A DNA stretch of 64,000 bases, from positions 1-64,000 of the forward strand of contig NZ_VIVL01000008.1 in the NCBI RefSeq assembly GCF_007828835.1, given 5' to 3'. The notes below the pieces were generated by a model that was not told where the DNA came from, searched no databases, and saw only the letters and a list, made by a program, of their open reading frames with translations. This DNA is from Variovorax beijingensis (GTDB lineage: Bacteria; Pseudomonadota; Gammaproteobacteria; Burkholderiales; Burkholderiaceae_C). The translations under genes and the position numbers were made by a program. This document shows positions 1 to 64,000 of this stretch, piece by piece (positions within the stretch are counted from its first letter, which is position 1; every line of letters starts with the position of its first letter).

Positions 1-76
1 CCCTGGAACATCGAGCTCGTCGAACCGTAGACCTCTGCGCGCGCATCGATTCCGGCGCCGCGCGCAAGGGCGTGGT

Positions 77-358
77 TTATTGAGCGCTTACGAACCAATT
101 GCTCGCGTCCAACGTCGTCGCGGCGAGCCATCCGCACAGCATCACGACCAAGGTGCACGAGTAGTCGTTCAGCGGCTTGTCCTTGTCTTGGGCAAAGACA
201 ATCAGCGCGGCTCCTACGACTCCCACGCATTGCCACAGGCCAGTGATGTGCCGACCCAGGTGGGTAGAGGTCTGCCGGTATGTCTCCAGCAGGAAGTCCT
301 CGCGCTTGTCATCGCAGCGACCCGTCGCTGAAGGGGTGTTTGGCGTCTGATTTGTCAT
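77..358 (-). CDS. Small two-helix membrane protein, unknown function
   Basis: The 93-residue product has a polar N-terminus (about residues 1-35) and two hydrophobic stretches, roughly 36-57 and 66-84, joined by a short charged loop (DKDKPLND), so a two-pass inner-membrane protein is likely. I recognise no family. It lies 43 bp downstream of the ImmA-like peptidase gene and reads the same way, so it may be the last gene of the leftward RHH-GNAT-HTH-peptidase set, or an independent gene. No strong ribosome binding site precedes the ATG at 358. Small membrane proteins occur as effectors or exclusion factors in mobile elements, but nothing here shows such a role. Confidence 0.5.
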   Translation of the reverse strand: MTNQTPNTPSATGRCDDKREDFLLETYRQTSTHLGRHITGLWQCVGVVGAALIVFAQDKDKPLNDYSCTLVVMLCGWLAATTLDASNWFVSAQ

Positions 359-401
359 TCGTATTGGCGCGGTAGAGGCGATGGAAACGGCTAGGCGATC
401 T

Positions 402-1271
402 CTAGACCTTCGTGTACCCCATCGTCAGGATGGAGTGCCCGTTGCTGAAGACATCGAACACAAACTCGTGTTGACGGCCTTCCACATCCCTCAGTGCGTA
501 CGTGAATGCACCCAATGGTCCGCCGCGCGCGTGCCGAGCGTTGGCTTTCACGATCGTGAACAGTTGGGGAGCCTGGATGTGGCCGAACCTTTGCTCGAAC
601 GGCGTCGAAACCGCCAAGTGTTTTACTGACGCCTCCCGCAAGGAACCCGGCTCGCAGATCATGAAGAAGGTCGGTCGGCCCGAGTGCTCTGCAATCCGCC
701 ATCCCGCGGATGAAATGCTGTTGCCCGAGTCGTTCGCCAGATTCATCGCCAAAGACATGAGCGGATCCTTGCCGCTGAGATAGTCGTTGATGTAATAGCC
801 TGGGAACAGAATCAAGCCTGCGCCGAGATTGGCTTCTGCCTCGATCATCGCTTCGCAGGAGGGCAACAGCGTCACTTCGGCATCGCCGTACATGAAGTCC
901 TTGTGCCAGTCGAGCAAGTCGTGAGTGATCTCGTGTGCCTCTGCCCACCGCTTCTTGATGTCGTGCAAGTCATCGTCGATGAGGATCCTCTTGGCATCGG
1001 GAAGCAGCAGCGCCTTGAGATCCATCTGTTTGACGGCCTCGACCAGGCGCCAAGGTTCCGTGATGACCTTCCCGGCAATGCGCATCTTGTGCGCTAGGCG
1101 GTCCATGAAGTCGGGGTTTCCGACGGAATAGTAGCGCACGTCCAGTTTTTGGACTGCCCGGACTTGCGCAAGGCTGATCGGCGGCTTGGGTCGACCCAGG
1201 TCCGCTAGCAATCGGTCGACCCGGACTGCAATTGCCTTCGATTCTTCAACTGGTACAAGTGGTCCCTTCAT
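402..1271 (-). CDS. ImmA/IrrE-family zinc metallopeptidase
   Basis: The 289-residue protein carries the gluzincin signature HEITH at residues 113-117, inside the typical context of a helix preceded by a tryptophan (RWAEAHEITH), with acidic residues E144 and E146 placed to supply the third zinc ligand. This is the ImmA/IrrE arrangement; members cleave partner HTH repressors. The gene starts 38 bp after the stop of an HTH protein gene, so the two form a repressor/peptidase pair like ImmR/ImmA of ICEBs1 or CapH/CapP of CBASS loci. The start at 1271 follows a purine-rich GAGGGCTGAGG stretch. Inferred role: derepression of the adjacent operons or of element transfer after a stress signal. The substrate is not shown by sequence. 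Confidence 0.8.
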   Translation of the reverse strand: MKGPLVPVEESKAIAVRVDRLLADLGRPKPPISLAQVRAVQKLDVRYYSVGNPDFMDRLAHKMRIAGKVITEPWRLVEAVKQMDLKALLLPDAKRILIDDDLHDIKKRWAEAHEITHDLLDWHKDFMYGDAEVTLLPSCEAMIEAEANLGAGLILFPGYYINDYLSGKDPLMSLAMNLANDSGNSISSAGWRIAEHSGRPTFFMICEPGSLREASVKHLAVSTPFEQRFGHIQAPQLFTIVKANARHARGGPLGAFTYALRDVEGRQHEFVFDVFSNGHSILTMGYTKV

Positions 1272-1309
1272 CCTCAGCCCTCATTTCGTTGTTGTCTATC
1301 CGTCCCAGT

Positions 1310-1786
1310 TCAGTCTTCGGACATGAACTTTATGAAATCCTGGACAAGATCTTGACTGTTTTCGTCCAACGTACTCATCCCCTTGGAAAGAGTCGCGTAC
1401 CTCACCATGACGGCATCGTTTTGCGCGTCTTTGACGCTGCCAAAGCCAGCTATGGTTGCGAGCTTCCCTCGCGACAGGCGCAGAGCCTTTGACACACCAG
1501 CGACAACGCGTAGTGACGGCTGAACTGCTGCGTCAAGCAGCTTTGTAACGTCGTCTTCAGACAGTCCCGATCGGTCTGCCAACGTCTTCCTATCCAGCCT
1601 CTCTTGTGCACAGGCAGCCTTCACCACGACAGCCATCGCGCGGGCAGGCGTGGGTTGAGCGGCAGTGTGTTCAGCTCGAGCCACTCGAGCTTCGAACGCG
1701 GTCAGGTCACCAGTGCCAGCAAGAGGTACTTCGGTCCCAACGGGCTCTAGATGTCGCTCTAGCCAGCTACGCGGGATTTTCTTCAT
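1310..1786 (-). CDS. HTH (XRE-like) regulator, probable partner of the ImmA-like peptidase
   Basis: The 158-residue protein has an N-terminal basic segment, a variable linker, then a helix-turn-helix around residues 66-104 (key stretch DRKTLADRSGLSEDDVTKLL) and an acidic tail ending in DFIKFMSED. Three consecutive ATGs are present; the third (1786) is best placed, six bases after AAGGAG. The first 20 bp overlap the end of the GNAT-like gene, implying translational coupling. A peptidase gene follows, the classic HTH plus ImmA layout in which the HTH protein represses until cleaved. The HTH is divergent, so DNA binding is inferred. It may instead be an antitoxin-like protein. Confidence 0.65.
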   Translation of the reverse strand: MKKIPRSWLERHLEPVGTEVPLAGTGDLTAFEARVARAEHTAAQPTPARAMAVVVKAACAQERLDRKTLADRSGLSEDDVTKLLDAAVQPSLRVVAGVSKALRLSRGKLATIAGFGSVKDAQNDAVMVRYATLSKGMSTLDENSQDLVQDFIKFMSED

Positions 1787-2444
1787 CATCATCTCCTTCC
1801 AACGGGTAGAACGCCTCGGCCGCAGCCTCCTCGAGTTCGAAGTACTCGAGGTTTTCCTTCTTCGGGTCGCGGCCGAGGCTGACCATCCCGATCTTCTTTT
1901 CATACCAAAGTGCCGCGTCGTCCAGCGCGTGCAACCCGACCCGCCCCTTAAAACCGAGGTCTCGGCTGATATCGACCGCCTGTCGCATCAAGATCTTTCC
2001 AACCAACTGATACCGCGGCGGGGTCAGAACCCCAGGCAGGTTCCACGGCGCAGTGGCGATGAGATCGAGGTAGATCCCCGGCTTCCCCTTGTGACTCTCC
2101 GCGCGGCAGGCATGCTCGTAGGTACTCAAGTGCATCAGGCCTTCGACCCAGACGCGTTGCCCGTCGGTGCCGGGGTTAATCGTCCGCGTCACCGCGTAGA
2201 CCTCTTCACGAAGAGACCGGCTGGCCTGGACGGCTATGAAGCCCCACGGCCAGTGCGCATACGTGAATGGCAGTGTCACCCCGAGTTCACGGTCGACATT
2301 GATGGCGGCCACGCCCTCCATCCATCCACGCCACTGCTCTTCCGCGCGCAGCACGAGTTGCGTGTCGGGTTGCCGCCACAACGTCCCCGGCTCCCAGACC
2401 TTGCGGGCGTTGTCCCAGAGTTCGATGTCTTCGCTTTCGGTCAC
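1767..2444 (-). CDS. GNAT-fold acetyltransferase-like protein
   Basis: The 225-residue product has the look of a diverged GCN5-related acetyltransferase: a beta-strand region GIYLDLIATAPWNLP (about 123-137), a helix after RYQLVGKILMRQA where acetyl-CoA usually binds, and the C-terminal VGLHALDDAALWYEKKIGM motif (169-187) typical of the last GNAT strands. The tail is strongly acidic. It starts at GTG (2444), sharing GTGA with the stop of the RHH gene, so the two are translationally coupled. RHH plus GNAT is the layout of TacAT/AtaRT toxin-antitoxin pairs, but this protein is longer than those toxins (about 160-175 aa), so a toxin role is only a possibility. Confidence 0.6.
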   Translation of the reverse strand: MTESEDIELWDNARKVWEPGTLWRQPDTQLVLRAEEQWRGWMEGVAAINVDRELGVTLPFTYAHWPWGFIAVQASRSLREEVYAVTRTINPGTDGQRVWVEGLMHLSTYEHACRAESHKGKPGIYLDLIATAPWNLPGVLTPPRYQLVGKILMRQAVDISRDLGFKGRVGLHALDDAALWYEKKIGMVSLGRDPKKENLEYFELEEAAAEAFYPLEGDDDEENPA

Positions 2445-2656
2445 AGCACCACCACTTCCTTCTTTTCTTTGCTTTTCTCGTCTTCAAAGAAGAGCTTCTC
2501 TCCCGCCTTGGTACGCGAATCCAGCAACTGATAAAGCCGCAACGCCTGGCGGAGGAGCGCGGTCTTGGTGATGTCCTTCTCCGCGGCCAACTGCTCGAGC
2601 ACGGTCATCTCGGCGTCCGTCAGGTTAAGCGTCATCGTCTTCTTGGCTGGCGTCAT
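2441..2656 (-). CDS. Ribbon-helix-helix DNA-binding protein
   Basis: The 71-residue protein begins with a basic strand (KKTMTLNLTDAEMTVLEQLA) followed by KDITKTALLRQALRLYQLL, the strand-helix-helix pattern of RHH regulators, and ends in a charged tail (EDEKSKEKKEV). I chose the ATG at 2656 because AAGGA lies eight bases upstream; an earlier in-frame start would add a segment unlike the family and would overlap the promoter. It is the first gene of the leftward set and lies opposite the ubiquitin-like operon. Palindromic TTTTTAGC motifs in the shared intergenic region are plausible operators, so it may repress itself and the divergent operon, or act as antitoxin to the next gene. Confidence 0.7.
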   Translation of the reverse strand: MTPAKKTMTLNLTDAEMTVLEQLAAEKDITKTALLRQALRLYQLLDSRTKAGEKLFFEDEKSKEKKEVVVL

Positions 2657-2684
2657 CTCAGTTTTCCTTTGACTCGGTACCGAA

Positions 2685-2713
2685 ATTATACGCTTTTTAG
2701 CTAAAAATAATTC
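2685..2713 (-). promoter_or_regulatory. Leftward promoter with palindrome in its spacer
   Basis: On the minus strand there is a perfect -10 hexamer TATAAT (2690-2685) and, 17 bp upstream, a weak -35 GAATTA (2713-2708). The spacer is occupied by the perfect 14-bp palindrome TTTTTAGCTAAAAA (2694-2707). The predicted transcript would start about 20 bases before the RHH start codon. A repressor bound to the palindrome would block RNA polymerase, suggesting autoregulation by the RHH or HTH protein. The -10 match is direct; regulation is inferred. Confidence 0.5.
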
Positions 2714-2723
2714 ACTAGCCACT

Positions 2724-2767
2724 TGCGTCAACTTCATTTAATAGCTACTCTACAGCTACTTTTTAGC
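2724..2767 (+). promoter_or_regulatory. Rightward control region with repeated AGCTACT and TTTTTAGC motifs
   Basis: Upstream of the ubiquitin-like gene, AGCTACT occurs at 2743-2749 and 2754-2760, one helical turn apart, and TTTTTAGC at 2760-2767 repeats the half of the palindrome at 2694-2701. A weak promoter (TTGCGT at 2724, TACTCT at 2746, 16-bp spacing) overlaps them. GGAG at 2771-2774 is the ribosome binding site for the ATG at 2780. The shared motifs on both sides of the divergent region suggest one regulator controls both gene sets. Confidence 0.4.
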
Positions 2768-2779
2768 CACGGAGCAGCC

Positions 2780-3040
2780 ATGACAGCGATTGACCACAAA
2801 CCCAGCCACCCCATCGAGATCGTCATCGACGAGGTGACCTACTTCATTGAAGACCGCGAACTGACCGGCGCACAACTGAGGGCTGTCCCCAAGCCGGATG
2901 TCTCGGCCAACCGCGACTTGTTCCTCGAGACGCCCGGCCCTCGTGATGACGTCCTGATCGAGCCCGGCAAGACCTACCGCGTGCACCGCGGTAGCCGCTT
3001 CTACACGGCGCCCTCCACCATCAACCCGGGAGCCGAGTGA
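2780..3040 (+). CDS. Ubiquitin-like modifier, multiubiquitin family, single domain
   Basis: The 86-residue protein matches the bacterial multiubiquitin family: strand PIEIVIDEVTYFIEDRELTG (11-30), the family's helix-start motif TGAQLRAV, an acidic middle and a last strand GKTYRVHRGSRFY (63-75). It is a putative protein modifier. Many family members have several tandem ubiquitin-like domains; this one has one. The C-terminus is NPGAE, so glycine 84 is followed by two residues that a peptidase would have to remove before E1 activation, a job the JAB domain encoded two genes later could do. An upstream TTG in frame (2723) is rejected because GGAG sits five bases before ATG 2780. Its stop overlaps the next start (TGATG). 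Confidence 0.85.
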   Translation: MTAIDHKPSHPIEIVIDEVTYFIEDRELTGAQLRAVPKPDVSANRDLFLETPGPRDDVLIEPGKTYRVHRGSRFYTAPSTINPGAE

Positions 3041-3444
3041 TGCTGCGCGCGCAAGATCAAGCGTTCCTGCGCGAGCGAGGGCTGGACTGGGAATTGGTCC
3101 CAGCTCAGGGCCAGTCTTGCCTGGTCGTGAAGAGCTTTTGCGTAACAGGGGGCGGCTTCACGCCGGACCGCACAGACCTGATGGTCCGCATCCCGAACGG
3201 CTATCCCATGACTCCGTTGGACATGTGGTACTGCGCCCCCCCTATCCGCTTGCAAGCCACGGGGCAGTACGCCCCCGCATCGGACTACGTTGAAAGCCAC
3301 TGCGGGCGCAACTGGCAACGCTTCTCTCGGCATCTGAACCAGACGCCCTGGCAGCCGGGTGTCGACAGCCTGCGTTCGTTCTTCGTCCACATTCAACGAG
3401 AGCTCCAAGGGGCCGGAAAGGAGACCGCATGCGATCCAGCCTAG
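3040..3444 (+). CDS. E2-like ubiquitin-conjugating protein (prokaryotic E2 family E type)
   Basis: The 134-residue protein follows the UBC fold order: LVVKSFCVTGGGF, then LMVRIPNGYPMTPLDMWYC, equivalent to the strand ending in YPxxPP of eukaryotic E2s, then WQRFSRHLNQTPWQPGVDSL, equivalent to the W-S-P helix start. A cysteine in ESHCGRNW lies between these, where the catalytic cysteine of E2s is found; a second candidate is in MWYCAPP. It would accept the modifier from the E1 domain encoded by the next gene. It starts on the stop of the modifier gene and its last 16 bases overlap the E1/JAB gene, so the three are translationally coupled. Assignment rests on the pattern plus context; which cysteine reacts is inference. 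Confidence 0.75.
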   Translation: MLRAQDQAFLRERGLDWELVPAQGQSCLVVKSFCVTGGGFTPDRTDLMVRIPNGYPMTPLDMWYCAPPIRLQATGQYAPASDYVESHCGRNWQRFSRHLNQTPWQPGVDSLRSFFVHIQRELQGAGKETACDPA

Positions 3445-4778
3445 TTTTCAGCGATGCCACTGCGCGAAGCCTGCACGAGGCTTTACAGGCGGCCCCATTC
3501 GTCGAGCGTGCGGCGTTCTTGCTGTGCACGGAGGTGCGTACCGACAGATCCTGCAAGCTCATAGTCAACCAGGTCGTGTCGGTGCGTCCGGAGGATTACC
3601 TGCGCCAGCACACAGCGGGCATGTCCCTGGCCAGTCCGGCGTACACGTCGGCGGCTAAGATTGCCCGAGACGCAGGCAGTTCGATCATCTTTGTGCACTC
3701 ACATCCGTCCGGGGCTCTCTACTTTTCAGACCAGGACGACCGCGAGGAACCAAAGCTGATTGAATTCTTCAAGGCCCGGGTACCTGGGCGGACCCACGGT
3801 GCGCTTGTAGTGTGCGATGGGTGCATGGTGGGCCGGATCTACATGCCTGAGCCAGCGGCTCTAGACGTCATCGCTGAGTGGGGGGCGCAGTGGAAGGTCC
3901 ATGCAGGCGCGAGCGTCGCCAAGCAAGATATCTTCGACAGGTCGATCCGTGCCATCGGACGCGACGGTCAGGCCTTGCTTGGGCAGCTTGTGATCGGCGT
4001 CGTCGGCGCCGGCGGCACCGGTTCAGCTGCCGCGCAGGTGTTGGCAAGGCTCGGTGTGGGAACACTTCGCCTGTTCGATGATGACAAGTTGGAGGACACG
4101 AACGTTCCGCGAGTATTGGGCGCAACGATGGGCCAGGTTGGGCAGGCCAAGGTACGTGTGCTTGAAGAGCATCTGCGATCCATCGGCCTGGGGACCATCG
4201 TCGACGCGGTTGAGGGCAGCATCTGTCGACAGGACGTGGCCGCCATGCTGCGCGATTGCGATGTGATCTTCAGCTGCGTCGACAAAGAGATGCCGCGTAG
4301 CATCCTCATGGCACACCATCTGCACTACCTGACACCGGTGATTGATCTGGGTGTCAAGATCGAGGCGTCGCAGCAGTCCATCAAGGAGGTGTGGGGCCGA
4401 ATTACCACCATGACTCCCGGAAGCCCATGCTTGTTCTGCCGAGGGCGAATCAGCGCTGAAGGCCTACGCTTGGAAGCGATGCGACTCGACGAACGTTCGG
4501 CTCAGGTTCGACAAGGCTATGCACCTGAGCTTGACGAACCTGCACCAGCTGTCGTCGCCTACACATCGGCAGTTGCGTCGATGGCGGCAGCCGAATTTCT
4601 CGCACGCCTGTTCCTGCCCGGGGCTCGAAAATCTCTGGGGGACGAGTCGCTCATGCGCCTCGACCTTGGCACCGTGCGGTCAAACTCGGGCACGAGGCGA
4701 GCGAACTGCATCTGCGCCAACGACGTGTCGTTCGCCGCGGGTGACGTATTGCCGCATCTCGGCCTCTCCTGGGGATGA
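3429..4778 (+). CDS. JAB/JAMM deubiquitinase-like peptidase fused to ThiF/E1-like adenylating enzyme
   Basis: Two domains lie in one 449-residue chain. Residues about 1-150 form a JAB domain with a complete JAMM motif: E26, then H90-S-H92-P, S100 and D103 at canonical spacing (H-x-H-P-x6-S-x2-D), predicting an active zinc isopeptidase. Residues about 165-449 form a ThiF/E1 domain: nucleotide loop GAGGTG at 193-198, DDDKLEDTNVPR (217-228) with the conserved Asp, Asn and Arg, CxxC at 334-337 and CxC at 427-429, likely a structural zinc site. The chain would both mature the modifier or reverse its conjugation and activate it. AAAGGAGA precedes the ATG at 3429, which lies inside the E2 gene. Confidence 0.9.
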   Translation: MRSSLVFSDATARSLHEALQAAPFVERAAFLLCTEVRTDRSCKLIVNQVVSVRPEDYLRQHTAGMSLASPAYTSAAKIARDAGSSIIFVHSHPSGALYFSDQDDREEPKLIEFFKARVPGRTHGALVVCDGCMVGRIYMPEPAALDVIAEWGAQWKVHAGASVAKQDIFDRSIRAIGRDGQALLGQLVIGVVGAGGTGSAAAQVLARLGVGTLRLFDDDKLEDTNVPRVLGATMGQVGQAKVRVLEEHLRSIGLGTIVDAVEGSICRQDVAAMLRDCDVIFSCVDKEMPRSILMAHHLHYLTPVIDLGVKIEASQQSIKEVWGRITTMTPGSPCLFCRGRISAEGLRLEAMRLDERSAQVRQGYAPELDEPAPAVVAYTSAVASMAAAEFLARLFLPGARKSLGDESLMRLDLGTVRSNSGTRRANCICANDVSFAAGDVLPHLGLSWG

Positions 4779-4781
4779 GAA

Positions 4782-5504
4782 ATGGAACCTGAGAAAGAAT
4801 ATGTGTGGTTCGACCACCTCCCCGCCCGCTCCCCCTGGAGCAGTCTATGGTATGGCTTCTACAAGTGCGAGTGCGCTGCCCTTCGCTCCAGTGAGCCAGC
4901 GTGTCCGGTGTGTGACCGCACGAGCCCGTGCGAACCTACCGACCCAAGCCGGCCCGGAGATCCTCCAACATACGTCGTCCCCGGTGCAGAGGGTCGCTAT
5001 GAGGACTACGTCTATCTGGAGTTGATCGAGCGGGAGTGGAAACGTCCGGCGCTGAACGTGGAGGTCCTTCCCCAACCGCACGTAGCGGGCAGGCACATGG
5101 CCGACAAGGTTGGCATCGTTCTGCTCTTCTGGACCTACTTCGAGTCCCGCATCGACCGTCTCATCAACTTGGGGCTTTCCTATCGTCCTGCGGAAGAAGC
5201 CGAGAACCTTCGCATTCGCTACCGCTCCGTGGGCGCAAGGATGGACCGGCTGTACAAGATCTTGTTCAACACAACTTACAACGCCGATCTGACCGATGCT
5301 GGCTACGCGCCCATCGCGTCTCTCCTGCAGGAAATTCAAACCAGAAGGAATGCCTTCGCCCATGGGGACCCTGTCGCCATCGACGACTCGCTGGTCGAAC
5401 GGCTGGTGACCGCACTGCGCACCGAACACCTCTCCTGGATCGCTGCCTACAACCGCCGCCTGAGCGTTTTACGCCCTCGCACGGCCGTCGAGCGAGTCGT
5501 CTGA
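4782..5504 (+). CDS. Cys-rich protein with HEPN-like R-x4-H motif, part of the ubiquitin-like operon
   Basis: The 240-residue protein has an N-terminal cysteine cluster (C29, C31, C41, C44, C50), which suggests a zinc knuckle, followed by a mostly helical region. Near residues 188-195 it has RRNAFAHG, where R189-N-A-F-A-H194 fits the R(N/D/H)x(3-5)H signature of HEPN domains, many of which are RNases in defence and toxin systems. The helix GIVLLFWTYFESRIDRLINL upstream would fit the first HEPN helix pair. It starts three bases after the E1/JAB stop and is followed one base later by the DUF6527 gene, so it belongs to the operon. It may be an effector, a target or an E3-like adaptor. HEPN identity is inference from one motif and helix content. 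Confidence 0.55.
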   Translation: MEPEKEYVWFDHLPARSPWSSLWYGFYKCECAALRSSEPACPVCDRTSPCEPTDPSRPGDPPTYVVPGAEGRYEDYVYLELIEREWKRPALNVEVLPQPHVAGRHMADKVGIVLLFWTYFESRIDRLINLGLSYRPAEEAENLRIRYRSVGARMDRLYKILFNTTYNADLTDAGYAPIASLLQEIQTRRNAFAHGDPVAIDDSLVERLVTALRTEHLSWIAAYNRRLSVLRPRTAVERVV

Positions 5505-5505
5505 C

Positions 5506-5862
5506 ATGAAGTGGATCACGCATGCGCTTATCGCCATCGGTCGCTGGCTTCGTTCGCTAGGCCGCGCACCAAGGGAGCGACGCTTCCGCTTGCAAGTCTT
5601 TGAAGAACGTGCCCGTGCTGTTGCTTCAGGTCGGAGCAACGAAGTAGTCGCGCTCTTTCGGAGTGGCGGAACGAACAAGTGGTGCTTTTTTGTGTGCCCT
5701 TGCGGTTGCGGGCAGCAGGTCGCTCTCAACTTGATGACGAGCCACCATCCGTCATGGCGAGTGGTTTCCGACGAGCAAGGGCCATCGATCTTTCCGTCGG
5801 TGGACTCGACAACGTGCGGCGCCCACTTCTTAGTCCGAGATGGTCACGTCATCTGGTGCTAG
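5506..5862 (+). CDS. DUF6527 family zinc-ligand-rich protein
   Basis: The 118-residue protein has a basic N-terminus and a cysteine-rich core: WCFFVCPCGCGQ (C60, C64, C66, C68), the motif TSHHPSWRV, then SVDSTTCGAHFLVRDGHVIWC with C104, H107 and C118. I recognise this as the DUF6527 pattern, which accompanies multiubiquitin, E2 and JAB/E1 genes in other bacteria. The paired ligand clusters resemble a treble-clef or RING-like zinc fold, so a role in presenting substrates to the E2 (E3-like) is attractive but unproven. It is the last gene of the operon, one base after the HEPN-like gene; the 84 bp after it hold no visible terminator before the convergent DUF2274 gene. Confidence 0.75.
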   Translation: MKWITHALIAIGRWLRSLGRAPRERRFRLQVFEERARAVASGRSNEVVALFRSGGTNKWCFFVCPCGCGQQVALNLMTSHHPSWRVVSDEQGPSIFPSVDSTTCGAHFLVRDGHVIWC

Positions 5863-5946
5863 GAGGCTGGCAGCTTAGGCGAGGCGATGAAGCCCGAAAG
5901 TGGAGAACACATGCGCGAACTATTGCAGTGAGATGATAGGCATGTG

Positions 5947-6204
5947 TCAGGTACTTGGCAGATGCGTTGGGACCGACAAGGCGTCACTCGTGCGGCTGCG
6001 CTTAAGGAATTCCCGGTCGCGCGAGATGAAGGTATCAAGCATGTGTGGAATCAGCGCGGCTGCATCAACCTGTTCGCCATGTGCTTGGCTATGCACTTTC
6101 GCGTACTGCTCAAGTCGCTTCTTCAAGTCGGCAGGGAGAGTTACTGTGAGCTTGGTGGTCTCGGCCTTCGGCAAAGGACCAAGCCGCAGCTTGTTCGTGC
6201 TCAT
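5947..6204 (-). CDS. DUF2274 protein at the distal end of the trb operon
   Basis: The 85-residue protein starts with KLRLGPLPKAETTKLTVTLP followed by a helical, charged segment (ADLKKRLEQYAKVH) and matches the DUF2274 family, which typically closes the trb operon of Tn4371-like elements. The opening strand plus two helices resembles a ribbon-helix-helix protein, so it may bind DNA. Its start overlaps the trbI stop by four bases (ATGA). It marks the boundary between conjugation core and the accessory left arm. Confidence 0.8.
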   Translation of the reverse strand: MSTNKLRLGPLPKAETTKLTVTLPADLKKRLEQYAKVHSQAHGEQVDAAALIPHMLDTFISRDREFLKRSRTSDALSVPTHLPST

Positions 6205-7502
6205 TGCGAAGCTCCGCGCTGAAAAAACAGCGGCTGGTACGGCCGCAAGATGAGGTCCTTGCTCACCATCACCCGCACCGGAAACCCCGGCCGGATCGTC
6301 AACGTCGGCTGAATACTCGCGTTGCGCTTGGTGATCTCCTGCCCGACCTGATTCACCGTATCCTGCGCTCCCTCACGCACGGCGATCACTAGGCGATTGC
6401 CGTCCTGATCGGTCTGGCTCTGCGGTGCCGCCAGCTCGGCCCCTACACCGAGCAGCGTCGACAGCGCTGCACCAGCCAGGATGCGATCCCAGTGCCAGTC
6501 GACACCGTCCTCCAGCCCGGCGTAACCGGCCGGATCGATCCCCGGCAACCGGTCCAGCGCCACCGACGACGTGTCTGGCAGAATCAGCCGCATCCACACC
6601 AGCAGCACGCGCCGCTGCCCGAACGCCACCTGGCTGTCGTAGCGCCCGATCAGCCGCGAACCCTGCGGAATCAGCAGATGGCGCCCCGAGGCCGTGTCAT
6701 AGACCGCCTCGGTCACGCTGGCGATCACCTGTCCCGGCAGGTCGGAGTTGATGCCCGTCACCAGCGCCGCCGGGATGATGGTCCCCGCCACTACCTGGTA
6801 GGGCGAAGCCGGAAGCTGCAGGCCGCCCGGATTGCGCGTGGTCGTGTCACCGGCATTCGCAAGAAACGCTTCCTTGCGGTCTTGGCGGTTCTGCGCCGCC
6901 ACAGGGTCGGCCGGCGAAGCCACGGCTGGGCTCATCGCGCCCAAGGGATTGAACGGCTGCTGACCCGCCCTCGGTCCAGACACATCGGCGGCAGTTGCGG
7001 TCATGGCGTTCTCGGCAACAGTCCTCCGCATCGGAGCGGCACCGTCACCGCTGCGCCGGAAGAACACCGAGGACCGCGCCGCCTCCTCGGCCGCCAACCG
7101 CTCGGCCTGCGCCGGATCGACGCCATGGCCCGCCCTCGCCTCCATCGGCTGCTGTGCCTTCGCCATGGCCGCCCCGAGATCTCCCGGCAGCGGCGGCCCC
7201 AGCACCGGTGGCGCCGGCTTCGACGCGGGCGGCATCCCGGCATAGTCCTTCGGCAACTGGTCCAGTCCGTCCGCCCGGGCCACGCGCTCGACGTTGTACA
7301 ACTCGGCGGCCGGGTCACGCTCGCGCTTCTGAGACTGCAGTGACCACATCGTGCCGCCCAGCACGGCCGCGGCCAGGGTGCCGGCGCCGACCGCCAGCAT
7401 GCGGCGGTTGAGCCGCACGACCGGCCGCGGTTGCGCGCGCAGGGCCACCGTCTCCGGCGCCACCTTGGGCGATTGGGGCGGCGAACTGTCTTCCACACTC
7501 AT
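6201..7502 (-). CDS. trbI: Conjugal transfer protein TrbI (VirB10-like)
   Basis: The 433-residue protein has a short cytoplasmic N-terminus, one membrane helix at about residues 34-56 (AVGAGTLAAAVLGGTMW), a long Pro/Ala-rich periplasmic linker and a C-terminal VirB10 domain with the family motifs LIPQGSRLIGRYDSQVAFGQ and LPGIDPAGYAGLEDGVDWHW. VirB10 proteins span from inner to outer membrane and transmit ATP-driven change in the type IV secretion channel. The start overlaps the trbG stop by four bases, and the stop overlaps the DUF2274 start. Length is normal for the family. Confidence 0.93.
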   Translation of the reverse strand: MSVEDSSPPQSPKVAPETVALRAQPRPVVRLNRRMLAVGAGTLAAAVLGGTMWSLQSQKRERDPAAELYNVERVARADGLDQLPKDYAGMPPASKPAPPVLGPPLPGDLGAAMAKAQQPMEARAGHGVDPAQAERLAAEEAARSSVFFRRSGDGAAPMRRTVAENAMTATAADVSGPRAGQQPFNPLGAMSPAVASPADPVAAQNRQDRKEAFLANAGDTTTRNPGGLQLPASPYQVVAGTIIPAALVTGINSDLPGQVIASVTEAVYDTASGRHLLIPQGSRLIGRYDSQVAFGQRRVLLVWMRLILPDTSSVALDRLPGIDPAGYAGLEDGVDWHWDRILAGAALSTLLGVGAELAAPQSQTDQDGNRLVIAVREGAQDTVNQVGQEITKRNASIQPTLTIRPGFPVRVMVSKDLILRPYQPLFFQRGASQ

Positions 7503-8539
7503 GACCCGTCGCTCCGCGCACCCTGAACGCTGCCGATCGCGCCATCCGTGCGCTCGATGCGCACGACCTCGGCCTTGCCGCCCTTGAAGCCGCCCAGCCG
7601 CAGTTCCGCCGCACCGAACAACCGATCTACCACGTAGTACGGCGAACGGAAACGGTAGTTCACGAGCTGCCCATCGCCCTGCGGCCCAATCACGAACAGC
7701 GGCGGCAGCTCGCCCTGCGCGATGCTGCCCGGGAACTGGATGTAGACCTTCTGCCCGTCATCGAAGGCGCGCAGCGGCTTCCAGGACGGCGCATCGCCGC
7801 TGATCGCATAACGGAACCGGATCTGCTGCACCGACAGGCCCGACTCCACCGGCGCCGCGGCCTGCGCCTCCCTCGCCTGTTTCTGCAGCGCCAACATCCG
7901 GTCCTTCGGATAGTCCCAGGACACCGACGCCATCCAGGCCTGCGGCGTCGAAGACAGTTCCAGCAGGTAGGCGCGCCGGTTCGTCGTGATGACCAGGTTC
8001 GTCTTCAGGCCCACACGCGTGGGTTTCGCCAGCACGTTGACCCGCTGGTTCGCACCACTGCCGCTGAGCGTATCCCCCACGATCCAGCGCACCGTGTCGC
8101 CGGCCGAGACCGCCACCAGTTCCTCGCCCTCCTGCAGCGCGATGACGGTCACGCGACCCGGGCTCGTGTAGACCTGATACAGCGCGCCTTCGGCATAGGG
8201 CCACACCTGGATCGCGTTGACGTAGCCCTCGCGCGTCGGCACGATGCGGGCCTCTTCGTTGGCTCGCGAGACCCGCACTTTCTCGTCGACGGGCTCGGGC
8301 GTCGGCTTCGCTTCCTTCTCGCTCGACAGCGCCTTCATCTGCCCGGGCAGCGGCAAGGGCTTGGGCACCTCCACCACCTCGACGGGCGGGGTCGGTTCCG
8401 GCAATGGCTGCGCGGCGACGGCCACCGGCTCATCCAGCGAGATTGCCGGCGGCGGCCTGCCCTGCGTGGCGCAGCCGACAAGGACAGCCGCCCCAATCAG
8501 GATCGGAGCAAATGCGTGTTTACGGAAATCCGTCTTCAT
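7499..8539 (-). CDS. trbG: Conjugal transfer lipoprotein TrbG (VirB9-like)
   Basis: The 346-residue protein has a signal sequence with a lipobox-like LVGC near residues 19-22, a Pro-rich linker and then VirB9 motifs: YVNAIQVWPYAEGALYQVYT, LVAVSAGDTVRWIVGD and YRFRSPYYVVDRLF. VirB9 forms the outer-membrane core of the type IV secretion channel with VirB7 and VirB10. The start ATG at 8539 lies four bases inside the trbF gene end. A much longer open frame upstream is an artefact of running antisense through trbF in high-GC DNA. Confidence 0.92.
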   Translation of the reverse strand: MKTDFRKHAFAPILIGAAVLVGCATQGRPPPAISLDEPVAVAAQPLPEPTPPVEVVEVPKPLPLPGQMKALSSEKEAKPTPEPVDEKVRVSRANEEARIVPTREGYVNAIQVWPYAEGALYQVYTSPGRVTVIALQEGEELVAVSAGDTVRWIVGDTLSGSGANQRVNVLAKPTRVGLKTNLVITTNRRAYLLELSSTPQAWMASVSWDYPKDRMLALQKQAREAQAAAPVESGLSVQQIRFRYAISGDAPSWKPLRAFDDGQKVYIQFPGSIAQGELPPLFVIGPQGDGQLVNYRFRSPYYVVDRLFGAAELRLGGFKGGKAEVVRIERTDGAIGSVQGARSDGS

Positions 8540-9252
8540 GGCTTGGTTCCTTTCGTTGCAGCGTCCGTCGCATCGAGCTCGCGGCTCCAGGACAGGCCGT
8601 GGACGTAGATGCCCAACGGGTTCTTGCGCAGCCGCTCCTCGGTGCGCGGCGCCTGCAGCACGATCGCGAGCACCGCGGTCCAGCGTTCCAGCCCGGCCGC
8701 TTCGCCGTTGACATAGCGCCGCTCCGTCCAGCGCACCTGGAACGACGAATCGCTCGCGCGCACCACGCTGTTGATCTGAACGGCAATCGACTCCTGCCCG
8801 ATGCGCGAGAACGGATCGTTGGCACGCGCGTGGTCGTTCAGCGTCGCGGCGCCGCGGTCGGTCGTGTAGTCGTAGGCCTCGAGCCAGTTCTGCCGCACCA
8901 CGATCGGATCGATCGACAGGGATCGCACGTCGGTGACGAAGCGCGCCAGGTGGTGTGCGATCTGTGCGTCGCTGGGCTTGTACGGCGTCGCGGCCTCGCC
9001 GACCGCGCGCACCTGCCCCGCGCTGTCCACCTCGACGACATAGGGCGTCACGATGGACTGTGCCGACCGCCACACCAGCCCTCCGGCCATCACCAAGGCC
9101 AGCGAGAGGCAGCCAAAGGCCATGACCCGCCAGTTCTTCGCCTGCACGCGCGCGCTGCCGATGCGCTGGTCCCAGGCCTGCGCCGCGGCTTGATAGGGGG
9201 TGACGGACTCGGGCGTGTCCGAGTACCGCACCTGGGGTCGCTTGAATCGCAT
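8536..9252 (-). CDS. trbF: Conjugal transfer protein TrbF (VirB8-like)
   Basis: The 238-residue protein has a cytoplasmic N-terminus (TPYQAAAQAWDQRIGSAR, a strong TrbF motif), a single membrane helix around residues 45-62 and a periplasmic VirB8 domain containing WLEAYDYTTDRGA and QVRWTERRYVNGE. VirB8 proteins nucleate assembly of the secretion channel at the inner membrane. It lies 25 bp after trbL and overlaps trbG by four bases. Confidence 0.92.
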   Translation of the reverse strand: MRFKRPQVRYSDTPESVTPYQAAAQAWDQRIGSARVQAKNWRVMAFGCLSLALVMAGGLVWRSAQSIVTPYVVEVDSAGQVRAVGEAATPYKPSDAQIAHHLARFVTDVRSLSIDPIVVRQNWLEAYDYTTDRGAATLNDHARANDPFSRIGQESIAVQINSVVRASDSSFQVRWTERRYVNGEAAGLERWTAVLAIVLQAPRTEERLRKNPLGIYVHGLSWSRELDATDAATKGTKP

Positions 9253-9277
9253 GGATGGTTCTCCTCAGGAAGGCGGA

Positions 9278-10651
9278 TCAGGCATTGGAGTCGTCGCGCA
9301 GACTCGGACCGGTGCCGCTGCCGCCGTGGTCGCCCGAGCGCAGGACATGCGCCGTCGTCGAGGCCGCATGGCTCAGTTGCTGCTTGCGGCGCATCTGCCG
9401 GGCCCACGCAGGCTCGGGGGGTGGTGCGCCGGCCTCGTCCGCACTGGCAGATGCCGCATTCCCCGCGGCGGCGGGCGCCACGGCATCGGACACGAAGTTC
9501 GCCATGCGGTCCTTGACCGCCTTGGCGCCGGACGCGACGCGCTGGCCAACGGCCCCGGCGCCGCTTTTCGCGACATGGGCAAGGCCGGCCCCGGCCGCCC
9601 GGACGCCGCCACCGCCGGACGCCGCGGCGCCGGCCTGGTAGGCCGACCTCGCGCCGCTTGCCAGGCCATTGGCCGATCGCGCAGCCGCAGCGCCGCCCCC
9701 GATGGCCGCACGCGCCGCGCCGGGCGCCATGCGTGCCCCCGCGGCCACGGCAGAACCCGCGCTCGCCACGGCCGCGCCACCGGCGACGGCCAGGCCCGCC
9801 GCACCCAGGGCCGTTCCCGCCGCCGCGCCGGCACCGAGCTGCGGCGCGCCCGACACAAGTCCGGTCGCGATCCCCGGCCCAAAGATCCCCAGGCCCAGCA
9901 TCGCAAGCGCCGCCAGCATGACGGTCAGCGCATGGTCGATGGAGGGATCGGCCCCGGGAGGTGTGCGGAACTCTGCGAAGAGGCCGGTGCCGATCCCCAC
10001 GATCACGGCCAGCACCAGCACCTTGATGCCGGCGGACACCACGTTGCCCAGCACCTTCTCGGCCAGGAACGCAGTCTTGTTCCACAGCGCGAAGGGAACC
10101 AGCACGAAGCCCGCCAGCGTCGTCAGCTTGAACTCAATCAAGGTGACGAAGAGCTGCACCGCGAGCACGAAGAAGCTCACGATCAACACCAGCCAGGCCA
10201 GGAACAGCACGGCGATGGTGTCCAGATGAGCGAAGGTTTCGGGGAAGCCCGTCATCTCGCTGATCTGTTCCATGATCGGCCGGCCCGCATCGATGCCGAC
10301 CTGCGCCAGCCGGCCGGGCTGCAGGAACTGCGCCTGTGTCAGGCTGGAGCCCGACGCCACCAGACCGAGCCCCGCGAACGAACGGAACAGGACCCCGGCC
10401 AGCTGGTTGAAATTGCCGATGATGAAAGCAAAGGCCCCCACGTAGAGCACCTTCCGGACCAACCTTGCGATCACGTCGTCGCCCTGCCCCGCCGCATGGC
10501 TCATGGCCCAGAACAGCCCGGCCAGCGTCATGTCGATCACGACCAGCGTGGCCGTGAGGAACGCCACCTCGCCGTGCAGCAGGCCGAAGCCCGAATCGAT
10601 GTAGCGCGAGAAGACATCGAGGAAGCGATCGATGACCGCGACATCGTCCAT
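9278..10651 (-). CDS. trbL: Conjugal transfer membrane protein TrbL (VirB6-like)
   Basis: The 457-residue protein begins MDDVAVIDRFLDVFSRYIDS and has about six membrane helices within residues 30-260, followed by an Ala/Gly-rich, low-complexity C-terminal half containing many ARS and GAA runs, as usual for TrbL. It is the polytopic inner-membrane component of the mating-pair apparatus. The start is four bases after the exclusion lipoprotein stop. Confidence 0.9.
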   Translation of the reverse strand: MDDVAVIDRFLDVFSRYIDSGFGLLHGEVAFLTATLVVIDMTLAGLFWAMSHAAGQGDDVIARLVRKVLYVGAFAFIIGNFNQLAGVLFRSFAGLGLVASGSSLTQAQFLQPGRLAQVGIDAGRPIMEQISEMTGFPETFAHLDTIAVLFLAWLVLIVSFFVLAVQLFVTLIEFKLTTLAGFVLVPFALWNKTAFLAEKVLGNVVSAGIKVLVLAVIVGIGTGLFAEFRTPPGADPSIDHALTVMLAALAMLGLGIFGPGIATGLVSGAPQLGAGAAAGTALGAAGLAVAGGAAVASAGSAVAAGARMAPGAARAAIGGGAAAARSANGLASGARSAYQAGAAASGGGGVRAAGAGLAHVAKSGAGAVGQRVASGAKAVKDRMANFVSDAVAPAAAGNAASASADEAGAPPPEPAWARQMRRKQQLSHAASTTAHVLRSGDHGGSGTGPSLRDDSNA

Positions 10652-10655
10652 GGCG

Positions 10656-10964
10656 TCAGTCCTTGGCGTCCGCGCCGGCCGGCGGTGAGGCAGGAGCTGC
10701 CGGCGGCGGGACCGGCTCGCTCGCGTAAGGCGATTGACCGCCCCTCATGAAGCGCTGGCGCGTGGCCTCGGCCACCGCATGGCACTGCGCGTCGCCCATC
10801 CTCGCATGGTCGGCCTTGCACTGCGCGCGCAGTTCCTTGAGGCGCTCGGGATTCGCGACCAGGGATTCGACGGACTCGATCGAGGACCGGGAAGGTTCTG
10901 ACTTGCCGCAGCCGGCGAGCACCAGGACCACAGCGGCAGTGACGAGGAGGAGAAGGTTCTTCAT
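10656..10964 (-). CDS. EexN/TrbK-like entry-exclusion lipoprotein
   Basis: The 102-residue protein opens with a lipoprotein signal, MKNLLLLVTAAVVLVLAGCG, with a lipobox LAGC. The mature part has the EexN-like pattern of two cysteines, LKELRAQCKADHARMGDAQC, followed by a Pro-rich tail. It sits between trbJ and trbL, the usual place for the trbK-type entry-exclusion gene that stops a cell carrying the element from receiving a second copy. Function is taken from position and family. The gene starts nine bases after trbJ ends. Confidence 0.8.
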   Translation of the reverse strand: MKNLLLLVTAAVVLVLAGCGKSEPSRSSIESVESLVANPERLKELRAQCKADHARMGDAQCHAVAEATRQRFMRGGQSPYASEPVPPPAAPASPPAGADAKD

Positions 10965-10973
10965 AGCTGCCCC

Positions 10974-11738
10974 TCAGTGGCCGTAGAAATTCACGCTGTA
11001 GGGCGTGTACGGCGTGCCGCTGCCCATGAAGCGCCGGCGCACCTCGCGCGCGCGCTCCTGCACCGCCACCTGCCTCGCCTGCTCCAGGGCCATTGCGCGG
11101 TCCTGCGTGATCTGCAGCTGCTGCGCCTGGATCGCCTGGCGCGACTGCAGCGCCAGCAACTGGTTGGTCGCCTGCATCGCCTGCAGGGCCCCGGTGGCCG
11201 ACTGGCTGCGATTCACAAGATCCGTGAGCGCCTTCTCGTCCGACGCGAAGTTCTGCATGGCCCGCGACTGCACCTGTGTGGCGGTGCGCAGTGCTTCCAG
11301 CGAGTTGCGCCAGCGTTGACGCGCATCGCCGGCCATCTGGGCACCGGACAGCGCCGCCGAAAAGGACTCGGGGTACAGCCGCTTGAACTCCTCTTCCATG
11401 CGCGAGACGTTGAAGGCCAGCCCCTGTGCCTGCTGGATCAGCTGGTTCGTGGCCGCCAGGGTCGACTTGAGCTCGGACAGCGCGCTGAAGTCCAGGCTCG
11501 TGAGGTTCCTCGCCTGGTTGCTCAGCATCTGCGCCTCGTTCTGCAACTGCTCGACCTGATTGTTGATCTGCTCCAGCGCGCGGGCAGCCGTCAGCATGTT
11601 CTGGATGAAGTTGGAAGCATCGAACACGGTGTCGCCGACGCCGAAGAGCGCATGCGCCGGCGGGGCCACACCGAAAGCGATCGCGCCGGCCGCGACCAGC
11701 GCGGCGATCCGGGGTTTGAGTGAAGATTGGAGGTTCAT
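10974..11738 (-). CDS. trbJ: Conjugal transfer protein TrbJ (VirB5-like)
   Basis: I place the start at 11738, where AGGAG lies eight bases upstream and ATGA overlaps the trbE stop, giving 254 residues. The protein has a signal peptide ending near PAHA, then FGVGDTVFDASNFIQN, long heptad-rich coiled-coil helices (Gln- and Ala-rich, about residues 50-230), and a C-terminal RRRFMGSGTPYTPYSVNFYG. VirB5 homologues are minor pilus-tip components. Confidence 0.92.
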   Translation of the reverse strand: MNLQSSLKPRIAALVAAGAIAFGVAPPAHALFGVGDTVFDASNFIQNMLTAARALEQINNQVEQLQNEAQMLSNQARNLTSLDFSALSELKSTLAATNQLIQQAQGLAFNVSRMEEEFKRLYPESFSAALSGAQMAGDARQRWRNSLEALRTATQVQSRAMQNFASDEKALTDLVNRSQSATGALQAMQATNQLLALQSRQAIQAQQLQITQDRAMALEQARQVAVQERAREVRRRFMGSGTPYTPYSVNFYGH

Positions 11739-14233
11739 GGCAACGGCTCCTGCGGGGTTGAGGAAGGGGATAGGGATGCAGATGAAAACGAAGGGATGAG
11801 GTCGGCGGCCCAACCCAAACCACGGTGGCGCAGCCAGGCTGCCGCGAAGACCGAAGGCATTCGCGTGAACGGCGACTGCAACACCGAGGCCTGCGCGCGG
11901 TCGAGCGCGCGCTGATCCTCGGGCGAGGCCGCACCCGCGAAGGCCAGCGCCACCGGCCCGAGCCCGAGCTCGAAGACCCGATTGCCCAGGCGCGACTGGT
12001 AGTAGTAGTCACGCTTGGGCTGCGCCGTGGCGACGATGTCGATCTGCCGGCCGTTGAGCCCGAAGCCCTCATAGATCACGCGGATCTGCGGTTCGGTGGC
12101 CTGCGGGTTGGGCAGGAAGATCCGGCTCGCGCAGCTCTCCACAATGGCCGGCGCGATGCTGGAGTTCTGGATGTCGGCCAGGCTCTGCGTGGCGAAGATG
12201 ACCGAGACGTTCTTCTTGCGCAGCGTCTTGAGCCACTGCCGGATGCGCGCCGCGAACACCGGGTCGTCGAGAAACAGCCAGGCCTCGTCCAAGATCAGGA
12301 GCGTCGGCGCGCCGTCGAAGCGTTCGTCGAAGCGCGCGAAGAGGTAGCCGAGCACAGCCAGCACGGCCGCCTTGCTGTGCATCAGCTCCTCCATCTCGAA
12401 ACACTGGACGGAGGAGGTCCCCAGCCGATCCCGGTCCGCGTCCAGCAGCCGCCCGTGCGCACCGCCAAGCACGTAGGGCGCCAGCGCCTGGCGCAGGGCG
12501 TTCGACTGCAGCAACACCGCCAGGCCCGTCATCGTGCGCTGCTCGGGCGGCGCGCTGGCGAGGCTGGCCAGCGCGGACCACACCATCTCCCGCTCGGCCG
12601 GCCCGACCTCGAGGCCCTCCTGCCGAAGCCGTCCCTCCACCCACTCCGCCGCCCAGGTGCGGTATCTGTCCTGGTCGATGCGCGCCAGTGGCTGAAAAGC
12701 GATCTCTCCATCGGTACCGAGGTCGTAGTGCTCGCCGCCGAGCCCGAGGACCGTGGCGCGCATCGAGCGCCCCATGTCGAAGGCCAGGATGCGCGAGCCG
12801 GCATAGCGGCGGAACTGCAGCGCCAGTGTGGCGAGCAGCACCGACTTGCCCATGCCGGTCGGCCCGACCACCAGCGTGTGGCCGACGTCGCCGATGTGCG
12901 TGACCAGCCGGAACGGTGTCGCGCCATCGGTGCGCGTGACGATCAGCGGTGGCCCGTCGAGGTGCGCATTGCGCTCGGGGCCTGCCCACACGGCTGACAC
13001 CGGCAACATGTGCGCGAGGTTCAAGGTCGAGATGATGGGCTGGCGCACATTCGCGTACGCATGGCCCGGGATCGACGACAGCCAGGCCTCGACCGCATTG
13101 AGTGTTTCAGGGATCGTGACGAAGCCCCGGCCCTGGATCGTGCGCTCGACCGCACGCAGCTTCTCGTCGGCCGCCGTTGCGTCGGCATCGAGCACCGTCA
13201 CGGTGGCGGTCACGTAGCCGAAAGCCACCTGGTCGCTGCCGAGCTCCTGCAGCGCCGCGTCGGCATCCGCCGCCTTGTTCGAAGCGTCGGAGTCGACCAG
13301 AGGGCTCTCCTGCTGGAAGATCGTCTCGCGCAGCAAGGCTACGATGTTCTTGCGCTTGGCGAACCACTGGCGGCGCAGGCGCACGAGCTCCTTCTCCGCC
13401 TCGGCTTTGTCCAGGCACAGGAAGCGCGTGCTCCAGCGGTAGGCGAAGCCCAGGCGGTTGAGGTCGTCGAGCAGGCCCGGCCAGGTCGAGGTGGGAAAGC
13501 CGCGCACTGACAGCACGCGCAGATGCCGGCCCCCGAGCATCGGCGCCAGCCCGCCCGTCAGCGGCTCGTCGGCCAGCAGCGCATCGAGGTGCATCGCGAC
13601 CTCGGGCACTGCGACCGCATGCCGACGCGTGGACACGCAGCCGTGCAGGTGGGTCAGCGTTTGGGCATCGTCAAGCCAGCCTATCTCGGGCATCACGTCT
13701 TCGAGCAGGCCGAGGAAGCGCTCTGTCTCGGAGACGAAAGCTTCCAGCCGTCCTCTCCAGTCCGACCCATTCGAGGCATCCGATCCCGACTTTTCTTTCG
13801 TCCCGGCGTTCTCGTAGAGCAGGCCCGTGGCGCGTGCCTTCGACTCCTCGGGCGGCAGGCACAGCAGCGTCAGGTGGTAGCGGCTCTCGAAGTGGCTGGC
13901 GTCCTCCTCGAAGGCCGCGCGGCGCTCCTCGTCGACCAGCCAGGAGAGCGCCTCGGGGAACGAAGACTCGGGATAGCCTGCCGCTTCGCGCCGCTCGGCC
14001 TCCACGAACAGCGCCCAACCCGAGCCGAGCCGCCGTAGCGCGTTGTTCAAACGCGCCGAGGTGGCGACGAACTCGCCCTGCGTGGCGCTGTCCAGGTCCG
14101 GCCCGCGAAACCGCGCCGTGCGCTGGAACGATCCATCCTTGTTGAGCACGACCCCGGGCGCAACCAGGCCGGCCCAGGGCAGCCAGTCGGCCAGCAGCGC
14201 CGGCCGCTTTCGGTATTCGGCGAGATTCAGCAT
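11735..14233 (-). CDS. trbE: Conjugal transfer ATPase TrbE (VirB4-like)
   Basis: The 832-residue protein starts MLNLAEYRKRPALLADWLPW, preceded by GGGGAGA, and shows a VirB4 ATPase domain with Walker A VVGPTGMGKS around residue 463 and Walker B LLILDEAWLFLDD, then RKKNVSVIFATQSLADI. The N-terminal half is the CagE/TrbE region. VirB4 ATPases drive pilus assembly and substrate transfer. An upstream in-frame extension to 14326 runs into trbD and is rejected. Confidence 0.95.
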   Translation of the reverse strand: MLNLAEYRKRPALLADWLPWAGLVAPGVVLNKDGSFQRTARFRGPDLDSATQGEFVATSARLNNALRRLGSGWALFVEAERREAAGYPESSFPEALSWLVDEERRAAFEEDASHFESRYHLTLLCLPPEESKARATGLLYENAGTKEKSGSDASNGSDWRGRLEAFVSETERFLGLLEDVMPEIGWLDDAQTLTHLHGCVSTRRHAVAVPEVAMHLDALLADEPLTGGLAPMLGGRHLRVLSVRGFPTSTWPGLLDDLNRLGFAYRWSTRFLCLDKAEAEKELVRLRRQWFAKRKNIVALLRETIFQQESPLVDSDASNKAADADAALQELGSDQVAFGYVTATVTVLDADATAADEKLRAVERTIQGRGFVTIPETLNAVEAWLSSIPGHAYANVRQPIISTLNLAHMLPVSAVWAGPERNAHLDGPPLIVTRTDGATPFRLVTHIGDVGHTLVVGPTGMGKSVLLATLALQFRRYAGSRILAFDMGRSMRATVLGLGGEHYDLGTDGEIAFQPLARIDQDRYRTWAAEWVEGRLRQEGLEVGPAEREMVWSALASLASAPPEQRTMTGLAVLLQSNALRQALAPYVLGGAHGRLLDADRDRLGTSSVQCFEMEELMHSKAAVLAVLGYLFARFDERFDGAPTLLILDEAWLFLDDPVFAARIRQWLKTLRKKNVSVIFATQSLADIQNSSIAPAIVESCASRIFLPNPQATEPQIRVIYEGFGLNGRQIDIVATAQPKRDYYYQSRLGNRVFELGLGPVALAFAGAASPEDQRALDRAQASVLQSPFTRMPSVFAAAWLRHRGLGWAADLIPSFSSASLSPSSTPQEPLP

Positions 14234-14252
14234 CGCGTCTCCCCTTCCCGCC

Positions 14253-14537
14253 TTACGCGTCCAGCAGCGGACGCTGCTTGATGTGCCGCGCAAAGACCTG
14301 CATGAACTGCGGATCCAGCCTCGCACCCCAGACAGCCAGCGCGTGGCCGACGATCCAGAGCGCGACGCCGGGCAGCCAGAGCTGCAGTCCCAGTCCCACG
14401 GCAGCGGCCAGCGTGCCGTTGGCGATCGCCACGGTACGCGGCGCGCCGCCCAGCAGGATCGGCTCTGTGAGGGACCGGTGCAGCGGGATCTCGAAGCCTG
14501 GCGCGACGCCCGGCGAGAAGACAGTCGGCGCGTTCAT
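14253..14537 (-). CDS. trbD: Conjugal transfer protein TrbD (VirB3-like)
   Basis: The 94-residue protein has the TrbD pattern: FEIPLHRSLTEPILLGGAPR, two close hydrophobic segments (about 37-55 and 56-72), then the conserved WGARLDPQFMQVFARH. VirB3 works with VirB4 at the inner membrane. The start at 14537 overlaps the trbC stop by four bases; 19 bp separate its stop from trbE. Confidence 0.92.
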   Translation of the reverse strand: MNAPTVFSPGVAPGFEIPLHRSLTEPILLGGAPRTVAIANGTLAAAVGLGLQLWLPGVALWIVGHALAVWGARLDPQFMQVFARHIKQRPLLDA

Positions 14538-14866
14538 GCCAGCACCGCCCCGCCCGAGAAGCTGAAGAAGGTCAGGAAAAAACTGGACGCAGCGAACGCG
14601 ATTGACAGGCCGAACACGATCTGGATCAGCTTGCGAAGGCCCCCACTGGTGTCGCCAAAAGCCAGTGTCAGGCCCGTCACGATGATGATGATCACCGCGA
14701 CGATCTTGGCCACCGGCCCCTGGATCGAGTCGAGGATCGACTGCAGCGGTGCTTCCCAGGGCATGTTCGAGCCTGCAGCCCGCGCGGGCAGCGCGACGGC
14801 CAGTAAGAGCGCTGCCGCAGCAGCCGCGTGCAGAAGCGGCTTTATGGAACTGCGTGGAATCGTCAT
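14534..14866 (-). CDS. trbC: Conjugative pilin TrbC (VirB2-like)
   Basis: The 110-residue pre-pilin has a long signal peptide ending near ARAAGS, an amphipathic segment (MPWEAPLQSILDSIQGP) and two membrane helices separated by the conserved GDTSGGLRKLI loop, as in TrbC/VirB2 pilins. It would be processed and polymerised into the mating pilus. ATGA overlaps with both trbB and trbD indicate coupled translation. Confidence 0.92.
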   Translation of the reverse strand: MTIPRSSIKPLLHAAAAAALLLAVALPARAAGSNMPWEAPLQSILDSIQGPVAKIVAVIIIIVTGLTLAFGDTSGGLRKLIQIVFGLSIAFAASSFFLTFFSFSGGAVLA

Positions 14867-15918
14867 GACGGTTCTCCAGAAGACGAAGGGATGGAAGGAG
14901 CAGAGAGGGACGAAGAGAGCAACGGGAAGCCGGGCACCGCCGAGGTATCGAACTGGTAGCCTTCGCTGTCATGGCCGACGACACGCGCGATTTCGCGCAC
15001 CCGCCGGGCACGGCCGCGCCCGGCGATGAAGACGATGACGTGGACCGCCTCGGCAATCAGGGCGCGCGGCACCGTCACGGAGACCTCCTGCACCAGTTGC
15101 TCCAGCCGCGTGAGGGCGCCCTGCGCGGAGCCGGCATGCACGGTGGCGATCCCGCCCGGATGCCCGGTGCCCCAGGCCTTGAGCAGGTCCAGCGCCTCGG
15201 CGCCGCGCACCTCGCCGACCACGATGCGGTCGGGCCGCAGCCGCAAGGTGGCGCGCACCAGGTCGGCCATGGTGGTCACGCCCGGTTCGCTGCGCATGCT
15301 CACGTGGTCGTCGGAGCGGCATTGCAGCTCCACCGTGTCCTCGAGGATCAGCACCCGATCTCGGGTGTCGGCGATCTCGTCGAGCAACGCGTTCGCGAGC
15401 GTCGTCTTGCCCGTGCTGGTGCCGCCGGCCACCACGATGTTCAGGCGGTCGCGCACCGCCCGCCGCAGGAACGCGGCTTGCGCTTCGGTCAGGATGCCGT
15501 CGGCCACGTAGTGCGCGAGGGTCATGATGCGCAGCGCCCGCTTGCGGATCGCGAAGGACGGCGCCCGCACCACCGGCGGCAATACGCCCAGGAAACGCTC
15601 GCCGGTCTCGGGCAGCTCGGCCGAGAGGATCGGCATACCGGCATGCACCTCGGCGCGCACGTGCGCGGCGACGAGCCGGATGATGCGTTCGGCCACGGGC
15701 GGCGGCAGCGCCGCGTCGGTCGGCGCGCGGCCGCTGCCGAGCCGGTCCACCCACAGCGAACCATCGGGGTTGAGCAGCACCTCCACAACCTCCGGATCGG
15801 CGAGGGCCGCTGCGATTTCTGGCCCCATGGCGGTGCGCAACATGCGGATGCGCCGGGCCACCGCGTTGTCCACGACGCCTGGCGACGAGCCGGAAGAACG
15901 ATCAGACGGCTGGACCAT
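14863..15918 (-). CDS. trbB: Conjugal transfer ATPase TrbB (VirB11-like)
   Basis: From the ATG at 15918 the product is 351 residues, the family's usual size. It has an N-terminal domain and a VirB11 ATPase core: Walker A GGTSTGKT at 165-172, Asp box LILEDTVELQ at about 190-199, RLRPDRIVVGEVRGAEA and the histidine motif GHPGGIATVHAGS. Longer in-frame starts up to 16128 would run through the CopG gene and encode unrelated sequence. The first 17 bases overlap the CopG gene. Confidence 0.94.
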   Translation of the reverse strand: MVQPSDRSSGSSPGVVDNAVARRIRMLRTAMGPEIAAALADPEVVEVLLNPDGSLWVDRLGSGRAPTDAALPPPVAERIIRLVAAHVRAEVHAGMPILSAELPETGERFLGVLPPVVRAPSFAIRKRALRIMTLAHYVADGILTEAQAAFLRRAVRDRLNIVVAGGTSTGKTTLANALLDEIADTRDRVLILEDTVELQCRSDDHVSMRSEPGVTTMADLVRATLRLRPDRIVVGEVRGAEALDLLKAWGTGHPGGIATVHAGSAQGALTRLEQLVQEVSVTVPRALIAEAVHVIVFIAGRGRARRVREIARVVGHDSEGYQFDTSAVPGFPLLSSSLSAPSIPSSSGEPS

Positions 15919-16369
15919 CAGCGGCCTCCTCCGGCTCCTGCCCTGCGTGCATTGGCGCCGCTTCAGGCTCGATCTCCTCATGGACCTCGCGTACCAGACT
16001 GCGCCCGCGCTGCAGGTGCCGCCCGAGCTGCTCGATGAACTGCACATAGCGGGCCCGCCCCTGCGCGCGTGCGGCTTCCTGCTGGCCCTCGGGCACCGGG
16101 ATCGAGACGGTGAGGAAGTAGCGGACATAGAGCGCGACCGTTTCGATCAGGATGTTCTGGTCGCGCTCCAGCCGGTCGAACTGGCGCGAGAGCCGGTCCA
16201 GGCGTTTGGCGATCGCTGCCTCGCGCTGGTCGCCGCCATCGGGCGACAGGAACGACGCCAGCGCCGCGGCGATCACGGCAGATTTCGAGACACCCTTGTG
16301 CACCGCCAGACGATCCAGCCGTTTGGCGTGCTCCGGCTCGATGAAGATGTTGAGGCGAGCCCGGCTCAT
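15902..16369 (-). CDS. CopG-family ribbon-helix-helix protein between traG and trbB
   Basis: The 155-residue protein begins with an RHH unit, RARLNIFIEPEHAKRLDRLA then KGVSKSAVIAAALASFL, followed by a coiled-coil-prone region (RLDRLSRQFDRLERDQNILI) and an acidic tail. This gene is a regular member of the Tn4371 operon between traG and trbB and probably regulates transfer genes. It overlaps traG by four bases and trbB by 17. Confidence 0.85.
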   Translation of the reverse strand: MSRARLNIFIEPEHAKRLDRLAVHKGVSKSAVIAAALASFLSPDGGDQREAAIAKRLDRLSRQFDRLERDQNILIETVALYVRYFLTVSIPVPEGQQEAARAQGRARYVQFIEQLGRHLQRGRSLVREVHEEIEPEAAPMHAGQEPEEAADGPAV

Positions 16370-18366
16370 AGGGCGATCCCGTCGTCAGGGTCCAGCGCGG
16401 CGAGGCGCGCAGTGCGCGTGAGCTGACGACCCACGTCCCGCGGCCCCAGCGGTACGTCGTCCTCGTCATAGAGCACCAGCAGGCTGTCGTCCTCCGGCAG
16501 CGCCGGCGTGTCGCGCACGACTTCCAGCTCGGGCTTGAGCTGGTAGCCGCCCTCGTCGGCAAAGCCACCCGCATCGACTGACGACAAAGACTCAGGAGCG
16601 ATCAGCGGCGCCAGTCCGCTCCAGTCGTCGGGCCGTGTCGCAGGACGATCCCCGTAGAAGCCCGCAGCCAGCGCCGGTGGTGGCAGCACACGCCGCGTGA
16701 AGTTGCGGTCCTGGTAGTAGCGCAGCTTCCTAGCCTTGATCGGCGGATGGCCGGAGACCATCACCACCGCGTCGTCGGGTGGCAGCTGCATCACTTCGCC
16801 CGGCGTCAGCAGCGGCCGCGCCGTCTCCTGGCGCGAAACCATCAGGTGGCCCAGCCACGGCGCGAGCCGGTGCCCCGCGTAGTTGCGCTGCGCGCGCAAC
16901 TCGGTGGCCGTCCCCAGCGCCTCCGAGATGCGCTTGGCCGTGCGCTCGTCGTTGGTGCCGAACGCAATGCGCACATGGCAGTTGTCAAGAATCGCGTGAT
17001 TCGGGCCATAGGCCTTGTCGATCTGGTTCAGGGACTGCGCGATCAGGAAGGCACGCAGGTCGTAGCCGGCCATGAACGCCAGCGCAGATTCGAAGAAGTC
17101 CAGTCGGCCCAGCGCCGGGAACTCGTCGAGCATCAGCAGCAGCTTGTGGAGCCGTGCGATGCCATCGGACCCGTCGAGCGATTCGGTGAGGCGCCGGCCG
17201 ATCTGGTTGAGGATCAGGCGGATCAGCGGCTTGGTGCGGCTGATGTCCGAGGGCGGGACGACCAGGTACAGCGAGACCGGGTGTTTCGCCGAGATCAGGT
17301 CGGCGATGCGCCAGTCGCAGCGCGAGGTGACTTCAGCCACCGTCGGGTCGCGATACAGCCCCAGGAAGGACATGGCCGTGGACAGCACCCCGGAGCGCTC
17401 GTTGTCGCTCTTGTTGAGCACCTCACGGGCAGCCGAAGCAACGACCGGATGGATGTCCTCACCCAGGTGCCGCGTCGTCATCATCCGGTGCAGCGTGACC
17501 TCGAAGGGGCATGCGGGATCGGAAAGGAAGTTCGCCACCCCACGCAGCGTCTTGTCCTCACCCGCGTAGAGCACATGCAGGATCGCCCCGACCAACAGCG
17601 CATGGCTGGTCTTCTCCCAGTGGTTACGCCGCTCGAGTGCGCCCTCAGGATCGACCAGGATGTCCGCGATGTTCTGCACGTCGCGCACCTCGTGCGCGCC
17701 GCGGCGCACTTCGAGCAGCGGGTTGTAGGCAGCCGAGCGCGCCTCGATCGGATTGAACAGCAGGCAGTGCGAGAAGCGAGCGCGCCAGCCAGCCGTGAGA
17801 TTCCAGTTCTCGCCCTTGATGTCGTGGATCACGGCCGAGCCGGGCCAGGACAGCAGCGTGGGCACCACGAGCCCGACGCCCTTGCCGGAGCGCGTGGGCG
17901 CGAACGCCATCACATGCTCTGGGCCCTCATGACGCAGATAGGCGCCGCTCTTGTCCGAAGTCTTGCCGAGGAACACACCTGCCGGCTTCGTCAGTCCGAC
18001 CTTGTCGATCTCCTCACGCTCGGCCCAGCGCGCGGAACCGTAAGTTGTGACGCGCTTGGCCATCCGCGCGCGCCATACGGCCATCGCAATGGCTGCGCCC
18101 GTCGCCGACATCCCGCTCAATGCGGCTATGACCCCACCACGCTTGAACACCTGGGGCGCATAGGTCTCGTAGAAGTACCACCACGCGAACAGCTTCCACG
18201 GCTCGTAGACTGGCACGCCGGAAACCTCGAACCACCAGGGCCCGAGCCTCGATTGGTAACCCAGCGCGTGCGCCGTCCACTGCGTGGCCGCCCACACCCC
18301 GCCCAAGGCGGCGCCGAGCACCACGAATATCTGTCCGAACAGGATGCCGGTCGCTGCTGTCGGCAT
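16366..18366 (-). CDS. traG: Coupling protein TraG (VirD4-like)
   Basis: The 666-residue type IV coupling protein has two N-terminal membrane helices (about 8-28 and 76-98), the TraG motif TYGSARWAEREEIDKVGL (108-125), Walker A APTRSGKG with K162, and Walker B LLMLDEFPALGRLDFFES. It brings the relaxase-DNA complex to the Trb channel. GGGAGGTGG lies just upstream of the ATG at 18366, which decides the start over an earlier in-frame ATG. It heads the transfer operon. Confidence 0.95.
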   Translation of the reverse strand: MPTAATGILFGQIFVVLGAALGGVWAATQWTAHALGYQSRLGPWWFEVSGVPVYEPWKLFAWWYFYETYAPQVFKRGGVIAALSGMSATGAAIAMAVWRARMAKRVTTYGSARWAEREEIDKVGLTKPAGVFLGKTSDKSGAYLRHEGPEHVMAFAPTRSGKGVGLVVPTLLSWPGSAVIHDIKGENWNLTAGWRARFSHCLLFNPIEARSAAYNPLLEVRRGAHEVRDVQNIADILVDPEGALERRNHWEKTSHALLVGAILHVLYAGEDKTLRGVANFLSDPACPFEVTLHRMMTTRHLGEDIHPVVASAAREVLNKSDNERSGVLSTAMSFLGLYRDPTVAEVTSRCDWRIADLISAKHPVSLYLVVPPSDISRTKPLIRLILNQIGRRLTESLDGSDGIARLHKLLLMLDEFPALGRLDFFESALAFMAGYDLRAFLIAQSLNQIDKAYGPNHAILDNCHVRIAFGTNDERTAKRISEALGTATELRAQRNYAGHRLAPWLGHLMVSRQETARPLLTPGEVMQLPPDDAVVMVSGHPPIKARKLRYYQDRNFTRRVLPPPALAAGFYGDRPATRPDDWSGLAPLIAPESLSSVDAGGFADEGGYQLKPELEVVRDTPALPEDDSLLVLYDEDDVPLGPRDVGRQLTRTARLAALDPDDGIAL

Positions 18367-18405
18367 AGGGCGCCACCTCCCAGGCGTATGAGTTCCAGCA
18401 CATGT

Positions 18406-18455
18406 GTGCCGCTGCGGCACGCAGGCATGAGTCTGGAATCAAGCCGCCGGGCGGC
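18406..18455. promoter_or_regulatory. Two GC palindromes in the traG-LysR intergenic region
   Basis: The 263 bp between traG and the LysR gene contain two perfect inverted repeats: GTGCCG-CTG-CGGCAC at 18406-18420 and GCCGCC-G-GGCGGC at 18443-18455. They lie 40-90 bp upstream of the traG start, where an activator or repressor of the transfer operon could bind. They might instead form an RNA hairpin terminating the LysR transcript, though no T run follows on either strand. I see no clear sigma-70 promoter. Confidence 0.35.
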
Positions 18456-18629
18456 ACACCCATGGGGGCGTGGCGTGGCGTACGTTGGCGTGGGACTGGC
18501 TTGCGACTCCTTCTTCTGCTGAGTGCATGAGCCTTCAGGCTGTCATGACGGGAGCATTCCACGGGCAGCTCGACAACTCCATGGCTGTTGGAGCGAGGCA
18601 GTTCGCCTTGCAATCCCGCACCGTAACGT

Positions 18630-19517
18630 TCAGTTCAAAGCTGTGGCGTGGGTAAGAAACCGTTGCAGCGATTCGGGCAGGCCATTGCGCCGGTGCTTGT
18701 GCAGCACGTAGGTTGTGAAGTGCACCGGTTCGGCGAGCGGCACGACCACGACGTCCGTACGTCGCAGTGCCCGCATGTGGTCAGCATCTGCAACCCCAAC
18801 CCCCAGACCTGCCGCCACACGGGTCAGATAGCCAGTCAGTGTGCGAGCCTCCCCGACGATTGTCGGAGCTACAGAATATCGCCGACGTACTGCCTTCATC
18901 TGCTGACATAGTCCTGGATGGTAGGAAGCACTGCAGGCGATGGCGGGGAAGGATGACAACTCGGCAAGGGAAACCACCTCGCGGCAGGCGAGCTCATGTG
19001 CTCTTGGAAGCAACGCCACGATGGGGCTCATCCAGGCCACATGTTGCGCGATGGCTTCACTATCTGGCAGGCCGAAGGAGAACCCTGCATCCATCTCCTC
19101 GCTGCGCAGCGCGGCCAAGAGTTCTGCCGGGCGCATTTCCGTCAGCTCCACTGGGATATCGGGGACAAGTTCCCGCCAGCGGGTCAGGCATTCGGCCAGC
19201 CTGGGCTGCACCGTGCTGTCGTCCGCGCCGATGCGCAAGGGCTCGCGATAGCGTGCATCGGTTTCGCGTATGACGCGTTTAATGCGCTCCAGACGCAAGA
19301 AAAGTCCTCGCGCATGATCAAGCAATTTGGCACCTGCGGGAGTGAGCTCGAGTCTGCGGGGCTTTCGAATTAAAAGAGCCACGCCCATTCGGTCTTCCAG
19401 GTCACGGACGGTTCGCGACAGTGGAGTCTGGTCGATATGGACTCGCTCGGCGGCGCGACGGAAGCTCAGTTCCTCTGCAACGGCCATGAAATGGCGAAGG
19501 TGGCGCAGTTCGATCAT
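18630..19517 (-). CDS. LysR-family regulator in the traR position
   Basis: The 295-residue protein has an N-terminal LysR helix-turn-helix, MIELRHLRHFMAVAEELSF then RVHIDQTPLSRTVRDLE, and a C-terminal co-inducer domain. The ATG at 19517 gives the canonical LysR start; the extra 16 residues of a longer frame are unlike the family. In Tn4371-type elements a LysR gene called traR precedes traG with this orientation, so it probably controls transfer rather than the neighbouring catabolic genes. A role in regulating the adjacent APC permease cannot be excluded. The gap to the permease stop is 121 bp. Confidence 0.82.
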   Translation of the reverse strand: MIELRHLRHFMAVAEELSFRRAAERVHIDQTPLSRTVRDLEDRMGVALLIRKPRRLELTPAGAKLLDHARGLFLRLERIKRVIRETDARYREPLRIGADDSTVQPRLAECLTRWRELVPDIPVELTEMRPAELLAALRSEEMDAGFSFGLPDSEAIAQHVAWMSPIVALLPRAHELACREVVSLAELSSFPAIACSASYHPGLCQQMKAVRRRYSVAPTIVGEARTLTGYLTRVAAGLGVGVADADHMRALRRTDVVVVPLAEPVHFTTYVLHKHRRNGLPESLQRFLTHATALN

Positions 19518-19638
19518 CTGCGCGCCAGCAATGAGGCAAGACAGAACTCGGTCACGGGCGGCCATGGTGCCGATGTCGGAGCGAGCCGCTTCGAACTTTC
19601 GAGTTGCGGTGCCATCTCAATCAACCGATCAAGCCATC

Positions 19639-21111
19639 CTAGTCGCGATCTTGGCCGAGATTCGCGAAACGCGCGGGGTCACGGCGCTTGAGTCGACCTG
19701 CCGCCAACCACCCGACAGACGCTGCGATCGGCAACAGACCGATCAAAGCGAGAGCACTCCTTTCGCTGGCGCCCGTCAAAATATGGAAGTTCGCAACCGC
19801 AAGCACCAGGACCACGCAAAGCCCCATTCCCGCCAACGCCGGCAGCAGCAGGATCCGGACCTTGCCATAACCGTGCGATGCGCGGCGAAAGAACCTAATC
19901 ACCGAGATCGCGGTGGCGATCATCAGCAAGAGCACACAGACCGTGGCCAGGTTACTCAGCCACGAGAACATCGTCAGGACCGGATCTGCACGGGCCACGG
20001 CGAAGCCGATCACCACGGCGGCGCACAAGGCCGTCTGCAACAGCGAAGCAATATGCGGGCTCTTGTGCCTGGGATGTGTCCAACCGAGCCGTGGTGGCAG
20101 CAAGCGTTCACGTCCCATCGAGTAGAAATAGCGCGCGGTCGAGTTGTGAAATGCGATCAATCCTGCATAGATACTGACGATGAACATGCCGCGCAGGATC
20201 ATGGTCAAGTGCGATCCCGCATAGGTATCTGACAAGGTGTACAGGAAATTCGTTGGGTCACCCAAGGCAGCAACCGTGGCAGCGACCTTGTCAGTGCCGG
20301 CACCCAGCACCAGGCACCACAGCGAGAACGAGTAGAAGCCGCCCACGAGCAACAGCGCGGCGTATGTGGCGATCGGGATGCTGCGTTTGGGATCCTTGGC
20401 TTCCTCGCTGTAGATGGTCGTCGCCTCGAAGCCTATGAAGGCCGCAAAGCAGAAGAGCAATCCGATGAACGGGTTTCCGCCAGCGATCACCTGCGGGGTG
20501 AAGGACTTGAAGTTGATACCGTCCGCCCCTCCCTGGCTGAGAATCAGCACATCAAGAATCAGCACCACCGCATATTCCGCAACGACGAAGCCGGCCAGCA
20601 CCTTCGCGGAGAAGTCGATCTGGCGATAGCCGAAGTACGCTACCGTCGCCATGGCTGCCAGTGCGCAGGCCCACCATGGAACACTCAGCCCAAACTGGGC
20701 AAGCAAGGCCTCGGACGAGACAGCGCCCAGCAGGCCGTATAGCCCGAATTGCAGTGTGAGGTAGCCCAGGATCGCCACCATCGCCGCAGCGCCGCCGGCG
20801 CTTCCACCAAGGCCGCGGGCAACCATGGCATAGAAGCCCCCTGCACTCGTGACGCAAGTGGCCATCGCCGTGTAGCCCGCGGCGAACAGCAGCAGCAGCG
20901 CCAGCGCCACAACAACCAGCGCGGGCGTGCCGGCACCGTTGCCCAGCATGATCCCAAGTGGAAAGCCACCAGCGACAACGCTCAATGGGCTTGCCGCCGA
21001 GATCACCAGCAGTGTGATGAACCCCGCGCTGAGCGTTGAACGGCGCAGAGTGGTGGAGCGGACTGCGGCAGCCTCCTGTGGCCGCTCCAACAAGGTGTTC
21101 ATAACTTCCAT
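19639..21111 (-). CDS. APC-family amino acid/polyamine-type permease
   Basis: The 490-residue protein has about 12-13 hydrophobic segments and the APC signature near its N-terminus, LVISAASPLSVVAGGFPLGI and AGYTAMATCVTSAGGFYAMV, plus AAFIGFEATTIYSEEAKDP in the helix 6 region. It would import an amino acid, amine or related compound. CAGGAG six bases before ATG 21111 supports that start. It is the last gene of the leftward catabolic operon, 187 bp after the nitroreductase gene, so it may have its own promoter. Confidence 0.85.
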   Translation of the reverse strand: MEVMNTLLERPQEAAAVRSTTLRRSTLSAGFITLLVISAASPLSVVAGGFPLGIMLGNGAGTPALVVVALALLLLFAAGYTAMATCVTSAGGFYAMVARGLGGSAGGAAAMVAILGYLTLQFGLYGLLGAVSSEALLAQFGLSVPWWACALAAMATVAYFGYRQIDFSAKVLAGFVVAEYAVVLILDVLILSQGGADGINFKSFTPQVIAGGNPFIGLLFCFAAFIGFEATTIYSEEAKDPKRSIPIATYAALLLVGGFYSFSLWCLVLGAGTDKVAATVAALGDPTNFLYTLSDTYAGSHLTMILRGMFIVSIYAGLIAFHNSTARYFYSMGRERLLPPRLGWTHPRHKSPHIASLLQTALCAAVVIGFAVARADPVLTMFSWLSNLATVCVLLLMIATAISVIRFFRRASHGYGKVRILLLPALAGMGLCVVLVLAVANFHILTGASERSALALIGLLPIAASVGWLAAGRLKRRDPARFANLGQDRD

Positions 21112-21298
21112 GTACTGTCTCCTGACTCGGCATGCGATGTTCGAAGCCGGAATTGCGGGTGGGCGCGAACCTGCTCGGTTGCAGCAAAGGGGTGGCCGGC
21201 AGTCTATGAATAGAAGCCTGCTGCGCGGTATCCCGGATCGGCAAGCCGTTGCGCGGCCGTTGTGCGCGAGACCAGTCGTGGCACATCCAGCCGATGCT

Positions 21299-21895
21299 TC
21301 ATTCGCTGAAAGTGAACCGCCCCTCGGCTGCCAATTGGGTCAGCGGCAGTCGTCCGTTGGGCATCTCGCGAGCGCGCAGCCCCTCGGCAAGCAAGGCCTT
21401 GTCGCCCTGCTTGCCAATCGCCAACACCGTTTCCAGCGCGTAGGTGTCTGGAATGCCTGCGGCCTTTCGCAGCCGATCTGCATCGAAGCCCGCCATCCCA
21501 TGGGCGGACCAGCCCGCGAGCGTGGCCTGGAAAGCGATGCTGGCCCACGCCGCGCCGGCATCGAACGAATGCCATGCGTTGGGCGCGGCATCTGTCTGCC
21601 CTGGAAACACGGCTTGCCTGGCCGACACGATGACCACCAGTGCAGCTGCATGCTGGGCCCAGCCTTGGTTGAATTCCACCAGCGTAGCAAAGATCGGCTC
21701 CCAACTGAGGGTCTCGCGCTGCGCATAGATGAAGCGCCATGGCTGCGCGTTGTATGCCGAGGGTGCCCACCGAGCTGCTTCCAGCAGGCTCAGCAGCATG
21801 GGCTTGGCAATCGGCTCGCCCGTGAATGCGCGCGGCGACCAGCGGTCGACGAACAGGGAATTGATCGGGTGATCGGGCTGGCGTGCTTCAGTCAT
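21299..21895 (-). CDS. Nitroreductase-family flavoprotein
   Basis: The 198-residue protein has the nitroreductase N-terminal pattern RWSPRAFTGEPI, EAARWAPSAYNAQPWRFIYA for FMN binding, and a Gly-rich C-terminal region (LAIGKQGDKALL). It would use NAD(P)H and FMN to reduce a nitro, quinone or enoate substrate. It begins six bases after the aldehyde dehydrogenase gene, with AGGAAACC upstream, so it is in the operon. The substrate is unknown. Confidence 0.85.
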   Translation of the reverse strand: MTEARQPDHPINSLFVDRWSPRAFTGEPIAKPMLLSLLEAARWAPSAYNAQPWRFIYAQRETLSWEPIFATLVEFNQGWAQHAAALVVIVSARQAVFPGQTDAAPNAWHSFDAGAAWASIAFQATLAGWSAHGMAGFDADRLRKAAGIPDTYALETVLAIGKQGDKALLAEGLRAREMPNGRLPLTQLAAEGRFTFSE

Positions 21896-21901
21896 GGTTT
21901 C

Positions 21902-23377
21902 CTAGTTGAGTTGATTCGTTCGCGGGCTCTCGATTCCCGCCATGTTGATGTACTTGATGACCAAGTAGTCCTCGATGCCATGGCGCGATCCCTCGCGTCC
22001 GAGGCCCGATTGCTTGACACCGCCGAACGGCGCCACCTCGTTGGAGATCAGCCCGGTGTTCACGCCAACCATGCCGTACTCGAGGCGCTCCGCGACACGC
22101 CACACGCGGCCGAGATCGCGTGCATAGAAATAGCTTGCCAGGCCGAATTCGGTGTCGTTCGCCATCGCGACGACTTCGTCTTCTGTCTCGAAGCGAAACA
22201 GGGGCGCGAGCGGCCCGAAGGTCTCCTCGCGCGCGACGCGCATGGCCTGGGTGACGCCCACGAGCACGGTCGGCTCGAAGAAGCTGCGCCCCAGCGCATG
22301 CCTGCCGCCACCGGTGATCACCTGCGCCCCTCTTTCTAGCGCGTCAGCCAGATGTTCCTCGACCTTCCGCACGGCCGCGTCGTCGATCAACGGCCCGATG
22401 CGTACGCCCTCCTCCTCGCCGGACCCCACCTTCAGCGCCTTCAGCGCGTCCGCCAACTTGCGTGCAAACTGGTCGTAGACCTTGGAGTGCACGTACAGCC
22501 GGTTGGCGCATACGCAGGTCTGGCCTGCATTGCGGAACTTGGACACGATGGCCCCTTCCACCGCGGCGTCGAGATCTGCATCTTCGAAGACGATGAAAGG
22601 TGCATTGCCTCCCAGTTCCATCGACACCTTCTTTACTGTCGCCGCGGTCTGCTGCATCAGATGTCGCCCGACTTCGGTGGAGCCGGTGAAACTAAGCTTG
22701 CGCACCAACGGATTGGTCGCCAACTCCGTCCCGATGTCGCCAGCCGACCCGGTGACTACCGACAGCACGCCCGAAGGAATCCCTGCACGTTCGGCCAACG
22801 CCGCGAGAGCAAGCGCCGTCAACGGTGTCTGGCTCGCCGGCTTGACGACCATGACGCAACCCGCGGCCAATGCCGGTCCCGCCTTGCGCGTAATCATCGC
22901 AGCGGGAAAATTCCAGGGCGTGATTGCCGCGCACACACCCACGGGCTCCTTGGTCACCACGATCCTCTGGGTGGAGATCGGCGAAGAAATCGTCTCGCCG
23001 TAGACCCGCTTGGCCTCCTCGGCGAACCATTGGATGAAGGACGCCGCGTAGGCAATCTCGCCGCGCGCTTCCGCCAGCGGCTTGCCTTGCTCGGCAGTCA
23101 TGATTCTGGCGAGGTCGTCCTGGTTCTCCAGGATCAGCGCGTGCCAGCGCGCCAGCAGCGCCGAGCGGTCATGGGCCGTGCGCGCGCGCCATGCGGGCCA
23201 CGCACCATTCGCGGCGTCGATCGCCTGGAGGGTTTCGGTGGCACCCAGGCGCGGTACGTGAGCCACCACGGCGCCACTGGCGGGGTTGGTGACGGCGATG
23301 GTTCGGGCGGCAGATATCCACTGGCCCGCCACGAAGCATTGCTCTCGAAGCAGAGAAGGGTCTCGCAGGTTCAACAT
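21902..23377 (-). CDS. NAD(P)-dependent aldehyde dehydrogenase, succinate-semialdehyde type
   Basis: The 491-residue enzyme has AITPWNFPAAMITRKAGPAL, catalytic Glu in MELGGNAPFIVFEDADLDAA, catalytic Cys288 in AGQTCVCANRLYV, and KQSGLGREGSRHGIEDYL at the end. These match the GabD group that oxidises succinate semialdehyde to succinate, although related enzymes take glutarate or other semialdehydes. It follows a second aldehyde dehydrogenase by 25 bp, and the two share only general family similarity, so they probably act on different intermediates. Confidence 0.88.
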   Translation of the reverse strand: MLNLRDPSLLREQCFVAGQWISAARTIAVTNPASGAVVAHVPRLGATETLQAIDAANGAWPAWRARTAHDRSALLARWHALILENQDDLARIMTAEQGKPLAEARGEIAYAASFIQWFAEEAKRVYGETISSPISTQRIVVTKEPVGVCAAITPWNFPAAMITRKAGPALAAGCVMVVKPASQTPLTALALAALAERAGIPSGVLSVVTGSAGDIGTELATNPLVRKLSFTGSTEVGRHLMQQTAATVKKVSMELGGNAPFIVFEDADLDAAVEGAIVSKFRNAGQTCVCANRLYVHSKVYDQFARKLADALKALKVGSGEEEGVRIGPLIDDAAVRKVEEHLADALERGAQVITGGGRHALGRSFFEPTVLVGVTQAMRVAREETFGPLAPLFRFETEDEVVAMANDTEFGLASYFYARDLGRVWRVAERLEYGMVGVNTGLISNEVAPFGGVKQSGLGREGSRHGIEDYLVIKYINMAGIESPRTNQLN

Positions 23378-23402
23378 GGTGCAGGAACTCGGGGTTGAGG
23401 TT

Positions 23403-24836
23403 TCAGATCTGGGTGATCAGCTTGGTCACCAGGAAGCTGTCGAAGGACTCGGTGCCGCCCTCGCTGCCGAAGCCGCTGTCCTTCACGCCGCCGAAAGGCA
23501 GCTCGGGATGCGCCATGCCGGAATGGTTGATGTTGACCATGCCGGCCTCCAGTTCGTTGGCCACGCGCGTCGAGGTCTGGATCGACTGCGTGAAGACGTA
23601 GGCAGCCAGGCCGAAAGGGAGCGCGTTGCCCAGGCGCAATGCATCGTCCACCGTATCGAAACGCGCGAGGGCGGCCAGGGGTCCGAATGGTTCCTCACGC
23701 ATGACGCGAGCGTGCTGCGGCACGTTAGCGATCACGGTCGGCTCGTGAAAATGGCCGCGCTCGCCCAATGTGCCGCCGCCTGCGAGCACCTGCGCGCCCG
23801 CCTGCACTGCGTCGTCCACGAGTTCGCGTATGGCTTGCAGGCGCCTCTCGTGGATCAGTGGCCCCATTTGGACGCCCTCTTCCAAGCCATGGCCCACCTT
23901 CACGCCGCGCATCGCATCGGCGAAACTGGCCACGAAGCGGTCGTGGATGCCTGCCTGGACAAAGAAGCGCGAGGGCGAGACGCACACTTGGCCGGCATTG
24001 CGGGTCTTCAGTCGCGCAAGCAGAGTCGCGGCCTGCTCTACGTCAGCATCATCGAATACCAGAACCGGCGCATGACCGCCGAGTTCCATGTTCATTCGCT
24101 TCATGTGCGAGCCCGCGAGCGCCGCGAGATGCCTGCCCACCGGAACCGAGCCGGTGAACGAGACGACCCGCACCAGGGGCGATTCGATCAATTGGCGCGA
24201 GATCTCGCTTGGCACGCCCCACACGATGTTGAACACGCCTTCGGGCAGTCCCGCGTCGTGGAACAAGCGAGCCATCGCCACAATGGCGCTTGGCGATTCT
24301 TCCGGCCCCTTGAGCACGACGGTGCAGCCGGCGCCGATCGCGGCCACGACCTTCTTCATCGCCTGGCCAAATGGAAAGTTCCAAGGGCTGAATGCGACGC
24401 AGACGCCTGCCGGCTCGCGCACCACGAACTGGCGCACCGCCGGATTGCGCGATGGCACGACACGGCCGTAGATGCGACGGCATTCCTCCGCGTGCCATTC
24501 GATATGCTCGACGGCGTTGAGCACCTCGGCCACTGCTTCCGGCAATGGCTTTCCGTTGTCCAGCGTGATGCCATGCCCGATCTCGCTGGCGCGCTCGCGT
24601 GCCAGCGCTGCCGCCTTGCGCAACACCTCGGAACGCTCCATCGGCGAACTGCGCCGCCAGGACTGGAACGCCCGGTGTGCGGCCCTCAGTGCCGCATCGA
24701 CGTCCTCGCGCGTTGCCCAGGGCAGGCGCCCGAGCAGATCAAAGGTGGCGGGATCACGCACGTCCTGTCCTGGACGGCCATCGCCATTCAGAAAGCGGCC
24801 GCCGACATAGAGGGAAAGCTCGGGATACAACATCAT
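23403..24836 (-). CDS. Aldehyde dehydrogenase, second of a tandem pair
   Basis: The 477-residue enzyme has [20 protein letters not shown], Glu in [20 protein letters not shown], catalytic Cys285 in [14 protein letters not shown], and [17 protein letters not shown] at the end. I chose the ATG at 24836 because GAGG lies five bases before it; an upstream ATG (24851) would overlap the monooxygenase gene. It sits between the flavin hydroxylase and the first aldehyde dehydrogenase, so it likely oxidises an aldehyde released in the pathway. Confidence 0.88.
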
Positions 24837-24843
24837 GGTTTCC

Positions 24844-26526
24844 TCAGGCATGCGCCGGCAAGCGGGACTGCTCGGAGGCGCTCGCCGAGCCGGCGAAAAC
24901 AGAGCCAGTTGGCGGCAGTACGGTTTCGCAAAATGTCGAAAGCTGCGGCACCGAATCGCCCGCCTTGCCAGCCGCCGCGATGAAGCGGTCCGGGCGGATC
25001 AGCACCCAGTCGACACCTTTGGCCTGGAACCAGAAGTGCAGCGTGTTCTCCACGTCCTCGATCACTGTTCCCGATGGCTGGACTGGCACGTGAGAACAGG
25101 CCTCGCTCCTGATGCTGCGCGAGCGCACGCCGACATAGTGGTCGCAGCCCAGACGCTCGAGTTGCTCCCGCAAACAGGCGGGTGCACCCGCCAGTGCGTC
25201 GCCGCACCAGCTCAGCAGCGCGAAGCGCGCACCGACCATATCGTCCAGGCGCTGGGTGCGCCCGGCTTCGCGCTCGACGTTGGGTTGGATGAACATGCGC
25301 CCCACCAATTCGTCGCTCCGCGCATCGCCACTGTTCAGGACAACACCCTTTGTAAAGCGCGGCATGGGTTTGAACTTCATCTGCAGCACGTAGTCGCGCA
25401 CGCGCGGAATGTTCTTGATGGACAGGAAGAAACAGTCACGCATCCAGGCCACGAAGCGGTTGCGCTGGGACAGCACGGAGCCGAACAAGTCCGCCAGATC
25501 GATCATCGCCTTGGCGTGCGCGTGGCGCTCTTCGTGATAGCTCGCCAGCAACTCGGGCTTCATCCGTCCCTGCAGGATCCAGGCTAGCTTCCAGGCCAGG
25601 TTGAAGGCGTCGCGCAGGCCCGCGTTCAACCCCTGGCCGATCCATGGCGGCGTGATGTGTGCAGCATCCCCGGCCAGGCAAACGCGCCCGACGACGAACG
25701 CGCCGGCCACGCGAGAGTTGTGCGTGTACACGCGGGCGCGGATCACGTTGAGCTTGTCGGGTTCTGCCACATGCCGGCCCAGCAGTTCTCGCACCTTCTC
25801 AGGCTGCAGCATCTGCTCGCCGTCTTCGCCCGGAAACAGCATGAACTCCCAGCGCCGCAGCCCATAGGGGAGCCTCAGGCACACGTAGGGCCTTTGAGGC
25901 TCGCAGTGCAACGCGGTATAGGGCGCGTCCAGGGGATCGTGGTCGCATTCGATCACCACCCACTTGGCTGGATGCGTGCGCCCTTCGAAAGGCAACTTGA
26001 GGATGCCTTCGCGCACCATGCTGCGTCCGCCGTCGCATGCCACGAGGTAGCCTGCGCGCACCCGGTGCTCGGCCCCCTCTGCGTCGCGCAAGGTCGCCGT
26101 CACGCCCTCATCGTCCTGGACCAGATGAACCAGCTCTACGCCGGGACAAAGGTTCACGTGCGGGAAGCGTTCGAGCCCCTGGCGCAGCGTCAGCTCGCCG
26201 AGCGGCTGTGAAAAGAGATTGCGACGAAACCAGCCGAACTCGCGCGTGCTCGGCAGGATCTCCGCAAAACAGCGCTTGCCGGCGGTGTACATGCGCATCG
26301 GCACGTTTTGGATCATGTCGCGCAGCATCGCCTCGGCCAGGCCGGCCGCCTGGAAGGTGCGCAGCGCCTCATCGTCGAGGCCCACCGCGCGGGGATAGTT
26401 CAGCACCTGCAGGTTGCGCTCGACGACCAGGCAAGCGGCGCCGTAGTGGCCCAACAGGTTGGCGATGGAGACGCCGACCGGGCCCGCGCCGACGATCAGC
26501 ACCGGAATGTCCGTGGGGATTTTCAT
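24844..26526 (-). CDS. FAD-dependent aromatic hydroxylase, MhpA-like
   Basis: The 560-residue protein has the FAD dinucleotide motif [17 protein letters not shown] (GAGPVG at 13-18), the DG motif [16 protein letters not shown] and the GD motif [20 protein letters not shown]. These are group A flavoprotein monooxygenase hallmarks, closest to 3-(3-hydroxyphenyl)propionate hydroxylases in length and in the sequence around the GD motif. It would hydroxylate a phenolic or hydroxylated heteroaromatic ring with NAD(P)H. The operon also encodes a VOC enzyme and an alpha/beta hydrolase, a ring-cleavage style set. Confidence 0.88.
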
Positions 26527-26552
26527 AGGTTCTTGTCTCCGTGCCCGCCGAC

Positions 26553-26849
26553 TCAGGCGGCGGTGAGAAGGCGGCTGTCCTGCCGGACCAGCAAGTGGCG
26601 CACGCTCTTGCGAAACTCCGTGAAGCTGGCGTCGGCCATCAACTGGGCACGTCGACGCGCGCGCTCTTCATGGCTGTCATAGGCCCAGAGAAAGACAAGC
26701 TGATTGAGATCACCACTCTCCGGCGTCATCAGCGTCACCAGGTTGCCCAGCATGCGGGTCTGCAGCGCTCGCGCCGTCTCGTTGTAGATGCGCAAGTACT
26801 CGCGCGTGCCGCCTGGTACGAGGGTATAGGTTCGAAGTTCGTGGATCAC
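26553..26849 (-). CDS. NIPSNAP-family protein
   Basis: The 98-residue protein begins MIHELRTYTLVPGGTREYLR, the NIPSNAP opening, followed by NLVTLMTPESGDLNQLVFLW and a basic helix ERARRRAQL. It is a dimeric ferredoxin-like alpha/beta-barrel fold. Such proteins are frequent in aromatic catabolic operons, where their role is poorly defined (possible heme, small-ligand or monooxygenase-like function). It overlaps the alpha/beta hydrolase stop codon region by four bases. Confidence 0.85.
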   Translation of the reverse strand: MIHELRTYTLVPGGTREYLRIYNETARALQTRMLGNLVTLMTPESGDLNQLVFLWAYDSHEERARRRAQLMADASFTEFRKSVRHLLVRQDSRLLTAA

Positions 26850-27715
26850 GGTGCGCCCTTTCCTGCATGGAACAGACCCCGATCGAGAAAATCGGAAACC
26901 GCCTGCTGGAACAAGGCCGGCTGGTCGTCATGCACGTAGTGGCCGGCGTCCGGGATCTCGATGCTCGCGATGCGCGGATTCAACGCCTGCATGCGCTCGA
27001 CCATCGACGGCTGCAGGTAGTCGGATCGCCCCCCGCGGATCACCAGGGTCTCGCAACCGATGGCCGACAGGCACGGCTCAAGATCAACGACACGCGCCGG
27101 GTCGGGGTTCAGCCGCGTCGCCGCAATGCCGGCATGGTCGTAGCGCCAGGTGTAGCCGCCCTCGCGCAGGGGCTTGAGCATGCTGTGCAAGCGCTGCTGC
27201 CGGGCCTCTTCGCTCACCGTGGGACGCAGCGCCCGCATGAATTCGCCGGCGGCCTCCCAGGACTCGAAGCGCTCCGGCGTCGTTGCGAGTTCCTTGCGGA
27301 TGCGTGTCGCGCCGTCGCTCGTCTCGAAGGCGCCGGGGCCGGCGTCCTCGATCACCAGGCGCCGCACACGCCCGGGATGGCGCGCGGCATAGACGATCGC
27401 GTTGATGCCTCCCATGGAATGACCCAACAGGTCGAAGCGGTCGAGCCCCAACTGTTGAACGATGGCCTCCACATCCGCCACGTAGGCGTCGGCATAGTAG
27501 TTGTGAGCGGGGTCCCAGTCAGAGCCGCCGCGCCCGCGCTGATCGAACGCAATGACGCGGAAGCCGGGATGCAGGGCCGCCGCGATGCCAGCGAAGGTCT
27601 CGGCGTAGCCGCGAATGCCGTGGAGCATGACGACGGGCCATCCCTGTTCCGCCCCCCACTCGCTGACGTGGAAGTTCAGCCCCGACAGGGCCAGCGTGTA
27701 GTCGCGCCGCTCCAT
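26846..27715 (-). CDS. Alpha/beta hydrolase
   Basis: The 289-residue enzyme has the oxyanion loop MLHGIRGYAETF, the nucleophile elbow GHSMGG with Ser100, and a late GHYVHDD with His259, giving a complete Ser-Asp-His arrangement. Size and motifs match enzymes that hydrolyse C-C bonds of meta-cleavage products or enol-lactones and amides in catabolic pathways. The operon position beside a VOC enzyme and hydroxylase supports this, but the substrate is not deducible. Confidence 0.87.
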   Translation of the reverse strand: MERRDYTLALSGLNFHVSEWGAEQGWPVVMLHGIRGYAETFAGIAAALHPGFRVIAFDQRGRGGSDWDPAHNYYADAYVADVEAIVQQLGLDRFDLLGHSMGGINAIVYAARHPGRVRRLVIEDAGPGAFETSDGATRIRKELATTPERFESWEAAGEFMRALRPTVSEEARQQRLHSMLKPLREGGYTWRYDHAGIAATRLNPDPARVVDLEPCLSAIGCETLVIRGGRSDYLQPSMVERMQALNPRIASIEIPDAGHYVHDDQPALFQQAVSDFLDRGLFHAGKGAP

Positions 27716-27724
27716 GTGCGTCTT

Positions 27725-28330
27725 TCAGTACAAGCCGTCCTGGCCCTTGACCTCGGAGGCCTTCAGGCCCCCCAGCCGCGCGTTGAGGCGTCCGCGGGTG
27801 GCGAAGGCCCAGCAGACGATGACCTCGTCGCGGTTGGGGCCGTCGCTGAACTGGGCGGTCACGGTGTCGTAGTGCGAACGCACGTACAGCGCGTCCTTGT
27901 GCGCCAGCGGGATGTCGATCACGGCGCCGGGACCGCCACGCTTTCCGGTGGAAGGCACCCAGGACTTGCCGCCGCCGAGTGCGTCGCGGATCGGGTTGGC
28001 TGCCGGATTGGTGAGCAGCGCGTTGCCATGCTCGTACTCGCCGTCGATGCCCACGAGGCAGGCCTTGCCGTAGCTCTCGATCGCGCGGCCCTGGGCAGCC
28101 TCCTGGATGCGGCGACCGAACTCGCGCCCCAGTTCAGGCGACGGCTCGATCCAGGCAGACAGGTCCTGGACGAACCTGCCGGCGAACGGGTTGTGGATGG
28201 AGGCCGCAATGACGATCTTGCGCAGTGGGTCGCCATCGGCCGGCGCGCCGGTTTCGCCTGCGAGGGTGTCCTCGATCTGCAGGTACCACTTGCGGATGTG
28301 AAAGACGCTGAAATTGGCTGACTTGGTCAT
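27725..28330 (-). CDS. Amino acid synthesis (AA_synth, DUF1185-type) family protein
   Basis: The 201-residue protein starts NFSVFHIRKWYLQIEDTLAG and contains KIVIAASIHNPFAGRFVQDL, GKACLVGIDGEYEHGNALLT and GAVIDIPLAHKDALYVRSHY, the pattern of the AA_synth family. Despite the name its members often lie in catabolic operons with amidohydrolases and Bug receptors and their reaction is not well defined. It lies nine bases from the hydrolase gene and 50 bp after the VOC gene. Confidence 0.8.
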   Translation of the reverse strand: MTKSANFSVFHIRKWYLQIEDTLAGETGAPADGDPLRKIVIAASIHNPFAGRFVQDLSAWIEPSPELGREFGRRIQEAAQGRAIESYGKACLVGIDGEYEHGNALLTNPAANPIRDALGGGKSWVPSTGKRGGPGAVIDIPLAHKDALYVRSHYDTVTAQFSDGPNRDEVIVCWAFATRGRLNARLGGLKASEVKGQDGLY

Positions 28331-28380
28331 GAGAATGATGTGTGAATGTTGAAGAACAGGAAGGGGAAAGCGCGCCGCAC

Positions 28381-28860
28381 TCAGTCGTACAGCGGCTCCA
28401 GTTCGAAGTGGTCGCTAGGCGCGTTGTAGTTATGCAGCACTCGCTTGCCCTCCTCATCGTCGTGGACGGTTTCGCAGAAGAACTCGAAGCGATGACCATC
28501 CGGGTCGTTGAAGTACAGGCCGTAACCCACCTTGTGGTCGGTGGTCTTGACCACCTCCACTCCGGCCTTGAGCAGTTGCCCGTAGAGCCGCCGCAGTTCC
28601 GTGATGTCGCCATCGATTTCCAGGCCGTAGTGCTGCAGCGCACAGCCGCCCACAACGATGCCCGGCTCCGGGCGGATCAACGCGATGTCATGGTGCTTCT
28701 GTCCGAAGCTCATGAACACCCACTGCTCGCCGCGCGCGGTTTCCTGCATGCCCAGCACGCGCTCGTACCAACTTGCCGATGCGAAGGGGTTCGACACAAA
28801 GAGCGAGAGGTGCGTGCGGCGAATCTTCGGGCGCACGGTCCGGGTCGTCGTATCAGTCAT
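28381..28860 (-). CDS. VOC-family metalloenzyme, extradiol dioxygenase-like
   Basis: The 159-residue protein is a two-module VOC fold with likely metal ligands H17 (RRTHLSLFVSN), H77 (ALQHYGLEIDG) and E126 (DGHRFEFFCE), the His-His-Glu triad of extradiol dioxygenases and glyoxalases. The motif YGLYFNDPDGHRFEFF is typical. It could cleave the diol made by the hydroxylase in this operon. One VOC unit of this length would have to dimerise. The ATG at 28860 is inside the end of the propeller gene (8-base overlap). Confidence 0.82.
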   Translation of the reverse strand: MTDTTTRTVRPKIRRTHLSLFVSNPFASASWYERVLGMQETARGEQWVFMSFGQKHHDIALIRPEPGIVVGGCALQHYGLEIDGDITELRRLYGQLLKAGVEVVKTTDHKVGYGLYFNDPDGHRFEFFCETVHDDEEGKRVLHNYNAPSDHFELEPLYD

Positions 28861-29908
28861 GTGGCTTCGCCCCGAGAGTGGATTTCGGGTGCGCCTTGAC
28901 GGCGGCGACGACCGGCGTCCATGCCACTGCGGTGATCTCGCTGAAGTCGCGCCAGTCCTTGAACCAGGTTTTTCCCGCGTCCATGGAACGGAAGAGGTGG
29001 CCGTATTTGGTGCCGGCCAACACAAACTGAGGGTCTGCGGCGTGCGTTCCCAACGCCCAGAACGTGGAGTTGGGCACCGCATGAAGCAGTGCCGCTGACC
29101 ATGTCGCGCCACGGTCGAGCGAGCGGTAGATCTGCGTGCGCGTGCCCGGCGTGCCATCGCCGATGGCCACCAGCAGCACGTCCTCCGCGCCCTCCAGAGG
29201 TGCGAGCGTGCGGGTGTAGTACATGCCATCGAAGCGATCGGCCGAACTTTCCGCGGCCCACGGCCCGTAGCCACCGTCGCGGTTGGTATAGACCGAATTC
29301 ACCGTGGCGAGCAGATGGGTCTTGGGCCGGCCGCCGCGGGCCGGAAGGATGGTGATGGCGTGGATGTCGCCGTTGAGGATGCCGCTTTGCGCATCGTCCG
29401 CGCGGCGCCAGGTCTCGCCCTGGTCCAGGCTGTGCCAGGCACCGCCCTCCTCTACGCCGAACCACACCGCGCCGTCATCGGCGTCCACGCAGATGGTGAG
29501 GATCCGCGGACGGTTTACGCCGCCGCAGAACTCCGGCAATTCGATGCCAAGCCGCGTCCAGCTCTGACCCCCATCGAGCGAGCGGAACATCGCGGCGCGA
29601 GAAGGCGCGCCCGTTCCTGCGTAGATGACATTGGAGTCGCGCGGGTCGATCGCGATGGACCAGACATGCATTCCGTTCGCGGGCGATTCGAGGCGCCTGA
29701 AATGCGCACCCGCGTCTTCGCTCAGGCAAATGCCGGCGTCCGCACCCGCGAAGATCCGGTTCGGGTCCCGAGGGTCCACCAGAAGACTTCGCACGACGCC
29801 ATCGAACTCGATGGCTTCCTTCAACCCGAGGCGATGCCATGTCGCGCCGTCGTCTGCGCTGCGCAGGATGCCCTGCCCCGCGGTTCCCACAAGAATCGTT
29901 CCTTGCAT
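28853..29908 (-). CDS. Asp-box (BNR/sialidase-like) beta-propeller protein
   Basis: The 351-residue protein contains six Asp-box repeats of the form S-x-D-x-G-x-x-W/F: SADDGATWHRL, SEDAGAHFRRL, SLDGGQSWTRL, SLDQGETWRRA, SLDRGATWSAA and SMDAGKTWFKD, giving a six-bladed or similar propeller. It has no signal peptide, so it is cytoplasmic, unlike most sialidases, and the arginine triad of true sialidases is not evident. It lies between the SDR and VOC genes and overlaps the latter by eight bases. Possible roles are a scaffold or a lactonase-type enzyme, but none is established. Confidence 0.75.
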   Translation of the reverse strand: MQGTILVGTAGQGILRSADDGATWHRLGLKEAIEFDGVVRSLLVDPRDPNRIFAGADAGICLSEDAGAHFRRLESPANGMHVWSIAIDPRDSNVIYAGTGAPSRAAMFRSLDGGQSWTRLGIELPEFCGGVNRPRILTICVDADDGAVWFGVEEGGAWHSLDQGETWRRADDAQSGILNGDIHAITILPARGGRPKTHLLATVNSVYTNRDGGYGPWAAESSADRFDGMYYTRTLAPLEGAEDVLLVAIGDGTPGTRTQIYRSLDRGATWSAALLHAVPNSTFWALGTHAADPQFVLAGTKYGHLFRSMDAGKTWFKDWRDFSEITAVAWTPVVAAVKAHPKSTLGAKPHD

Positions 29909-29931
29909 GATTGAGTGCTCCTTCGCTTTGC

Positions 29932-30726
29932 TCAGATGAAGATGCCGCGCGTGATGCCGCCGTCCACCGCGATCGACTCTCCGGTGATCGCGCCCGCTCG
30001 TTCGGAGGCGAGGAACAGCACGGCATCGGCAATCTCGTTGGGCTGCAACACGCGGCGGATGGGCGTGGCCCTGGCGTAGTTCGCCTCCACCTGATCCGGC
30101 GTAAGGCCCTGTAGCTTGGCCTCCTTGGCGTAGAGCTCGTGGATGTGCGGTGTTTCCACCACGCCGGGATGGATCACGTTGACCGTGATACCCGACGGGC
30201 CGAGTTGGTCGGAAAGCGTCTTGGTCAAGTGGCAGATCGCCACGTTGCGCATGCCCGAGAGTTGCTTGCTGCCGCGGCCCGTGAGGCCGCCGATGTTGAT
30301 GATGCGGCCGAAGCCGCCCTTGCGCATGTGGGGCGCGGCCGCCTTGGCGCAGCGCATGTAGCCCACCACCTTGATGTTGATGTCTTCCAGCAGCCCTTCG
30401 GGGCTGGCGTTCTCGATCTCGCTGCGCACCAGACCGCCCGGGTGGGCAGCCCCATTGACGAGAATGTCGATTCGGCCGAAATGCGCCGCGACCCTGCTCA
30501 TCATGGCGTCGACCTGCTCGGTGCTGCTGACATTCGCGGGCGCAGCAAGAATCTCGATGCCGGTTTGTTCGCTGATTTCGCGCGCCGCCTGTTCGAGCGG
30601 TTCCTTGCTGCGCGCCACGATCGCCACGCGCACGCCTTCGGCCGCCAGCGCCTGCGTCACGGCCCGGCCAATGCCAAGGCTGCCGCCGGTCACGACCGCG
30701 ACCTTGCCCCTGAGTTTCAGATCCAT
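29932..30726 (-). CDS. Divergent short-chain dehydrogenase lacking the catalytic YxxxK
   Basis: The 264-residue protein is a classical-length SDR with the NAD-binding motif TGGSLGIG (13-20) and NGAAHP (91-96). At the active site, where IVNISS and YxxxK are expected, it has RIINIGGLTG (141-150) and then LSGMRN (156-161): Leu156 in place of Tyr and Arg160 in place of Lys, with Gly in place of the catalytic Ser. Fold and cofactor site are intact, so it may have altered chemistry or a non-redox role. It lies between the TPP enzyme and the propeller gene in the operon. Confidence 0.85.
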   Translation of the reverse strand: MDLKLRGKVAVVTGGSLGIGRAVTQALAAEGVRVAIVARSKEPLEQAAREISEQTGIEILAAPANVSSTEQVDAMMSRVAAHFGRIDILVNGAAHPGGLVRSEIENASPEGLLEDINIKVVGYMRCAKAAAPHMRKGGFGRIINIGGLTGRGSKQLSGMRNVAICHLTKTLSDQLGPSGITVNVIHPGVVETPHIHELYAKEAKLQGLTPDQVEANYARATPIRRVLQPNEIADAVLFLASERAGAITGESIAVDGGITRGIFI

Positions 30727-30778
30727 ATGTTCTCCTTGATTGATGCAGGCCGCCTGCCGGCGCCCTGACGTTGCGCCC

Positions 30779-32338
<1,560 letters not shown>

Positions 32339-32351
32339 TGCCTCGTTCCTC

Positions 32352-33341
32352 TTATTGCACCTTGATGCCGCGCTCGCGCACCAGCTTGCCGACACGCTCG
32401 GCGTCGACAGCGATCTGCGCGTCGAGCTCCGCGGGCTTTGAAGCCCCGGCCCGCAGGCCTCGGGCGGACGCCCAGGCCTGCAGGTCGGGAGCGGCCAGCA
32501 CCTTGGCCAGGGCTGCGTTCATTCGCGCCAGGATTTCTGCAGGGGTGCCTGCCTTGGCATGCAGCGAGTAGGAGGTGGACAGCAGCATGTCGGACCCGCC
32601 GGCCTCGGTGATCGTCGGCACATTCGGTGCCACCGGCGTGCGCGCGCTGGCGCCGACAGCCAGCAGCTTCAGGCTGCCCTTTTGCACATGGGGCAGCAGA
32701 GCCTCCACGCCGCCCGATGTCGCCACCACCTGGCCACCGAGCATGGCGGGAATGACTTCCGCGAGCGCCTTGTACGGCACATGCAGGAACTGCACGCCGG
32801 TGCCTGCTTGCAGCAACTCCATGTTCAGGTGCATGACGCTGCCAACGCCGCCGGTGCCGAACGGCACCTCCCCGGGATGCGCCTTGACGTGGGCGATGAA
32901 GGATCTGAAATCGTTGGCAGGCACCTGCGCACTGACCACGAGATACAGATTCACGTCGGCGATGTTGCTGACCGAGACGAGATCCTTCCGGGGGTCGAAC
33001 GGCAGCGGCTGGTAGAGCAGCGGATTGACCGTGAGGGTGAGCCGGTCGACCAGCAGGAAGGTATAGCCGTCGGCCGGCGACTTCACTACCTCCGACGTCC
33101 CGATGATCGCGTTGGCCCCCGCCTTGTTTTCCACGACGAAGGCGGTCTTGAGCTCCTTCGCCATTCCTTCCGTCACCAGGCGAGCCATCACGTCCGGCCC
33201 CGTACCTGGCGGGTACGGAACGACGATGCGGATCGGCCGGGATGGCCAACCGCCCTCGGCCCAGGCTGGAGCCGGGGCCAGACACGCGGCGAAAAGCATC
33301 GCCAGGGCGGCACATGTTTGCCGAAAGCAATTCCTGTTCAT
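32352..33341 (-). CDS. Bug-family solute-binding protein
   Basis: The 329-residue periplasmic protein has a signal peptide ending near AWAEGG, then WPSRPIRIVVPYPPGTGPDVMARL, VVENKAGANAIIG, LLVDRLTLTVNPLLY and HVPYKALAEVIPAML, the standard Bug (TctC-like) receptor motifs. It would capture a carboxylate for uptake, but no TctA/TctB membrane genes are in this window. It is the first gene of the leftward operon, divergent from an IclR gene. Confidence 0.9.
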   Translation of the reverse strand: MNRNCFRQTCAALAMLFAACLAPAPAWAEGGWPSRPIRIVVPYPPGTGPDVMARLVTEGMAKELKTAFVVENKAGANAIIGTSEVVKSPADGYTFLLVDRLTLTVNPLLYQPLPFDPRKDLVSVSNIADVNLYLVVSAQVPANDFRSFIAHVKAHPGEVPFGTGGVGSVMHLNMELLQAGTGVQFLHVPYKALAEVIPAMLGGQVVATSGGVEALLPHVQKGSLKLLAVGASARTPVAPNVPTITEAGGSDMLLSTSYSLHAKAGTPAEILARMNAALAKVLAAPDLQAWASARGLRAGASKPAELDAQIAVDAERVGKLVRERGIKVQ

Positions 33342-33662
33342 CTCGAACTCCTGAACACCCCGACTGACGACGTTCGGCTTCGAGCGGGGCGTGCGCTCGC
33401 TGGGCCGGGGCCAACGGCCCGACTACCCCTGCCAGAGCTCTTTCATTCTGCGAGGAATTTTGCAAGTTTATCGATTAGACAAAACAATGCAATATTGTTT
33501 GCCATTTTCAAGCACATAACATGCATATTTTTCTCAATGCGAGATATTGATCGATCATTTCGAAGCGAGCAAGAAGCCGACAACGGCGCCGATGCTTCGA
33601 TTAACCTTCCGGGTTTGCCAAGACATGCCGCCCACCCATGACGCCACGCGCTGCCAACGCCC
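33342..33662. promoter_or_regulatory. Divergent intergenic region with a 7-5-7 palindrome
   Basis: This 321-bp region separates the Bug-headed operon from the IclR gene. It is AT-rich between 33440 and 33550 in otherwise GC-rich DNA and contains the perfect inverted repeat AAACAAT-GCAAT-ATTGTTT (33482-33500), a good candidate operator for the divergent IclR protein. TTTCTCA follows at about 33531. No gene is seen in it. Confidence 0.45.
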
Positions 33663-34397
33663 ATGAATAGCCTCAGTCGCATGCTCGAGGTGCTGAATCT
33701 GTTCAAGCCGGAACAGCCCGTGATTGACATCGAGGTCATCTGCTCGCAGTTGGGTTACACGTCCGCGAGCGCATACCGCTATGTGAAGGAGCTGTCCAAC
33801 GCGGGCCTGCTCGTTCGCCTGCCCCGCGGTTACGCCCTGGGGCCGCGAATCATCGAACTCGATCGGCACATGACTCAGTTCGACCCATTGCTGGCAGCCA
33901 GCCGCGACATCGTGGGCGACCTGATCGCCCAGACCCATCTGGAACTGCTGATCAGCGAGCTCTACGACTCGACCGTGATCAACATCCTGCAGCGCTCCGG
34001 TGCCGACGAGCAGGCGCTGAACTTCGGACGCGGCAGACCCATGGACTTGTTTCGCAGCGCGACGGCCAAGGTGATCCTGGCGTACCTGCTGCCGCGTCAG
34101 TTGAAGCGGCTCTTCGACAACGCCGCGCCAGGAGACCTGGAGCGCATCGGGCTGACCTGGAAAGACTTCTCCAAGGCCATGCTGCGCATCCGCAAGGACG
34201 GCTACTGCATCAGCGAGGGCGAACTCGATCCCGGCAAGAGTGGTATCGCCGCGCCGATCTTCGACGAGAAGGGACGCATCCTCGGCAGCATCACCCTGGC
34301 GGGAAACTCCGAACGGTTCAATGCCTTCAACCGGGAGTTCCTCTCGACGCTGATGATCGACGCCGCGCGCAAGATCACGTCGCGGATCGCTGGCTAG
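33663..34397 (+). CDS. IclR-family transcriptional regulator
   Basis: The 244-residue protein has an N-terminal winged helix, MNSLSRMLEVLNLF then YTSASAYRYVKELSNAGLLV, and a C-terminal IclR effector domain with FGRGRPMDLFRSATAKVILAYL and DGYCISEGELDPGKSGIAAPIF. It probably responds to a catabolic intermediate and controls the leftward operon starting 321 bp away. It is clearly paralogous to the second IclR protein at 37.4-38.3 kb. No clear Shine-Dalgarno sequence precedes the ATG. Confidence 0.9.
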   Translation: MNSLSRMLEVLNLFKPEQPVIDIEVICSQLGYTSASAYRYVKELSNAGLLVRLPRGYALGPRIIELDRHMTQFDPLLAASRDIVGDLIAQTHLELLISELYDSTVINILQRSGADEQALNFGRGRPMDLFRSATAKVILAYLLPRQLKRLFDNAAPGDLERIGLTWKDFSKAMLRIRKDGYCISEGELDPGKSGIAAPIFDEKGRILGSITLAGNSERFNAFNREFLSTLMIDAARKITSRIAG

Positions 34398-34459
34398 GGC
34401 GGCCAACTCGGCACTCCCTTTAGCTCACGAACGCACCGAGTCTGGCGCAAGGTTTGTCA

Positions 34460-34476
34460 TGGCCGTCAATCGGCCA
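34460..34476. terminator. Short hairpin between convergent genes
   Basis: TGGCCG-TCAAT-CGGCCA forms a six-pair hairpin exactly between the IclR gene and the convergent Bug gene, overlapping the stop of the latter. No T run follows on either strand, so it is at best a weak bidirectional terminator. Confidence 0.3.
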
Positions 34477-35464
34477 CCTTGATCTTGCGCTCCGAGACCA
34501 CGCGCTGATAGATCGCCTTGCCTTGGGTGATTCGCGCCTGCATCTGTTCGGGAGTGCTGTAGGCCGCGGTGAAACCCAGGTTGTCGAATGCGTGGCTGAC
34601 CGCGGGCGCCGCAAGCGCCGTCTTCATGGCGCCGTTGAGCTTCGCCAGTACTTCCGGTGGCGTCCCTCCGGGCGCGAGCAGGCCGAAGAAGCCGGTAATG
34701 GCCAGGTCGGGCAGCCCCACTTCCAACGCGGTGGGAATGGACGGGAACAGGCGGTCGCGCGTGTCGCCCGTGATGAACAGCGGCACCAGTTGATTGGAGC
34801 GCAACGCGCCGATGAGCGGCGAGACGACCTCGTCCATCAGTTGGGCATCGCCCTTCAGAAGCCCCTCCTTCGCCGAGGCGGCCCCTCTGTAAGGCACGTG
34901 AACCAGTTGGATGCCGGTGACCGACATGAGTATTTCGCCCAGCAGATGATTGCTCGACCCCGTCCCGGCCGATGCGAAGTTCAACTCACCAGGCCGTCGC
35001 TTTGCCAGCGCGACAAATTCAGCCAGCGTTTTCGCGCCGGTGGCAGGCGTCGTCACGAAGACAAAGGGCTGGGTCGCGCCAAGGCTGACGGGAGCCAGGC
35101 TCGCCGCATGCCCCCGGTCCGGATAAAGCACCGGCCCAGCCGTCAGGGTGCTCCCGCTCCCCCAGAGAAGCGTGTAGCCGTCGGCCTTCGCCGAAGCGGC
35201 GTATTTCGTCCCGATACGCCCCCCTGCACCCGGCTTGTTGTCGACTATGACAGGCTGGCCCAGGGCGACCGAGAGTTCCTGCGCAACCGCACGGGCAGAG
35301 ATATCAGTGGAGCCCCCTGGCTCGAACGAGACGACGAGCGTGATCGGCCTGGACGGATAGGCCTGGGCACCGGCCGGCTGCACGAGGGACAGCGCAGTGG
35401 CAAGGACGCAGCAAGCCAGGAAGGCCATGCGCAAAAGCGCCGGGTGCAAGCGATTCATCATCAT
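34466..35464 (-). CDS. Bug-family solute-binding protein
   Basis: The product of about 332 residues starts at the first of three ATGs (35464), with AAGAGG six bases upstream. A signal peptide ends near PAGAQA; then come YPSRPITLVVSFEPGGSTDI, VIVDNKPGAGGRIGTKY, LNFASAGTGSSNHLLGEI and HVPYRGAASAKEGLL, typical Bug motifs. It follows the cyclase-family gene by 52 bp in the same direction, so it likely binds that pathway's substrate. No cognate membrane permease is nearby. Confidence 0.9.
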   Translation of the reverse strand: MMMNRLHPALLRMAFLACCVLATALSLVQPAGAQAYPSRPITLVVSFEPGGSTDISARAVAQELSVALGQPVIVDNKPGAGGRIGTKYAASAKADGYTLLWGSGSTLTAGPVLYPDRGHAASLAPVSLGATQPFVFVTTPATGAKTLAEFVALAKRRPGELNFASAGTGSSNHLLGEILMSVTGIQLVHVPYRGAASAKEGLLKGDAQLMDEVVSPLIGALRSNQLVPLFITGDTRDRLFPSIPTALEVGLPDLAITGFFGLLAPGGTPPEVLAKLNGAMKTALAAPAVSHAFDNLGFTAAYSTPEQMQARITQGKAIYQRVVSERKIKVAD

Positions 35465-35516
35465 GGGCAGCCTCTTCAAGTGAAAGGGAACGCCGAAGCC
35501 CCGCGCCGAGGCGCGC

Positions 35517-36572
35517 TCAAACAGTGGCAATGGGCGTGACAGGCGAACCTGCGGCACCGGGAAGATTCAATGGCGGCGCAGTCAGAAGGAAACGGCTTCG
35601 CTCGTTCTTTCTCAGCCAGCGCGCGAGTTCGCCCAATCGCCACAACTCGCCCAGGTGGATGCCGTTCTTGAAAAGGCAGTGCTCGTGCAGCGGCAGCATT
35701 GCGTGCCTGGCGCTCTGGCGCATGGCTTTGGGCATCAACTCCACCGCGAAGTTGTCCGAGATCAGCGCAGCAATGCCTGTGTCGGTGATCCACTGAAGCA
35801 ACCGCTGGTCGCCGCCATCCAAGCCAGCACAGGAATGAAGCAGTTTCTCGGCGACGGGCTTCCTGTTCATGCCGAGGATCAGGTCGTCGAGGCCGGTGTA
35901 GAGGCAGACCATGTCTCCGCGCTCTATGACCACCCGATCCTCCTGCAGGATTCGCATCAGGTCCGCATAGCCGACGGGATGATTCTCCTCGCCGTAGTGG
36001 CGATTCAGGTCGATCATGACCGCGCGCCCCTGCACGCCGTGGCTGGCCAGTTGCTCGATGCCAAGCGCGCTTGCCGTCGGGTCCTCGTAGGTGTCCCATC
36101 GCACGGCGCCTTCGGCACGGCGTGCCGGCTTGACGTGCTCTCCGCCCCGGTAGCCGTTGTAGAAGACGATCTCGTCGACGCCATCACCGTCGGCGTCAAA
36201 CTCCGCGCCGACGTGCGCCAAGCCGTCCCACTGCGTGGAGTACTGCGTGTGCAGGACCACGACGTCATCCGAATAGACGTCGGAATAAAAAGGATTCTCG
36301 CGGGAGAGCGCAAAGCAGAAGCACTGCTCGCCCTCGTTCTTTCCGCCCCGCAGCGTGGCGAAGCGCCGAGGGCCATGGCGGCGCGGATGCAGTGCCGTGC
36401 CGCCGGGGTAGTCCAGCGGAAGCGACAAGCTGAATGTCAGCCCCTCTTTCGCCTCCTCGAGCCCCTTCAGCACTTGCGGCCGGCCAACGAGGTTCATCGA
36501 TCCGCGCTGATCGTCGTTCCCGAAGAGGCCCCAGTTCGAACCCGGCGGCCTTTGCTTCCATCGGTTCGTCAT
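35517..36572 (-). CDS. Cyclase-family (kynurenine formamidase-like) metal-dependent hydrolase
   Basis: The 351-residue protein contains SNWGLFGNDDQRGSMNLV, FSLSLPLDYPGG, HTQYSTQWDGLAHVGAEFD in the place of the metal-binding HxGTHxD motif, and HPVGYADLMRILQE. This variant, with QWDGLAH, is a subgroup of the cyclase family common near Bug receptors in Burkholderiales; members hydrolyse cyclic or amide bonds. The precise substrate is unknown. It lies 21 bp after the GST gene and 52 bp before the Bug gene. Confidence 0.85.
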   Translation of the reverse strand: MTNRWKQRPPGSNWGLFGNDDQRGSMNLVGRPQVLKGLEEAKEGLTFSLSLPLDYPGGTALHPRRHGPRRFATLRGGKNEGEQCFCFALSRENPFYSDVYSDDVVVLHTQYSTQWDGLAHVGAEFDADGDGVDEIVFYNGYRGGEHVKPARRAEGAVRWDTYEDPTASALGIEQLASHGVQGRAVMIDLNRHYGEENHPVGYADLMRILQEDRVVIERGDMVCLYTGLDDLILGMNRKPVAEKLLHSCAGLDGGDQRLLQWITDTGIAALISDNFAVELMPKAMRQSARHAMLPLHEHCLFKNGIHLGELWRLGELARWLRKNERSRFLLTAPPLNLPGAAGSPVTPIATV

Positions 36573-36593
36573 GGCGATCTTTCTTCGGGCGCC

Positions 36594-37220
36594 TCAGGCG
36601 GCGGCACGGGCGGCGATCTCCTGCCGCTCCGCATTCAGTGCCGCCCGAACGCTCTCACGTTGCTCGATGCGTTCGAGATAGGCATTCAGGCTGGGCCATT
36701 GCGAAAGATCGATGTCGTGGACGTGGCTCCACATGACGATGGTGTAACAGTAGGCGTCGGCAACCGTGAAGCGATCGCCGTGCAGGTACTCGCGCCCCGA
36801 CAGCGCGGTGTCGAGCCAGGCCAGCCGCTTGTTCAGGTTCTCTATCGCCAGCACCCGATACGCGGGAGGCGTGGTCGGTCGGAACAACGGAGTGAAGCCC
36901 TTGTGCAGTTCCGAACCGATGAAGTTGAGCCACTCGATGACACGGTATCGGTCCATCACGGCACCGGCAGCCAGCAACCCGCTTCCCGGATTCATGTCGG
37001 CCAGGTACTGCACGATCACCGGGCCTTCGGTCAGCAACTCCCCTGCGTCGGTCTCCAAGGTCGGAACCTGTCCCTTCGGGTTGATGGCGAAGTAGTCGCC
37101 TCCGTCTTTGAGCTTCTTGGCGCGCACATCCACCCAGATCAGTTCCAGCGGGATACCCGCTTCTCGCGCCACGATGTCGACGGCCAGCGAGCATGCGGTG
37201 GGTGTCAGGTACAGCTTCAT
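36594..37220 (-). CDS. Glutathione S-transferase, beta-class-like (copy 1)
   Basis: The 208-residue protein has MKLYLTPTACSLAVDIVARE with Cys10 in the active-site position of beta-class bacterial GSTs, VPTLETDAGELLTEGPVIVQYLAD in the glutathione-binding domain and FTVADAYCYTIVMW in the helical domain. Roles in catabolic clusters include isomerisation or dehalogenation. It is a clear paralogue of the GST at 40.5-41.2 kb. It is first in the leftward GST-cyclase-Bug set. Confidence 0.9.
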   Translation of the reverse strand: MKLYLTPTACSLAVDIVAREAGIPLELIWVDVRAKKLKDGGDYFAINPKGQVPTLETDAGELLTEGPVIVQYLADMNPGSGLLAAGAVMDRYRVIEWLNFIGSELHKGFTPLFRPTTPPAYRVLAIENLNKRLAWLDTALSGREYLHGDRFTVADAYCYTIVMWSHVHDIDLSQWPSLNAYLERIEQRESVRAALNAERQEIAARAAA

Positions 37221-37433
37221 GTGTTTCCTCAGTCAGTTGCGGGGTCTCGCGCCATGCCAGCGCCGTCAGGTCAAATTGCCATTTTTCCCATATTCCGATA
37301 ATTTATTTATTTCGTCAACACATCACCCACGAACCCGCATCGGCCATCCACCGGAAGGCCGGGCGCAGCCTCGAGCGACGCGGCCCCTAGAATTCCCAGC
37401 CATCGCTCAGCCGAAGGGGGAGGAGACCCATAC

Positions 37434-38264
37434 ATGCCGCGTGCAAACACAAAGACCAAGCCCCTCAAGGCGACTCCCAAGACGGCCCGCAAGGCGCGCT
37501 CGGTCGCCGTCAAGGCCCGCGATTCGGAGCAGGACTCCTCGAGCCTTTCCCGGATGCTGAGCACGCTTCAACTCTTCACGCGCGAGCACCCGGTGCTGTC
37601 GGCCGAGGAGATCGCCAAGGGCGCGGGCGTTCCCACCAGCACGGCCTATCGCTACGTGAAGCAGTTGGCAACGGCCGGCTTGTTGGTTCGCTGGAAAGGC
37701 GGCTACACGCTCGGGCCCAGCATCATGGAACTGGACCTGCAAATCAGGGAGTGCGATCCGGTCATCCGTGCGGCGTCCGAACCCATGCGCACACTGTGTG
37801 CGCAGACAGGCCTGAACGCGCTGCTGACCAAGCTCTATGGCAACAAGGTCATGACCGTGCACATCGAATCCACGAGCGACACAGGCTCGCTTGCCTACGG
37901 CCGGGGCCGGCCGCTGCCCCTGTTCCGAGGCTCCAGTTCCAAGGCCATCACCGCCTTCCTGCCGGCCGCCAAACTGCGCCGACTCTTCGAGAACGGCGAG
38001 GCGCAGGGCGACGAACAGCTCAACGACTGGGAGAGCTTCCACGCCAGCATGTCGAACATCAGACGCCAGGGTTTCGCCCTCTCCGTCGGAGAGCTCAACA
38101 GCGGCATCGAAGGCATCTCCGCGCCCGTCTTCATCGAATCCCGGCAGGTCGTGGGCAGCATCACCCTCATTGGCGATGCGGCGCGCATGGCACTGCTGCG
38201 CGAGGAGGTCGTCATCGAAATGGTGAAAGCTGCGGCAGCCACGGTCAGCAGCGCCCTGCAGTAA
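37434..38264 (+). CDS. IclR-family transcriptional regulator with basic N-terminal extension
   Basis: The 276-residue protein carries a Lys/Arg-rich extension of about 40 residues before the winged helix (SLSRMLSTLQLFTREHPVLS, then TSTAYRYVKQLATAGLLVRW) and the IclR effector domain with YGRGRPLPLFRGSSSKAITA and GELNSGIEGISAPVF. It is paralogous to the IclR at 33.7 kb. It lies divergent from the GST-cyclase-Bug genes (213 bp) and upstream of two Bug genes, and probably controls both sides. Confidence 0.88.
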   Translation: MPRANTKTKPLKATPKTARKARSVAVKARDSEQDSSSLSRMLSTLQLFTREHPVLSAEEIAKGAGVPTSTAYRYVKQLATAGLLVRWKGGYTLGPSIMELDLQIRECDPVIRAASEPMRTLCAQTGLNALLTKLYGNKVMTVHIESTSDTGSLAYGRGRPLPLFRGSSSKAITAFLPAAKLRRLFENGEAQGDEQLNDWESFHASMSNIRRQGFALSVGELNSGIEGISAPVFIESRQVVGSITLIGDAARMALLREEVVIEMVKAAAATVSSALQ

Positions 38265-38328
38265 CGCGCCGGTAAAGCACCGCGCTTTCGCGCCCCGGAA
38301 AAGCCGGCATTTCTTTCTTGTTTGATTT

Positions 38329-38347
38329 TTTCCCAAAATATGAGAAA
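38329..38347. promoter_or_regulatory. Imperfect 7-5-7 palindrome upstream of a Bug gene
   Basis: TTTCCCA-AAATA-TGAGAAA, six of seven arm bases paired, lies 32 bp before the Bug start at 38379. It has the same 7-5-7 geometry as the repeat at 33482-33500, and TTTTCCCATATT occurs near 37284 on the other side of this IclR gene. It is a candidate IclR operator. Confidence 0.35.
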
Positions 38348-38378
38348 GTTCTTCTGACACGACACTGAAAGGCCGACC

Positions 38379-39365
38379 ATGGTGCTTCGCTTGCTCCGAG
38401 ACGCGCTGAAGATCGGACTTCTGGCTGCAGTGCCGCTCTCGGCCTGGACTCAACCTCAGGCGCAAGCGTTTCCCGCAAGGCCCATCACCATGGTTGTCGG
38501 CTTTGCCGCCGGCGGAGGCACGGACACGGCGGCGCGCTTGCTGGCGCAGAACCTGGCCGCCGAGCTGGGACAGCCGGTAGTGATCGAAAACAGGGCGGGC
38601 GCCGGAGGAATGATCGGAGCCGCCGCCGTAGCCAAGGCATCTGCGGATGGCTACACACTGTTCTTCGGGTCGGGCTCGGAGTTGACCGTTTTGCCGGCCC
38701 TGAAAAAGGCGGTGCCCTATGACACGCTGAAGAGCTTCAAGCCCATCACGCAAGTGGGCACCGTGTCGTTCATGCTGGTGGCGCATCCATCAGTCCCAGC
38801 CAGCAGCGTCGGCGAGTTGACCGCCCTTGCCCGGGCGAAGCCGGGGCAGCTGAGCTTCGCGTCCTACGGCGCAGGTTCGACCAATCACCTGATCGGTGAA
38901 CTCTTCGCGATCAAGACGCAGACAAAACTGCTGCACGTGCCCTACAAGGGAAGCGCAGCTGCCGCGACGGACCTGGTCTCCGGTGAGGTGCAGATTGCGT
39001 TCGATACCGTGTCGGTGATGCTTCCGTATGTGCAGGCGGGAAGGCTCAAGGCACTTGGTGTCCTGTCTGCTCAGCGCACCACCCAGGCCCCCAATCTTCC
39101 AACGATGGCCGAGGCGGGTATCCCGGACCTGGTGGTTGACGGCTGGCTTGGTGTCATGGCCCCGGCGGGAACATCCGACGCCATCGTGCAACGCCTCGAC
39201 AAGGCAATCGGAAACGCACTTGCCAAACCGCAGGTCGCAGAGGCCTTGGCGCAGCGCGGCGTGAAGGTATCCGGCGAAGGTCCAGGACCGTTTCGAGCCT
39301 TCATCGAACGAGATCAGGACAAGTGGCGAAGCGTTGTCCAGCACGCTCACATTCAACTCGAGTAG
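38379..39365 (+). CDS. Bug-family solute-binding protein
   Basis: The 328-residue protein has a signal peptide ending near QAQAF, then FPARPITMVVGFAAGGGTDT, VVIENRAGAGGMIGAAAVAK, LSFASYGAGSTNHLIGELFA and HVPYKGSAAAATDLV. These are standard Bug receptor motifs. It lies downstream of the IclR gene and 119 bp before a further Bug gene. No TctAB genes accompany it. Confidence 0.9.
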   Translation: MVLRLLRDALKIGLLAAVPLSAWTQPQAQAFPARPITMVVGFAAGGGTDTAARLLAQNLAAELGQPVVIENRAGAGGMIGAAAVAKASADGYTLFFGSGSELTVLPALKKAVPYDTLKSFKPITQVGTVSFMLVAHPSVPASSVGELTALARAKPGQLSFASYGAGSTNHLIGELFAIKTQTKLLHVPYKGSAAAATDLVSGEVQIAFDTVSVMLPYVQAGRLKALGVLSAQRTTQAPNLPTMAEAGIPDLVVDGWLGVMAPAGTSDAIVQRLDKAIGNALAKPQVAEALAQRGVKVSGEGPGPFRAFIERDQDKWRSVVQHAHIQLE

Positions 39366-39484
39366 CCACTCCAACCCGACAGAGCACTTTTGCCGAAACC
39401 CGCATCGACGCCGGCACACGGTCGACCACCGCCGATCGACGACCCGGACCCGGCGCCGCCGAGCGCCGTCTTACTCCACTTGCC

Positions 39485-40465
39485 ATGCTCAAGAAAATAC
39501 CTCTCGCAGCGCTTGCACTGTTTACCGCTCTCGCATCCCTCAGCGCCCAGGCCGCTCCTGCATTCCCCGCAGATCGCCCGATCGCGTTGGTCGTGCCGTT
39601 TTCCGCCGGTGGCGGGACCGACATACTTGCCAGACTTGTGGCGGCCAAGCTGGGCGCGATGATTCGGCAATCCGTTGTTGTCGAGAACAAGCCGGGTGCC
39701 AACGGTGTTCTCGCGAGTCAGTATGCCGAACGAGCGAAAGCCGATGGCTACACGCTGATGTTCGGCGGCAGCTCGACCCACGTCCTGTCGCCGCTACTGT
39801 CTCCGAAGAAGCAGCAGATGGAACAAACCCGCAAGAACTTCTCGATGGTCGGCATCGTGGCGGAAACACCGCTTGTACTGGCCGTGAACGCCAAGTCTTC
39901 GTTCAAGAATCTCGATCAGCTGCTGAAGGCTTCGCGCGACCGCGAGCTGACCTTCGGCACCTTCGGCTCCGGGTCGTCTCCCCACATCATGGGGGCGCTG
40001 CTTGCGGCGCGAACCAATGCGCGTCTGCAGCATGTTCCGTACAAAGGCTCTTCGCCCGCGATCACCGAGTTGCTCGGCGGTCACATCGACAGCGTGTTCC
40101 TGACAGTCGCCGCGCTCAGCAGCCATGTCGAAGACAAGGAAGTGCGCGCCTTGGCGGTGACCGGGGCCCGCCGCGTGCAGACATTGCCCGACGTTCCCAC
40201 ATTCAAGGAAGCCGGCGTATCGGGTTTCGAAGACTCGGGTTGGTTCGCTGTGTTCGCACCCGCCGGGACTCCGGAGCCTGTCATGGACTTTCTTCACGAT
40301 GCCATCGGGCGCGTGATGGCAACCCCGGAAGTTCAGGCCAAGTTGGTGGAGCTTGGATTGCGCAGCGCGAACAGCAGCCGTGCGCTCCAGATGGCCGTGT
40401 GGGAGCGATCCATCGTCGCCACGCAGGGCATCCTGACTCAGGTCAAGATCGAAACGGACCGGTAG
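39485..40465 (+). CDS. Bug-family solute-binding protein
   Basis: The 326-residue protein starts MLKKIPLAALALFTALASLS with a signal peptide ending near AQAAPAF, then FPADRPIALVVPFSAGGGTD, VVVENKPGANGVLASQYAE, LTFGTFGSGSSPHIMGALLA and HVPYKGSSPAITELL. Extra in-frame codons upstream encode low-complexity sequence and are rejected. It is the second of two adjacent Bug genes and the fourth in the window. Confidence 0.88.
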   Translation: MLKKIPLAALALFTALASLSAQAAPAFPADRPIALVVPFSAGGGTDILARLVAAKLGAMIRQSVVVENKPGANGVLASQYAERAKADGYTLMFGGSSTHVLSPLLSPKKQQMEQTRKNFSMVGIVAETPLVLAVNAKSSFKNLDQLLKASRDRELTFGTFGSGSSPHIMGALLAARTNARLQHVPYKGSSPAITELLGGHIDSVFLTVAALSSHVEDKEVRALAVTGARRVQTLPDVPTFKEAGVSGFEDSGWFAVFAPAGTPEPVMDFLHDAIGRVMATPEVQAKLVELGLRSANSSRALQMAVWERSIVATQGILTQVKIETDR

Positions 40466-40547
40466 CGAACCGTCGCATGAGATTCGACTCAATTCCTGGT
40501 CGGCACGACGCTGGCCATTTATGCACTAGAAGAAAATGAGAAATGTC

Positions 40548-41195
40548 ATGAAGCTTTATCACGAGGTGCGCGGCTGCTCGCTGGCTGTCGATATCGTTGC
40601 GCGCGAACTACAAATCCCTCTTGAGCTTGAATGGGTCAACATGACCACCAAGCGTCTGAAGGACGGCACCGACTACTTTCAGGTCAACAGCAAGGGAACC
40701 GTGCCCACTCTCGAAATGGCCGACGGGCAGTATCTCAGCGAAGGCGCGGTCATCATGCAGTACTTGGCAGACCAGAGCCCGGGCAGTTCGCTGCTGGCGC
40801 CCCCGGGCACGCTCGAACGGTACCGGACGCTCGAATGGATGAGCTTCATCGGAGCGGACCTTCACAAGGGCGGCTTCATGCCGCTCTTCAAGGCGGCGAC
40901 TCCTCCTGAATACAGGAGCATCGCTCGCCAATACCTCAATGGCCGACTTGGTTGGCTGAACACGCAGTTGAGCGACAGGAACTACCTCATGGGGTCCATC
41001 TTCACGATTGCGGATGCGCATTGCTACACCATTGCCATGTGGACAAGAGCCCACGCTATCGACACTGCGCCATGGCCCCACCTGGAAGCCTACCTCACCC
41101 GGACCGGTTCACGGTCCAGCGTGAAAGCGGCCGAGCAGGCAGCGCGCGAACAAGGTGAGCGTGAAAGCGCAGAGAGAATGCACAACACTCACTAA
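40548..41195 (+). CDS. Glutathione S-transferase, beta-class-like (copy 2)
   Basis: The product of about 215 residues starts MKLYHEVRGCSLAVDIVARE, aligning with copy 1 at its first residue and keeping Cys10, so I prefer the ATG at 40548 to the one at 40536. It also shares VPTLEMADGQYLSEGAVIMQ and FTIADAHCYTIAMW with copy 1. The tail is longer and more charged. It is the last gene before a 426-bp gap. Confidence 0.88.
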   Translation: MKLYHEVRGCSLAVDIVARELQIPLELEWVNMTTKRLKDGTDYFQVNSKGTVPTLEMADGQYLSEGAVIMQYLADQSPGSSLLAPPGTLERYRTLEWMSFIGADLHKGGFMPLFKAATPPEYRSIARQYLNGRLGWLNTQLSDRNYLMGSIFTIADAHCYTIAMWTRAHAIDTAPWPHLEAYLTRTGSRSSVKAAEQAAREQGERESAERMHNTH

Positions 41196-41621
41196 CCGAT
41201 TCGCGCACGCGCTCATCGCCGAGCCGACGGACGAGCGTGATCGCCCCCGTCACGGCCATCGCGCCTGAACTGGGTTACGCGATTGCGAGTGCGCTCGTCG
41301 GCGTGTCTACCGCACCTTCGAAGAGACACGCGCATCCATCGGGTGCATCGCTGGCCCGCATGCACCTCTTGACTCTATTCAATTGTCGCGGCGCTGCGCG
41401 CGCGTCTTTCGGCGCAAGTCGATGTGCCGCTCGCAGGCGGTCAAGTTCAAGCGGCACTTGACGCCGCCCGCTCCGCTGGCGACTTCGTCCAGTTGCTGAT
41501 TTGGGCTAACGCGGGTGACACAGGCAAACGCACACTCGCCCTGCGCCCAGAGTTCGGCGCGACTTTCTTCAACCTGCCAGAGCCTCTGGCATTTGTGCGA
41601 TTTTCATCTGGCAGATCACCC
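41196..41621. other. 426-bp gene gap with an inverted repeat and a shared promoter-like element
   Basis: No complete gene is recognised between the GST and the aldehyde dehydrogenase. The aldehyde dehydrogenase frame is open back to about 41373 but the encoded extension is unlike the family. The gap contains the 49-bp element shared with the porin upstream region (41493-41541) and the perfect inverted repeat GCCAGAG-C-CTCTGGC (41576-41590), 31 bp before the start codon. Confidence 0.5.
41493..41541 (+). promoter_or_regulatory. Shared upstream element, copy A
   Basis: This element has three blocks, TTGCTGATTTGGGCTA (41493-41508), GGCAA (41523-41527) and ACACTCGCCC (41532-41541), that recur identically and at identical spacing at 57110-57158. 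It ends 80 bp before the aldehyde dehydrogenase ATG. Two operons in one cluster sharing such blocks suggests a common activator, perhaps the AraC protein at 58.8 kb. Confidence 0.5.
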
Positions 41622-43076
41622 ATGACCCTGCAACTGAATCACTTTATCGAGGGCGCTTTGGTCCCTGCCTCGGACCATGCCCGCATGAGCCTCGTCAGTC
41701 CTGTTGACGAACTGGAATATGCCACCGCAGCGCGCGGCACGTCCGAGGACGTGCAGCGCGCCGTAGCGGCTGCGCATGCCCAATTGGAAAGCGGCGCCTG
41801 GAAGCTACTCAGCGGAGCGCAACGCGGCCACCTGCTGAGCAAGCTGGCCGACCTCGTCGAACGCGACACTGCGCTGTTGGCCGACATGGATGCCAATGCC
41901 ATCGGACGCTCGCCGATGGAGCCCCGCATGATGGACGTTCCCAATGCCGTGGCCAACTTGCGTGCCGCAGCGGGCTGGGCCAACCACCTTGAAGGCCGCG
42001 CCATCCCTACGGGCGGCTATATGGGGAATCGGACGCTCTCATACACGATCCGGGAGCCGATCGGCGTGGTCGGTGCCATCCTGCCGTGGAACTCGCCCCT
42101 GATGATCACGACATGGAAGCTGGCCGCTCTGTTGGCGGCGGGCTGCACCGTGGTGGTGAAGCCGTCAGAGGAAACGCCCCAATCCGCGCTGCATCTGGCT
42201 CTCCTCGCGCAGGAGGCGGGCTTTCCCGACGGCGTGATCAACGTGGTCACGGGCTACGGTGAGGTGGTCGGCCGTGCGCTTTGCGAGCATCCCGACGTGG
42301 CGAAGATCAGCTTTACTGGAAGCCCCGAAGCGGGACGGGCCATCCAGCGCATCGCAGCTCCGTTGTTCAAGCGAATCACACTGGAACTGGGTGGCAAGAG
42401 TCCGCAGATCGTATTTGATGATGCCTCCATGGAGGAGGCACTGCGCGGCTGCGCCATGGGCCTGTTCGTGAATCAGGGGCAGGTGTGCGCGGCTGGATCG
42501 CGGATCCTCGTGCAGCACGGCATCGCCCGCGAATTCGCGGCTGCATTGGCGGAGGCGGCGAATTCCATCACCGTGGGGGATCCGCGCCAACCCGGTGTGC
42601 AGATGGGCCCAGTGGCCAAGAAGGCGCAGTTCGACCGTGTGAATCGCTACGTGCAGATTGGCCTCGACGAAGGCGCCGAACTCCTTGCCGGCGGTGTGTC
42701 GCAGCCTGAGAGAGGATGGTTCGTGAAGCCCACCATCTTCGCCAACGCAACAAACTCAATGACGATTGCGCGGGAAGAGATTTTTGGTCCCGTGGGGACG
42801 ATCATCGTCTTCGACACCGAGAAGGAAGCCATCGATCTGGCCAACGACTCCGCCTATGGCTTGGCCGCCACAGTGTGGACCAGCCACCTCGCGCGCGCTC
42901 ACCGCGTCGCAGCCGCCCTCAAGGTCGGAGCCGTTGGCGTGAATTGCTGGAGCCCTCTGGATGCGAACCTGCCATGGGGTGGACTCAAGACGAGCGGCAT
43001 TGGCCGCGAGGGCGGGTTGTCCGGTGCCCTCGCGTATACCGAAGAAAAGGTTGTCACCGTGCTGTTGCCAAACTGA
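41622..43076 (+). CDS. Aldehyde dehydrogenase
   Basis: The 484-residue enzyme starts MTLQLNHFIEGALVPASDHA and has AILPWNSPLMITTWKLAALL, Glu in LELGGKSPQIVFDDASMEEA, catalytic Cys289 in QGQVCAAGSRILV and GIGREGGLSGALAYTEEKVV at the end. It belongs to the phenylacetaldehyde/betaine-aldehyde side of the superfamily rather than the GabD side. It is preceded by the shared 49-bp element and followed 36 bp later by the cytochrome b561 gene. Confidence 0.88.
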   Translation: MTLQLNHFIEGALVPASDHARMSLVSPVDELEYATAARGTSEDVQRAVAAAHAQLESGAWKLLSGAQRGHLLSKLADLVERDTALLADMDANAIGRSPMEPRMMDVPNAVANLRAAAGWANHLEGRAIPTGGYMGNRTLSYTIREPIGVVGAILPWNSPLMITTWKLAALLAAGCTVVVKPSEETPQSALHLALLAQEAGFPDGVINVVTGYGEVVGRALCEHPDVAKISFTGSPEAGRAIQRIAAPLFKRITLELGGKSPQIVFDDASMEEALRGCAMGLFVNQGQVCAAGSRILVQHGIAREFAAALAEAANSITVGDPRQPGVQMGPVAKKAQFDRVNRYVQIGLDEGAELLAGGVSQPERGWFVKPTIFANATNSMTIAREEIFGPVGTIIVFDTEKEAIDLANDSAYGLAATVWTSHLARAHRVAAALKVGAVGVNCWSPLDANLPWGGLKTSGIGREGGLSGALAYTEEKVVTVLLPN

Positions 43077-43112
43077 CCTTGGTGCTGCAGCCAAAAGAAG
43101 AAGGAGCTTGCG

Positions 43113-43784
43113 ATGGGTTGGCGCAACAGAATCGACGCTTACGGAAATGCCTCAATGCTGTTCCATTGGTTCACAGCGGGGGCATTCATCACCGCCTATG
43201 TGATTGCGTACTATGTGATCTGGATAGTCGATCCGGAAACAAGTATCAAGCCGGCACTCTTCGGCATCGCTCCGGAGCCTGACCGGGTCATCCCGCTCCT
43301 CAATATCCACTGGATTCTGGGTATCTCCATCGGCGTGCTCACGCTGCCGCGGCTCGTCTGGCGGCTCTGGGGAGGCGTCCCCCACCACGTCCCCGGTTCA
43401 CGCCTGGAACATCTCGCCGCGGACGTGGCCCATTGGGCGCTGTACGCCTTCCTCATCCTTATGCCCGTGACAGGCTACATGACGACGTATCACCCGACTG
43501 ATTTCGGGCTCTTCGTGATTCCGGCATGTCGAGACACGGCCTTTGCGGCCTGGGTCCGGGACCTCTTCGGCCTGAGTGTCAAAGACCTGGAAGACATCAT
43601 GTGGTCGATTCACAGCTTCTGCGGCAAGTGGCTGGCATGGCCGCTGGTGGTGCTGCACGTCGCTGCGGCTCTTGTGCATCACTTCGTTCGCAAGGATGCC
43701 GTGCTGCGGCGGATGCTGCCGTTGAAGCCGCGACCCCAGGTCGTTCCGGCGCACGCCCACCCGGGAAAACGCTGCAACCCTTGA
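43113..43784 (+). CDS. Cytochrome b561-type membrane protein
   Basis: The 223-residue protein has four membrane helices with histidines in the expected heme positions: MLFHWFTAGAF in helix 1, NIHWILGISIGV in helix 2, ALYAFLILMPVTGYM in helix 3 and WPLVVLHVAAALVHHF in helix 4. It would pass electrons between the quinone pool and a periplasmic partner. AAGGAG precedes the ATG by seven bases. The neighbouring DUF6152 and DUF6644 genes suggest a redox function. Confidence 0.85.
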   Translation: MGWRNRIDAYGNASMLFHWFTAGAFITAYVIAYYVIWIVDPETSIKPALFGIAPEPDRVIPLLNIHWILGISIGVLTLPRLVWRLWGGVPHHVPGSRLEHLAADVAHWALYAFLILMPVTGYMTTYHPTDFGLFVIPACRDTAFAAWVRDLFGLSVKDLEDIMWSIHSFCGKWLAWPLVVLHVAAALVHHFVRKDAVLRRMLPLKPRPQVVPAHAHPGKRCNP

Positions 43785-43873
43785 TGTGCAAGAGCTCCGG
43801 CGCGGTTCGACCGGCCGATGCCCGGCGCGGAAACGGACGGGGTCAGAAGACCGGGGTCATGGAGGATCGTTTC

Positions 43874-45994
43874 ATGCAAGAAGCTCGGAACCTGCTGTTC
43901 CTATCCGTGGTGGTCTGCATTGCGCAGACCAGCTTGGCAGAGCCCTCTGTTGCTCAACTGCCCACCGTGCAGGTGACGGATACGCAGGCCGAGGCCGGCA
44001 GCACCCTGTCGCTCGATGCGCCCAACAGCACCGGCTCCCGCCTGGGCCTCACTGCACGCGAGACACCGGCCAGCGTCAGCCGTCTAGAGGCGGCCGACAT
44101 CGCCGAGCGTGATCTCACGCGTGCGCAGGACGTGGCCGTGCGCATGCCCGGCATCAGCGAAGCGCCCGCTCCGGGGAATGGCGGGACCAGCTTGATTGCG
44201 CGCGGCTTCGTCGGCCACAACTCGGTGGCCCAGTTGATCGACGGAACACGCCTCACCGTCGCAGCAGGCACCGTCACCTATCCCTTCTCGACCTGGCCCA
44301 TGGAGTCAGTCGAGGTCCTGCGAGGCCCTGCGTCGGTGCTCTATGGCGATGGAGCCATCGGCGCGGCTGTGAACTATGTGACCAAACGCCCCGGCTTCGA
44401 GCGCACCGAGCGCGAGGCCTTCCTGAGCGTTGGCTCCTTTGGCGCTGTGCAAGGGGGCGTGGGCCTGCGCGGCCCCATCAACGATGTGCTGGCTTATTCG
44501 GTCTACCTCGATGCAGAAAGAAGCGACGGCTATCGCCAGTTCATGGATGTGCAGCGCCGCAACTACGCGCTGGCACTGGCGGTGCGCGCGAGCCGCGACA
44601 TGAGCGTGACCCTCTCCCTCGACGGCGGCGTGAACGACGACGCGCGCTACTTTGGTACACCGCTGCGCAATGGTGTGTTGGACCAGCGGCTGCGCCGGAC
44701 GAACTTCAACGTCTCCGACTCAGTGGTCAAGTACAACGACCGCGTCTGGCGCGCCAAGGTGGACTATCAGGTCGCCGCCGGCCTTCGCCTGCGCAACGAG
44801 ACCTACCACCTCACCACCGCCCGGCACTGGCGCAACGCCGAGGACTACAGTTTCAGTACCCCGGGAACCAGCGTGGACCGCAGCGATTACCTGGAGATCC
44901 TGCACGACCAGGAGCAGACCGGCAACCGATTCGACGCGACCTTCGACGGCACGCTGGGCGGCTTGAAGAACCGCTTCATCGTGGGCCTGGACTGGTACCG
45001 TACCCGGCTCGTGCACACCAACAATTCGCCCTATGGGGGCGCCAGTGCGGGAGACCCCTACAACTTCGCGCCTGGCGTCTTCATCAGTCCTGTTCCCACC
45101 ATTCCGGGCCGCGCGTCAGAGCTGGAGACCACCGCCTTGTTTGCCGAGAACGCGCTCGACCTGAATCGGGAGTGGAGGCTCGTGGCCGGCCTGCGCAGCG
45201 ACCGCATGGAACTTCACAGCACGGACCTGCGCCGCGGCGTGAACCTGGTCAAGAAGTATTCGCCCATCACCGGCCGTCTTGGCGCCGTGTGGTCGCCCAG
45301 CGAGGCGCTCTCGCTCTACGGACAGTTCGGCACCGGCACCGACCCGCTTTCGGGCGCACTGTCGCTGCCCGGAGGCGGCAACACCTTCGATCTCACGAAG
45401 GGCCGCCAGGTCGAGGTAGGCGCCAAGGGCGCCGTGCCCGCCGTGCGCGGCGAATGGACGGTGGCACTGTACAAGATCGCAAAGCGCAACCTGCTCTCGC
45501 GCGATGCCGGCAATCCCAACGTCACGCAGCAGATCGGCCAGCAGTCGTCCACCGGCATCGAGCTGGCCTTCGCGGCCGAGCCCGTGCGCGGCTGGACGAT
45601 CGACGCCAATGCCGCCTTCCTGCGGGCGCGCTACGACGACTTCAGGGAACTGGTCTCGGGCGCCCTGGTCTCGCGCGACGGTATGACGCCCACCGGCGTG
45701 CCCGAGCGCACGGCCAGCATCTGGACAACGTGGCGCTTCCTGCCGCAATGGCAGTTGGGCTTCGGCGCGCGCTACGTGGGTGAGAGCCAGGGCAACACCG
45801 CCAACACCACGAAGCTGCCGTCGTACGTGGTACTAGACGCGTCGCTGGCCTACGAACATTCACCCAACCTCAGGTTCAGCCTGTCCGTGAAAAACCTGGC
45901 CAATCGCGACTACGCGCTGACAGGCACCGCCAATACAAGCTGGCTGCTGGGTACTCCGCGCACAGTGCAACTCACGGCGCGAGCGAGCTTCTGA
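43874..45994 (+). CDS. TonB-dependent outer-membrane receptor
   Basis: The 706-residue protein has a signal peptide, a plug domain with SRLEAADIAERDLTRAQDVA and MESVEVLRGPASVLYGDGAI, and a 22-strand-type barrel ending in LTARASF with the terminal Phe. GGAGG eight bases before ATG 43874 decides the start over the ATG at 43859. It resembles siderophore or metallophore receptors. Linked genes (metal ABC transporter, PepSY protein) point to uptake of a metal chelate. Confidence 0.9.
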   Translation: MQEARNLLFLSVVVCIAQTSLAEPSVAQLPTVQVTDTQAEAGSTLSLDAPNSTGSRLGLTARETPASVSRLEAADIAERDLTRAQDVAVRMPGISEAPAPGNGGTSLIARGFVGHNSVAQLIDGTRLTVAAGTVTYPFSTWPMESVEVLRGPASVLYGDGAIGAAVNYVTKRPGFERTEREAFLSVGSFGAVQGGVGLRGPINDVLAYSVYLDAERSDGYRQFMDVQRRNYALALAVRASRDMSVTLSLDGGVNDDARYFGTPLRNGVLDQRLRRTNFNVSDSVVKYNDRVWRAKVDYQVAAGLRLRNETYHLTTARHWRNAEDYSFSTPGTSVDRSDYLEILHDQEQTGNRFDATFDGTLGGLKNRFIVGLDWYRTRLVHTNNSPYGGASAGDPYNFAPGVFISPVPTIPGRASELETTALFAENALDLNREWRLVAGLRSDRMELHSTDLRRGVNLVKKYSPITGRLGAVWSPSEALSLYGQFGTGTDPLSGALSLPGGGNTFDLTKGRQVEVGAKGAVPAVRGEWTVALYKIAKRNLLSRDAGNPNVTQQIGQQSSTGIELAFAAEPVRGWTIDANAAFLRARYDDFRELVSGALVSRDGMTPTGVPERTASIWTTWRFLPQWQLGFGARYVGESQGNTANTTKLPSYVVLDASLAYEHSPNLRFSLSVKNLANRDYALTGTANTSWLLGTPRTVQLTARASF

Positions 45995-46023
45995 TCCGCG
46001 CCTGCTGTACAGCAGGCGCGGAT
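45994..46023 (+). terminator. Strong hairpin after the TonB receptor gene
   Basis: ATCCGCGCCTGCTG and its exact reverse complement are separated by TA, giving a 14-pair hairpin that begins on the last base of the stop codon. No T run follows, so termination would be atypical, but the stem is very stable and probably separates the aldehyde dehydrogenase-TonB operon from the next genes. Confidence 0.6.
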
Positions 46024-46164
46024 TGGGGAATTCCCTAGCCTCAGGACGAACTGCCGTTTTGGGCTAAGGCCACATCACGAAGCGGCCTAACCTTGGCATG
46101 CATCGCGATGGCGCAGTGGCATTTTGAGAGGCCACAGATCAATACAAGAGTGGAGACACCCGCA

Positions 46165-46557
46165 ATGAGACATCCGAGGTTATCGCCGTCCTCAATCAGA
46201 AGGCGCCTCGTGCTGGCAGTGATCGCATCGGGCCTGCTGCCATTGACTGCATCGGCACATCACTCCTTTGCCATTTTCGACAGAACCAAGACCACCGCGG
46301 TCAAAGGCCTCGTCGGTCGGTTCGACTGGACGAATCCCCACGTGACGATCTACGTGGATGCAGAGGGCACGCCGGCCCAGCGATACAAGGTCGAGACCGG
46401 AAGCATCAACGCCCTGGCCAGATCGGGCTGGAAATCCGATTCGATCAAGGTTGGCGACAAAGCAGAGGTGTCGTTTCACCCGCTGAAGAACGGTGATCCT
46501 GGAGGGTTGCTCATCGAGATCAAGATCGGCAGCGTGGTTCTGACGGGGGGAGGATGA
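46165..46557 (+). CDS. DUF6152 secreted protein
   Basis: The 130-residue protein has a signal peptide ending LTASA and a mature start HHSFAIFDRTKTTAVKGLVG, followed by FDWTNPHVTIYVDAEG and PLKNGDPGGLLI, the DUF6152 pattern. Cleavage after Ala would expose an N-terminal His-His, which could bind a metal. TGGAG precedes the start. A TTTTGGGCTA block at 46057-46066 upstream resembles part of the shared 49-bp element. Function is unknown. Confidence 0.82.
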   Translation: MRHPRLSPSSIRRRLVLAVIASGLLPLTASAHHSFAIFDRTKTTAVKGLVGRFDWTNPHVTIYVDAEGTPAQRYKVETGSINALARSGWKSDSIKVGDKAEVSFHPLKNGDPGGLLIEIKIGSVVLTGGG

Positions 46558-46618
46558 TGACGCGCCGCCCAGCCCTTTGTACTGAGACCGACGACGTCCG
46601 CCGGGTGGAGATATCGAT

Positions 46619-47386
46619 ATGACAATGACACGACGCTCTCGTGCGGGCTTGCTGGCCCTGTTCATCGCCGCAGCTGCCGCAGTGACGTTCATCGCCTCCG
46701 AACGCGGTGGTGGTCCTGCAGAAGCGCAGAAGCTCGGCATCAGCGGAACGTGGGAAAGAACACCGGACGACTGGTTTGGCGAGGATCCGGACAACCCTGT
46801 ATTGCCAGGCGGAAAGATCGACCTGAAAGAGCCCTTCCTCAGTGAATACGAGACGCTGAAGAAAAAGCAGGCTGAGGCCAACGAAGCCGGGACCCCGCTT
46901 GCCACAACGAGCAGCAAGTGCCTCCCGGAGGGAATGCCCACGCTGATGGCGGCGCTTTTTCCGATCGAGATTATTCAGAACAACAAGCAAGTGGTCGTGC
47001 TCGGCGAGTATCTCCAGCAAGTACGTCGCATCCTGTTGACCGAACCGATGCCGTCAAAGGACAACCTGGAGGCCACGTTCCAAGGGCAATCGCGCGGGCG
47101 GTGGGAGGGCGACACGCTCGTGGTGGAGACCCAAGGTATTCGGCCCGAGGCGCGGCTGTACGACGTTCCGCATGGGAAGGAAATGAAGATCACGGAGCGA
47201 ATCCGGCTCAAGGATCCCGATCATCTCGAGAACCAGATCGTGATCGAGGATCCGGAAGTTCTTAACGCGCCGTATCGCTTCACCTTCGAATACAAGAGGT
47301 CCGACTACAGGATCCAGGAATACGTCTGTGAGAACAACCAGATCGTGATCGACAGCGAGGGAAAGACCGCCCTTCGTCGCAACTGA
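46619..47386 (+). CDS. Secreted protein of a DUF6152-associated family
   Basis: The 255-residue protein has a signal sequence, KCLPEGMPTLMAALFPIEII and the characteristic SRGRWEGDTLVVETQGI, followed by TERIRLKDPDHLENQIVIED. Proteins with the GxWEGDTLVVxT motif often lie beside DUF6152 genes in aromatic- or steroid-degrading bacteria, with no known function. It lies 61 bp downstream of the DUF6152 gene. Confidence 0.65.
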   Translation: MTMTRRSRAGLLALFIAAAAAVTFIASERGGGPAEAQKLGISGTWERTPDDWFGEDPDNPVLPGGKIDLKEPFLSEYETLKKKQAEANEAGTPLATTSSKCLPEGMPTLMAALFPIEIIQNNKQVVVLGEYLQQVRRILLTEPMPSKDNLEATFQGQSRGRWEGDTLVVETQGIRPEARLYDVPHGKEMKITERIRLKDPDHLENQIVIEDPEVLNAPYRFTFEYKRSDYRIQEYVCENNQIVIDSEGKTALRRN

Positions 47387-47434
47387 CACCGCCGCCCTGC
47401 CCCCTCACTCCATCCCAAGAGCGGACGTACTGAA

Positions 47435-48940
47435 ATGAATTGGATCTCGAGCGGTCTGATGCGTGCCGTGCTGCAAAGCGCTTTGGTTTCGCTCAGCGTT
47501 TCCGGGCTGTCGTGGGCGGAGGTTCCCACCACGCCCACGATCGTGGCAGTCCCCCCCTCCGGCAAGGTGCCCTTGTCTTCGGCGCAGCGCAGGGGCACGG
47601 AGTACATCGACCTGGCGCGCCACGGGTATGTCGAAGAGGAGTACTACCTTTCGGGCATCGCGCCAGCCATCACCGCCGCAGGCGAGACGCTGCTGCAAGC
47701 CCCATATACCACGCGCATTCTCGTGCGCAAGCCGATCGACCCGGCACGCTTCAATGGAACCGTGGTGATCGAACCGTTCAGCTGGTTCGGCGAGCGTGGA
47801 GCCGGCTGGATCCTCACCCGCGACTACCTGCTGCGGCGAGGATACGCCTACGTCGGCTACACGCTGAACATCAACAAGCCAAAGCGTGATCCCAAGTTCA
47901 TCTCCGAAATGGCGGCGGAGGAAGCCGACGGCATCAGGCAGTACGGCCGGATCGTGAACTTCGACTTCATGCGCCGGTACGACTACGCACGCTACGCACC
48001 GCTGGGCACGTACTCCGATCCCGAGCGCTTCAAGCGCGGTAGCGTTGCCGATCCCTTCGTTCCGCAATCGCAGGCCATTGCGGCGCAGCTTGCGATGGCG
48101 TTGAAATCCAATGCGCCACAAGGTCCGCTCACCGGACTCGAAGTTCATCGCGTGTATGTCAACAGCTGGGCCGTGACGGCCCAGGTGTGGATGGACTATC
48201 TCGACCAAGGGCGTCACCAGCAATGGCGGATGCCCGATGGTGGTCCCCTGATCGACGCCTACATGACTGGCCGCATGGCCTACGGCGAAGTCGGGGGTGA
48301 CGCCATTCGCGTACCTCGCAAGATGCCCGACGGCGTGCCATTCGTGACGGTCTACAGCCAGTCCGAATTGATGCACGACGCGATCGAGGGCATCGAGCTG
48401 CCGCCGGACACGGACAGTCCGAAACTTCGCTACTACGAAGTGACCGGCATGCCGCATCTGCGCCTGGCGGACCTCGGCACGGAGCATTCAGAGCGGCTGG
48501 CCGCCGATGTCGGCAAAGGTCGCGATCCTCGCTGCCAGACCTTGTACGACGAGCCGGTCGAAATGCTTGCCTCGGCCTTGCTCGACGGCATGGACCGCTG
48601 GGTCCGCGAAGGTACAGCGATGCCCAAGGCGCCACGGGTGGCACGCAAGGGCAAATCGGTGCTGCGCGACCCCGCAACCGGCAACATGCTCGGCGGCGTC
48701 CGCCCCCCCTGGATCAGCGTGCCATCCAGCCGCTACATGACCGACCAGGAGACCCGCTGCGGCCTGATCTACGACACCAAGATTCCGTACTCGCGTACGC
48801 AGCTGCGCAAGCTCTACGGAACCGGTGAAATCTACGCAAAGAAGTTCGAGGAGGCCAAGGCGCTGTCTGTCAAGGAGGGTTATCTCCTTCCCGAAGACGC
48901 CGCGAGCTTGCGCCCGATCGCGAAGCCAGGTGACTTCTGA
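47435..48940 (+). CDS. Secreted alpha/beta-hydrolase-domain protein
   Basis: The 501-residue protein has a signal peptide ending near SWAEVP and the pattern of the alpha/beta hydrolase domain family of this length: GTEYIDLARHGYVEEEYYLS, TVVIEPFSWFGERGAGW, VYVNSWAVTAQVWMDYLDQG and YEVTGMPHLRL near the end with the likely catalytic His. The usual GxSxG elbow is replaced by NSWAVTA, so the nucleophile may be Ser in that motif. The substrate is unknown. It lies 48 bp after the preceding gene. Confidence 0.75.
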   Translation: MNWISSGLMRAVLQSALVSLSVSGLSWAEVPTTPTIVAVPPSGKVPLSSAQRRGTEYIDLARHGYVEEEYYLSGIAPAITAAGETLLQAPYTTRILVRKPIDPARFNGTVVIEPFSWFGERGAGWILTRDYLLRRGYAYVGYTLNINKPKRDPKFISEMAAEEADGIRQYGRIVNFDFMRRYDYARYAPLGTYSDPERFKRGSVADPFVPQSQAIAAQLAMALKSNAPQGPLTGLEVHRVYVNSWAVTAQVWMDYLDQGRHQQWRMPDGGPLIDAYMTGRMAYGEVGGDAIRVPRKMPDGVPFVTVYSQSELMHDAIEGIELPPDTDSPKLRYYEVTGMPHLRLADLGTEHSERLAADVGKGRDPRCQTLYDEPVEMLASALLDGMDRWVREGTAMPKAPRVARKGKSVLRDPATGNMLGGVRPPWISVPSSRYMTDQETRCGLIYDTKIPYSRTQLRKLYGTGEIYAKKFEEAKALSVKEGYLLPEDAASLRPIAKPGDF

Positions 48941-49007
48941 CGAGAAGCTCCATGGTCCCGGCCTGCCAGGCAAGCCAATCCTGATTCTTTTCATTGAAAG
49001 GCGACAG

Positions 49008-49496
49008 ATGTCCTCGGAGACCTTCATCGCGTGGCTCTATGAGTCCGCGCCCAGCACCATGATCCGGGACGTGTCCTGGATCGTTCCGACCGTGCAGTGC
49101 ATCCACATCATTGCGATCGCCGTGATCTTCGGCTCGGCATTCGTTTCCGATCTGCGCCTTGCAGGCGTACTGGCCACGGATGAGTCCCCGGGCAAAGTCG
49201 TTCGCCGCTATTTCCCGTGGATGTGGCGCGCGCTCATCGTGCTGCTCCTCACCGGGCTGGTCATGAGCATCGGTGAGCCTGAACGCGTTCTGACGAACTC
49301 GACGTTCTGGCTCAAGATGGTGCTGGTCGTTGCCGCCTTCACGTTGACCTGGCTCGCGCGGCGTCCGCTCCTGTCTCCGGACGCGGAGGGCAGTGGCGCT
49401 CGATGGGTACACCTCGTCAAGCCGATCTCCTGGCTATCGCTTTTCCTGTGGTGCTGCGTGATCGTCTGCGGCCGATGGATTGCCTACACGATCTAG
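49008..49496 (+). CDS. DUF6644 membrane protein (first of a tandem pair)
   Basis: The 162-residue protein has four hydrophobic segments, including VPTVQCIHIIAIAVIFGSAF, WRALIVLLLTGLVMSIG, WLKMVLVVAAFTLTWLA and WLSLFLWCCVIVCGRWIAYT, matching DUF6644. Conserved histidine and tryptophan residues could contact a heme or quinone, but no role is proven. It is followed 39 bp later by a homologous gene. Confidence 0.8.
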   Translation: MSSETFIAWLYESAPSTMIRDVSWIVPTVQCIHIIAIAVIFGSAFVSDLRLAGVLATDESPGKVVRRYFPWMWRALIVLLLTGLVMSIGEPERVLTNSTFWLKMVLVVAAFTLTWLARRPLLSPDAEGSGARWVHLVKPISWLSLFLWCCVIVCGRWIAYTI

Positions 49497-49535
49497 GTCG
49501 CCTCCTCTTTGACGCAACGCTCACCGGTACCTTCC

Positions 49536-50027
49536 ATGGTCATTCAATCCATCCTCCAAGCCGTTCAAGATTCCCGGCTTTCGACTTTCATCCGAGAGAC
49601 CGGTGTGGCATTTCCGGCGCTCGAGTCAGTGCATGTGATTGCGATCACGCTGGTGCTCGGAATCATTGCCATTGTGGATCTGCGGCTCATCGGCTGTGCC
49701 TCGCACCGCTGCAGCGCCCATCGGCTGATGCAAGAGCTGCTGCCATTTACCTGGGTGGCCTTCATCGCCTCCGTGGCGACGGGCCTGCTCATGTTCGCGT
49801 CGAATGCCACTACCTACGCCGAGAACAGCCTGTTCTGGTGGAAGATGACCATCCTGGTCTTCGCCGGCATCAACATGGCGATCTTCCATCTGGGCATCTA
49901 TCGCCGGATCGGCGAATGGGACGAACTGCTGCCGCCGCCGCGCGCGGCGCGCGCCGCGGGATTGAGCTCGATGGGGTTGTGGATCGTTGTGATTGTTCTC
50001 GGCCGATGGATAGGATTCTCCTCGTGA
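49536..50027 (+). CDS. DUF6644 membrane protein (second of a tandem pair)
   Basis: The product of about 163 residues repeats the DUF6644 layout: FPALESVHVIAITLVLGIIA, FTWVAFIASVATGLLMFAS, WWKMTILVFAGINMAIFHLG and GLWIVVIVLGRWIGFSS. A TTG start at 49509 would add nine residues; I prefer the ATG at 49536 by comparison with the first copy. The pair may form a hetero-oligomer. Its stop overlaps the next start (GTGA). Confidence 0.78.
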   Translation: MVIQSILQAVQDSRLSTFIRETGVAFPALESVHVIAITLVLGIIAIVDLRLIGCASHRCSAHRLMQELLPFTWVAFIASVATGLLMFASNATTYAENSLFWWKMTILVFAGINMAIFHLGIYRRIGEWDELLPPPRAARAAGLSSMGLWIVVIVLGRWIGFSS

Positions 50028-50800
50028 GCGCGGGAGGCAGTCTCGTGGGGCGCAGCATCCGGCGGGCGTTGGGTGACTCACCGGCCTTGAAAGGTGGGAG
50101 CGCTCGACTCTGGACCGTGCGTCCCCTCACCGGCAGGCTTGAAACGCTCATGATGCCTCTGCTGTTCGTGGCGATGGTCGGCAGCCTGGCAGGCTACGTG
50201 CTGTTGCGCCCCGCCCATCCTGCCCCCCCGAAACCCCTCAGCTGGCAGATCAGGTCCTTCGACGGCCTCGGGCCCGCCGACCAGGCCATTCACGGCGCGC
50301 TGCTGCCCGCCTCGGAAGAGATCATCTGGTTCAACAACGACACGGGCGGCTGGATCACCCTCGCGGACGCCCAGCGGACGCTGCTCCCGCCCTTCTATCA
50401 GGACACCTTCTGGAAGGCGAATGGGGAGGTGCATTGGCAATTGATCCTCCCCGGCGCTCACCAGCCCCATGCCAGCCAGCCCGGCGCAGAGAGCGGCCAT
50501 CGTGAGACGCCTGCCGCGGCGGCGCCGAACGCTGTGTCCGAAGGCACGCAGGGTCAGGGTGCCACCGTCTACTACGGCTCTGCTGGCAAGGCGCCGGCCC
50601 AAAGCGCCTACCTGCTGGTGATCGGACATGCGCACGCGGGGGTGATGTGGGCGAACCAGGCCACCATCTGGATCCATCCCGATGCCCTGGCGCCCTACCC
50701 CGAGATCGTCAAACCCGAAGCACTGGTCGCCAAGGGATGGCGGCAAGTCATCGCCTATAACGGCGCGAGTGAAGTCGAGCGCATCAAGGAGGCTCGATGA
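50024..50800 (+). CDS. DUF6162-like membrane-anchored periplasmic protein
   Basis: The product of about 258 residues from GTG 50024 has one membrane helix (MMPLLFVAMVGSLAGYVLLR) and a periplasmic domain with LSWQIRSFDGLGPADQAIHG, PPFYQDTFWKANGEVHWQLI and LLVIGHAHAGVMWAN. This fits DUF6162, whose genes accompany zinc/manganese-type ABC transporters. A His-rich stretch (GAHQPHASQPGAESGH) may bind metal. Its stop overlaps the substrate-binding protein start (ATGA), so it belongs to that operon. Confidence 0.6.
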   Translation: MSAGGSLVGRSIRRALGDSPALKGGSARLWTVRPLTGRLETLMMPLLFVAMVGSLAGYVLLRPAHPAPPKPLSWQIRSFDGLGPADQAIHGALLPASEEIIWFNNDTGGWITLADAQRTLLPPFYQDTFWKANGEVHWQLILPGAHQPHASQPGAESGHRETPAAAAPNAVSEGTQGQGATVYYGSAGKAPAQSAYLLVIGHAHAGVMWANQATIWIHPDALAPYPEIVKPEALVAKGWRQVIAYNGASEVERIKEAR

Positions 50801-51729
50801 CGGCCACGTCGAAGAAGCTTTCGCTGCGCCGGCGCGGGACGACGATGTGCCTGCTGCTTCTGGGGTGCGGATTGGTCGGCCCGGCACTGGCCGCGGGTAA
50901 AAAGCTCAAGGTGGGCGTCACCTTGCACCCCTACTACAGCTTCGTCGCCAACATCGTCGGAGACAAGGCAGAGGTGGTCCCGCTCATCGCGGGAGATGCG
51001 AATCCGCACAACTATCAGCCGCAGACGGAAGACATCACGCGTGCCATGTCACTCGATGCGCTGGTGGTCAACGGCATCGGGCACGACGAGTGGGCCTTCG
51101 AGATCGTCAAGGCAGCCGGACGCAAGGGGACGCTGCCGCTCATCTACGCCAATGCTTCGGTGGCGCTCATACCGATCGCGGGGGACCAGGGCGACGCCAA
51201 GGTCGTCAATCCCCACACCTTCGTGTCCACCACCGCGGCCATACAGCAAGTGTTCGAAATCACCCGGCGCCTGGGAGAGCTCGACCCGGACAACGCCGCC
51301 GCGTACCGGCGCAATGCCGCCGCCTATGCGGCGCGGATCCGGGGGCTGCGTGCGGAGTTCATGACCCGTTTTGCCAGTCTCGACCTGTCGTCGTTCCGAT
51401 GCGCCACGACACACGCGGGCTACGACTACCTGATGCAGGAGTTCGGCCTGACCGTGACGGCGGTCATCGAGCCGCGCCATGGCGTTGCGCCGACCGCGCG
51501 CCAGCTCGCCAACACGATCGATGCCATCAGGAAGGCGAACGTCCGCGTGCTCTTCGCTGAAAAATACTTCTCCATCGGCCTGGGCAAGCCAATCGAGGAA
51601 GCCACGGGCGTGAAGATCTTTGCGCTCTCTCACATCACCGGCGGACCGTACACCGCGGACCGGTTCGAAGTGGAGATGCGCGAAAACCTCCAAACTTTGG
51701 CCTCGGCCATCGAGTCCACGCGCCGTTGA
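50797..51729 (+). CDS. Metal ABC transporter substrate-binding protein (ZnuA-like)
   Basis: The 310-residue periplasmic protein belongs to the cluster 9 family of metal-binding receptors. It has KVGVTLHPYYSFVANIVGD, then H71 in GDANPHNYQPQTEDI, H140 in VNPHTFVS, H206 in CATTHAGYDYL and E255 in FAEKYFS, consistent with a metal site of three His and one acidic residue. It lacks the long His-rich loop of some zinc binders. Zn, Mn or another divalent metal is possible. It is the first transporter gene in the operon. Confidence 0.85.
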   Translation: MTATSKKLSLRRRGTTMCLLLLGCGLVGPALAAGKKLKVGVTLHPYYSFVANIVGDKAEVVPLIAGDANPHNYQPQTEDITRAMSLDALVVNGIGHDEWAFEIVKAAGRKGTLPLIYANASVALIPIAGDQGDAKVVNPHTFVSTTAAIQQVFEITRRLGELDPDNAAAYRRNAAAYAARIRGLRAEFMTRFASLDLSSFRCATTHAGYDYLMQEFGLTVTAVIEPRHGVAPTARQLANTIDAIRKANVRVLFAEKYFSIGLGKPIEEATGVKIFALSHITGGPYTADRFEVEMRENLQTLASAIESTRR

Positions 51730-51742
51730 AGGAGAAAGACCG

Positions 51743-52420
51743 ATGCGTGGCCCGGCCCTGGTATTCGAGCATGTCACCCTTCAGTTGGGTGGAACGCGTG
51801 TTCTGGACGACGTGACGTTCCGCGTCGAGGCCGGTGCGCTGCACTGCCTGGTCGGCCCGAACGGCGGCGGCAAGACCTCATTGGCCCGCGCCCTGTTGGG
51901 CCAGATGCCGCATTCGGGGCATATCCGCCTCGAAGGTGATGTGGTGGGTCCGATCGGCTACGTTCCTCAGTTGCCGGAGTTCGACCGCAACTTGCCGATG
52001 ACGGTAGATGACGTCATGGCGCTCCTCAGTCAGCGCAGGCCCGCCTTCATGGGCGCCTCCCGACCGGGCCGGGAAGCATGCACCGCGGCCCTGCAGCGAA
52101 CCGGCGTCCAGGTCTCAGGCAGGCGCCCCTTCGGAGCCCTCTCCGGCGGGGAGCGGCAGCGCGTCCTGTTGGCACAGGCCCTGACTCCGGCGCCATGGCT
52201 GCTGGTTCTTGACGAGCCCACCACCGGTGTCGACAGGCCGGGCATGCGGCTGCTCGAGGATCTGGTGGCCGAACTGCATGCGCGTGGGGTCACCATCCTG
52301 TGGATCAATCATGACCTGGATCAGGTGATGCGTCTCGCCCAGTGCGTGACCAGTATCAATGGTCAAGTCCTTTTCCATGGCTCTCCCGCCGAAGCACTCG
52401 ACTGGACGCATTTTCGGTAA
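51743..52420 (+). CDS. Metal ABC transporter ATP-binding protein (ZnuC-like)
   Basis: The 225-residue ATPase has Walker A GPNGGGKT at 38-45, the signature LSGGERQRVLLAQAL, Walker B LLVLDEPTTGVD and the switch His in LWINHDLDQV. AAGGAG precedes the ATG at 51743. It follows the substrate-binding gene by 13 bp and powers the adjacent permease. Confidence 0.9.
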   Translation: MRGPALVFEHVTLQLGGTRVLDDVTFRVEAGALHCLVGPNGGGKTSLARALLGQMPHSGHIRLEGDVVGPIGYVPQLPEFDRNLPMTVDDVMALLSQRRPAFMGASRPGREACTAALQRTGVQVSGRRPFGALSGGERQRVLLAQALTPAPWLLVLDEPTTGVDRPGMRLLEDLVAELHARGVTILWINHDLDQVMRLAQCVTSINGQVLFHGSPAEALDWTHFR

Positions 52421-52431
52421 GAGACCAGCCA

Positions 52432-53337
52432 ATGACGCCCGTATACGAATTCATTCGCAACCAGTTGCAGGCACTCGCCGAACGAGGTGCCTTGCCAGAG
52501 CCGTTCCAGTATGAGTTCCTGATCAATGCGCTGCTGTGTACGTTGCTGATCGGCCCGCTGCTGGGAGTGCTGGGCTCGATGGTCATGATCAAGCGGATGG
52601 CATTCTTCAGCCAGGCTGTCGGCAATGCAGCCATGACGGGCGTGGCCATCGGGGTGCTCATCGGCGAGTCCTACACGTCGCCCTATGTCTCGATGTTTGC
52701 CTTCTGCCTGCTGTTCTCTCTGACGCTCAAGTACGCACAGCACCGCACGACGTTGTCCAACGACATCCTGATCGGCGTCTTCCTGTCGATCTCGCTGGCC
52801 CTGGGGGCCTCGCTGTTGCTGTTCGTGTCCGCAAAGATCAATACCCACGTCATGGAAAGCGTGCTGTTCGGCTCCATCCTGGCGGTCGACCACACCGACA
52901 TGAACGTGCTGCTTGTCGTCACGGTGATCTGCGCCTGCATTGGACTGCCGATGTACAACGCGATGCTGCTGGCCAGCATCAACCCGAGCCTGGCACATGC
53001 AAGGGGCGTGCGGGTGCGCTTTGTGGATTATGTATTTGTCGCCATGGTCACGCTGGTGACCGTGGCCTGCCTGAAGATCATTGGTGCCGTGCTCGTCGAA
53101 GCTCTTCTTCTCATTCCGGCGGCGGCAGCCCGCAACGTCAGCCGCTCACTGGGTGAATTGGTCGCGCGCTCGGTCGCCATCGCGACGGTGTCCTGCGTGC
53201 TCGGCATCCTGCTGCCGATGCAGCTGCATATCCCGGTCCCCACGGGCGGGGCGATTGTCCTCGTCGCTGCGGCGATCTTCGTCTTTACCTCCGTCGTTCG
53301 AGCCCGCGCGCCCCGGTTCCGAAGCGCTGGCATCTAG
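52432..53337 (+). CDS. Metal ABC transporter permease (ZnuB-like)
   Basis: The 301-residue protein has eight to nine membrane helices with the family motifs LLGVLGSMVMIKRMAFFSQA, AMTGVAIGVLIG, SILAVDHTDMNVLLVVTVIC and LKIIGAVLVEALLLIPAAAA. It forms the channel of the metal transporter with the preceding ATPase. Eleven bases separate the two genes. Confidence 0.9.
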   Translation: MTPVYEFIRNQLQALAERGALPEPFQYEFLINALLCTLLIGPLLGVLGSMVMIKRMAFFSQAVGNAAMTGVAIGVLIGESYTSPYVSMFAFCLLFSLTLKYAQHRTTLSNDILIGVFLSISLALGASLLLFVSAKINTHVMESVLFGSILAVDHTDMNVLLVVTVICACIGLPMYNAMLLASINPSLAHARGVRVRFVDYVFVAMVTLVTVACLKIIGAVLVEALLLIPAAAARNVSRSLGELVARSVAIATVSCVLGILLPMQLHIPVPTGGAIVLVAAAIFVFTSVVRARAPRFRSAGI

Positions 53338-53347
53338 AGCGCACTCC

Positions 53348-54337
53348 ATGACTTTCCGAAACTGGTTGACGATCTTGGTGTTCGCGTGGGGCGCCCCTCT
53401 TGCGGCACATGCAGGCGCCGGCGGTGAAAAATGCCGCGTGCTTACGGCACTTCCTGCACTACACGCCCTCACCTCCGCCCTCACCGAAGGGACAGACATC
53501 GAAGCTATACGCCTGCCTGAAGGTGCTGCAGTGCCAATGGAAGCACAGGGCAACGCGCTCGCACGCTTGCAGGCCGACGCGTTCATGAAGGCAGAAGCGG
53601 TTGTCACGCTGCGCAACCTGTGGCGCGCGGACCCGCTGTACCCGACGGCGCGCCGGCACAACCTGCGCATCATCGAGATCGATGCATCGCGCTCGTGGGA
53701 TGCCGCGAAGCCGGGGTTGTCGGTGCTCGAAACACCAAGGAACAACGTCCCCTGGGTTGAGGCAGCTGGCCCGGATGCGGGGCCGTCGCCCTACGCTTGG
53801 CTCAGCCCCGACAACGGCATGCGCATGGCGGCACTGATCGCTGCCGACCTGGAGCGCTTGTCGCGTCCGGATGCCAACCGGATACAGCAGAACCTCGCCG
53901 CCTTCGAAGGGCGCTTGCGCCGATTGAAAGCCGAATATGGCGCACGCATGGCGGCGCAGCGCGACCCTCGCGTTCTTTCGCTGGCCAGCGAGTTCGCCTA
54001 CATGCTGGGCGACTTCGGCGTGTTCGTCGAAGGCTGGTATGTCAAACAGGATGTCGACTGGAGCGATGGCGATCGCTCGGCGCTGAGCCGCTACTTGCGC
54101 GAGCGAGACATTCGGCTGGTTGTCCACAAGTGGAAACCGGACGAGCGGATCGTCAAGGCCATCGAGAAAGGCGGCGCGCGGCTGCTGGTACTGGATGCGG
54201 GCAACCCCGGCATTCTCACCGACGAGGCCGGCGCCTACGAGGCCCTTCTGAGGTGGAACATGAATGCCTTGTCGACGGCTCTAGCAGAAACCGCCGGCGA
54301 CGCAATGAAAGACACGGACCGCTCGCCCCGGCGTTGA
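53348..54337 (+). CDS. Second ZnuA-like periplasmic protein with altered metal ligands
   Basis: The 329-residue protein has a signal peptide ending AHAGAG and the ZnuA fold order: VLTALPALHALTSALTEGT, PMEAQGNALARLQADAFMKA, PSPYAWLSPDNGMRMAALIA and LASEFAYMLGDFGVFVEGWY. At the places where ZnuA proteins have His (the HxYEPTP, DPHVWLSP and HxAFxY motifs) it has Pro-Met, Pro-Tyr and Glu-Phe, so a classical site is lost. It may bind a metallophore complex, act as a chaperone or be specialised otherwise. It lies 10 bp after the permease. Confidence 0.75.
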   Translation: MTFRNWLTILVFAWGAPLAAHAGAGGEKCRVLTALPALHALTSALTEGTDIEAIRLPEGAAVPMEAQGNALARLQADAFMKAEAVVTLRNLWRADPLYPTARRHNLRIIEIDASRSWDAAKPGLSVLETPRNNVPWVEAAGPDAGPSPYAWLSPDNGMRMAALIAADLERLSRPDANRIQQNLAAFEGRLRRLKAEYGARMAAQRDPRVLSLASEFAYMLGDFGVFVEGWYVKQDVDWSDGDRSALSRYLRERDIRLVVHKWKPDERIVKAIEKGGARLLVLDAGNPGILTDEAGAYEALLRWNMNALSTALAETAGDAMKDTDRSPRR

Positions 54338-54365
54338 GCGGCATGTGAATGAAGGAAAAGACTTG

Positions 54366-54686
54366 ATGAAGCCATTGCTCTCGCTTCGTGGGACGTCGGT
54401 TGCTGGAATTCTCTCCGCGTGCGCGGCGGCGCATGCGCATGCGCCCGTCCTTGACTGCTACATCAAACAAGACCAGGTGCAATGCGAAGCTGGTTTCTCG
54501 GACGGCAGTTCCGCCGCCGGGAAAAAAATCCAGGTGCTCGACGCCAGGAACAAGGTGCTGCTGGAGGGCGTCCTTGACAACGCCGGCACCTACGTATTCA
54601 AGCCACCAGGCGTCGATTACCACGTGGTCTTTCTCGGTGGCGACAACCACCAAACCACGCTGTACAGCTCCAACATCACCAAATGA
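54366..54686 (+). CDS. Small secreted protein with N-terminal His motif
   Basis: The 106-residue protein has a signal peptide ending near AAAHA, so the mature form could begin HAHAPVLDCYIKQD, a possible N-terminal metal site. The rest (KIQVLDARNKVLLEGVLDNA, GTYVFKPPGVDYHVVFLGGD) looks like a transthyretin-type beta-sandwich. It lies before a DUF4198 gene whose start overlaps its stop (ATGA). No named family is recognised. Confidence 0.65.
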   Translation: MKPLLSLRGTSVAGILSACAAAHAHAPVLDCYIKQDQVQCEAGFSDGSSAAGKKIQVLDARNKVLLEGVLDNAGTYVFKPPGVDYHVVFLGGDNHQTTLYSSNITK

Positions 54687-55522
54687 GGACTTTGATGAAC
54701 TTTCTTCGCCGAGCCGGAGTGCTCACGTTGGCCGGTTGCCTGGCCGCACTGCCCGTGCAAGCCCATTTTCAGACACTGTATGTCCAGGAGTCGACACTCG
54801 AACGCGGCACAGATCTGGAATTCGCGCTGGTGTTCACCCATCCCTTTCAAGGTGGACCCACGATGCCGATGGCAGAGCCGCGCTCCTTCAGCGTGACCAC
54901 CTACCGCGCCGGCGCGGAGCCGGTGAAGACCGATCTCAAGAAATACCTGCGCCCCGTCGAATGGAAAGCGGGTGGCCGGCGGGCCGCAGCGTTCCGGGCC
55001 TCCATCCCGCGAGAGGTGGTGCGCTCGCTCGGAGATCACGTGTTCGTACTCGAGCCCGAGCCCTATCTCGAGACAGAGGAAGACCTGTACATCCAGCAGT
55101 TCACCAAAGTCGTTGTGAATGTCGGCGGCGTGCCCAGCGGTTGGGCCAACACGCAGGGCCTTCCGGTCGAGATACAGCCCCTCACGAGACCGTACGGCAT
55201 CTGGACCGGCGGCGTTTTCCGCGCGATCGTTTTGTCGGACGGCAAGCCGGTCCCCTTTGCCCGCGTGGAGATCGAGTATCTGAACCACCCGGTCGATCTC
55301 AAGACGGGGGCATTCGGACGAAAGGCGCACGTGACGGCGCCTCATGCCGCATACGAACGCCTGAGCGTTGTCGCCGATACCGAAGGCGTCATCGCGGTCG
55401 GCTTGCCCAAAGCGGGATGGTGGGGCATTGCGGCCTTGGACATCGGTACCGCGAGAAGCCACAAGGGAAAGACCATGTCGCAGGACGCCGTGCTGTGGGT
55501 CCAGGTCAAGGACATGAAGTGA
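54683..55522 (+). CDS. DUF4198 family periplasmic protein
   Basis: The 279-residue protein has a signal peptide ending PVQA and a mature start HFQTLYVQES, the DUF4198 hallmark of an N-terminal His, followed by LEFALVFTHPFQGGPTMPMA, NVGGVPSGWANTQGLPVEIQ and RAIVLSDGKPVPFARVEIEY. Some DUF4198 proteins (NikK) assist nickel or cobalt uptake. In this operon a metal-delivery role is plausible. Two Ig-like domains are likely. Confidence 0.8.
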   Translation: MRTLMNFLRRAGVLTLAGCLAALPVQAHFQTLYVQESTLERGTDLEFALVFTHPFQGGPTMPMAEPRSFSVTTYRAGAEPVKTDLKKYLRPVEWKAGGRRAAAFRASIPREVVRSLGDHVFVLEPEPYLETEEDLYIQQFTKVVVNVGGVPSGWANTQGLPVEIQPLTRPYGIWTGGVFRAIVLSDGKPVPFARVEIEYLNHPVDLKTGAFGRKAHVTAPHAAYERLSVVADTEGVIAVGLPKAGWWGIAALDIGTARSHKGKTMSQDAVLWVQVKDMK

Positions 55523-55568
55523 CATCGAGTGGCAGATGCCCAAGAGGTCCCCCTGGGCGGCAAAGCTC

Positions 55569-57098
55569 ATGAAGCGCGCGCTGATCTTCGTTCACAAGTG
55601 GCTCGGCGTTGTCCTGGCGCTTTTTTTCCTGATGTGGTTTGCCTCCGGCATGGTGCTGCACTATGTGCCGTTTCCCAACCTGTCGCAGGTGGATCGGCTC
55701 GAAGGGCTCGAGCCGCTGCGGGTAGAGCCGGGCTGCTGCTTGACGGCGGAAGCGATCGCGCAGCGCGCCGGCATCGGCTTGGGCGCTGCAAGGCTGGGCA
55801 TGCACGCCGACGTGCCTGTCTGGCGCATCCTGGCCGGCGAGGCCGAGGGCCGCGCCCCCGTCTGGCGGACCTTCGACGCGGAAAGCGGCGCACCGGTCGC
55901 GCCGCTGACTGCGCAACAGGCCGCGCTGGTCGCCCAGGCCTTCAGCGGCCGCAAGGCTGTAGACACCGAGGAACTGGAGCGCGACCAATGGACGGTGCCG
56001 CAGGGACTCGATCCTTATCGTCCGCTGGTGAAGGTCAGGCTGGCCGGCGACGACGGCCTTGAGTTATATGTGTCACGCGGCAGCGCCGAAGTGGTTCGAG
56101 ACACGCGCCGGGCCGAGCGTTTCTGGAACTGGATCGGCGCGGTGCCGCACTGGATCTACCCGACAGTGTTGCGCCAGTTTCCGCAGGCGTGGAACCAGGT
56201 CGTGGTCTGGCTGTCGATTCCGGGCGTGGTGCTTGCTGCCACCGGGCTTGCGCTGGGCATCTGGCAGATCTTCCTGAATCGCACCCGCTGGATTCCCTAT
56301 CGCAAGTTCTGGATGCGATGGCATCACATCGCGGGCCTTGTGGCCGCAGTCTTCACGCTGACGTGGATGTTCTCGGGCTTGATGTCGATGAACCCGTACG
56401 GCGTTTTCGGTCCGCGCAGTGCCCTGCCTTCCGAGCAAGCGCGTTGGTTCGGTGCGCCATCGGTCGCACAGCTTCAACCGCGCGACGCACTTGCCGCGCA
56501 TGCCCGAAGCTCGCCGAACGCCGACGCCCTGGAACTTGAGCGTGTGCAGTTTGCAGGGCACACCTGGTATCGCGTCCATACCCGCGTGGGTCAAAGCGTA
56601 ATGCGCGCCGATGCCGCCGCGCCGGCTCCGGTGTTGCACGCCAGGTTTCCTGAGGAAGAGATCGCGCGGGCGCTGGGAGGCATCCGGGGCGCCGGGCATG
56701 TTCCGGTCGAGTTGCGGCGGATCGACGCCTACGACAGCGCCTACTACGCGCAGAACGCCGCGTCCTCCGACGTACGGGATACGCGTCCGCTGCCGGTGTG
56801 GCGAGCCCGATGGGCGGACGGGATCGACCTGTATGCGGATCCGCTGTCGGCCAGGGTGCTGCTGCGTATCGTCCCCTCGGGCCGCTGGCAGCGTGTGCTG
56901 TACCAGGGCATGCACAGCCTGGACTTCGAGGCATTGCGCAACCGGCCGTTGGTGCGCGACGGCGTCGTGATGATGCTGTCGCTTCTCGGCCTTGCGCTGT
57001 GCATCACGTCGTGCGTGATCGGTTGGCGAATTTTCGCGAGCAAGGTCAGGCCGCGCCGCATGCCCAAGCTCGATGAGCCCTGGTCGCCATCTTCTTGA
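55569..57098 (+). CDS. PepSY-domain membrane protein
   Basis: The 509-residue protein has the PepSY_TM arrangement: an N-terminal helix KRALIFVHKWLGVVLALFFL, a periplasmic region, helices VVVWLSIPGVVLAATGLALG and WHHIAGLVAAVFTLTWMFSG, a second periplasmic PepSY-like region and a C-terminal helix GVVMMLSLLGLALCITSCVI. Such proteins include reductases acting on ferric or metal-siderophore complexes. Histidines in helices could hold heme. It closes the metal operon. Confidence 0.8.
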   Translation: MKRALIFVHKWLGVVLALFFLMWFASGMVLHYVPFPNLSQVDRLEGLEPLRVEPGCCLTAEAIAQRAGIGLGAARLGMHADVPVWRILAGEAEGRAPVWRTFDAESGAPVAPLTAQQAALVAQAFSGRKAVDTEELERDQWTVPQGLDPYRPLVKVRLAGDDGLELYVSRGSAEVVRDTRRAERFWNWIGAVPHWIYPTVLRQFPQAWNQVVVWLSIPGVVLAATGLALGIWQIFLNRTRWIPYRKFWMRWHHIAGLVAAVFTLTWMFSGLMSMNPYGVFGPRSALPSEQARWFGAPSVAQLQPRDALAAHARSSPNADALELERVQFAGHTWYRVHTRVGQSVMRADAAAPAPVLHARFPEEEIARALGGIRGAGHVPVELRRIDAYDSAYYAQNAASSDVRDTRPLPVWRARWADGIDLYADPLSARVLLRIVPSGRWQRVLYQGMHSLDFEALRNRPLVRDGVVMMLSLLGLALCITSCVIGWRIFASKVRPRRMPKLDEPWSPSS

Positions 57099-57109
57099 AT
57101 TCCTCGCGA

Positions 57110-57158
57110 TTGCTGATTTGGGCTACCACCCCACCCACGGGCAACAGGACACTCGCCC
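57110..57158 (+). promoter_or_regulatory. Shared upstream element, copy B
   Basis: The same three blocks as copy A recur here: 16 identical bases at 57110-57125, GGCAA at 57140-57144 and ACACTCGCCC at 57149-57158, with identical spacing. It begins 12 bp after the PepSY gene and ends 120 bp before the porin ATG. A shared activator site or promoter is the simplest reading. Confidence 0.5.
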
Positions 57159-57278
57159 CGCTTGTGGTCGACTCCCTGTCTCCATGGCGCGGTCGTCGTC
57201 GAACGACGACAACGCGCACGCTCTGCCGCCGCATGGGCGCCCATCACAAGTCTCTCACGACACAACACAGGAGACACC

Positions 57279-58586
57279 ATGCGTCCGATCCGCAGCCTAC
57301 CCTTCATTTCACTCACCGCCCTTTGCATGCTCACGCCTGCGGCCCATGGCTATGAACTCTACGCCGAAAGCGAAACGACTCTGAACGCAGAGCTCAAAGC
57401 GGGCTACGGCATGTTCGGCACCCGGCGCAACTATGTGGGTCGACCCGGCGGTTTCCGATGGCAAGAGGGCTTCGCCAAGTACGGCCTGAACGGCTCCACC
57501 GACCGGATCGGCAGCGGGACGCTCTACGGCGCACTGAGTGCGATCAGCACGGCTACATGGGGAGACGGGGACCCCGGCGGCATTACCACGGGCCGGGAAC
57601 ACCGCACACGGTTCGAGGACGCGTACGTGGGATGGAAGTCGGGTGACTTGCTTCCCGCATTGGGCAAGGACGGAATCGACTTTTCCGCGGGCCGCCAGGT
57701 TGTGAAAGCCGGCTCCGGCTTCCTGGTCAACGACGACGGCGTGAATCCCGGCAAAGGCCTGGCAGATGGACGCTATGACCGCGGCGGTGCCTACTACTTC
57801 GGCCAGCGCCTGGCGTTCGCCAGGACGGCTGTCCTGCGTCTGGGCGGCACCGAGGGACTGCACGGAAGCGCGATGTGGCTCAAGTCGAACACGCGCCTGC
57901 AGGCCAACACGGAGATCGCGGTCGGGACGCTCGACTACACCGCCCCCGAAGGCACCGTCGGATTCACCTTCATCCGCGGCCTGGACGTCGATGAGCGATA
58001 CGCCATTTCACCGACGCGTCTGGAGCGCAAGGGCATGAAGATCTATAGCATTCGCGCGGACGGCAACGCCGGAATTCCGGATGCAGACTTCGCATTCGAG
58101 TACGCCTACCAAAAGAAGCGCTCTCGCAACGACAACGCATGGTACGCCGAGGCGGGCTATACGTTTTCCGACGTGGCATGGCAGCCTTCGCTGAGCTACC
58201 GCTACACCCGGTATTCGAAAGAATTCGATTCCCTGTTTCAGGGTGGCTTCCGCGGGCGGTACCAGGGCGAGGTCGCATCGAACTATGCGTTCTCGTACAA
58301 CTTCAACACCCGCATCCACGATGTCGCACTCACCGTTCGGCCGCTTGAGAGTCTGGCAGCGACGCTGATGTTCTTCGACTTCAGGACGCTCGCCGACCGC
58401 TCAACGCTAAACCTGGACGCGCGCGAATTGGCTCTTTACCTGGATTGGACCATCACCAAGAACCTGACTTTCTCGCCGATCATTGGGATCTACAAGCCTC
58501 GTAAGTACGAAGCCAATGGAGGCAACCAAAGCGGCAGTGCCAAGGCCAATCCCTATCTCAAGCTGATGGTGGTGGCAAGCTTTTAA
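57279..58586 (+). CDS. Outer-membrane porin-like beta-barrel protein
   Basis: The 435-residue protein has a signal peptide ending AHGYEL, then alternating amphipathic strands such as EDAYVGWKSGDLLPALGKDG and AEAGYTFSDVAWQPSLSYRY, and ends LKLMVVASF with a terminal Phe. The Tyr- and Arg-rich pattern resembles the OprD or alginate-export-like barrels used for uptake of small organic acids. CAGGAG precedes the start. The substrate is unknown; the cluster suggests an aromatic or metal-complex ligand. Confidence 0.75.
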   Translation: MRPIRSLPFISLTALCMLTPAAHGYELYAESETTLNAELKAGYGMFGTRRNYVGRPGGFRWQEGFAKYGLNGSTDRIGSGTLYGALSAISTATWGDGDPGGITTGREHRTRFEDAYVGWKSGDLLPALGKDGIDFSAGRQVVKAGSGFLVNDDGVNPGKGLADGRYDRGGAYYFGQRLAFARTAVLRLGGTEGLHGSAMWLKSNTRLQANTEIAVGTLDYTAPEGTVGFTFIRGLDVDERYAISPTRLERKGMKIYSIRADGNAGIPDADFAFEYAYQKKRSRNDNAWYAEAGYTFSDVAWQPSLSYRYTRYSKEFDSLFQGGFRGRYQGEVASNYAFSYNFNTRIHDVALTVRPLESLAATLMFFDFRTLADRSTLNLDARELALYLDWTITKNLTFSPIIGIYKPRKYEANGGNQSGSAKANPYLKLMVVASF

Positions 58587-58775
58587 ACGGTGCACCACGC
58601 CGCGTCGTGCCCAGAAAGGGCCGGGAACGTATGCGGCGGGGAGTGCTGCACATGATGGGCTGCGTGCAGACTGCTCTTCTGGCGAGCGATGCCATCGGCG
58701 ACGCCAATGAACTCCACGATCCTGTGTGCACCGGAGGTACTTTCTGCCACCAGCGCGACGATTCGACGCGCTGCT

Positions 58776-59741
58776 TCAGGCAGCGTATGCCCGGGCCTCT
58801 TCCGCCCGCTTGGTCTGGGACGGCAGGACACCGAACAGTTCCTGGTATTCCGCTGCGAAATGGCTCAGGTGGAAGAAGCCCCATCGGGAGGCCGCGTCGC
58901 CAATGGAAAGCTCGGAGGCCGGAGTCGACATGAGAGTCCGACGTACTCCGTTCAGGCGCACGGAGCGCAGGTAGTTCAAAGGCGTAGTCTCAGCGACCAA
59001 GCGAAAGCTGTTCTGGACAGTGCGCCGGCTCACCTGAAGGCGTTGGCACAACTCGATCACGCTGGGCACGTTGATCGTCTCCGACATCGCCAATCTGTGG
59101 CACTTCTCAACGATGAAACTGTGCGTGGAGCTGCCGCTGCGCTGCCGCCTGTCGCAGGCCGGGTCGGTCATCAGCACCAGAAGTTCATCCAGCATGGCCT
59201 GTTCCAGCTCGCGCTCGCGCGCCTGCGTGTTGCCAAGCTCCTCGTTGACAAGCGCTTCGGAGAACATCGTGAGCAAACGCTGGCGACACTCTGCAAGACG
59301 CGGCGGCGGCACCTTGATTACTGGTTGCCGAAGCAAGGTCTGGATCTCGCTAGCCGAAGCGGTGTCGCCCAACGCGGCTTCGAAGAATTCGCGCTCGAAG
59401 GTAATCGCCAGCATGTCCATGCCTGTTGGCATGTGGAACATGAACTCCTCTCCGCCACGAAGAAAAAAGATGCTGCTGAAGTCCGCCTCGCGTCCCTGCA
59501 TCCGGATCGCCCCCGGGATCGCAAGTGGCACCGCGAAACACACCCTGCCCTTCGGCGCCTCCCCGTGCTGCACCACCCGCTGGTTGATTTGCTCCCGAAA
59601 GACATGGCATCTTGCACTCGTGAGTTGCATGAGTGAACTCTCGAGCGACCCCGCAGTGATCTGGCTGTAGGTCTGGTTCCACTCCTGCACCGAGACCGCG
59701 TGGGCATGTATGTCTTGAAAGCGATGGATGCTTTGATTCAC
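58776..59741 (-). CDS. AraC-family transcriptional regulator
   Basis: The 321-residue protein has an N-terminal ligand domain and a C-terminal AraC DNA-binding domain with INVPSVIELCQRLQVSRRTV and SIGDAASRWGFFHLSHFAAE, similar to the EutR group. It lies convergent to the porin gene, 189 bp away, with no gene between. As the only regulator in cargo 3 it is the best candidate to act at the shared 49-bp elements. Its ligand is unknown. Confidence 0.88.
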   Translation of the reverse strand: MNQSIHRFQDIHAHAVSVQEWNQTYSQITAGSLESSLMQLTSARCHVFREQINQRVVQHGEAPKGRVCFAVPLAIPGAIRMQGREADFSSIFFLRGGEEFMFHMPTGMDMLAITFEREFFEAALGDTASASEIQTLLRQPVIKVPPPRLAECRQRLLTMFSEALVNEELGNTQARERELEQAMLDELLVLMTDPACDRRQRSGSSTHSFIVEKCHRLAMSETINVPSVIELCQRLQVSRRTVQNSFRLVAETTPLNYLRSVRLNGVRRTLMSTPASELSIGDAASRWGFFHLSHFAAEYQELFGVLPSQTKRAEEARAYAA

Positions 59742-59974
59742 CGGCTGGCACTCCTTGAAGGACGGTTGCTTTTACTATGCCAAATTCTCACATAGACAAA
59801 ATATTGCACAGATCGATCAGAGCTTCATAGAGGGGAAACCCCTTTAGCGAAGGACAGCTTCGCGGCCAACGCAAAGGCCGTGCCGATCAAACGCCGTTGA
59901 CCTGTTGAATACTTGTCCAATGCGGAGCGCCTTGGCGTGCAGTCCGTCCGATCCTCCGCAGCTCGTCAGAGAGA

Positions 59975-60250
59975 TTGCACAAGGCAAGGCCCGTTGCCGA
60001 TGCATTGCACGCATGGAAACAACTGGGTGGAGGCACCCGAGGCAACTGGCTGTTCGCGGGTTCACCGTGCGCGGATCGGCACGGCCTCCGCAGCGATGAA
60101 CTTGATCCGGTCGACAAGTCGCCCAAGCTCAATCAGCTCGATCCGTACGCGTACTTGAAGGACGTCCTGCTTGTGCCTGCCACGCACAAGGTGTCGCTTG
60201 TCGGCGAACTGCTGCCGCATCGCCGCCAACCCGGGGCATCCGCTGCCTGA
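59975..60250 (+). pseudogene. Remnant of an IS66-family transposase C-terminus
   Basis: In one frame the sequence encodes GNWLFAGS, then KLNQLDPYAYLKDVL and LVGELLPHRRQP, matching the conserved C-terminal end of IS66 transposases (RNWLFAGS, LNGxDPYAYLxDVL, ELLPHRW). Upstream the IDNN segment and most of the catalytic domain are missing and the remaining residues are degraded. It marks an old IS66 insertion at the cargo border. The rest of the 59742-60537 gap has no recognisable gene. Confidence 0.7.
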
Positions 60251-60537
60251 CATTCGTACATGTGGGGCCAGCGTCAGGCGCAGAGGGTCGCGATGTTCCG
60301 CGAAGTACTGAGCCTCCTAAAGGAACCCACCTCAGGCACGATCGCTTGTGGGATTCCAAAAAACCCAAACGCCGACATATGTTGGCGCATCTGCCGACCG
60401 GCTCCGAAAGCGAAACCCCGGCCAGCGCGGAAAAACGGTTTGCCTGGCCAAGCGAGATCGAGCGGCAAGGCCATCGTGCTGATCCAAGCGCAGTTCGGTG
60501 TGCTGGTTACGATGCGATTTACCGAACAAGCGCCCCC

Positions 60538-61074
60538 CTAACCCATGAGCTTCTCAAATCTGAACATGTCCCACCTCCCGGGGAGACCTGCAGGCTGGGG
60601 ATGCTCGGGATCGGGATGGTGCCGGTTGTAAAACTCTACAATTTTGAATCCGCATTTGTTCACGTAGAAGTGGATATTGCGTTTCTCAAAATACGGCGTG
60701 TGCGTTTCCCAGACTTTCGTCTCAGGATAACGAGCCTCGATGACCTTCCAGGCCTGGAGTCCGACGCCACGGCCGTGAGTGCCAGTCGACACAAAAAAGA
60801 GGTCCAGCGAGTTGTACTGGGTGGCCTCGTCAATTCTCAGCACTACACCACCGACCCGGGCTCCATTCATCAAGATGTGACAGGTGACGGCACCCGTCGC
60901 GCCAAACGATTTCTCCATGTCCTCATCCGAGGGGATGGGCTCGTCCGGGCTGGTGCACAGGGCTTCGACCATGCCTGCAGCAAATGCTTTCTGCAGCTCC
61001 CGTTTGAATCCCCGCAGATCCTCCTTGCGAGCAATCTCGAGTGTCAGGCAGATCTCCTGCCAATTTTTCTTCAC
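60538..61074 (-). CDS. GNAT-family N-acetyltransferase
   Basis: The 178-residue protein has ATGAVTCHILMNGARVGGVV (a beta strand pair), SLDLFFVSTGTHGRGVGLQA with the acetyl-CoA loop G-R-G-V-G, and HFYVNKCGFKIVEFYN near the C-terminus. This is a standard GNAT pattern. The acceptor is unknown. It is isolated, between the IS66 remnant and a 499-bp gap. Confidence 0.85.
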   Translation of the reverse strand: MKKNWQEICLTLEIARKEDLRGFKRELQKAFAAGMVEALCTSPDEPIPSDEDMEKSFGATGAVTCHILMNGARVGGVVLRIDEATQYNSLDLFFVSTGTHGRGVGLQAWKVIEARYPETKVWETHTPYFEKRNIHFYVNKCGFKIVEFYNRHHPDPEHPQPAGLPGRWDMFRFEKLMG

Positions 61075-61573
61075 GACTTCTGCTCCTGTGCCACTCGCCG
61101 CAAGGCAATAGTGATAGAGGTCTCATTCATAGTGGTTTGAAGCCACTTCGCCAAGCGCCATCACGCAAGGGATTTTTTTGACTTGCGAGACTGTTTCATC
61201 CGCCGTCATCGATGCACGATCGCGTCAGCGACCACGGCGCCTCCCATTGGGCACACAGCGGAGCACCTGTTCGTGGCGTCCGGCAACGCAAAGCTCACAA
61301 CCAGTTCGCGGCAGCTTGGCGATGGACAAGCCGCGTCCCACCTCACCGCACTCCCGGGCCGCGCTACATGAAGCCCATAGTCCGCAAACAAGCTGGCTCT
61401 TCTGCGCGCAGGCTAGGCCGAACGGGAAAGAATCTTGGTGCGCGGTGTGCAGATACCCCAGCAACGAAGGCCTCGATCATCCGCGTGCGGCACCATGACC
61501 TTTTCGCAGCCACGCAGCGTCTCCCTTGCCGCTGGCAAGGTGGTGCATATCGGCTCGTCGCGTTGCGGCCCCG
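61075..61573. other. 499-bp gap, no gene recognised
   Basis: Several open frames cross this region on both strands but none has family motifs, a ribosome binding site or coherent codon use. It may hold decayed sequence linked to the nearby IS66 remnant. Confidence 0.5.
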
Positions 61574-62950
61574 TCAAAGCGTGGACAAGCCCCGTCCAAA
61601 GATGTCAAGCGCCTTGAACAACAGCGATCGCGGAATCGTGAGCGACGGCATCACGCGCATCACATTGCCATAGCGCCCGCATGGCACCATCATCACGCCG
61701 TGGCTCAGAACATAGCCCATCAGCTCGCCAATCTTCTCGTGGCTCAGGGGCTCCTTGGTCGCCCGATCCTGCACCAACTCGATACCGATCATGAGCCCCA
61801 AGCCGCGGACTTCGCCGATGAACGGACTGTTGAGGCCTTGGATGTACTCCTTTGCCTCCTGACCAAGCGAGCGAGCGCGATCCAGCAGACCCAGCGAAGG
61901 ATCCTGCAACAGACTGATGTTGGTGAGCGCAACGGCGGCGGAGACCGAATTGGCTGCGAAGGTATTCGGTACTGATCCGTCCGGAATCTTTGCCGCTAGG
62001 TCTGAGCGCATCACGAGTCCTGCCATAGGGACATCGCCCCCGATGCCCTTGCCGAAGGTGAGCATGTCCGGCTTCACGCCAGAGTGCTCCACCGCCCACA
62101 TCTTGCCGGTCCGACCTGCGCCGGCTTGCACCTCGTCAACAATTAGCAGCGCGCCACTGCGATCACAGGCCTTGCGCAATATTTGCAGGAACTCCGGCGC
62201 GGGCGGCACGTATCCGCCTTCACCCTGCACAGGTTCGACAATCACAGCTGCAACATCGTCGGCGGCCGTGTATGGCGTATTCAGAAGATAGTCGACGTAC
62301 TCACCTGCGATCTGTTCGGCACTTTTTTGATTGGTGTCGAATGGAAACCGATAAGCATAAGGATAGGGCGCGTGAATTACGCCGCCCATGAAGGGAGCGT
62401 AGCCCTTGCGATAGGCTGTACCGGTAGTCAGCGCCACGGAGGCGTTCCACACACCGTGATAGCCCCCATGAAAAGCGATGATCTGGTGCCGTCCCGTGAC
62501 GCGCTTGGCAAACTTCACTGCTGCTTCGAGCGCGTCGCTGCCGCCCTGCGTGAAGAACGTGATGCAATCGCCTCGCAGTCCTTCCGGCATGATCTCAGAG
62601 ATCTTGGTGGCCAACTCCGTGCGCTTCGTGCTATTCACCTCCATGGCATGCATCAGCACTTCGGATTGCTCGCGCATGGCTGCGACCACCTTGGGATGGC
62701 AACGTCCCACACTGCTTACACCAACGCCAGCCGACAGGTCGATGAACGTATTGCCGTCGGGGTCCTTGAAAGTCACGCCGAAAGCGCGATCGATCACCAC
62801 GGGCGCTCGACCGGCACCGCGCGCCATGGATTCGGTACGTGCCGACTGGGCCAGCGCATCAGCCGACTTCGGGCCAGGGAACTCGGCTGACACCATTTTC
62901 GGTGCGTCGGGGAAATTGAGGGCTTCCAGATCGGTCTCGGTCATAGTCAT
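61574..62950 (-). CDS. Class-III PLP-dependent aminotransferase
   Basis: The 458-residue enzyme has IDLSAGVGVSSVGRCHPKVV, FHGGYHGVWNASVALTTG, IVEPVQGEGGYVPPAPEFLQ, the PLP site LLIVDEVQAGAGRTGKMW and the Schiff-base Lys in MLTFGKGIGGDVPMAG. It belongs to the class-III group (4-aminobutyrate, diaminobutyrate and related omega-transaminases). With succinate-semialdehyde-type dehydrogenase in the cargo a GABA-like reaction is possible but not shown. An in-frame start further upstream (63112) is unlikely. The gap to the relaxase is 205 bp. Confidence 0.87.
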   Translation of the reverse strand: MTMTETDLEALNFPDAPKMVSAEFPGPKSADALAQSARTESMARGAGRAPVVIDRAFGVTFKDPDGNTFIDLSAGVGVSSVGRCHPKVVAAMREQSEVLMHAMEVNSTKRTELATKISEIMPEGLRGDCITFFTQGGSDALEAAVKFAKRVTGRHQIIAFHGGYHGVWNASVALTTGTAYRKGYAPFMGGVIHAPYPYAYRFPFDTNQKSAEQIAGEYVDYLLNTPYTAADDVAAVIVEPVQGEGGYVPPAPEFLQILRKACDRSGALLIVDEVQAGAGRTGKMWAVEHSGVKPDMLTFGKGIGGDVPMAGLVMRSDLAAKIPDGSVPNTFAANSVSAAVALTNISLLQDPSLGLLDRARSLGQEAKEYIQGLNSPFIGEVRGLGLMIGIELVQDRATKEPLSHEKIGELMGYVLSHGVMMVPCGRYGNVMRVMPSLTIPRSLLFKALDIFGRGLSTL

Positions 62951-63155
62951 AGCTTTTCGGTCGGATTCGGGGTTGAGCAATCGCCGCATCGCTGCGACGG
63001 ACAAGGACGGAGCGGACAGCTTCGTGAGGTGGCTAGGCCGCGAGGCGGCGGCTCTGCATTCATGAAATAGGGTCCGACAACGCTTGGTCCAACCGATGTT
63101 GGCCGAGATCACCTCGGCTCGGTAGCCCGAATCGGCAATGCACGCCGGGCGGTCG

Positions 63156-64000
63156 TCATATGGAGATGCCCCGCTGCCGCCCCAACTGCCAAGTCACCGA
63201 TTGGCCACGGCTGACGGCGGAGACCTGTTGACCCAGGTGCTGTTCAATCACAGGTCGCCAAGGCAGCAGGGCGAAACCCACCCCGTCATCGAGCATGGCG
63301 AAGCGACCACTGGCAAGCTGAATACTTCGGCGATAGGTGCCGCTGGCCCGCTCGCCGTCCTTCAGTCTCCGGTAGCTCCGGCCGGTCTGATCCTGCAAGG
63401 ATTTGGCAGCTACCGCCAATTCCCGATCCCGCAAGGTCGACAGCAGGTCACGTGCGAGCGCGAAACGCCGACCTCGACGTTCGGCCAGGCGCTGTTCGAT
63501 CAGGAACTCCGCGCGGCTGCGCATTGCATCGCGTACCTGGGTACCGAAGCCTTGCGCTACCAAGCCGCGGCCCCCATCGATCAATTGCCTGTCCAGCCAG
63601 GTGGCGCCGATGGCGCGTACCTGCTGATCGATGCGCAGGTGGGAGTGCAACTCGATGGTCGGTCCTGCAGCTTTCTGCGCATCGTGTTGTCGCGCTTTCA
63701 CCGTCAGATCCGACGGCACCTTCCAGACGCCATCGGCCACACGCTCCACGACGCCCGCACGGCGCAACGCCTCGAGTCGGCGCACGTGGACATCCACGGC
63801 AGATCGAGGATCCGGATCGTTGGTCAGCTCGAGATGGGCCAAATGCTCGGCGGTCCTGTAGACGCCATCTCTCGAGACCGCCGCGATGTTGCGGTCCACC
63901 GCCCGCTCCTGCGCCGGCGGGTTCGCCTCCACAATCCCGCCCATCGGAAGCGCCGACAAGTCGGCGCCGACCGGCAGCTTCAGGTAGTGCGCCCGTCCGT
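63156..64000 (-). CDS. Relaxase/mobilization nuclease, C-terminal part (DUF3363), truncated by window edge
   Basis: The frame stays open to the window's right edge, so the N-terminal nuclease domain is outside. The visible C-terminal 280 or so residues include LTNDPDPRSAVDVHVRRLEA, VERVADGVWKVPSDLTVKAR and SGRFAMLDDGVGFALLPWRP, the DUF3363 pattern of VirD2-like relaxases (RlxS) in Tn4371-type elements. It would nick oriT and pilot the strand to TraG. It reads towards traG, with about 44 kb of accessory DNA between them. Confidence 0.88.
   Translation of the reverse strand, partial: GRAHYLKLPVGADLSALPMGGIVEANPPAQERAVDRNIAAVSRDGVYRTAEHLAHLELTNDPDPRSAVDVHVRRLEALRRAGVVERVADGVWKVPSDLTVKARQHDAQKAAGPTIELHSHLRIDQQVRAIGATWLDRQLIDGGRGLVAQGFGTQVRDAMRSRAEFLIEQRLAERRGRRFALARDLLSTLRDRELAVAAKSLQDQTGRSYRRLKDGERASGTYRRSIQLASGRFAMLDDGVGFALLPWRPVIEQHLGQQVSAVSRGQSVTWQLGRQRGISI

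Follow-up and report, generated by a model that had tools for sequence, protein, structure and literature searches.

XylS, the regulator that acts at the Pm promoter of the TOL plasmid pWW0, has a half-site given as TGCA-N6-GGNTA in two reports (PMC4225500, PMC1360089). The latter also describes the BenR-type promoter Pben of P. fluorescens, with TGCG/TGCA-N6-GGATA sites directly upstream of the -35 region (PMC1360089). For EutR, a regulator of ethanolamine use, the reported binding position lies immediately 5' of -35 (PMC5821096). The hin histamine genes of Pseudomonas (hinDAC) are described as an APC transporter, an aminotransferase, and an aldehyde dehydrogenase with a dedicated regulator, HinK (PMC8231116).

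The window, i.e., the whole stretch of 64,000 nucleotides analysed here, contains a repeated element whose putative operator core is TGC-N7-GGG-T-A. As in Pm, the TGC and GG-TA blocks are located at the -35 position, at a distance of ten bases from each other. The spacing is that of the XylS half-site, but the fourth base of the consensus is C or T (TGCY) instead of TGCA. The distance from the half-site to -10 is 21 bases in Pm and 21-22 bases in the window sites. Pm has two direct repeats 21 bases apart, whereas the same kind of search detects one copy here: a distal half-site upstream of the operator is not detectable at offsets -20 to -22 (offset -21, z 0.73). Pben likewise differs, with two half-sites 5 bp apart and a benzoate pathway. 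The candidate regulator, an AraC-type protein of 321 aa, shares 40% identity with XylS in an 86-residue alignment of the DNA-binding domain; ligand, target genes, and the sequence of the N-terminal domain differ. Its best NCBIfam match and nearest named regulator by model is EutR (almost full length, E 5.9e-33), but the score of 114.4 bits is below the family cut-off of 319, and of the window proteins scanned, none was recognised as an ethanolamine ammonia-lyase or as a microcompartment component. The K-12 eutS promoter contains a weak look-alike of the site, TTGCCGAATTTTGTTA; 208 of 20000 shuffles score as high, three other places within 25 kb score higher, and we do not count the look-alike as proof. 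The gene trio of the hin system is found here at the level of gene type; HinK is LysR-type, the regulator here AraC/XylS-type. The kind of switch is well known, while this particular circuit seems undescribed: the openly licensed literature searched yielded no description of the regulon or of DUF6152.

The repeated element and its probable promoter geometry

The 16-mer TTGCTGATTTGGGCTA occurs at window positions 41493 and 57110, both on the + strand, and these are its sole exact copies in the 6.94-Mb genome; in both, ACACTCGCC follows after 23 bases. The earlier note had described three blocks at identical spacing (41493-41541 and 57110-57158), as is indeed the case on the + strand, and a weaker third copy at 46051-46066, which is present with 13/16 bases in agreement (3 of 16 differ). 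The identity of all three blocks is confirmed, but the 5-base block GGCAA is not conserved. None of the four consensuses derived, one per promoter class, with the help of other genomes contains it, and its match between the two window copies is therefore probably due to chance. The third block contains most of a -10-like hexamer (CACACT or GACACT). The site is asymmetric. With a cut-off of 8 bits, a model whose training set was confined to aminotransferase promoters from other genomes finds exactly five sites in the window (21229, 41493, 46051, 57110, 63123), two of which, 63123-63138 and 21229-21244 (both on the - strand), go beyond the earlier note. The sites and associated genes are as follows (basis of a prediction in brackets).

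19639-21111, - strand: APC-type amino-acid/amine permease gene
21201-21206, - strand: -10-like hexamer TAGACT, 22 bases past the operator (sequence)
21229-21244, - strand: predicted AraC-type operator TTGCCGATCCGGGATA upstream of the APC permease gene (sequence)
41493-41508, + strand: predicted AraC-type operator TTGCTGATTTGGGCTA upstream of the aldehyde dehydrogenase (ALDH) and cytochrome b561 genes (sequence; orthologous sites)
41531-41536, + strand: -10-like hexamer CACACT, 22 bases past the operator (sequence)
41622-43076, + strand: ALDH gene, phenylacetaldehyde-dehydrogenase-like, corrected start
43113-43784, + strand: cytochrome b561 (Ni_hydr_CYTB) gene, 3' of ALDH
46051-46066, + strand: predicted AraC-type operator CTGCCGTTTTGGGCTA upstream of the DUF6152 operon (sequence; Pseudomonas orthologs)
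46088-46093, + strand: -10-like hexamer TAACCT, 21 bases past the operator (sequence)
46165-46557, + strand: DUF6152 gene, first in a same-strand run reaching ~57098
57110-57125, + strand: predicted AraC-type operator TTGCTGATTTGGGCTA upstream of the porin gene (sequence; Pseudomonas orthologs)
57148-57153, + strand: -10-like hexamer GACACT, 22 bases past the operator (sequence)
57279-58586, + strand: outer-membrane porin gene, Alginate_exp (Pfam PF13372)
58776-59741, - strand: AraC/XylS-type regulator gene, 321 aa, EutR-like; proposed reader of the five sites
61574-62950, - strand: class-III aminotransferase gene, ATG at 62950
63096-63101, - strand: -10-like hexamer CAACAT, 21 bases past the operator (sequence)
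63123-63138, - strand: predicted AraC-type operator TTGCCGATTCGGGCTA upstream of the class-III aminotransferase gene (sequence)

We scored the -10-like pattern xAxxxT at fixed offset from the operator in 69 dereplicated promoters. The pattern is found at offset 22 in 56 of the 69, and the runner-up offset reaches 14/69. The class consensuses have no TTGACA-like sequence at the operator position. The layout is that expected of an activator-dependent class-II promoter, with the putative operator abutting or overlapping -35, a fixed distance to -10, and a poor -35. This fixed distance, together with sites before orthologous genes elsewhere, supports the proposal that the element is a shared operator or promoter.

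Orthologous sites and linkage to the regulator

Within 56 loci from other genomes, chosen by AraC similarity, the model scan places a site before 48 of 53 permease orthologs, 14 of 15 DUF6152 orthologs, and all 11 porin orthologs, as well as before 44/44 aminotransferase orthologs, whose promoters, however, constitute the training set; for a TPP enzyme gene the count is 3/14. Genes from nine control classes have a site in 0 of 188 cases. The trained model yields 172 matches, versus a mean of 3.8 and a maximum of 24 for 40 column-permuted models. We note that 17 of the 147 strong sites could not be tied to a regulon gene, and that the promoter of the AraC gene itself has a site in 0/56 loci. 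In Pseudomonas, Variovorax, Acidovorax relatives, and Herbaspirillum alike, sites stand before orthologs of these genes; they are therefore old and kept by selection. For example, V. paradoxus 110B has the same 16-mer TTGCCGATTCGGGCTA upstream of its aminotransferase ortholog and, like others, a site upstream of its ALDH ortholog; Pseudomonas DUF6152 orthologs have TTGCCGTTTTGGGCTA and variants upstream. Permease orthologs are 74-77% identical in Variovorax and Acidovorax relatives; the Pseudomonas counterpart (L085:11259-12704) is an AA_permease_2 protein.

The AraC protein at 58.8 kb had been suggested as a possible reader of the element, a suggestion strengthened by co-occurrence of site and gene in other genomes; binding itself we infer. 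The exact 16-mer is found in 2 of 60 relatives, and these two are the carriers of an AraC ortholog (70-73%). Among 220 family genomes, 4 of the 5 that carry the AraC gene also have the site, as do 5 of the 215 that lack the gene; leaving out the window's own genome, the counts are 3/4 versus 5/215 (Fisher 1.3e-4). One family carrier (G259, 64% AraC) has no exact site. In the five non-carriers the site is near a regulon ortholog in 0/5 cases, and 2/5 have xAxxxT at offset 22. In genome G014 a site with CACACT at offset 22 lies between a 40% AraC homolog and an unrelated divergent gene; in G182 the site is located directly at the start of another 40% homolog. Further candidate sites beside homologs of 40% identity and lower score 19.4 bits (G027) and 15.1 bits (a second G014 homolog). 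Of two G007 homologs, one has a site of 10.5 bits; near the other and near the homolog of G048 (28-32% identity), no site reaches 8 bits.

The protein matches Pfam HTH_18 with 69.1 bits (cut-off 33.6). Its structure model (pLDDT 89.6) consists of a cupin-like barrel and two HTH motifs in the C-terminal domain, with a predicted beta-barrel at residues 2-116 and helices thereafter, consistent with an N-terminal cupin-like domain. No Pfam ligand-domain model matched; a Foldseek search with the model retrieves the regulatory domains of BgaR, RhaR, and AraC (E 3e-4 to 1.4e-3, TMt 0.46-0.54).

Proposed mechanism and rival explanations

Very likely the element represents activator-dependent promoters of this EutR-like AraC protein, which would run a five-promoter regulon for amine use; we infer binding, activation, sigma-70 dependence, ligand, and pathway. 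The 49-bp element would comprise an asymmetric operator of 16-19 bases and a weak -10 hexamer 21-22 bases on, the operator being recognised by the product of the gene at 58776-59741, an EutR-like member of the AraC/XylS family. When the ligand, presumably an amine or a breakdown product, is present, the protein would bind at the -35 position and recruit sigma-70 RNA polymerase, by analogy with XylS at Pm. The promoters switched on together would number at least five, namely those of the permease, the ALDH and cytochrome b561 genes, the DUF6152 operon, the porin, and the class-III aminotransferase, and the amine would be taken up, transaminated to an aldehyde, and oxidised to an acid.

The operator might instead belong to another cluster-borne regulator, for example the IclR-type protein (PcaR/PobR-like) at 33.7 kb, with AraC as a bystander. 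An IclR1 ortholog is located near the aminotransferase in several genomes, the AraC gene is without a site of its own, and agreement among the 56 loci alone cannot separate AraC from another linked regulator, because the loci were collected by AraC similarity. We nevertheless consider this improbable: just 14 of 56 loci contain an IclR1 ortholog of 55% or more, versus 56/56 with one or more sites that score at least 14 bits, and the 40% AraC homologs of G014 and G182 retain the site while other cluster genes are not seen alongside. IclR operators are usually palindromic, whereas the operator here is asymmetric with two major-groove blocks, in the style of AraC/XylS. Still less probable are ordinary sigma-70 or alternative-sigma promoters conserved through contacts with RNA polymerase; the fixed spacing of the -10-like hexamer fits plain promoters, but the conserved 16-mer is much longer than a -35 hexamer, is without TTGACA, and is nearly restricted to this gene set, with two exact copies in 6.94 Mb.

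A recent duplication or mobile repeat travelling with the genes, as the agreement of the two window copies over 16/16 bases might suggest, is hardly credible. Outside the blocks the flanks of the two copies are without similarity, which disfavours a mobile repeat, and each of the five sites has a counterpart before the orthologous gene in other genera. Nor were many unrelated hits found: the conserved pattern has 6 matches in the genome, only 2 of them outside the window. Chance resemblance picked from a large window has a similarly negligible probability. The GGCAA block did turn out to be non-conserved, but shuffles, control pattern counts, permuted models, and control genes oppose chance; neither the three-block composite at up to 3 mismatches nor four 16-mer matches at up to 3 mismatches were obtained in any of 100 dinucleotide shuffles of the window.

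Content of the proposed regulon and pathway

The five gene sets together look like a regulon for uptake and breakdown of an amine. The idea of one regulon is supported and extends to the permease (19.6-21.1 kb) and the aminotransferase (61.6-63.0 kb), but not to the IclR, Bug, cyclase, and GST genes at 33.6-41.2 kb, which have no site of at least 8 bits and were rejected as members. The run behind DUF6152 consists of genes for Abhydrolase_10, two DUF6644, DUF6162, ZnuA-like, DUF4198, and PepSY_TM proteins. A bolder reading, which we put forward tentatively and regard as rather doubtful, is that an undescribed EutR-like AraC subfamily with a single-site class-II promoter runs a conserved catabolism regulon for an amine, perhaps aryl-substituted, with its own outer-membrane porin and metal-uptake module (ZnuA-like proteins, DUF4198, and PepSY of the DUF6152 operon). 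In this reading the regulon would cover Variovorax, Acidovorax relatives, Herbaspirillum, and Pseudomonas, and the metal-uptake module would mean that the pathway depends on a metal cofactor imported on demand. No octopamine or phenylethanolamine pathway of such kind was found by title in the openly licensed literature.

The motif is short and can be searched for in any genome. In beta- as well as gammaproteobacteria it links DUF6152, DUF6644, DUF6162, Abhydrolase_10, and DUF4198, families of unknown function, to one regulator and to a catabolic trio of amine type; several such families thereby become members of a testable pathway. For use in Variovorax and Pseudomonas, the element also offers a candidate inducible promoter. 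With respect to the enzymes, the solved structures nearest to the aminotransferase are those of GABA transaminases and of an enzyme from a hyperthermophile; for the ALDH they are betaine-aldehyde and retinal dehydrogenases, and neither comparison singles out a substrate. The best curated match of the ALDH product is phenylacetaldehyde dehydrogenase StyD (646.1 bits, below the cut-off of 800). Its gene more likely starts at ATG 41622 than at GTG 41424, since ortholog alignments begin there.

Sites in the window

The 49-bp element described in the earlier note, with blocks of 16, 5 and 10 bases, is present at 41493-41541 and 57110-57158 exactly as claimed. Judged from sequence, it is a conserved, putative AraC-type operator-promoter of ordinary mechanism that would define a regulon; no description of this regulon was found in the openly licensed literature searched. 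The alternative that the blocks are a mobile repeat is not borne out: around the three blocks the two copies share no likeness, which disfavours a duplicated or mobile piece. The division into blocks stands for the third, which corresponds to a conserved hexamer plus its right flank, and not for the second (GGCAA), which is unconserved.

The exact first block (16-mer) occurs twice in the 6,940,936-base genome. With up to three mismatches there are 14 matches, 4 of them inside the window (backward-read pattern: 5). The conserved pattern TGCYNNTTYGGGHTA has 6 matches, 4 inside the window (backward control: 1), and the two others, on contigs C4 and C6, fall within long open frames of 222 and 450 aa. 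A weight matrix trained only on 44 aminotransferase promoters from other genomes yields exactly five window matches of at least 8 bits.

Window sites, with hexamer and offset (bases from 16-mer to hexamer)
21229, minus strand: 117 bases upstream of the APC permease gene (19639-21111); TAGACT, offset 22
41493, plus strand: aldehyde dehydrogenase (ALDH) promoter; CACACT, offset 22
46051, plus strand: DUF6152 promoter; TAACCT, offset 21
57110, plus strand: porin promoter; GACACT, offset 22
63123, minus strand: class-III aminotransferase promoter; CAACAT, offset 21

Anatomy and comparison with XylS and EutR

The anatomy was derived from 69 dereplicated promoters of four classes with sites of at least 12/16; the window contributes four of these. 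Their core sequence is TTGC(C/T)GATT(T/C)GGG(C/T)TA, then (A/C)CG, with 16-mer conservation partly due to how sites were selected. Conservation of the hexamer, 22 bases past the 16-mer, is free of such selection: A occupies the second position in 84% and T the sixth in 81% of the promoters. The form xAxxxT is found at offset 22 in 56 of 69, the next best offset reaching 14. The 69 promoters have no -35 consensus.

In the Pm promoter of pWW0, 21 bases separate the promoter-near half-site TGCAAAAAATGGCTA from TAGGCT, the -10. The window sites resemble XylS/Pm in having the same two blocks, equal spacing and a nearly equal distance to the -10. Unlike XylS/Pm, no second repeat was detected 20-22 bases upstream of sites of the window type, and the AraC protein encoded at 58776-59741 (minus strand) resembles XylS in the DNA-binding domain only (40% over 86 residues). 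XylS is described as targeting a pair of direct repeats (TGCA-N6-GGNTA) of which the second reaches two bases into the -35 (PMC4225500), and EutR as binding just upstream of the -35 (PMC5821096). The E. coli K-12 eutS promoter (L157:20863) carries a weak look-alike, TTGCCGAATTTTGTTA, where EutR binding is expected, equalled in 208 of 20000 shuffles of that promoter.

Promoter classes and distribution

The exact 16-mer is found in two of 60 relatives, G009 and G010, which are also the sole two with an AraC ortholog (70-73%). In both it precedes the ALDH ortholog (84%), and TTGCCGATTCGGGCTA precedes the aminotransferase ortholog (79%); this variant also lies upstream of the window's own aminotransferase gene (63123-63138, minus strand). 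With the AraC protein as query, 84,980 species genomes gave 56 named loci, spanning Pseudomonas, Variovorax, Paracidovorax and other Acidovorax relatives, Curvibacter, Herbaspirillum and Paraburkholderia; 34 contain the 16-mer with up to two mismatches.

Aminotransferase promoters score at least 13/16 against the consensus in 44 of 44 cases (14 in 42), and DUF6152 promoters reach 13/16 in 14 of 15. Among porin homologs 15 of 28 reach 14/16; the remaining 13, mostly other copies elsewhere in the loci, score 9-10 at best. ALDH genes reach 14/16 in 13 of 55, and in most of the other 42 an aminotransferase gene lies immediately upstream, so that ALDH is not the first gene of its operon. Pseudomonas has the DUF6152 operon and the porin gene in divergent orientation, with one site each within the common gap; the window has both on the plus strand, ~11 kb apart. 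The sites thus move with their genes through rearrangement.

Applied to other promoters at 12 bits, the matrix matches permease (48/53), porin at 56% identity or more (11/11), DUF6152 (14/15), ALDH (13/55) and TPP-dependent enzyme promoters (3/14, all three Herbaspirillum loci). None of 188 control genes in nine classes match, although two cytochrome queries may overlap (AraC 56, IclR1 14, cytochrome b561 9 and 39, Abhydrolase_10 17, the 46619 gene 15, two DUF6644 genes 13 and 13, DUF1302 12). Over 1.11 Mb there are 172 matches, against a mean of 3.8 and a maximum of 24 for 40 column-permuted matrices; among 100 permuted matrices, individual ones matched fractions of 0.69, 0.21 and 0.21 within one class of genes. 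The 56 loci hold 147 sites of at least 18 bits, 130 of them upstream of six gene classes (aminotransferase 48, permease 37, porin 15, DUF6152 14, ALDH 13, TPP enzyme 3); the other 17 are unassigned, their downstream genes lying beyond the query set or being of another kind.

Candidate regulator and regulon content

The AraC protein (321 aa) has two helix-turn-helix motifs and a cupin-like N-terminal barrel; its best named relative is EutR (114 bits, cut-off 319). Since the 56 loci had been gathered with this protein, a reverse test was needed, and 220 family genomes were searched for TTGCYGATTYGGGYTA (found in 9) and for an AraC match at E up to 1e-50 (found in 5). The site occurs in 4 of 5 carriers vs 5 of 215 non-carriers (Fisher 6.5e-6), or 3 of 4 vs 5 of 215 with the window's own genome left out (1.3e-4). 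Sites precede the ALDH and aminotransferase orthologs in carrier G273 and the aminotransferase ortholog in G264, where the AraC gene is 22 kb off; in G182 the site lies at the AraC gene start, pointing away from the gene. The exact site is absent from carrier G259 (64% AraC), which counts against the AraC protein as reader. No catabolic or porin ortholog lies within ~4 kb to either side of the five non-carrier sites (less at contig ends). The form xAxxxT at offset 22 occurs in 3/4 carrier and 2/5 non-carrier sites and therefore does not by itself separate them. The site adjoins the 40% AraC homologs of G014 and G182 where catabolic genes are absent, which ties it to the regulator. Linkage and form together make binding by the AraC protein a well-supported prediction. 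Herbaspirillum sp. SJZ106 (L120) carries an additional AraC gene (5219-6166, 57% identity) with sites on both flanks (L120:4700, L120:6217), one of which precedes a permease gene; the regulator is duplicated there, and the copy has sites of its own.

The APC permease, class-III aminotransferase and ALDH form the same trio as hinA-hinC-hinD, reported for histamine in Pseudomonas (PMC8231116). The best NCBIfam models for the window ALDH are phenylacetaldehyde dehydrogenases (646 bits, below the cut-off of 800). The DUF6152 operon region (46165-57098, one strand: DUF6152, Abhydrolase_10, two DUF6644, DUF6162, ZnuA-like, DUF4198, PepSY_TM), its gene order partly retained in Pseudomonas, encodes ZnuA-like metal-binding proteins, and one of the two DUF6644 proteins has a sub-threshold CopD match; this content suggests that the regulon response includes metal uptake.

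Between regulon genes, 33663-41195 is a second catabolic block with two IclR-type (PcaR/PobR-like) regulators, three Bug-type binding proteins, two GST and one cyclase-like gene, none preceded by an operator of at least 8 bits. A TonB-dependent receptor gene (43526-45994) separates cytochrome b561 from the DUF6152 operon; at E 1e-20 none of the 56 loci has an ortholog of it. In Herbaspirillum (L118:11994, L119:11858, L120:11863) a site precedes a TPP-dependent enzyme similar to that at L113:12125, and the regulon in this genus may include a decarboxylase as well.
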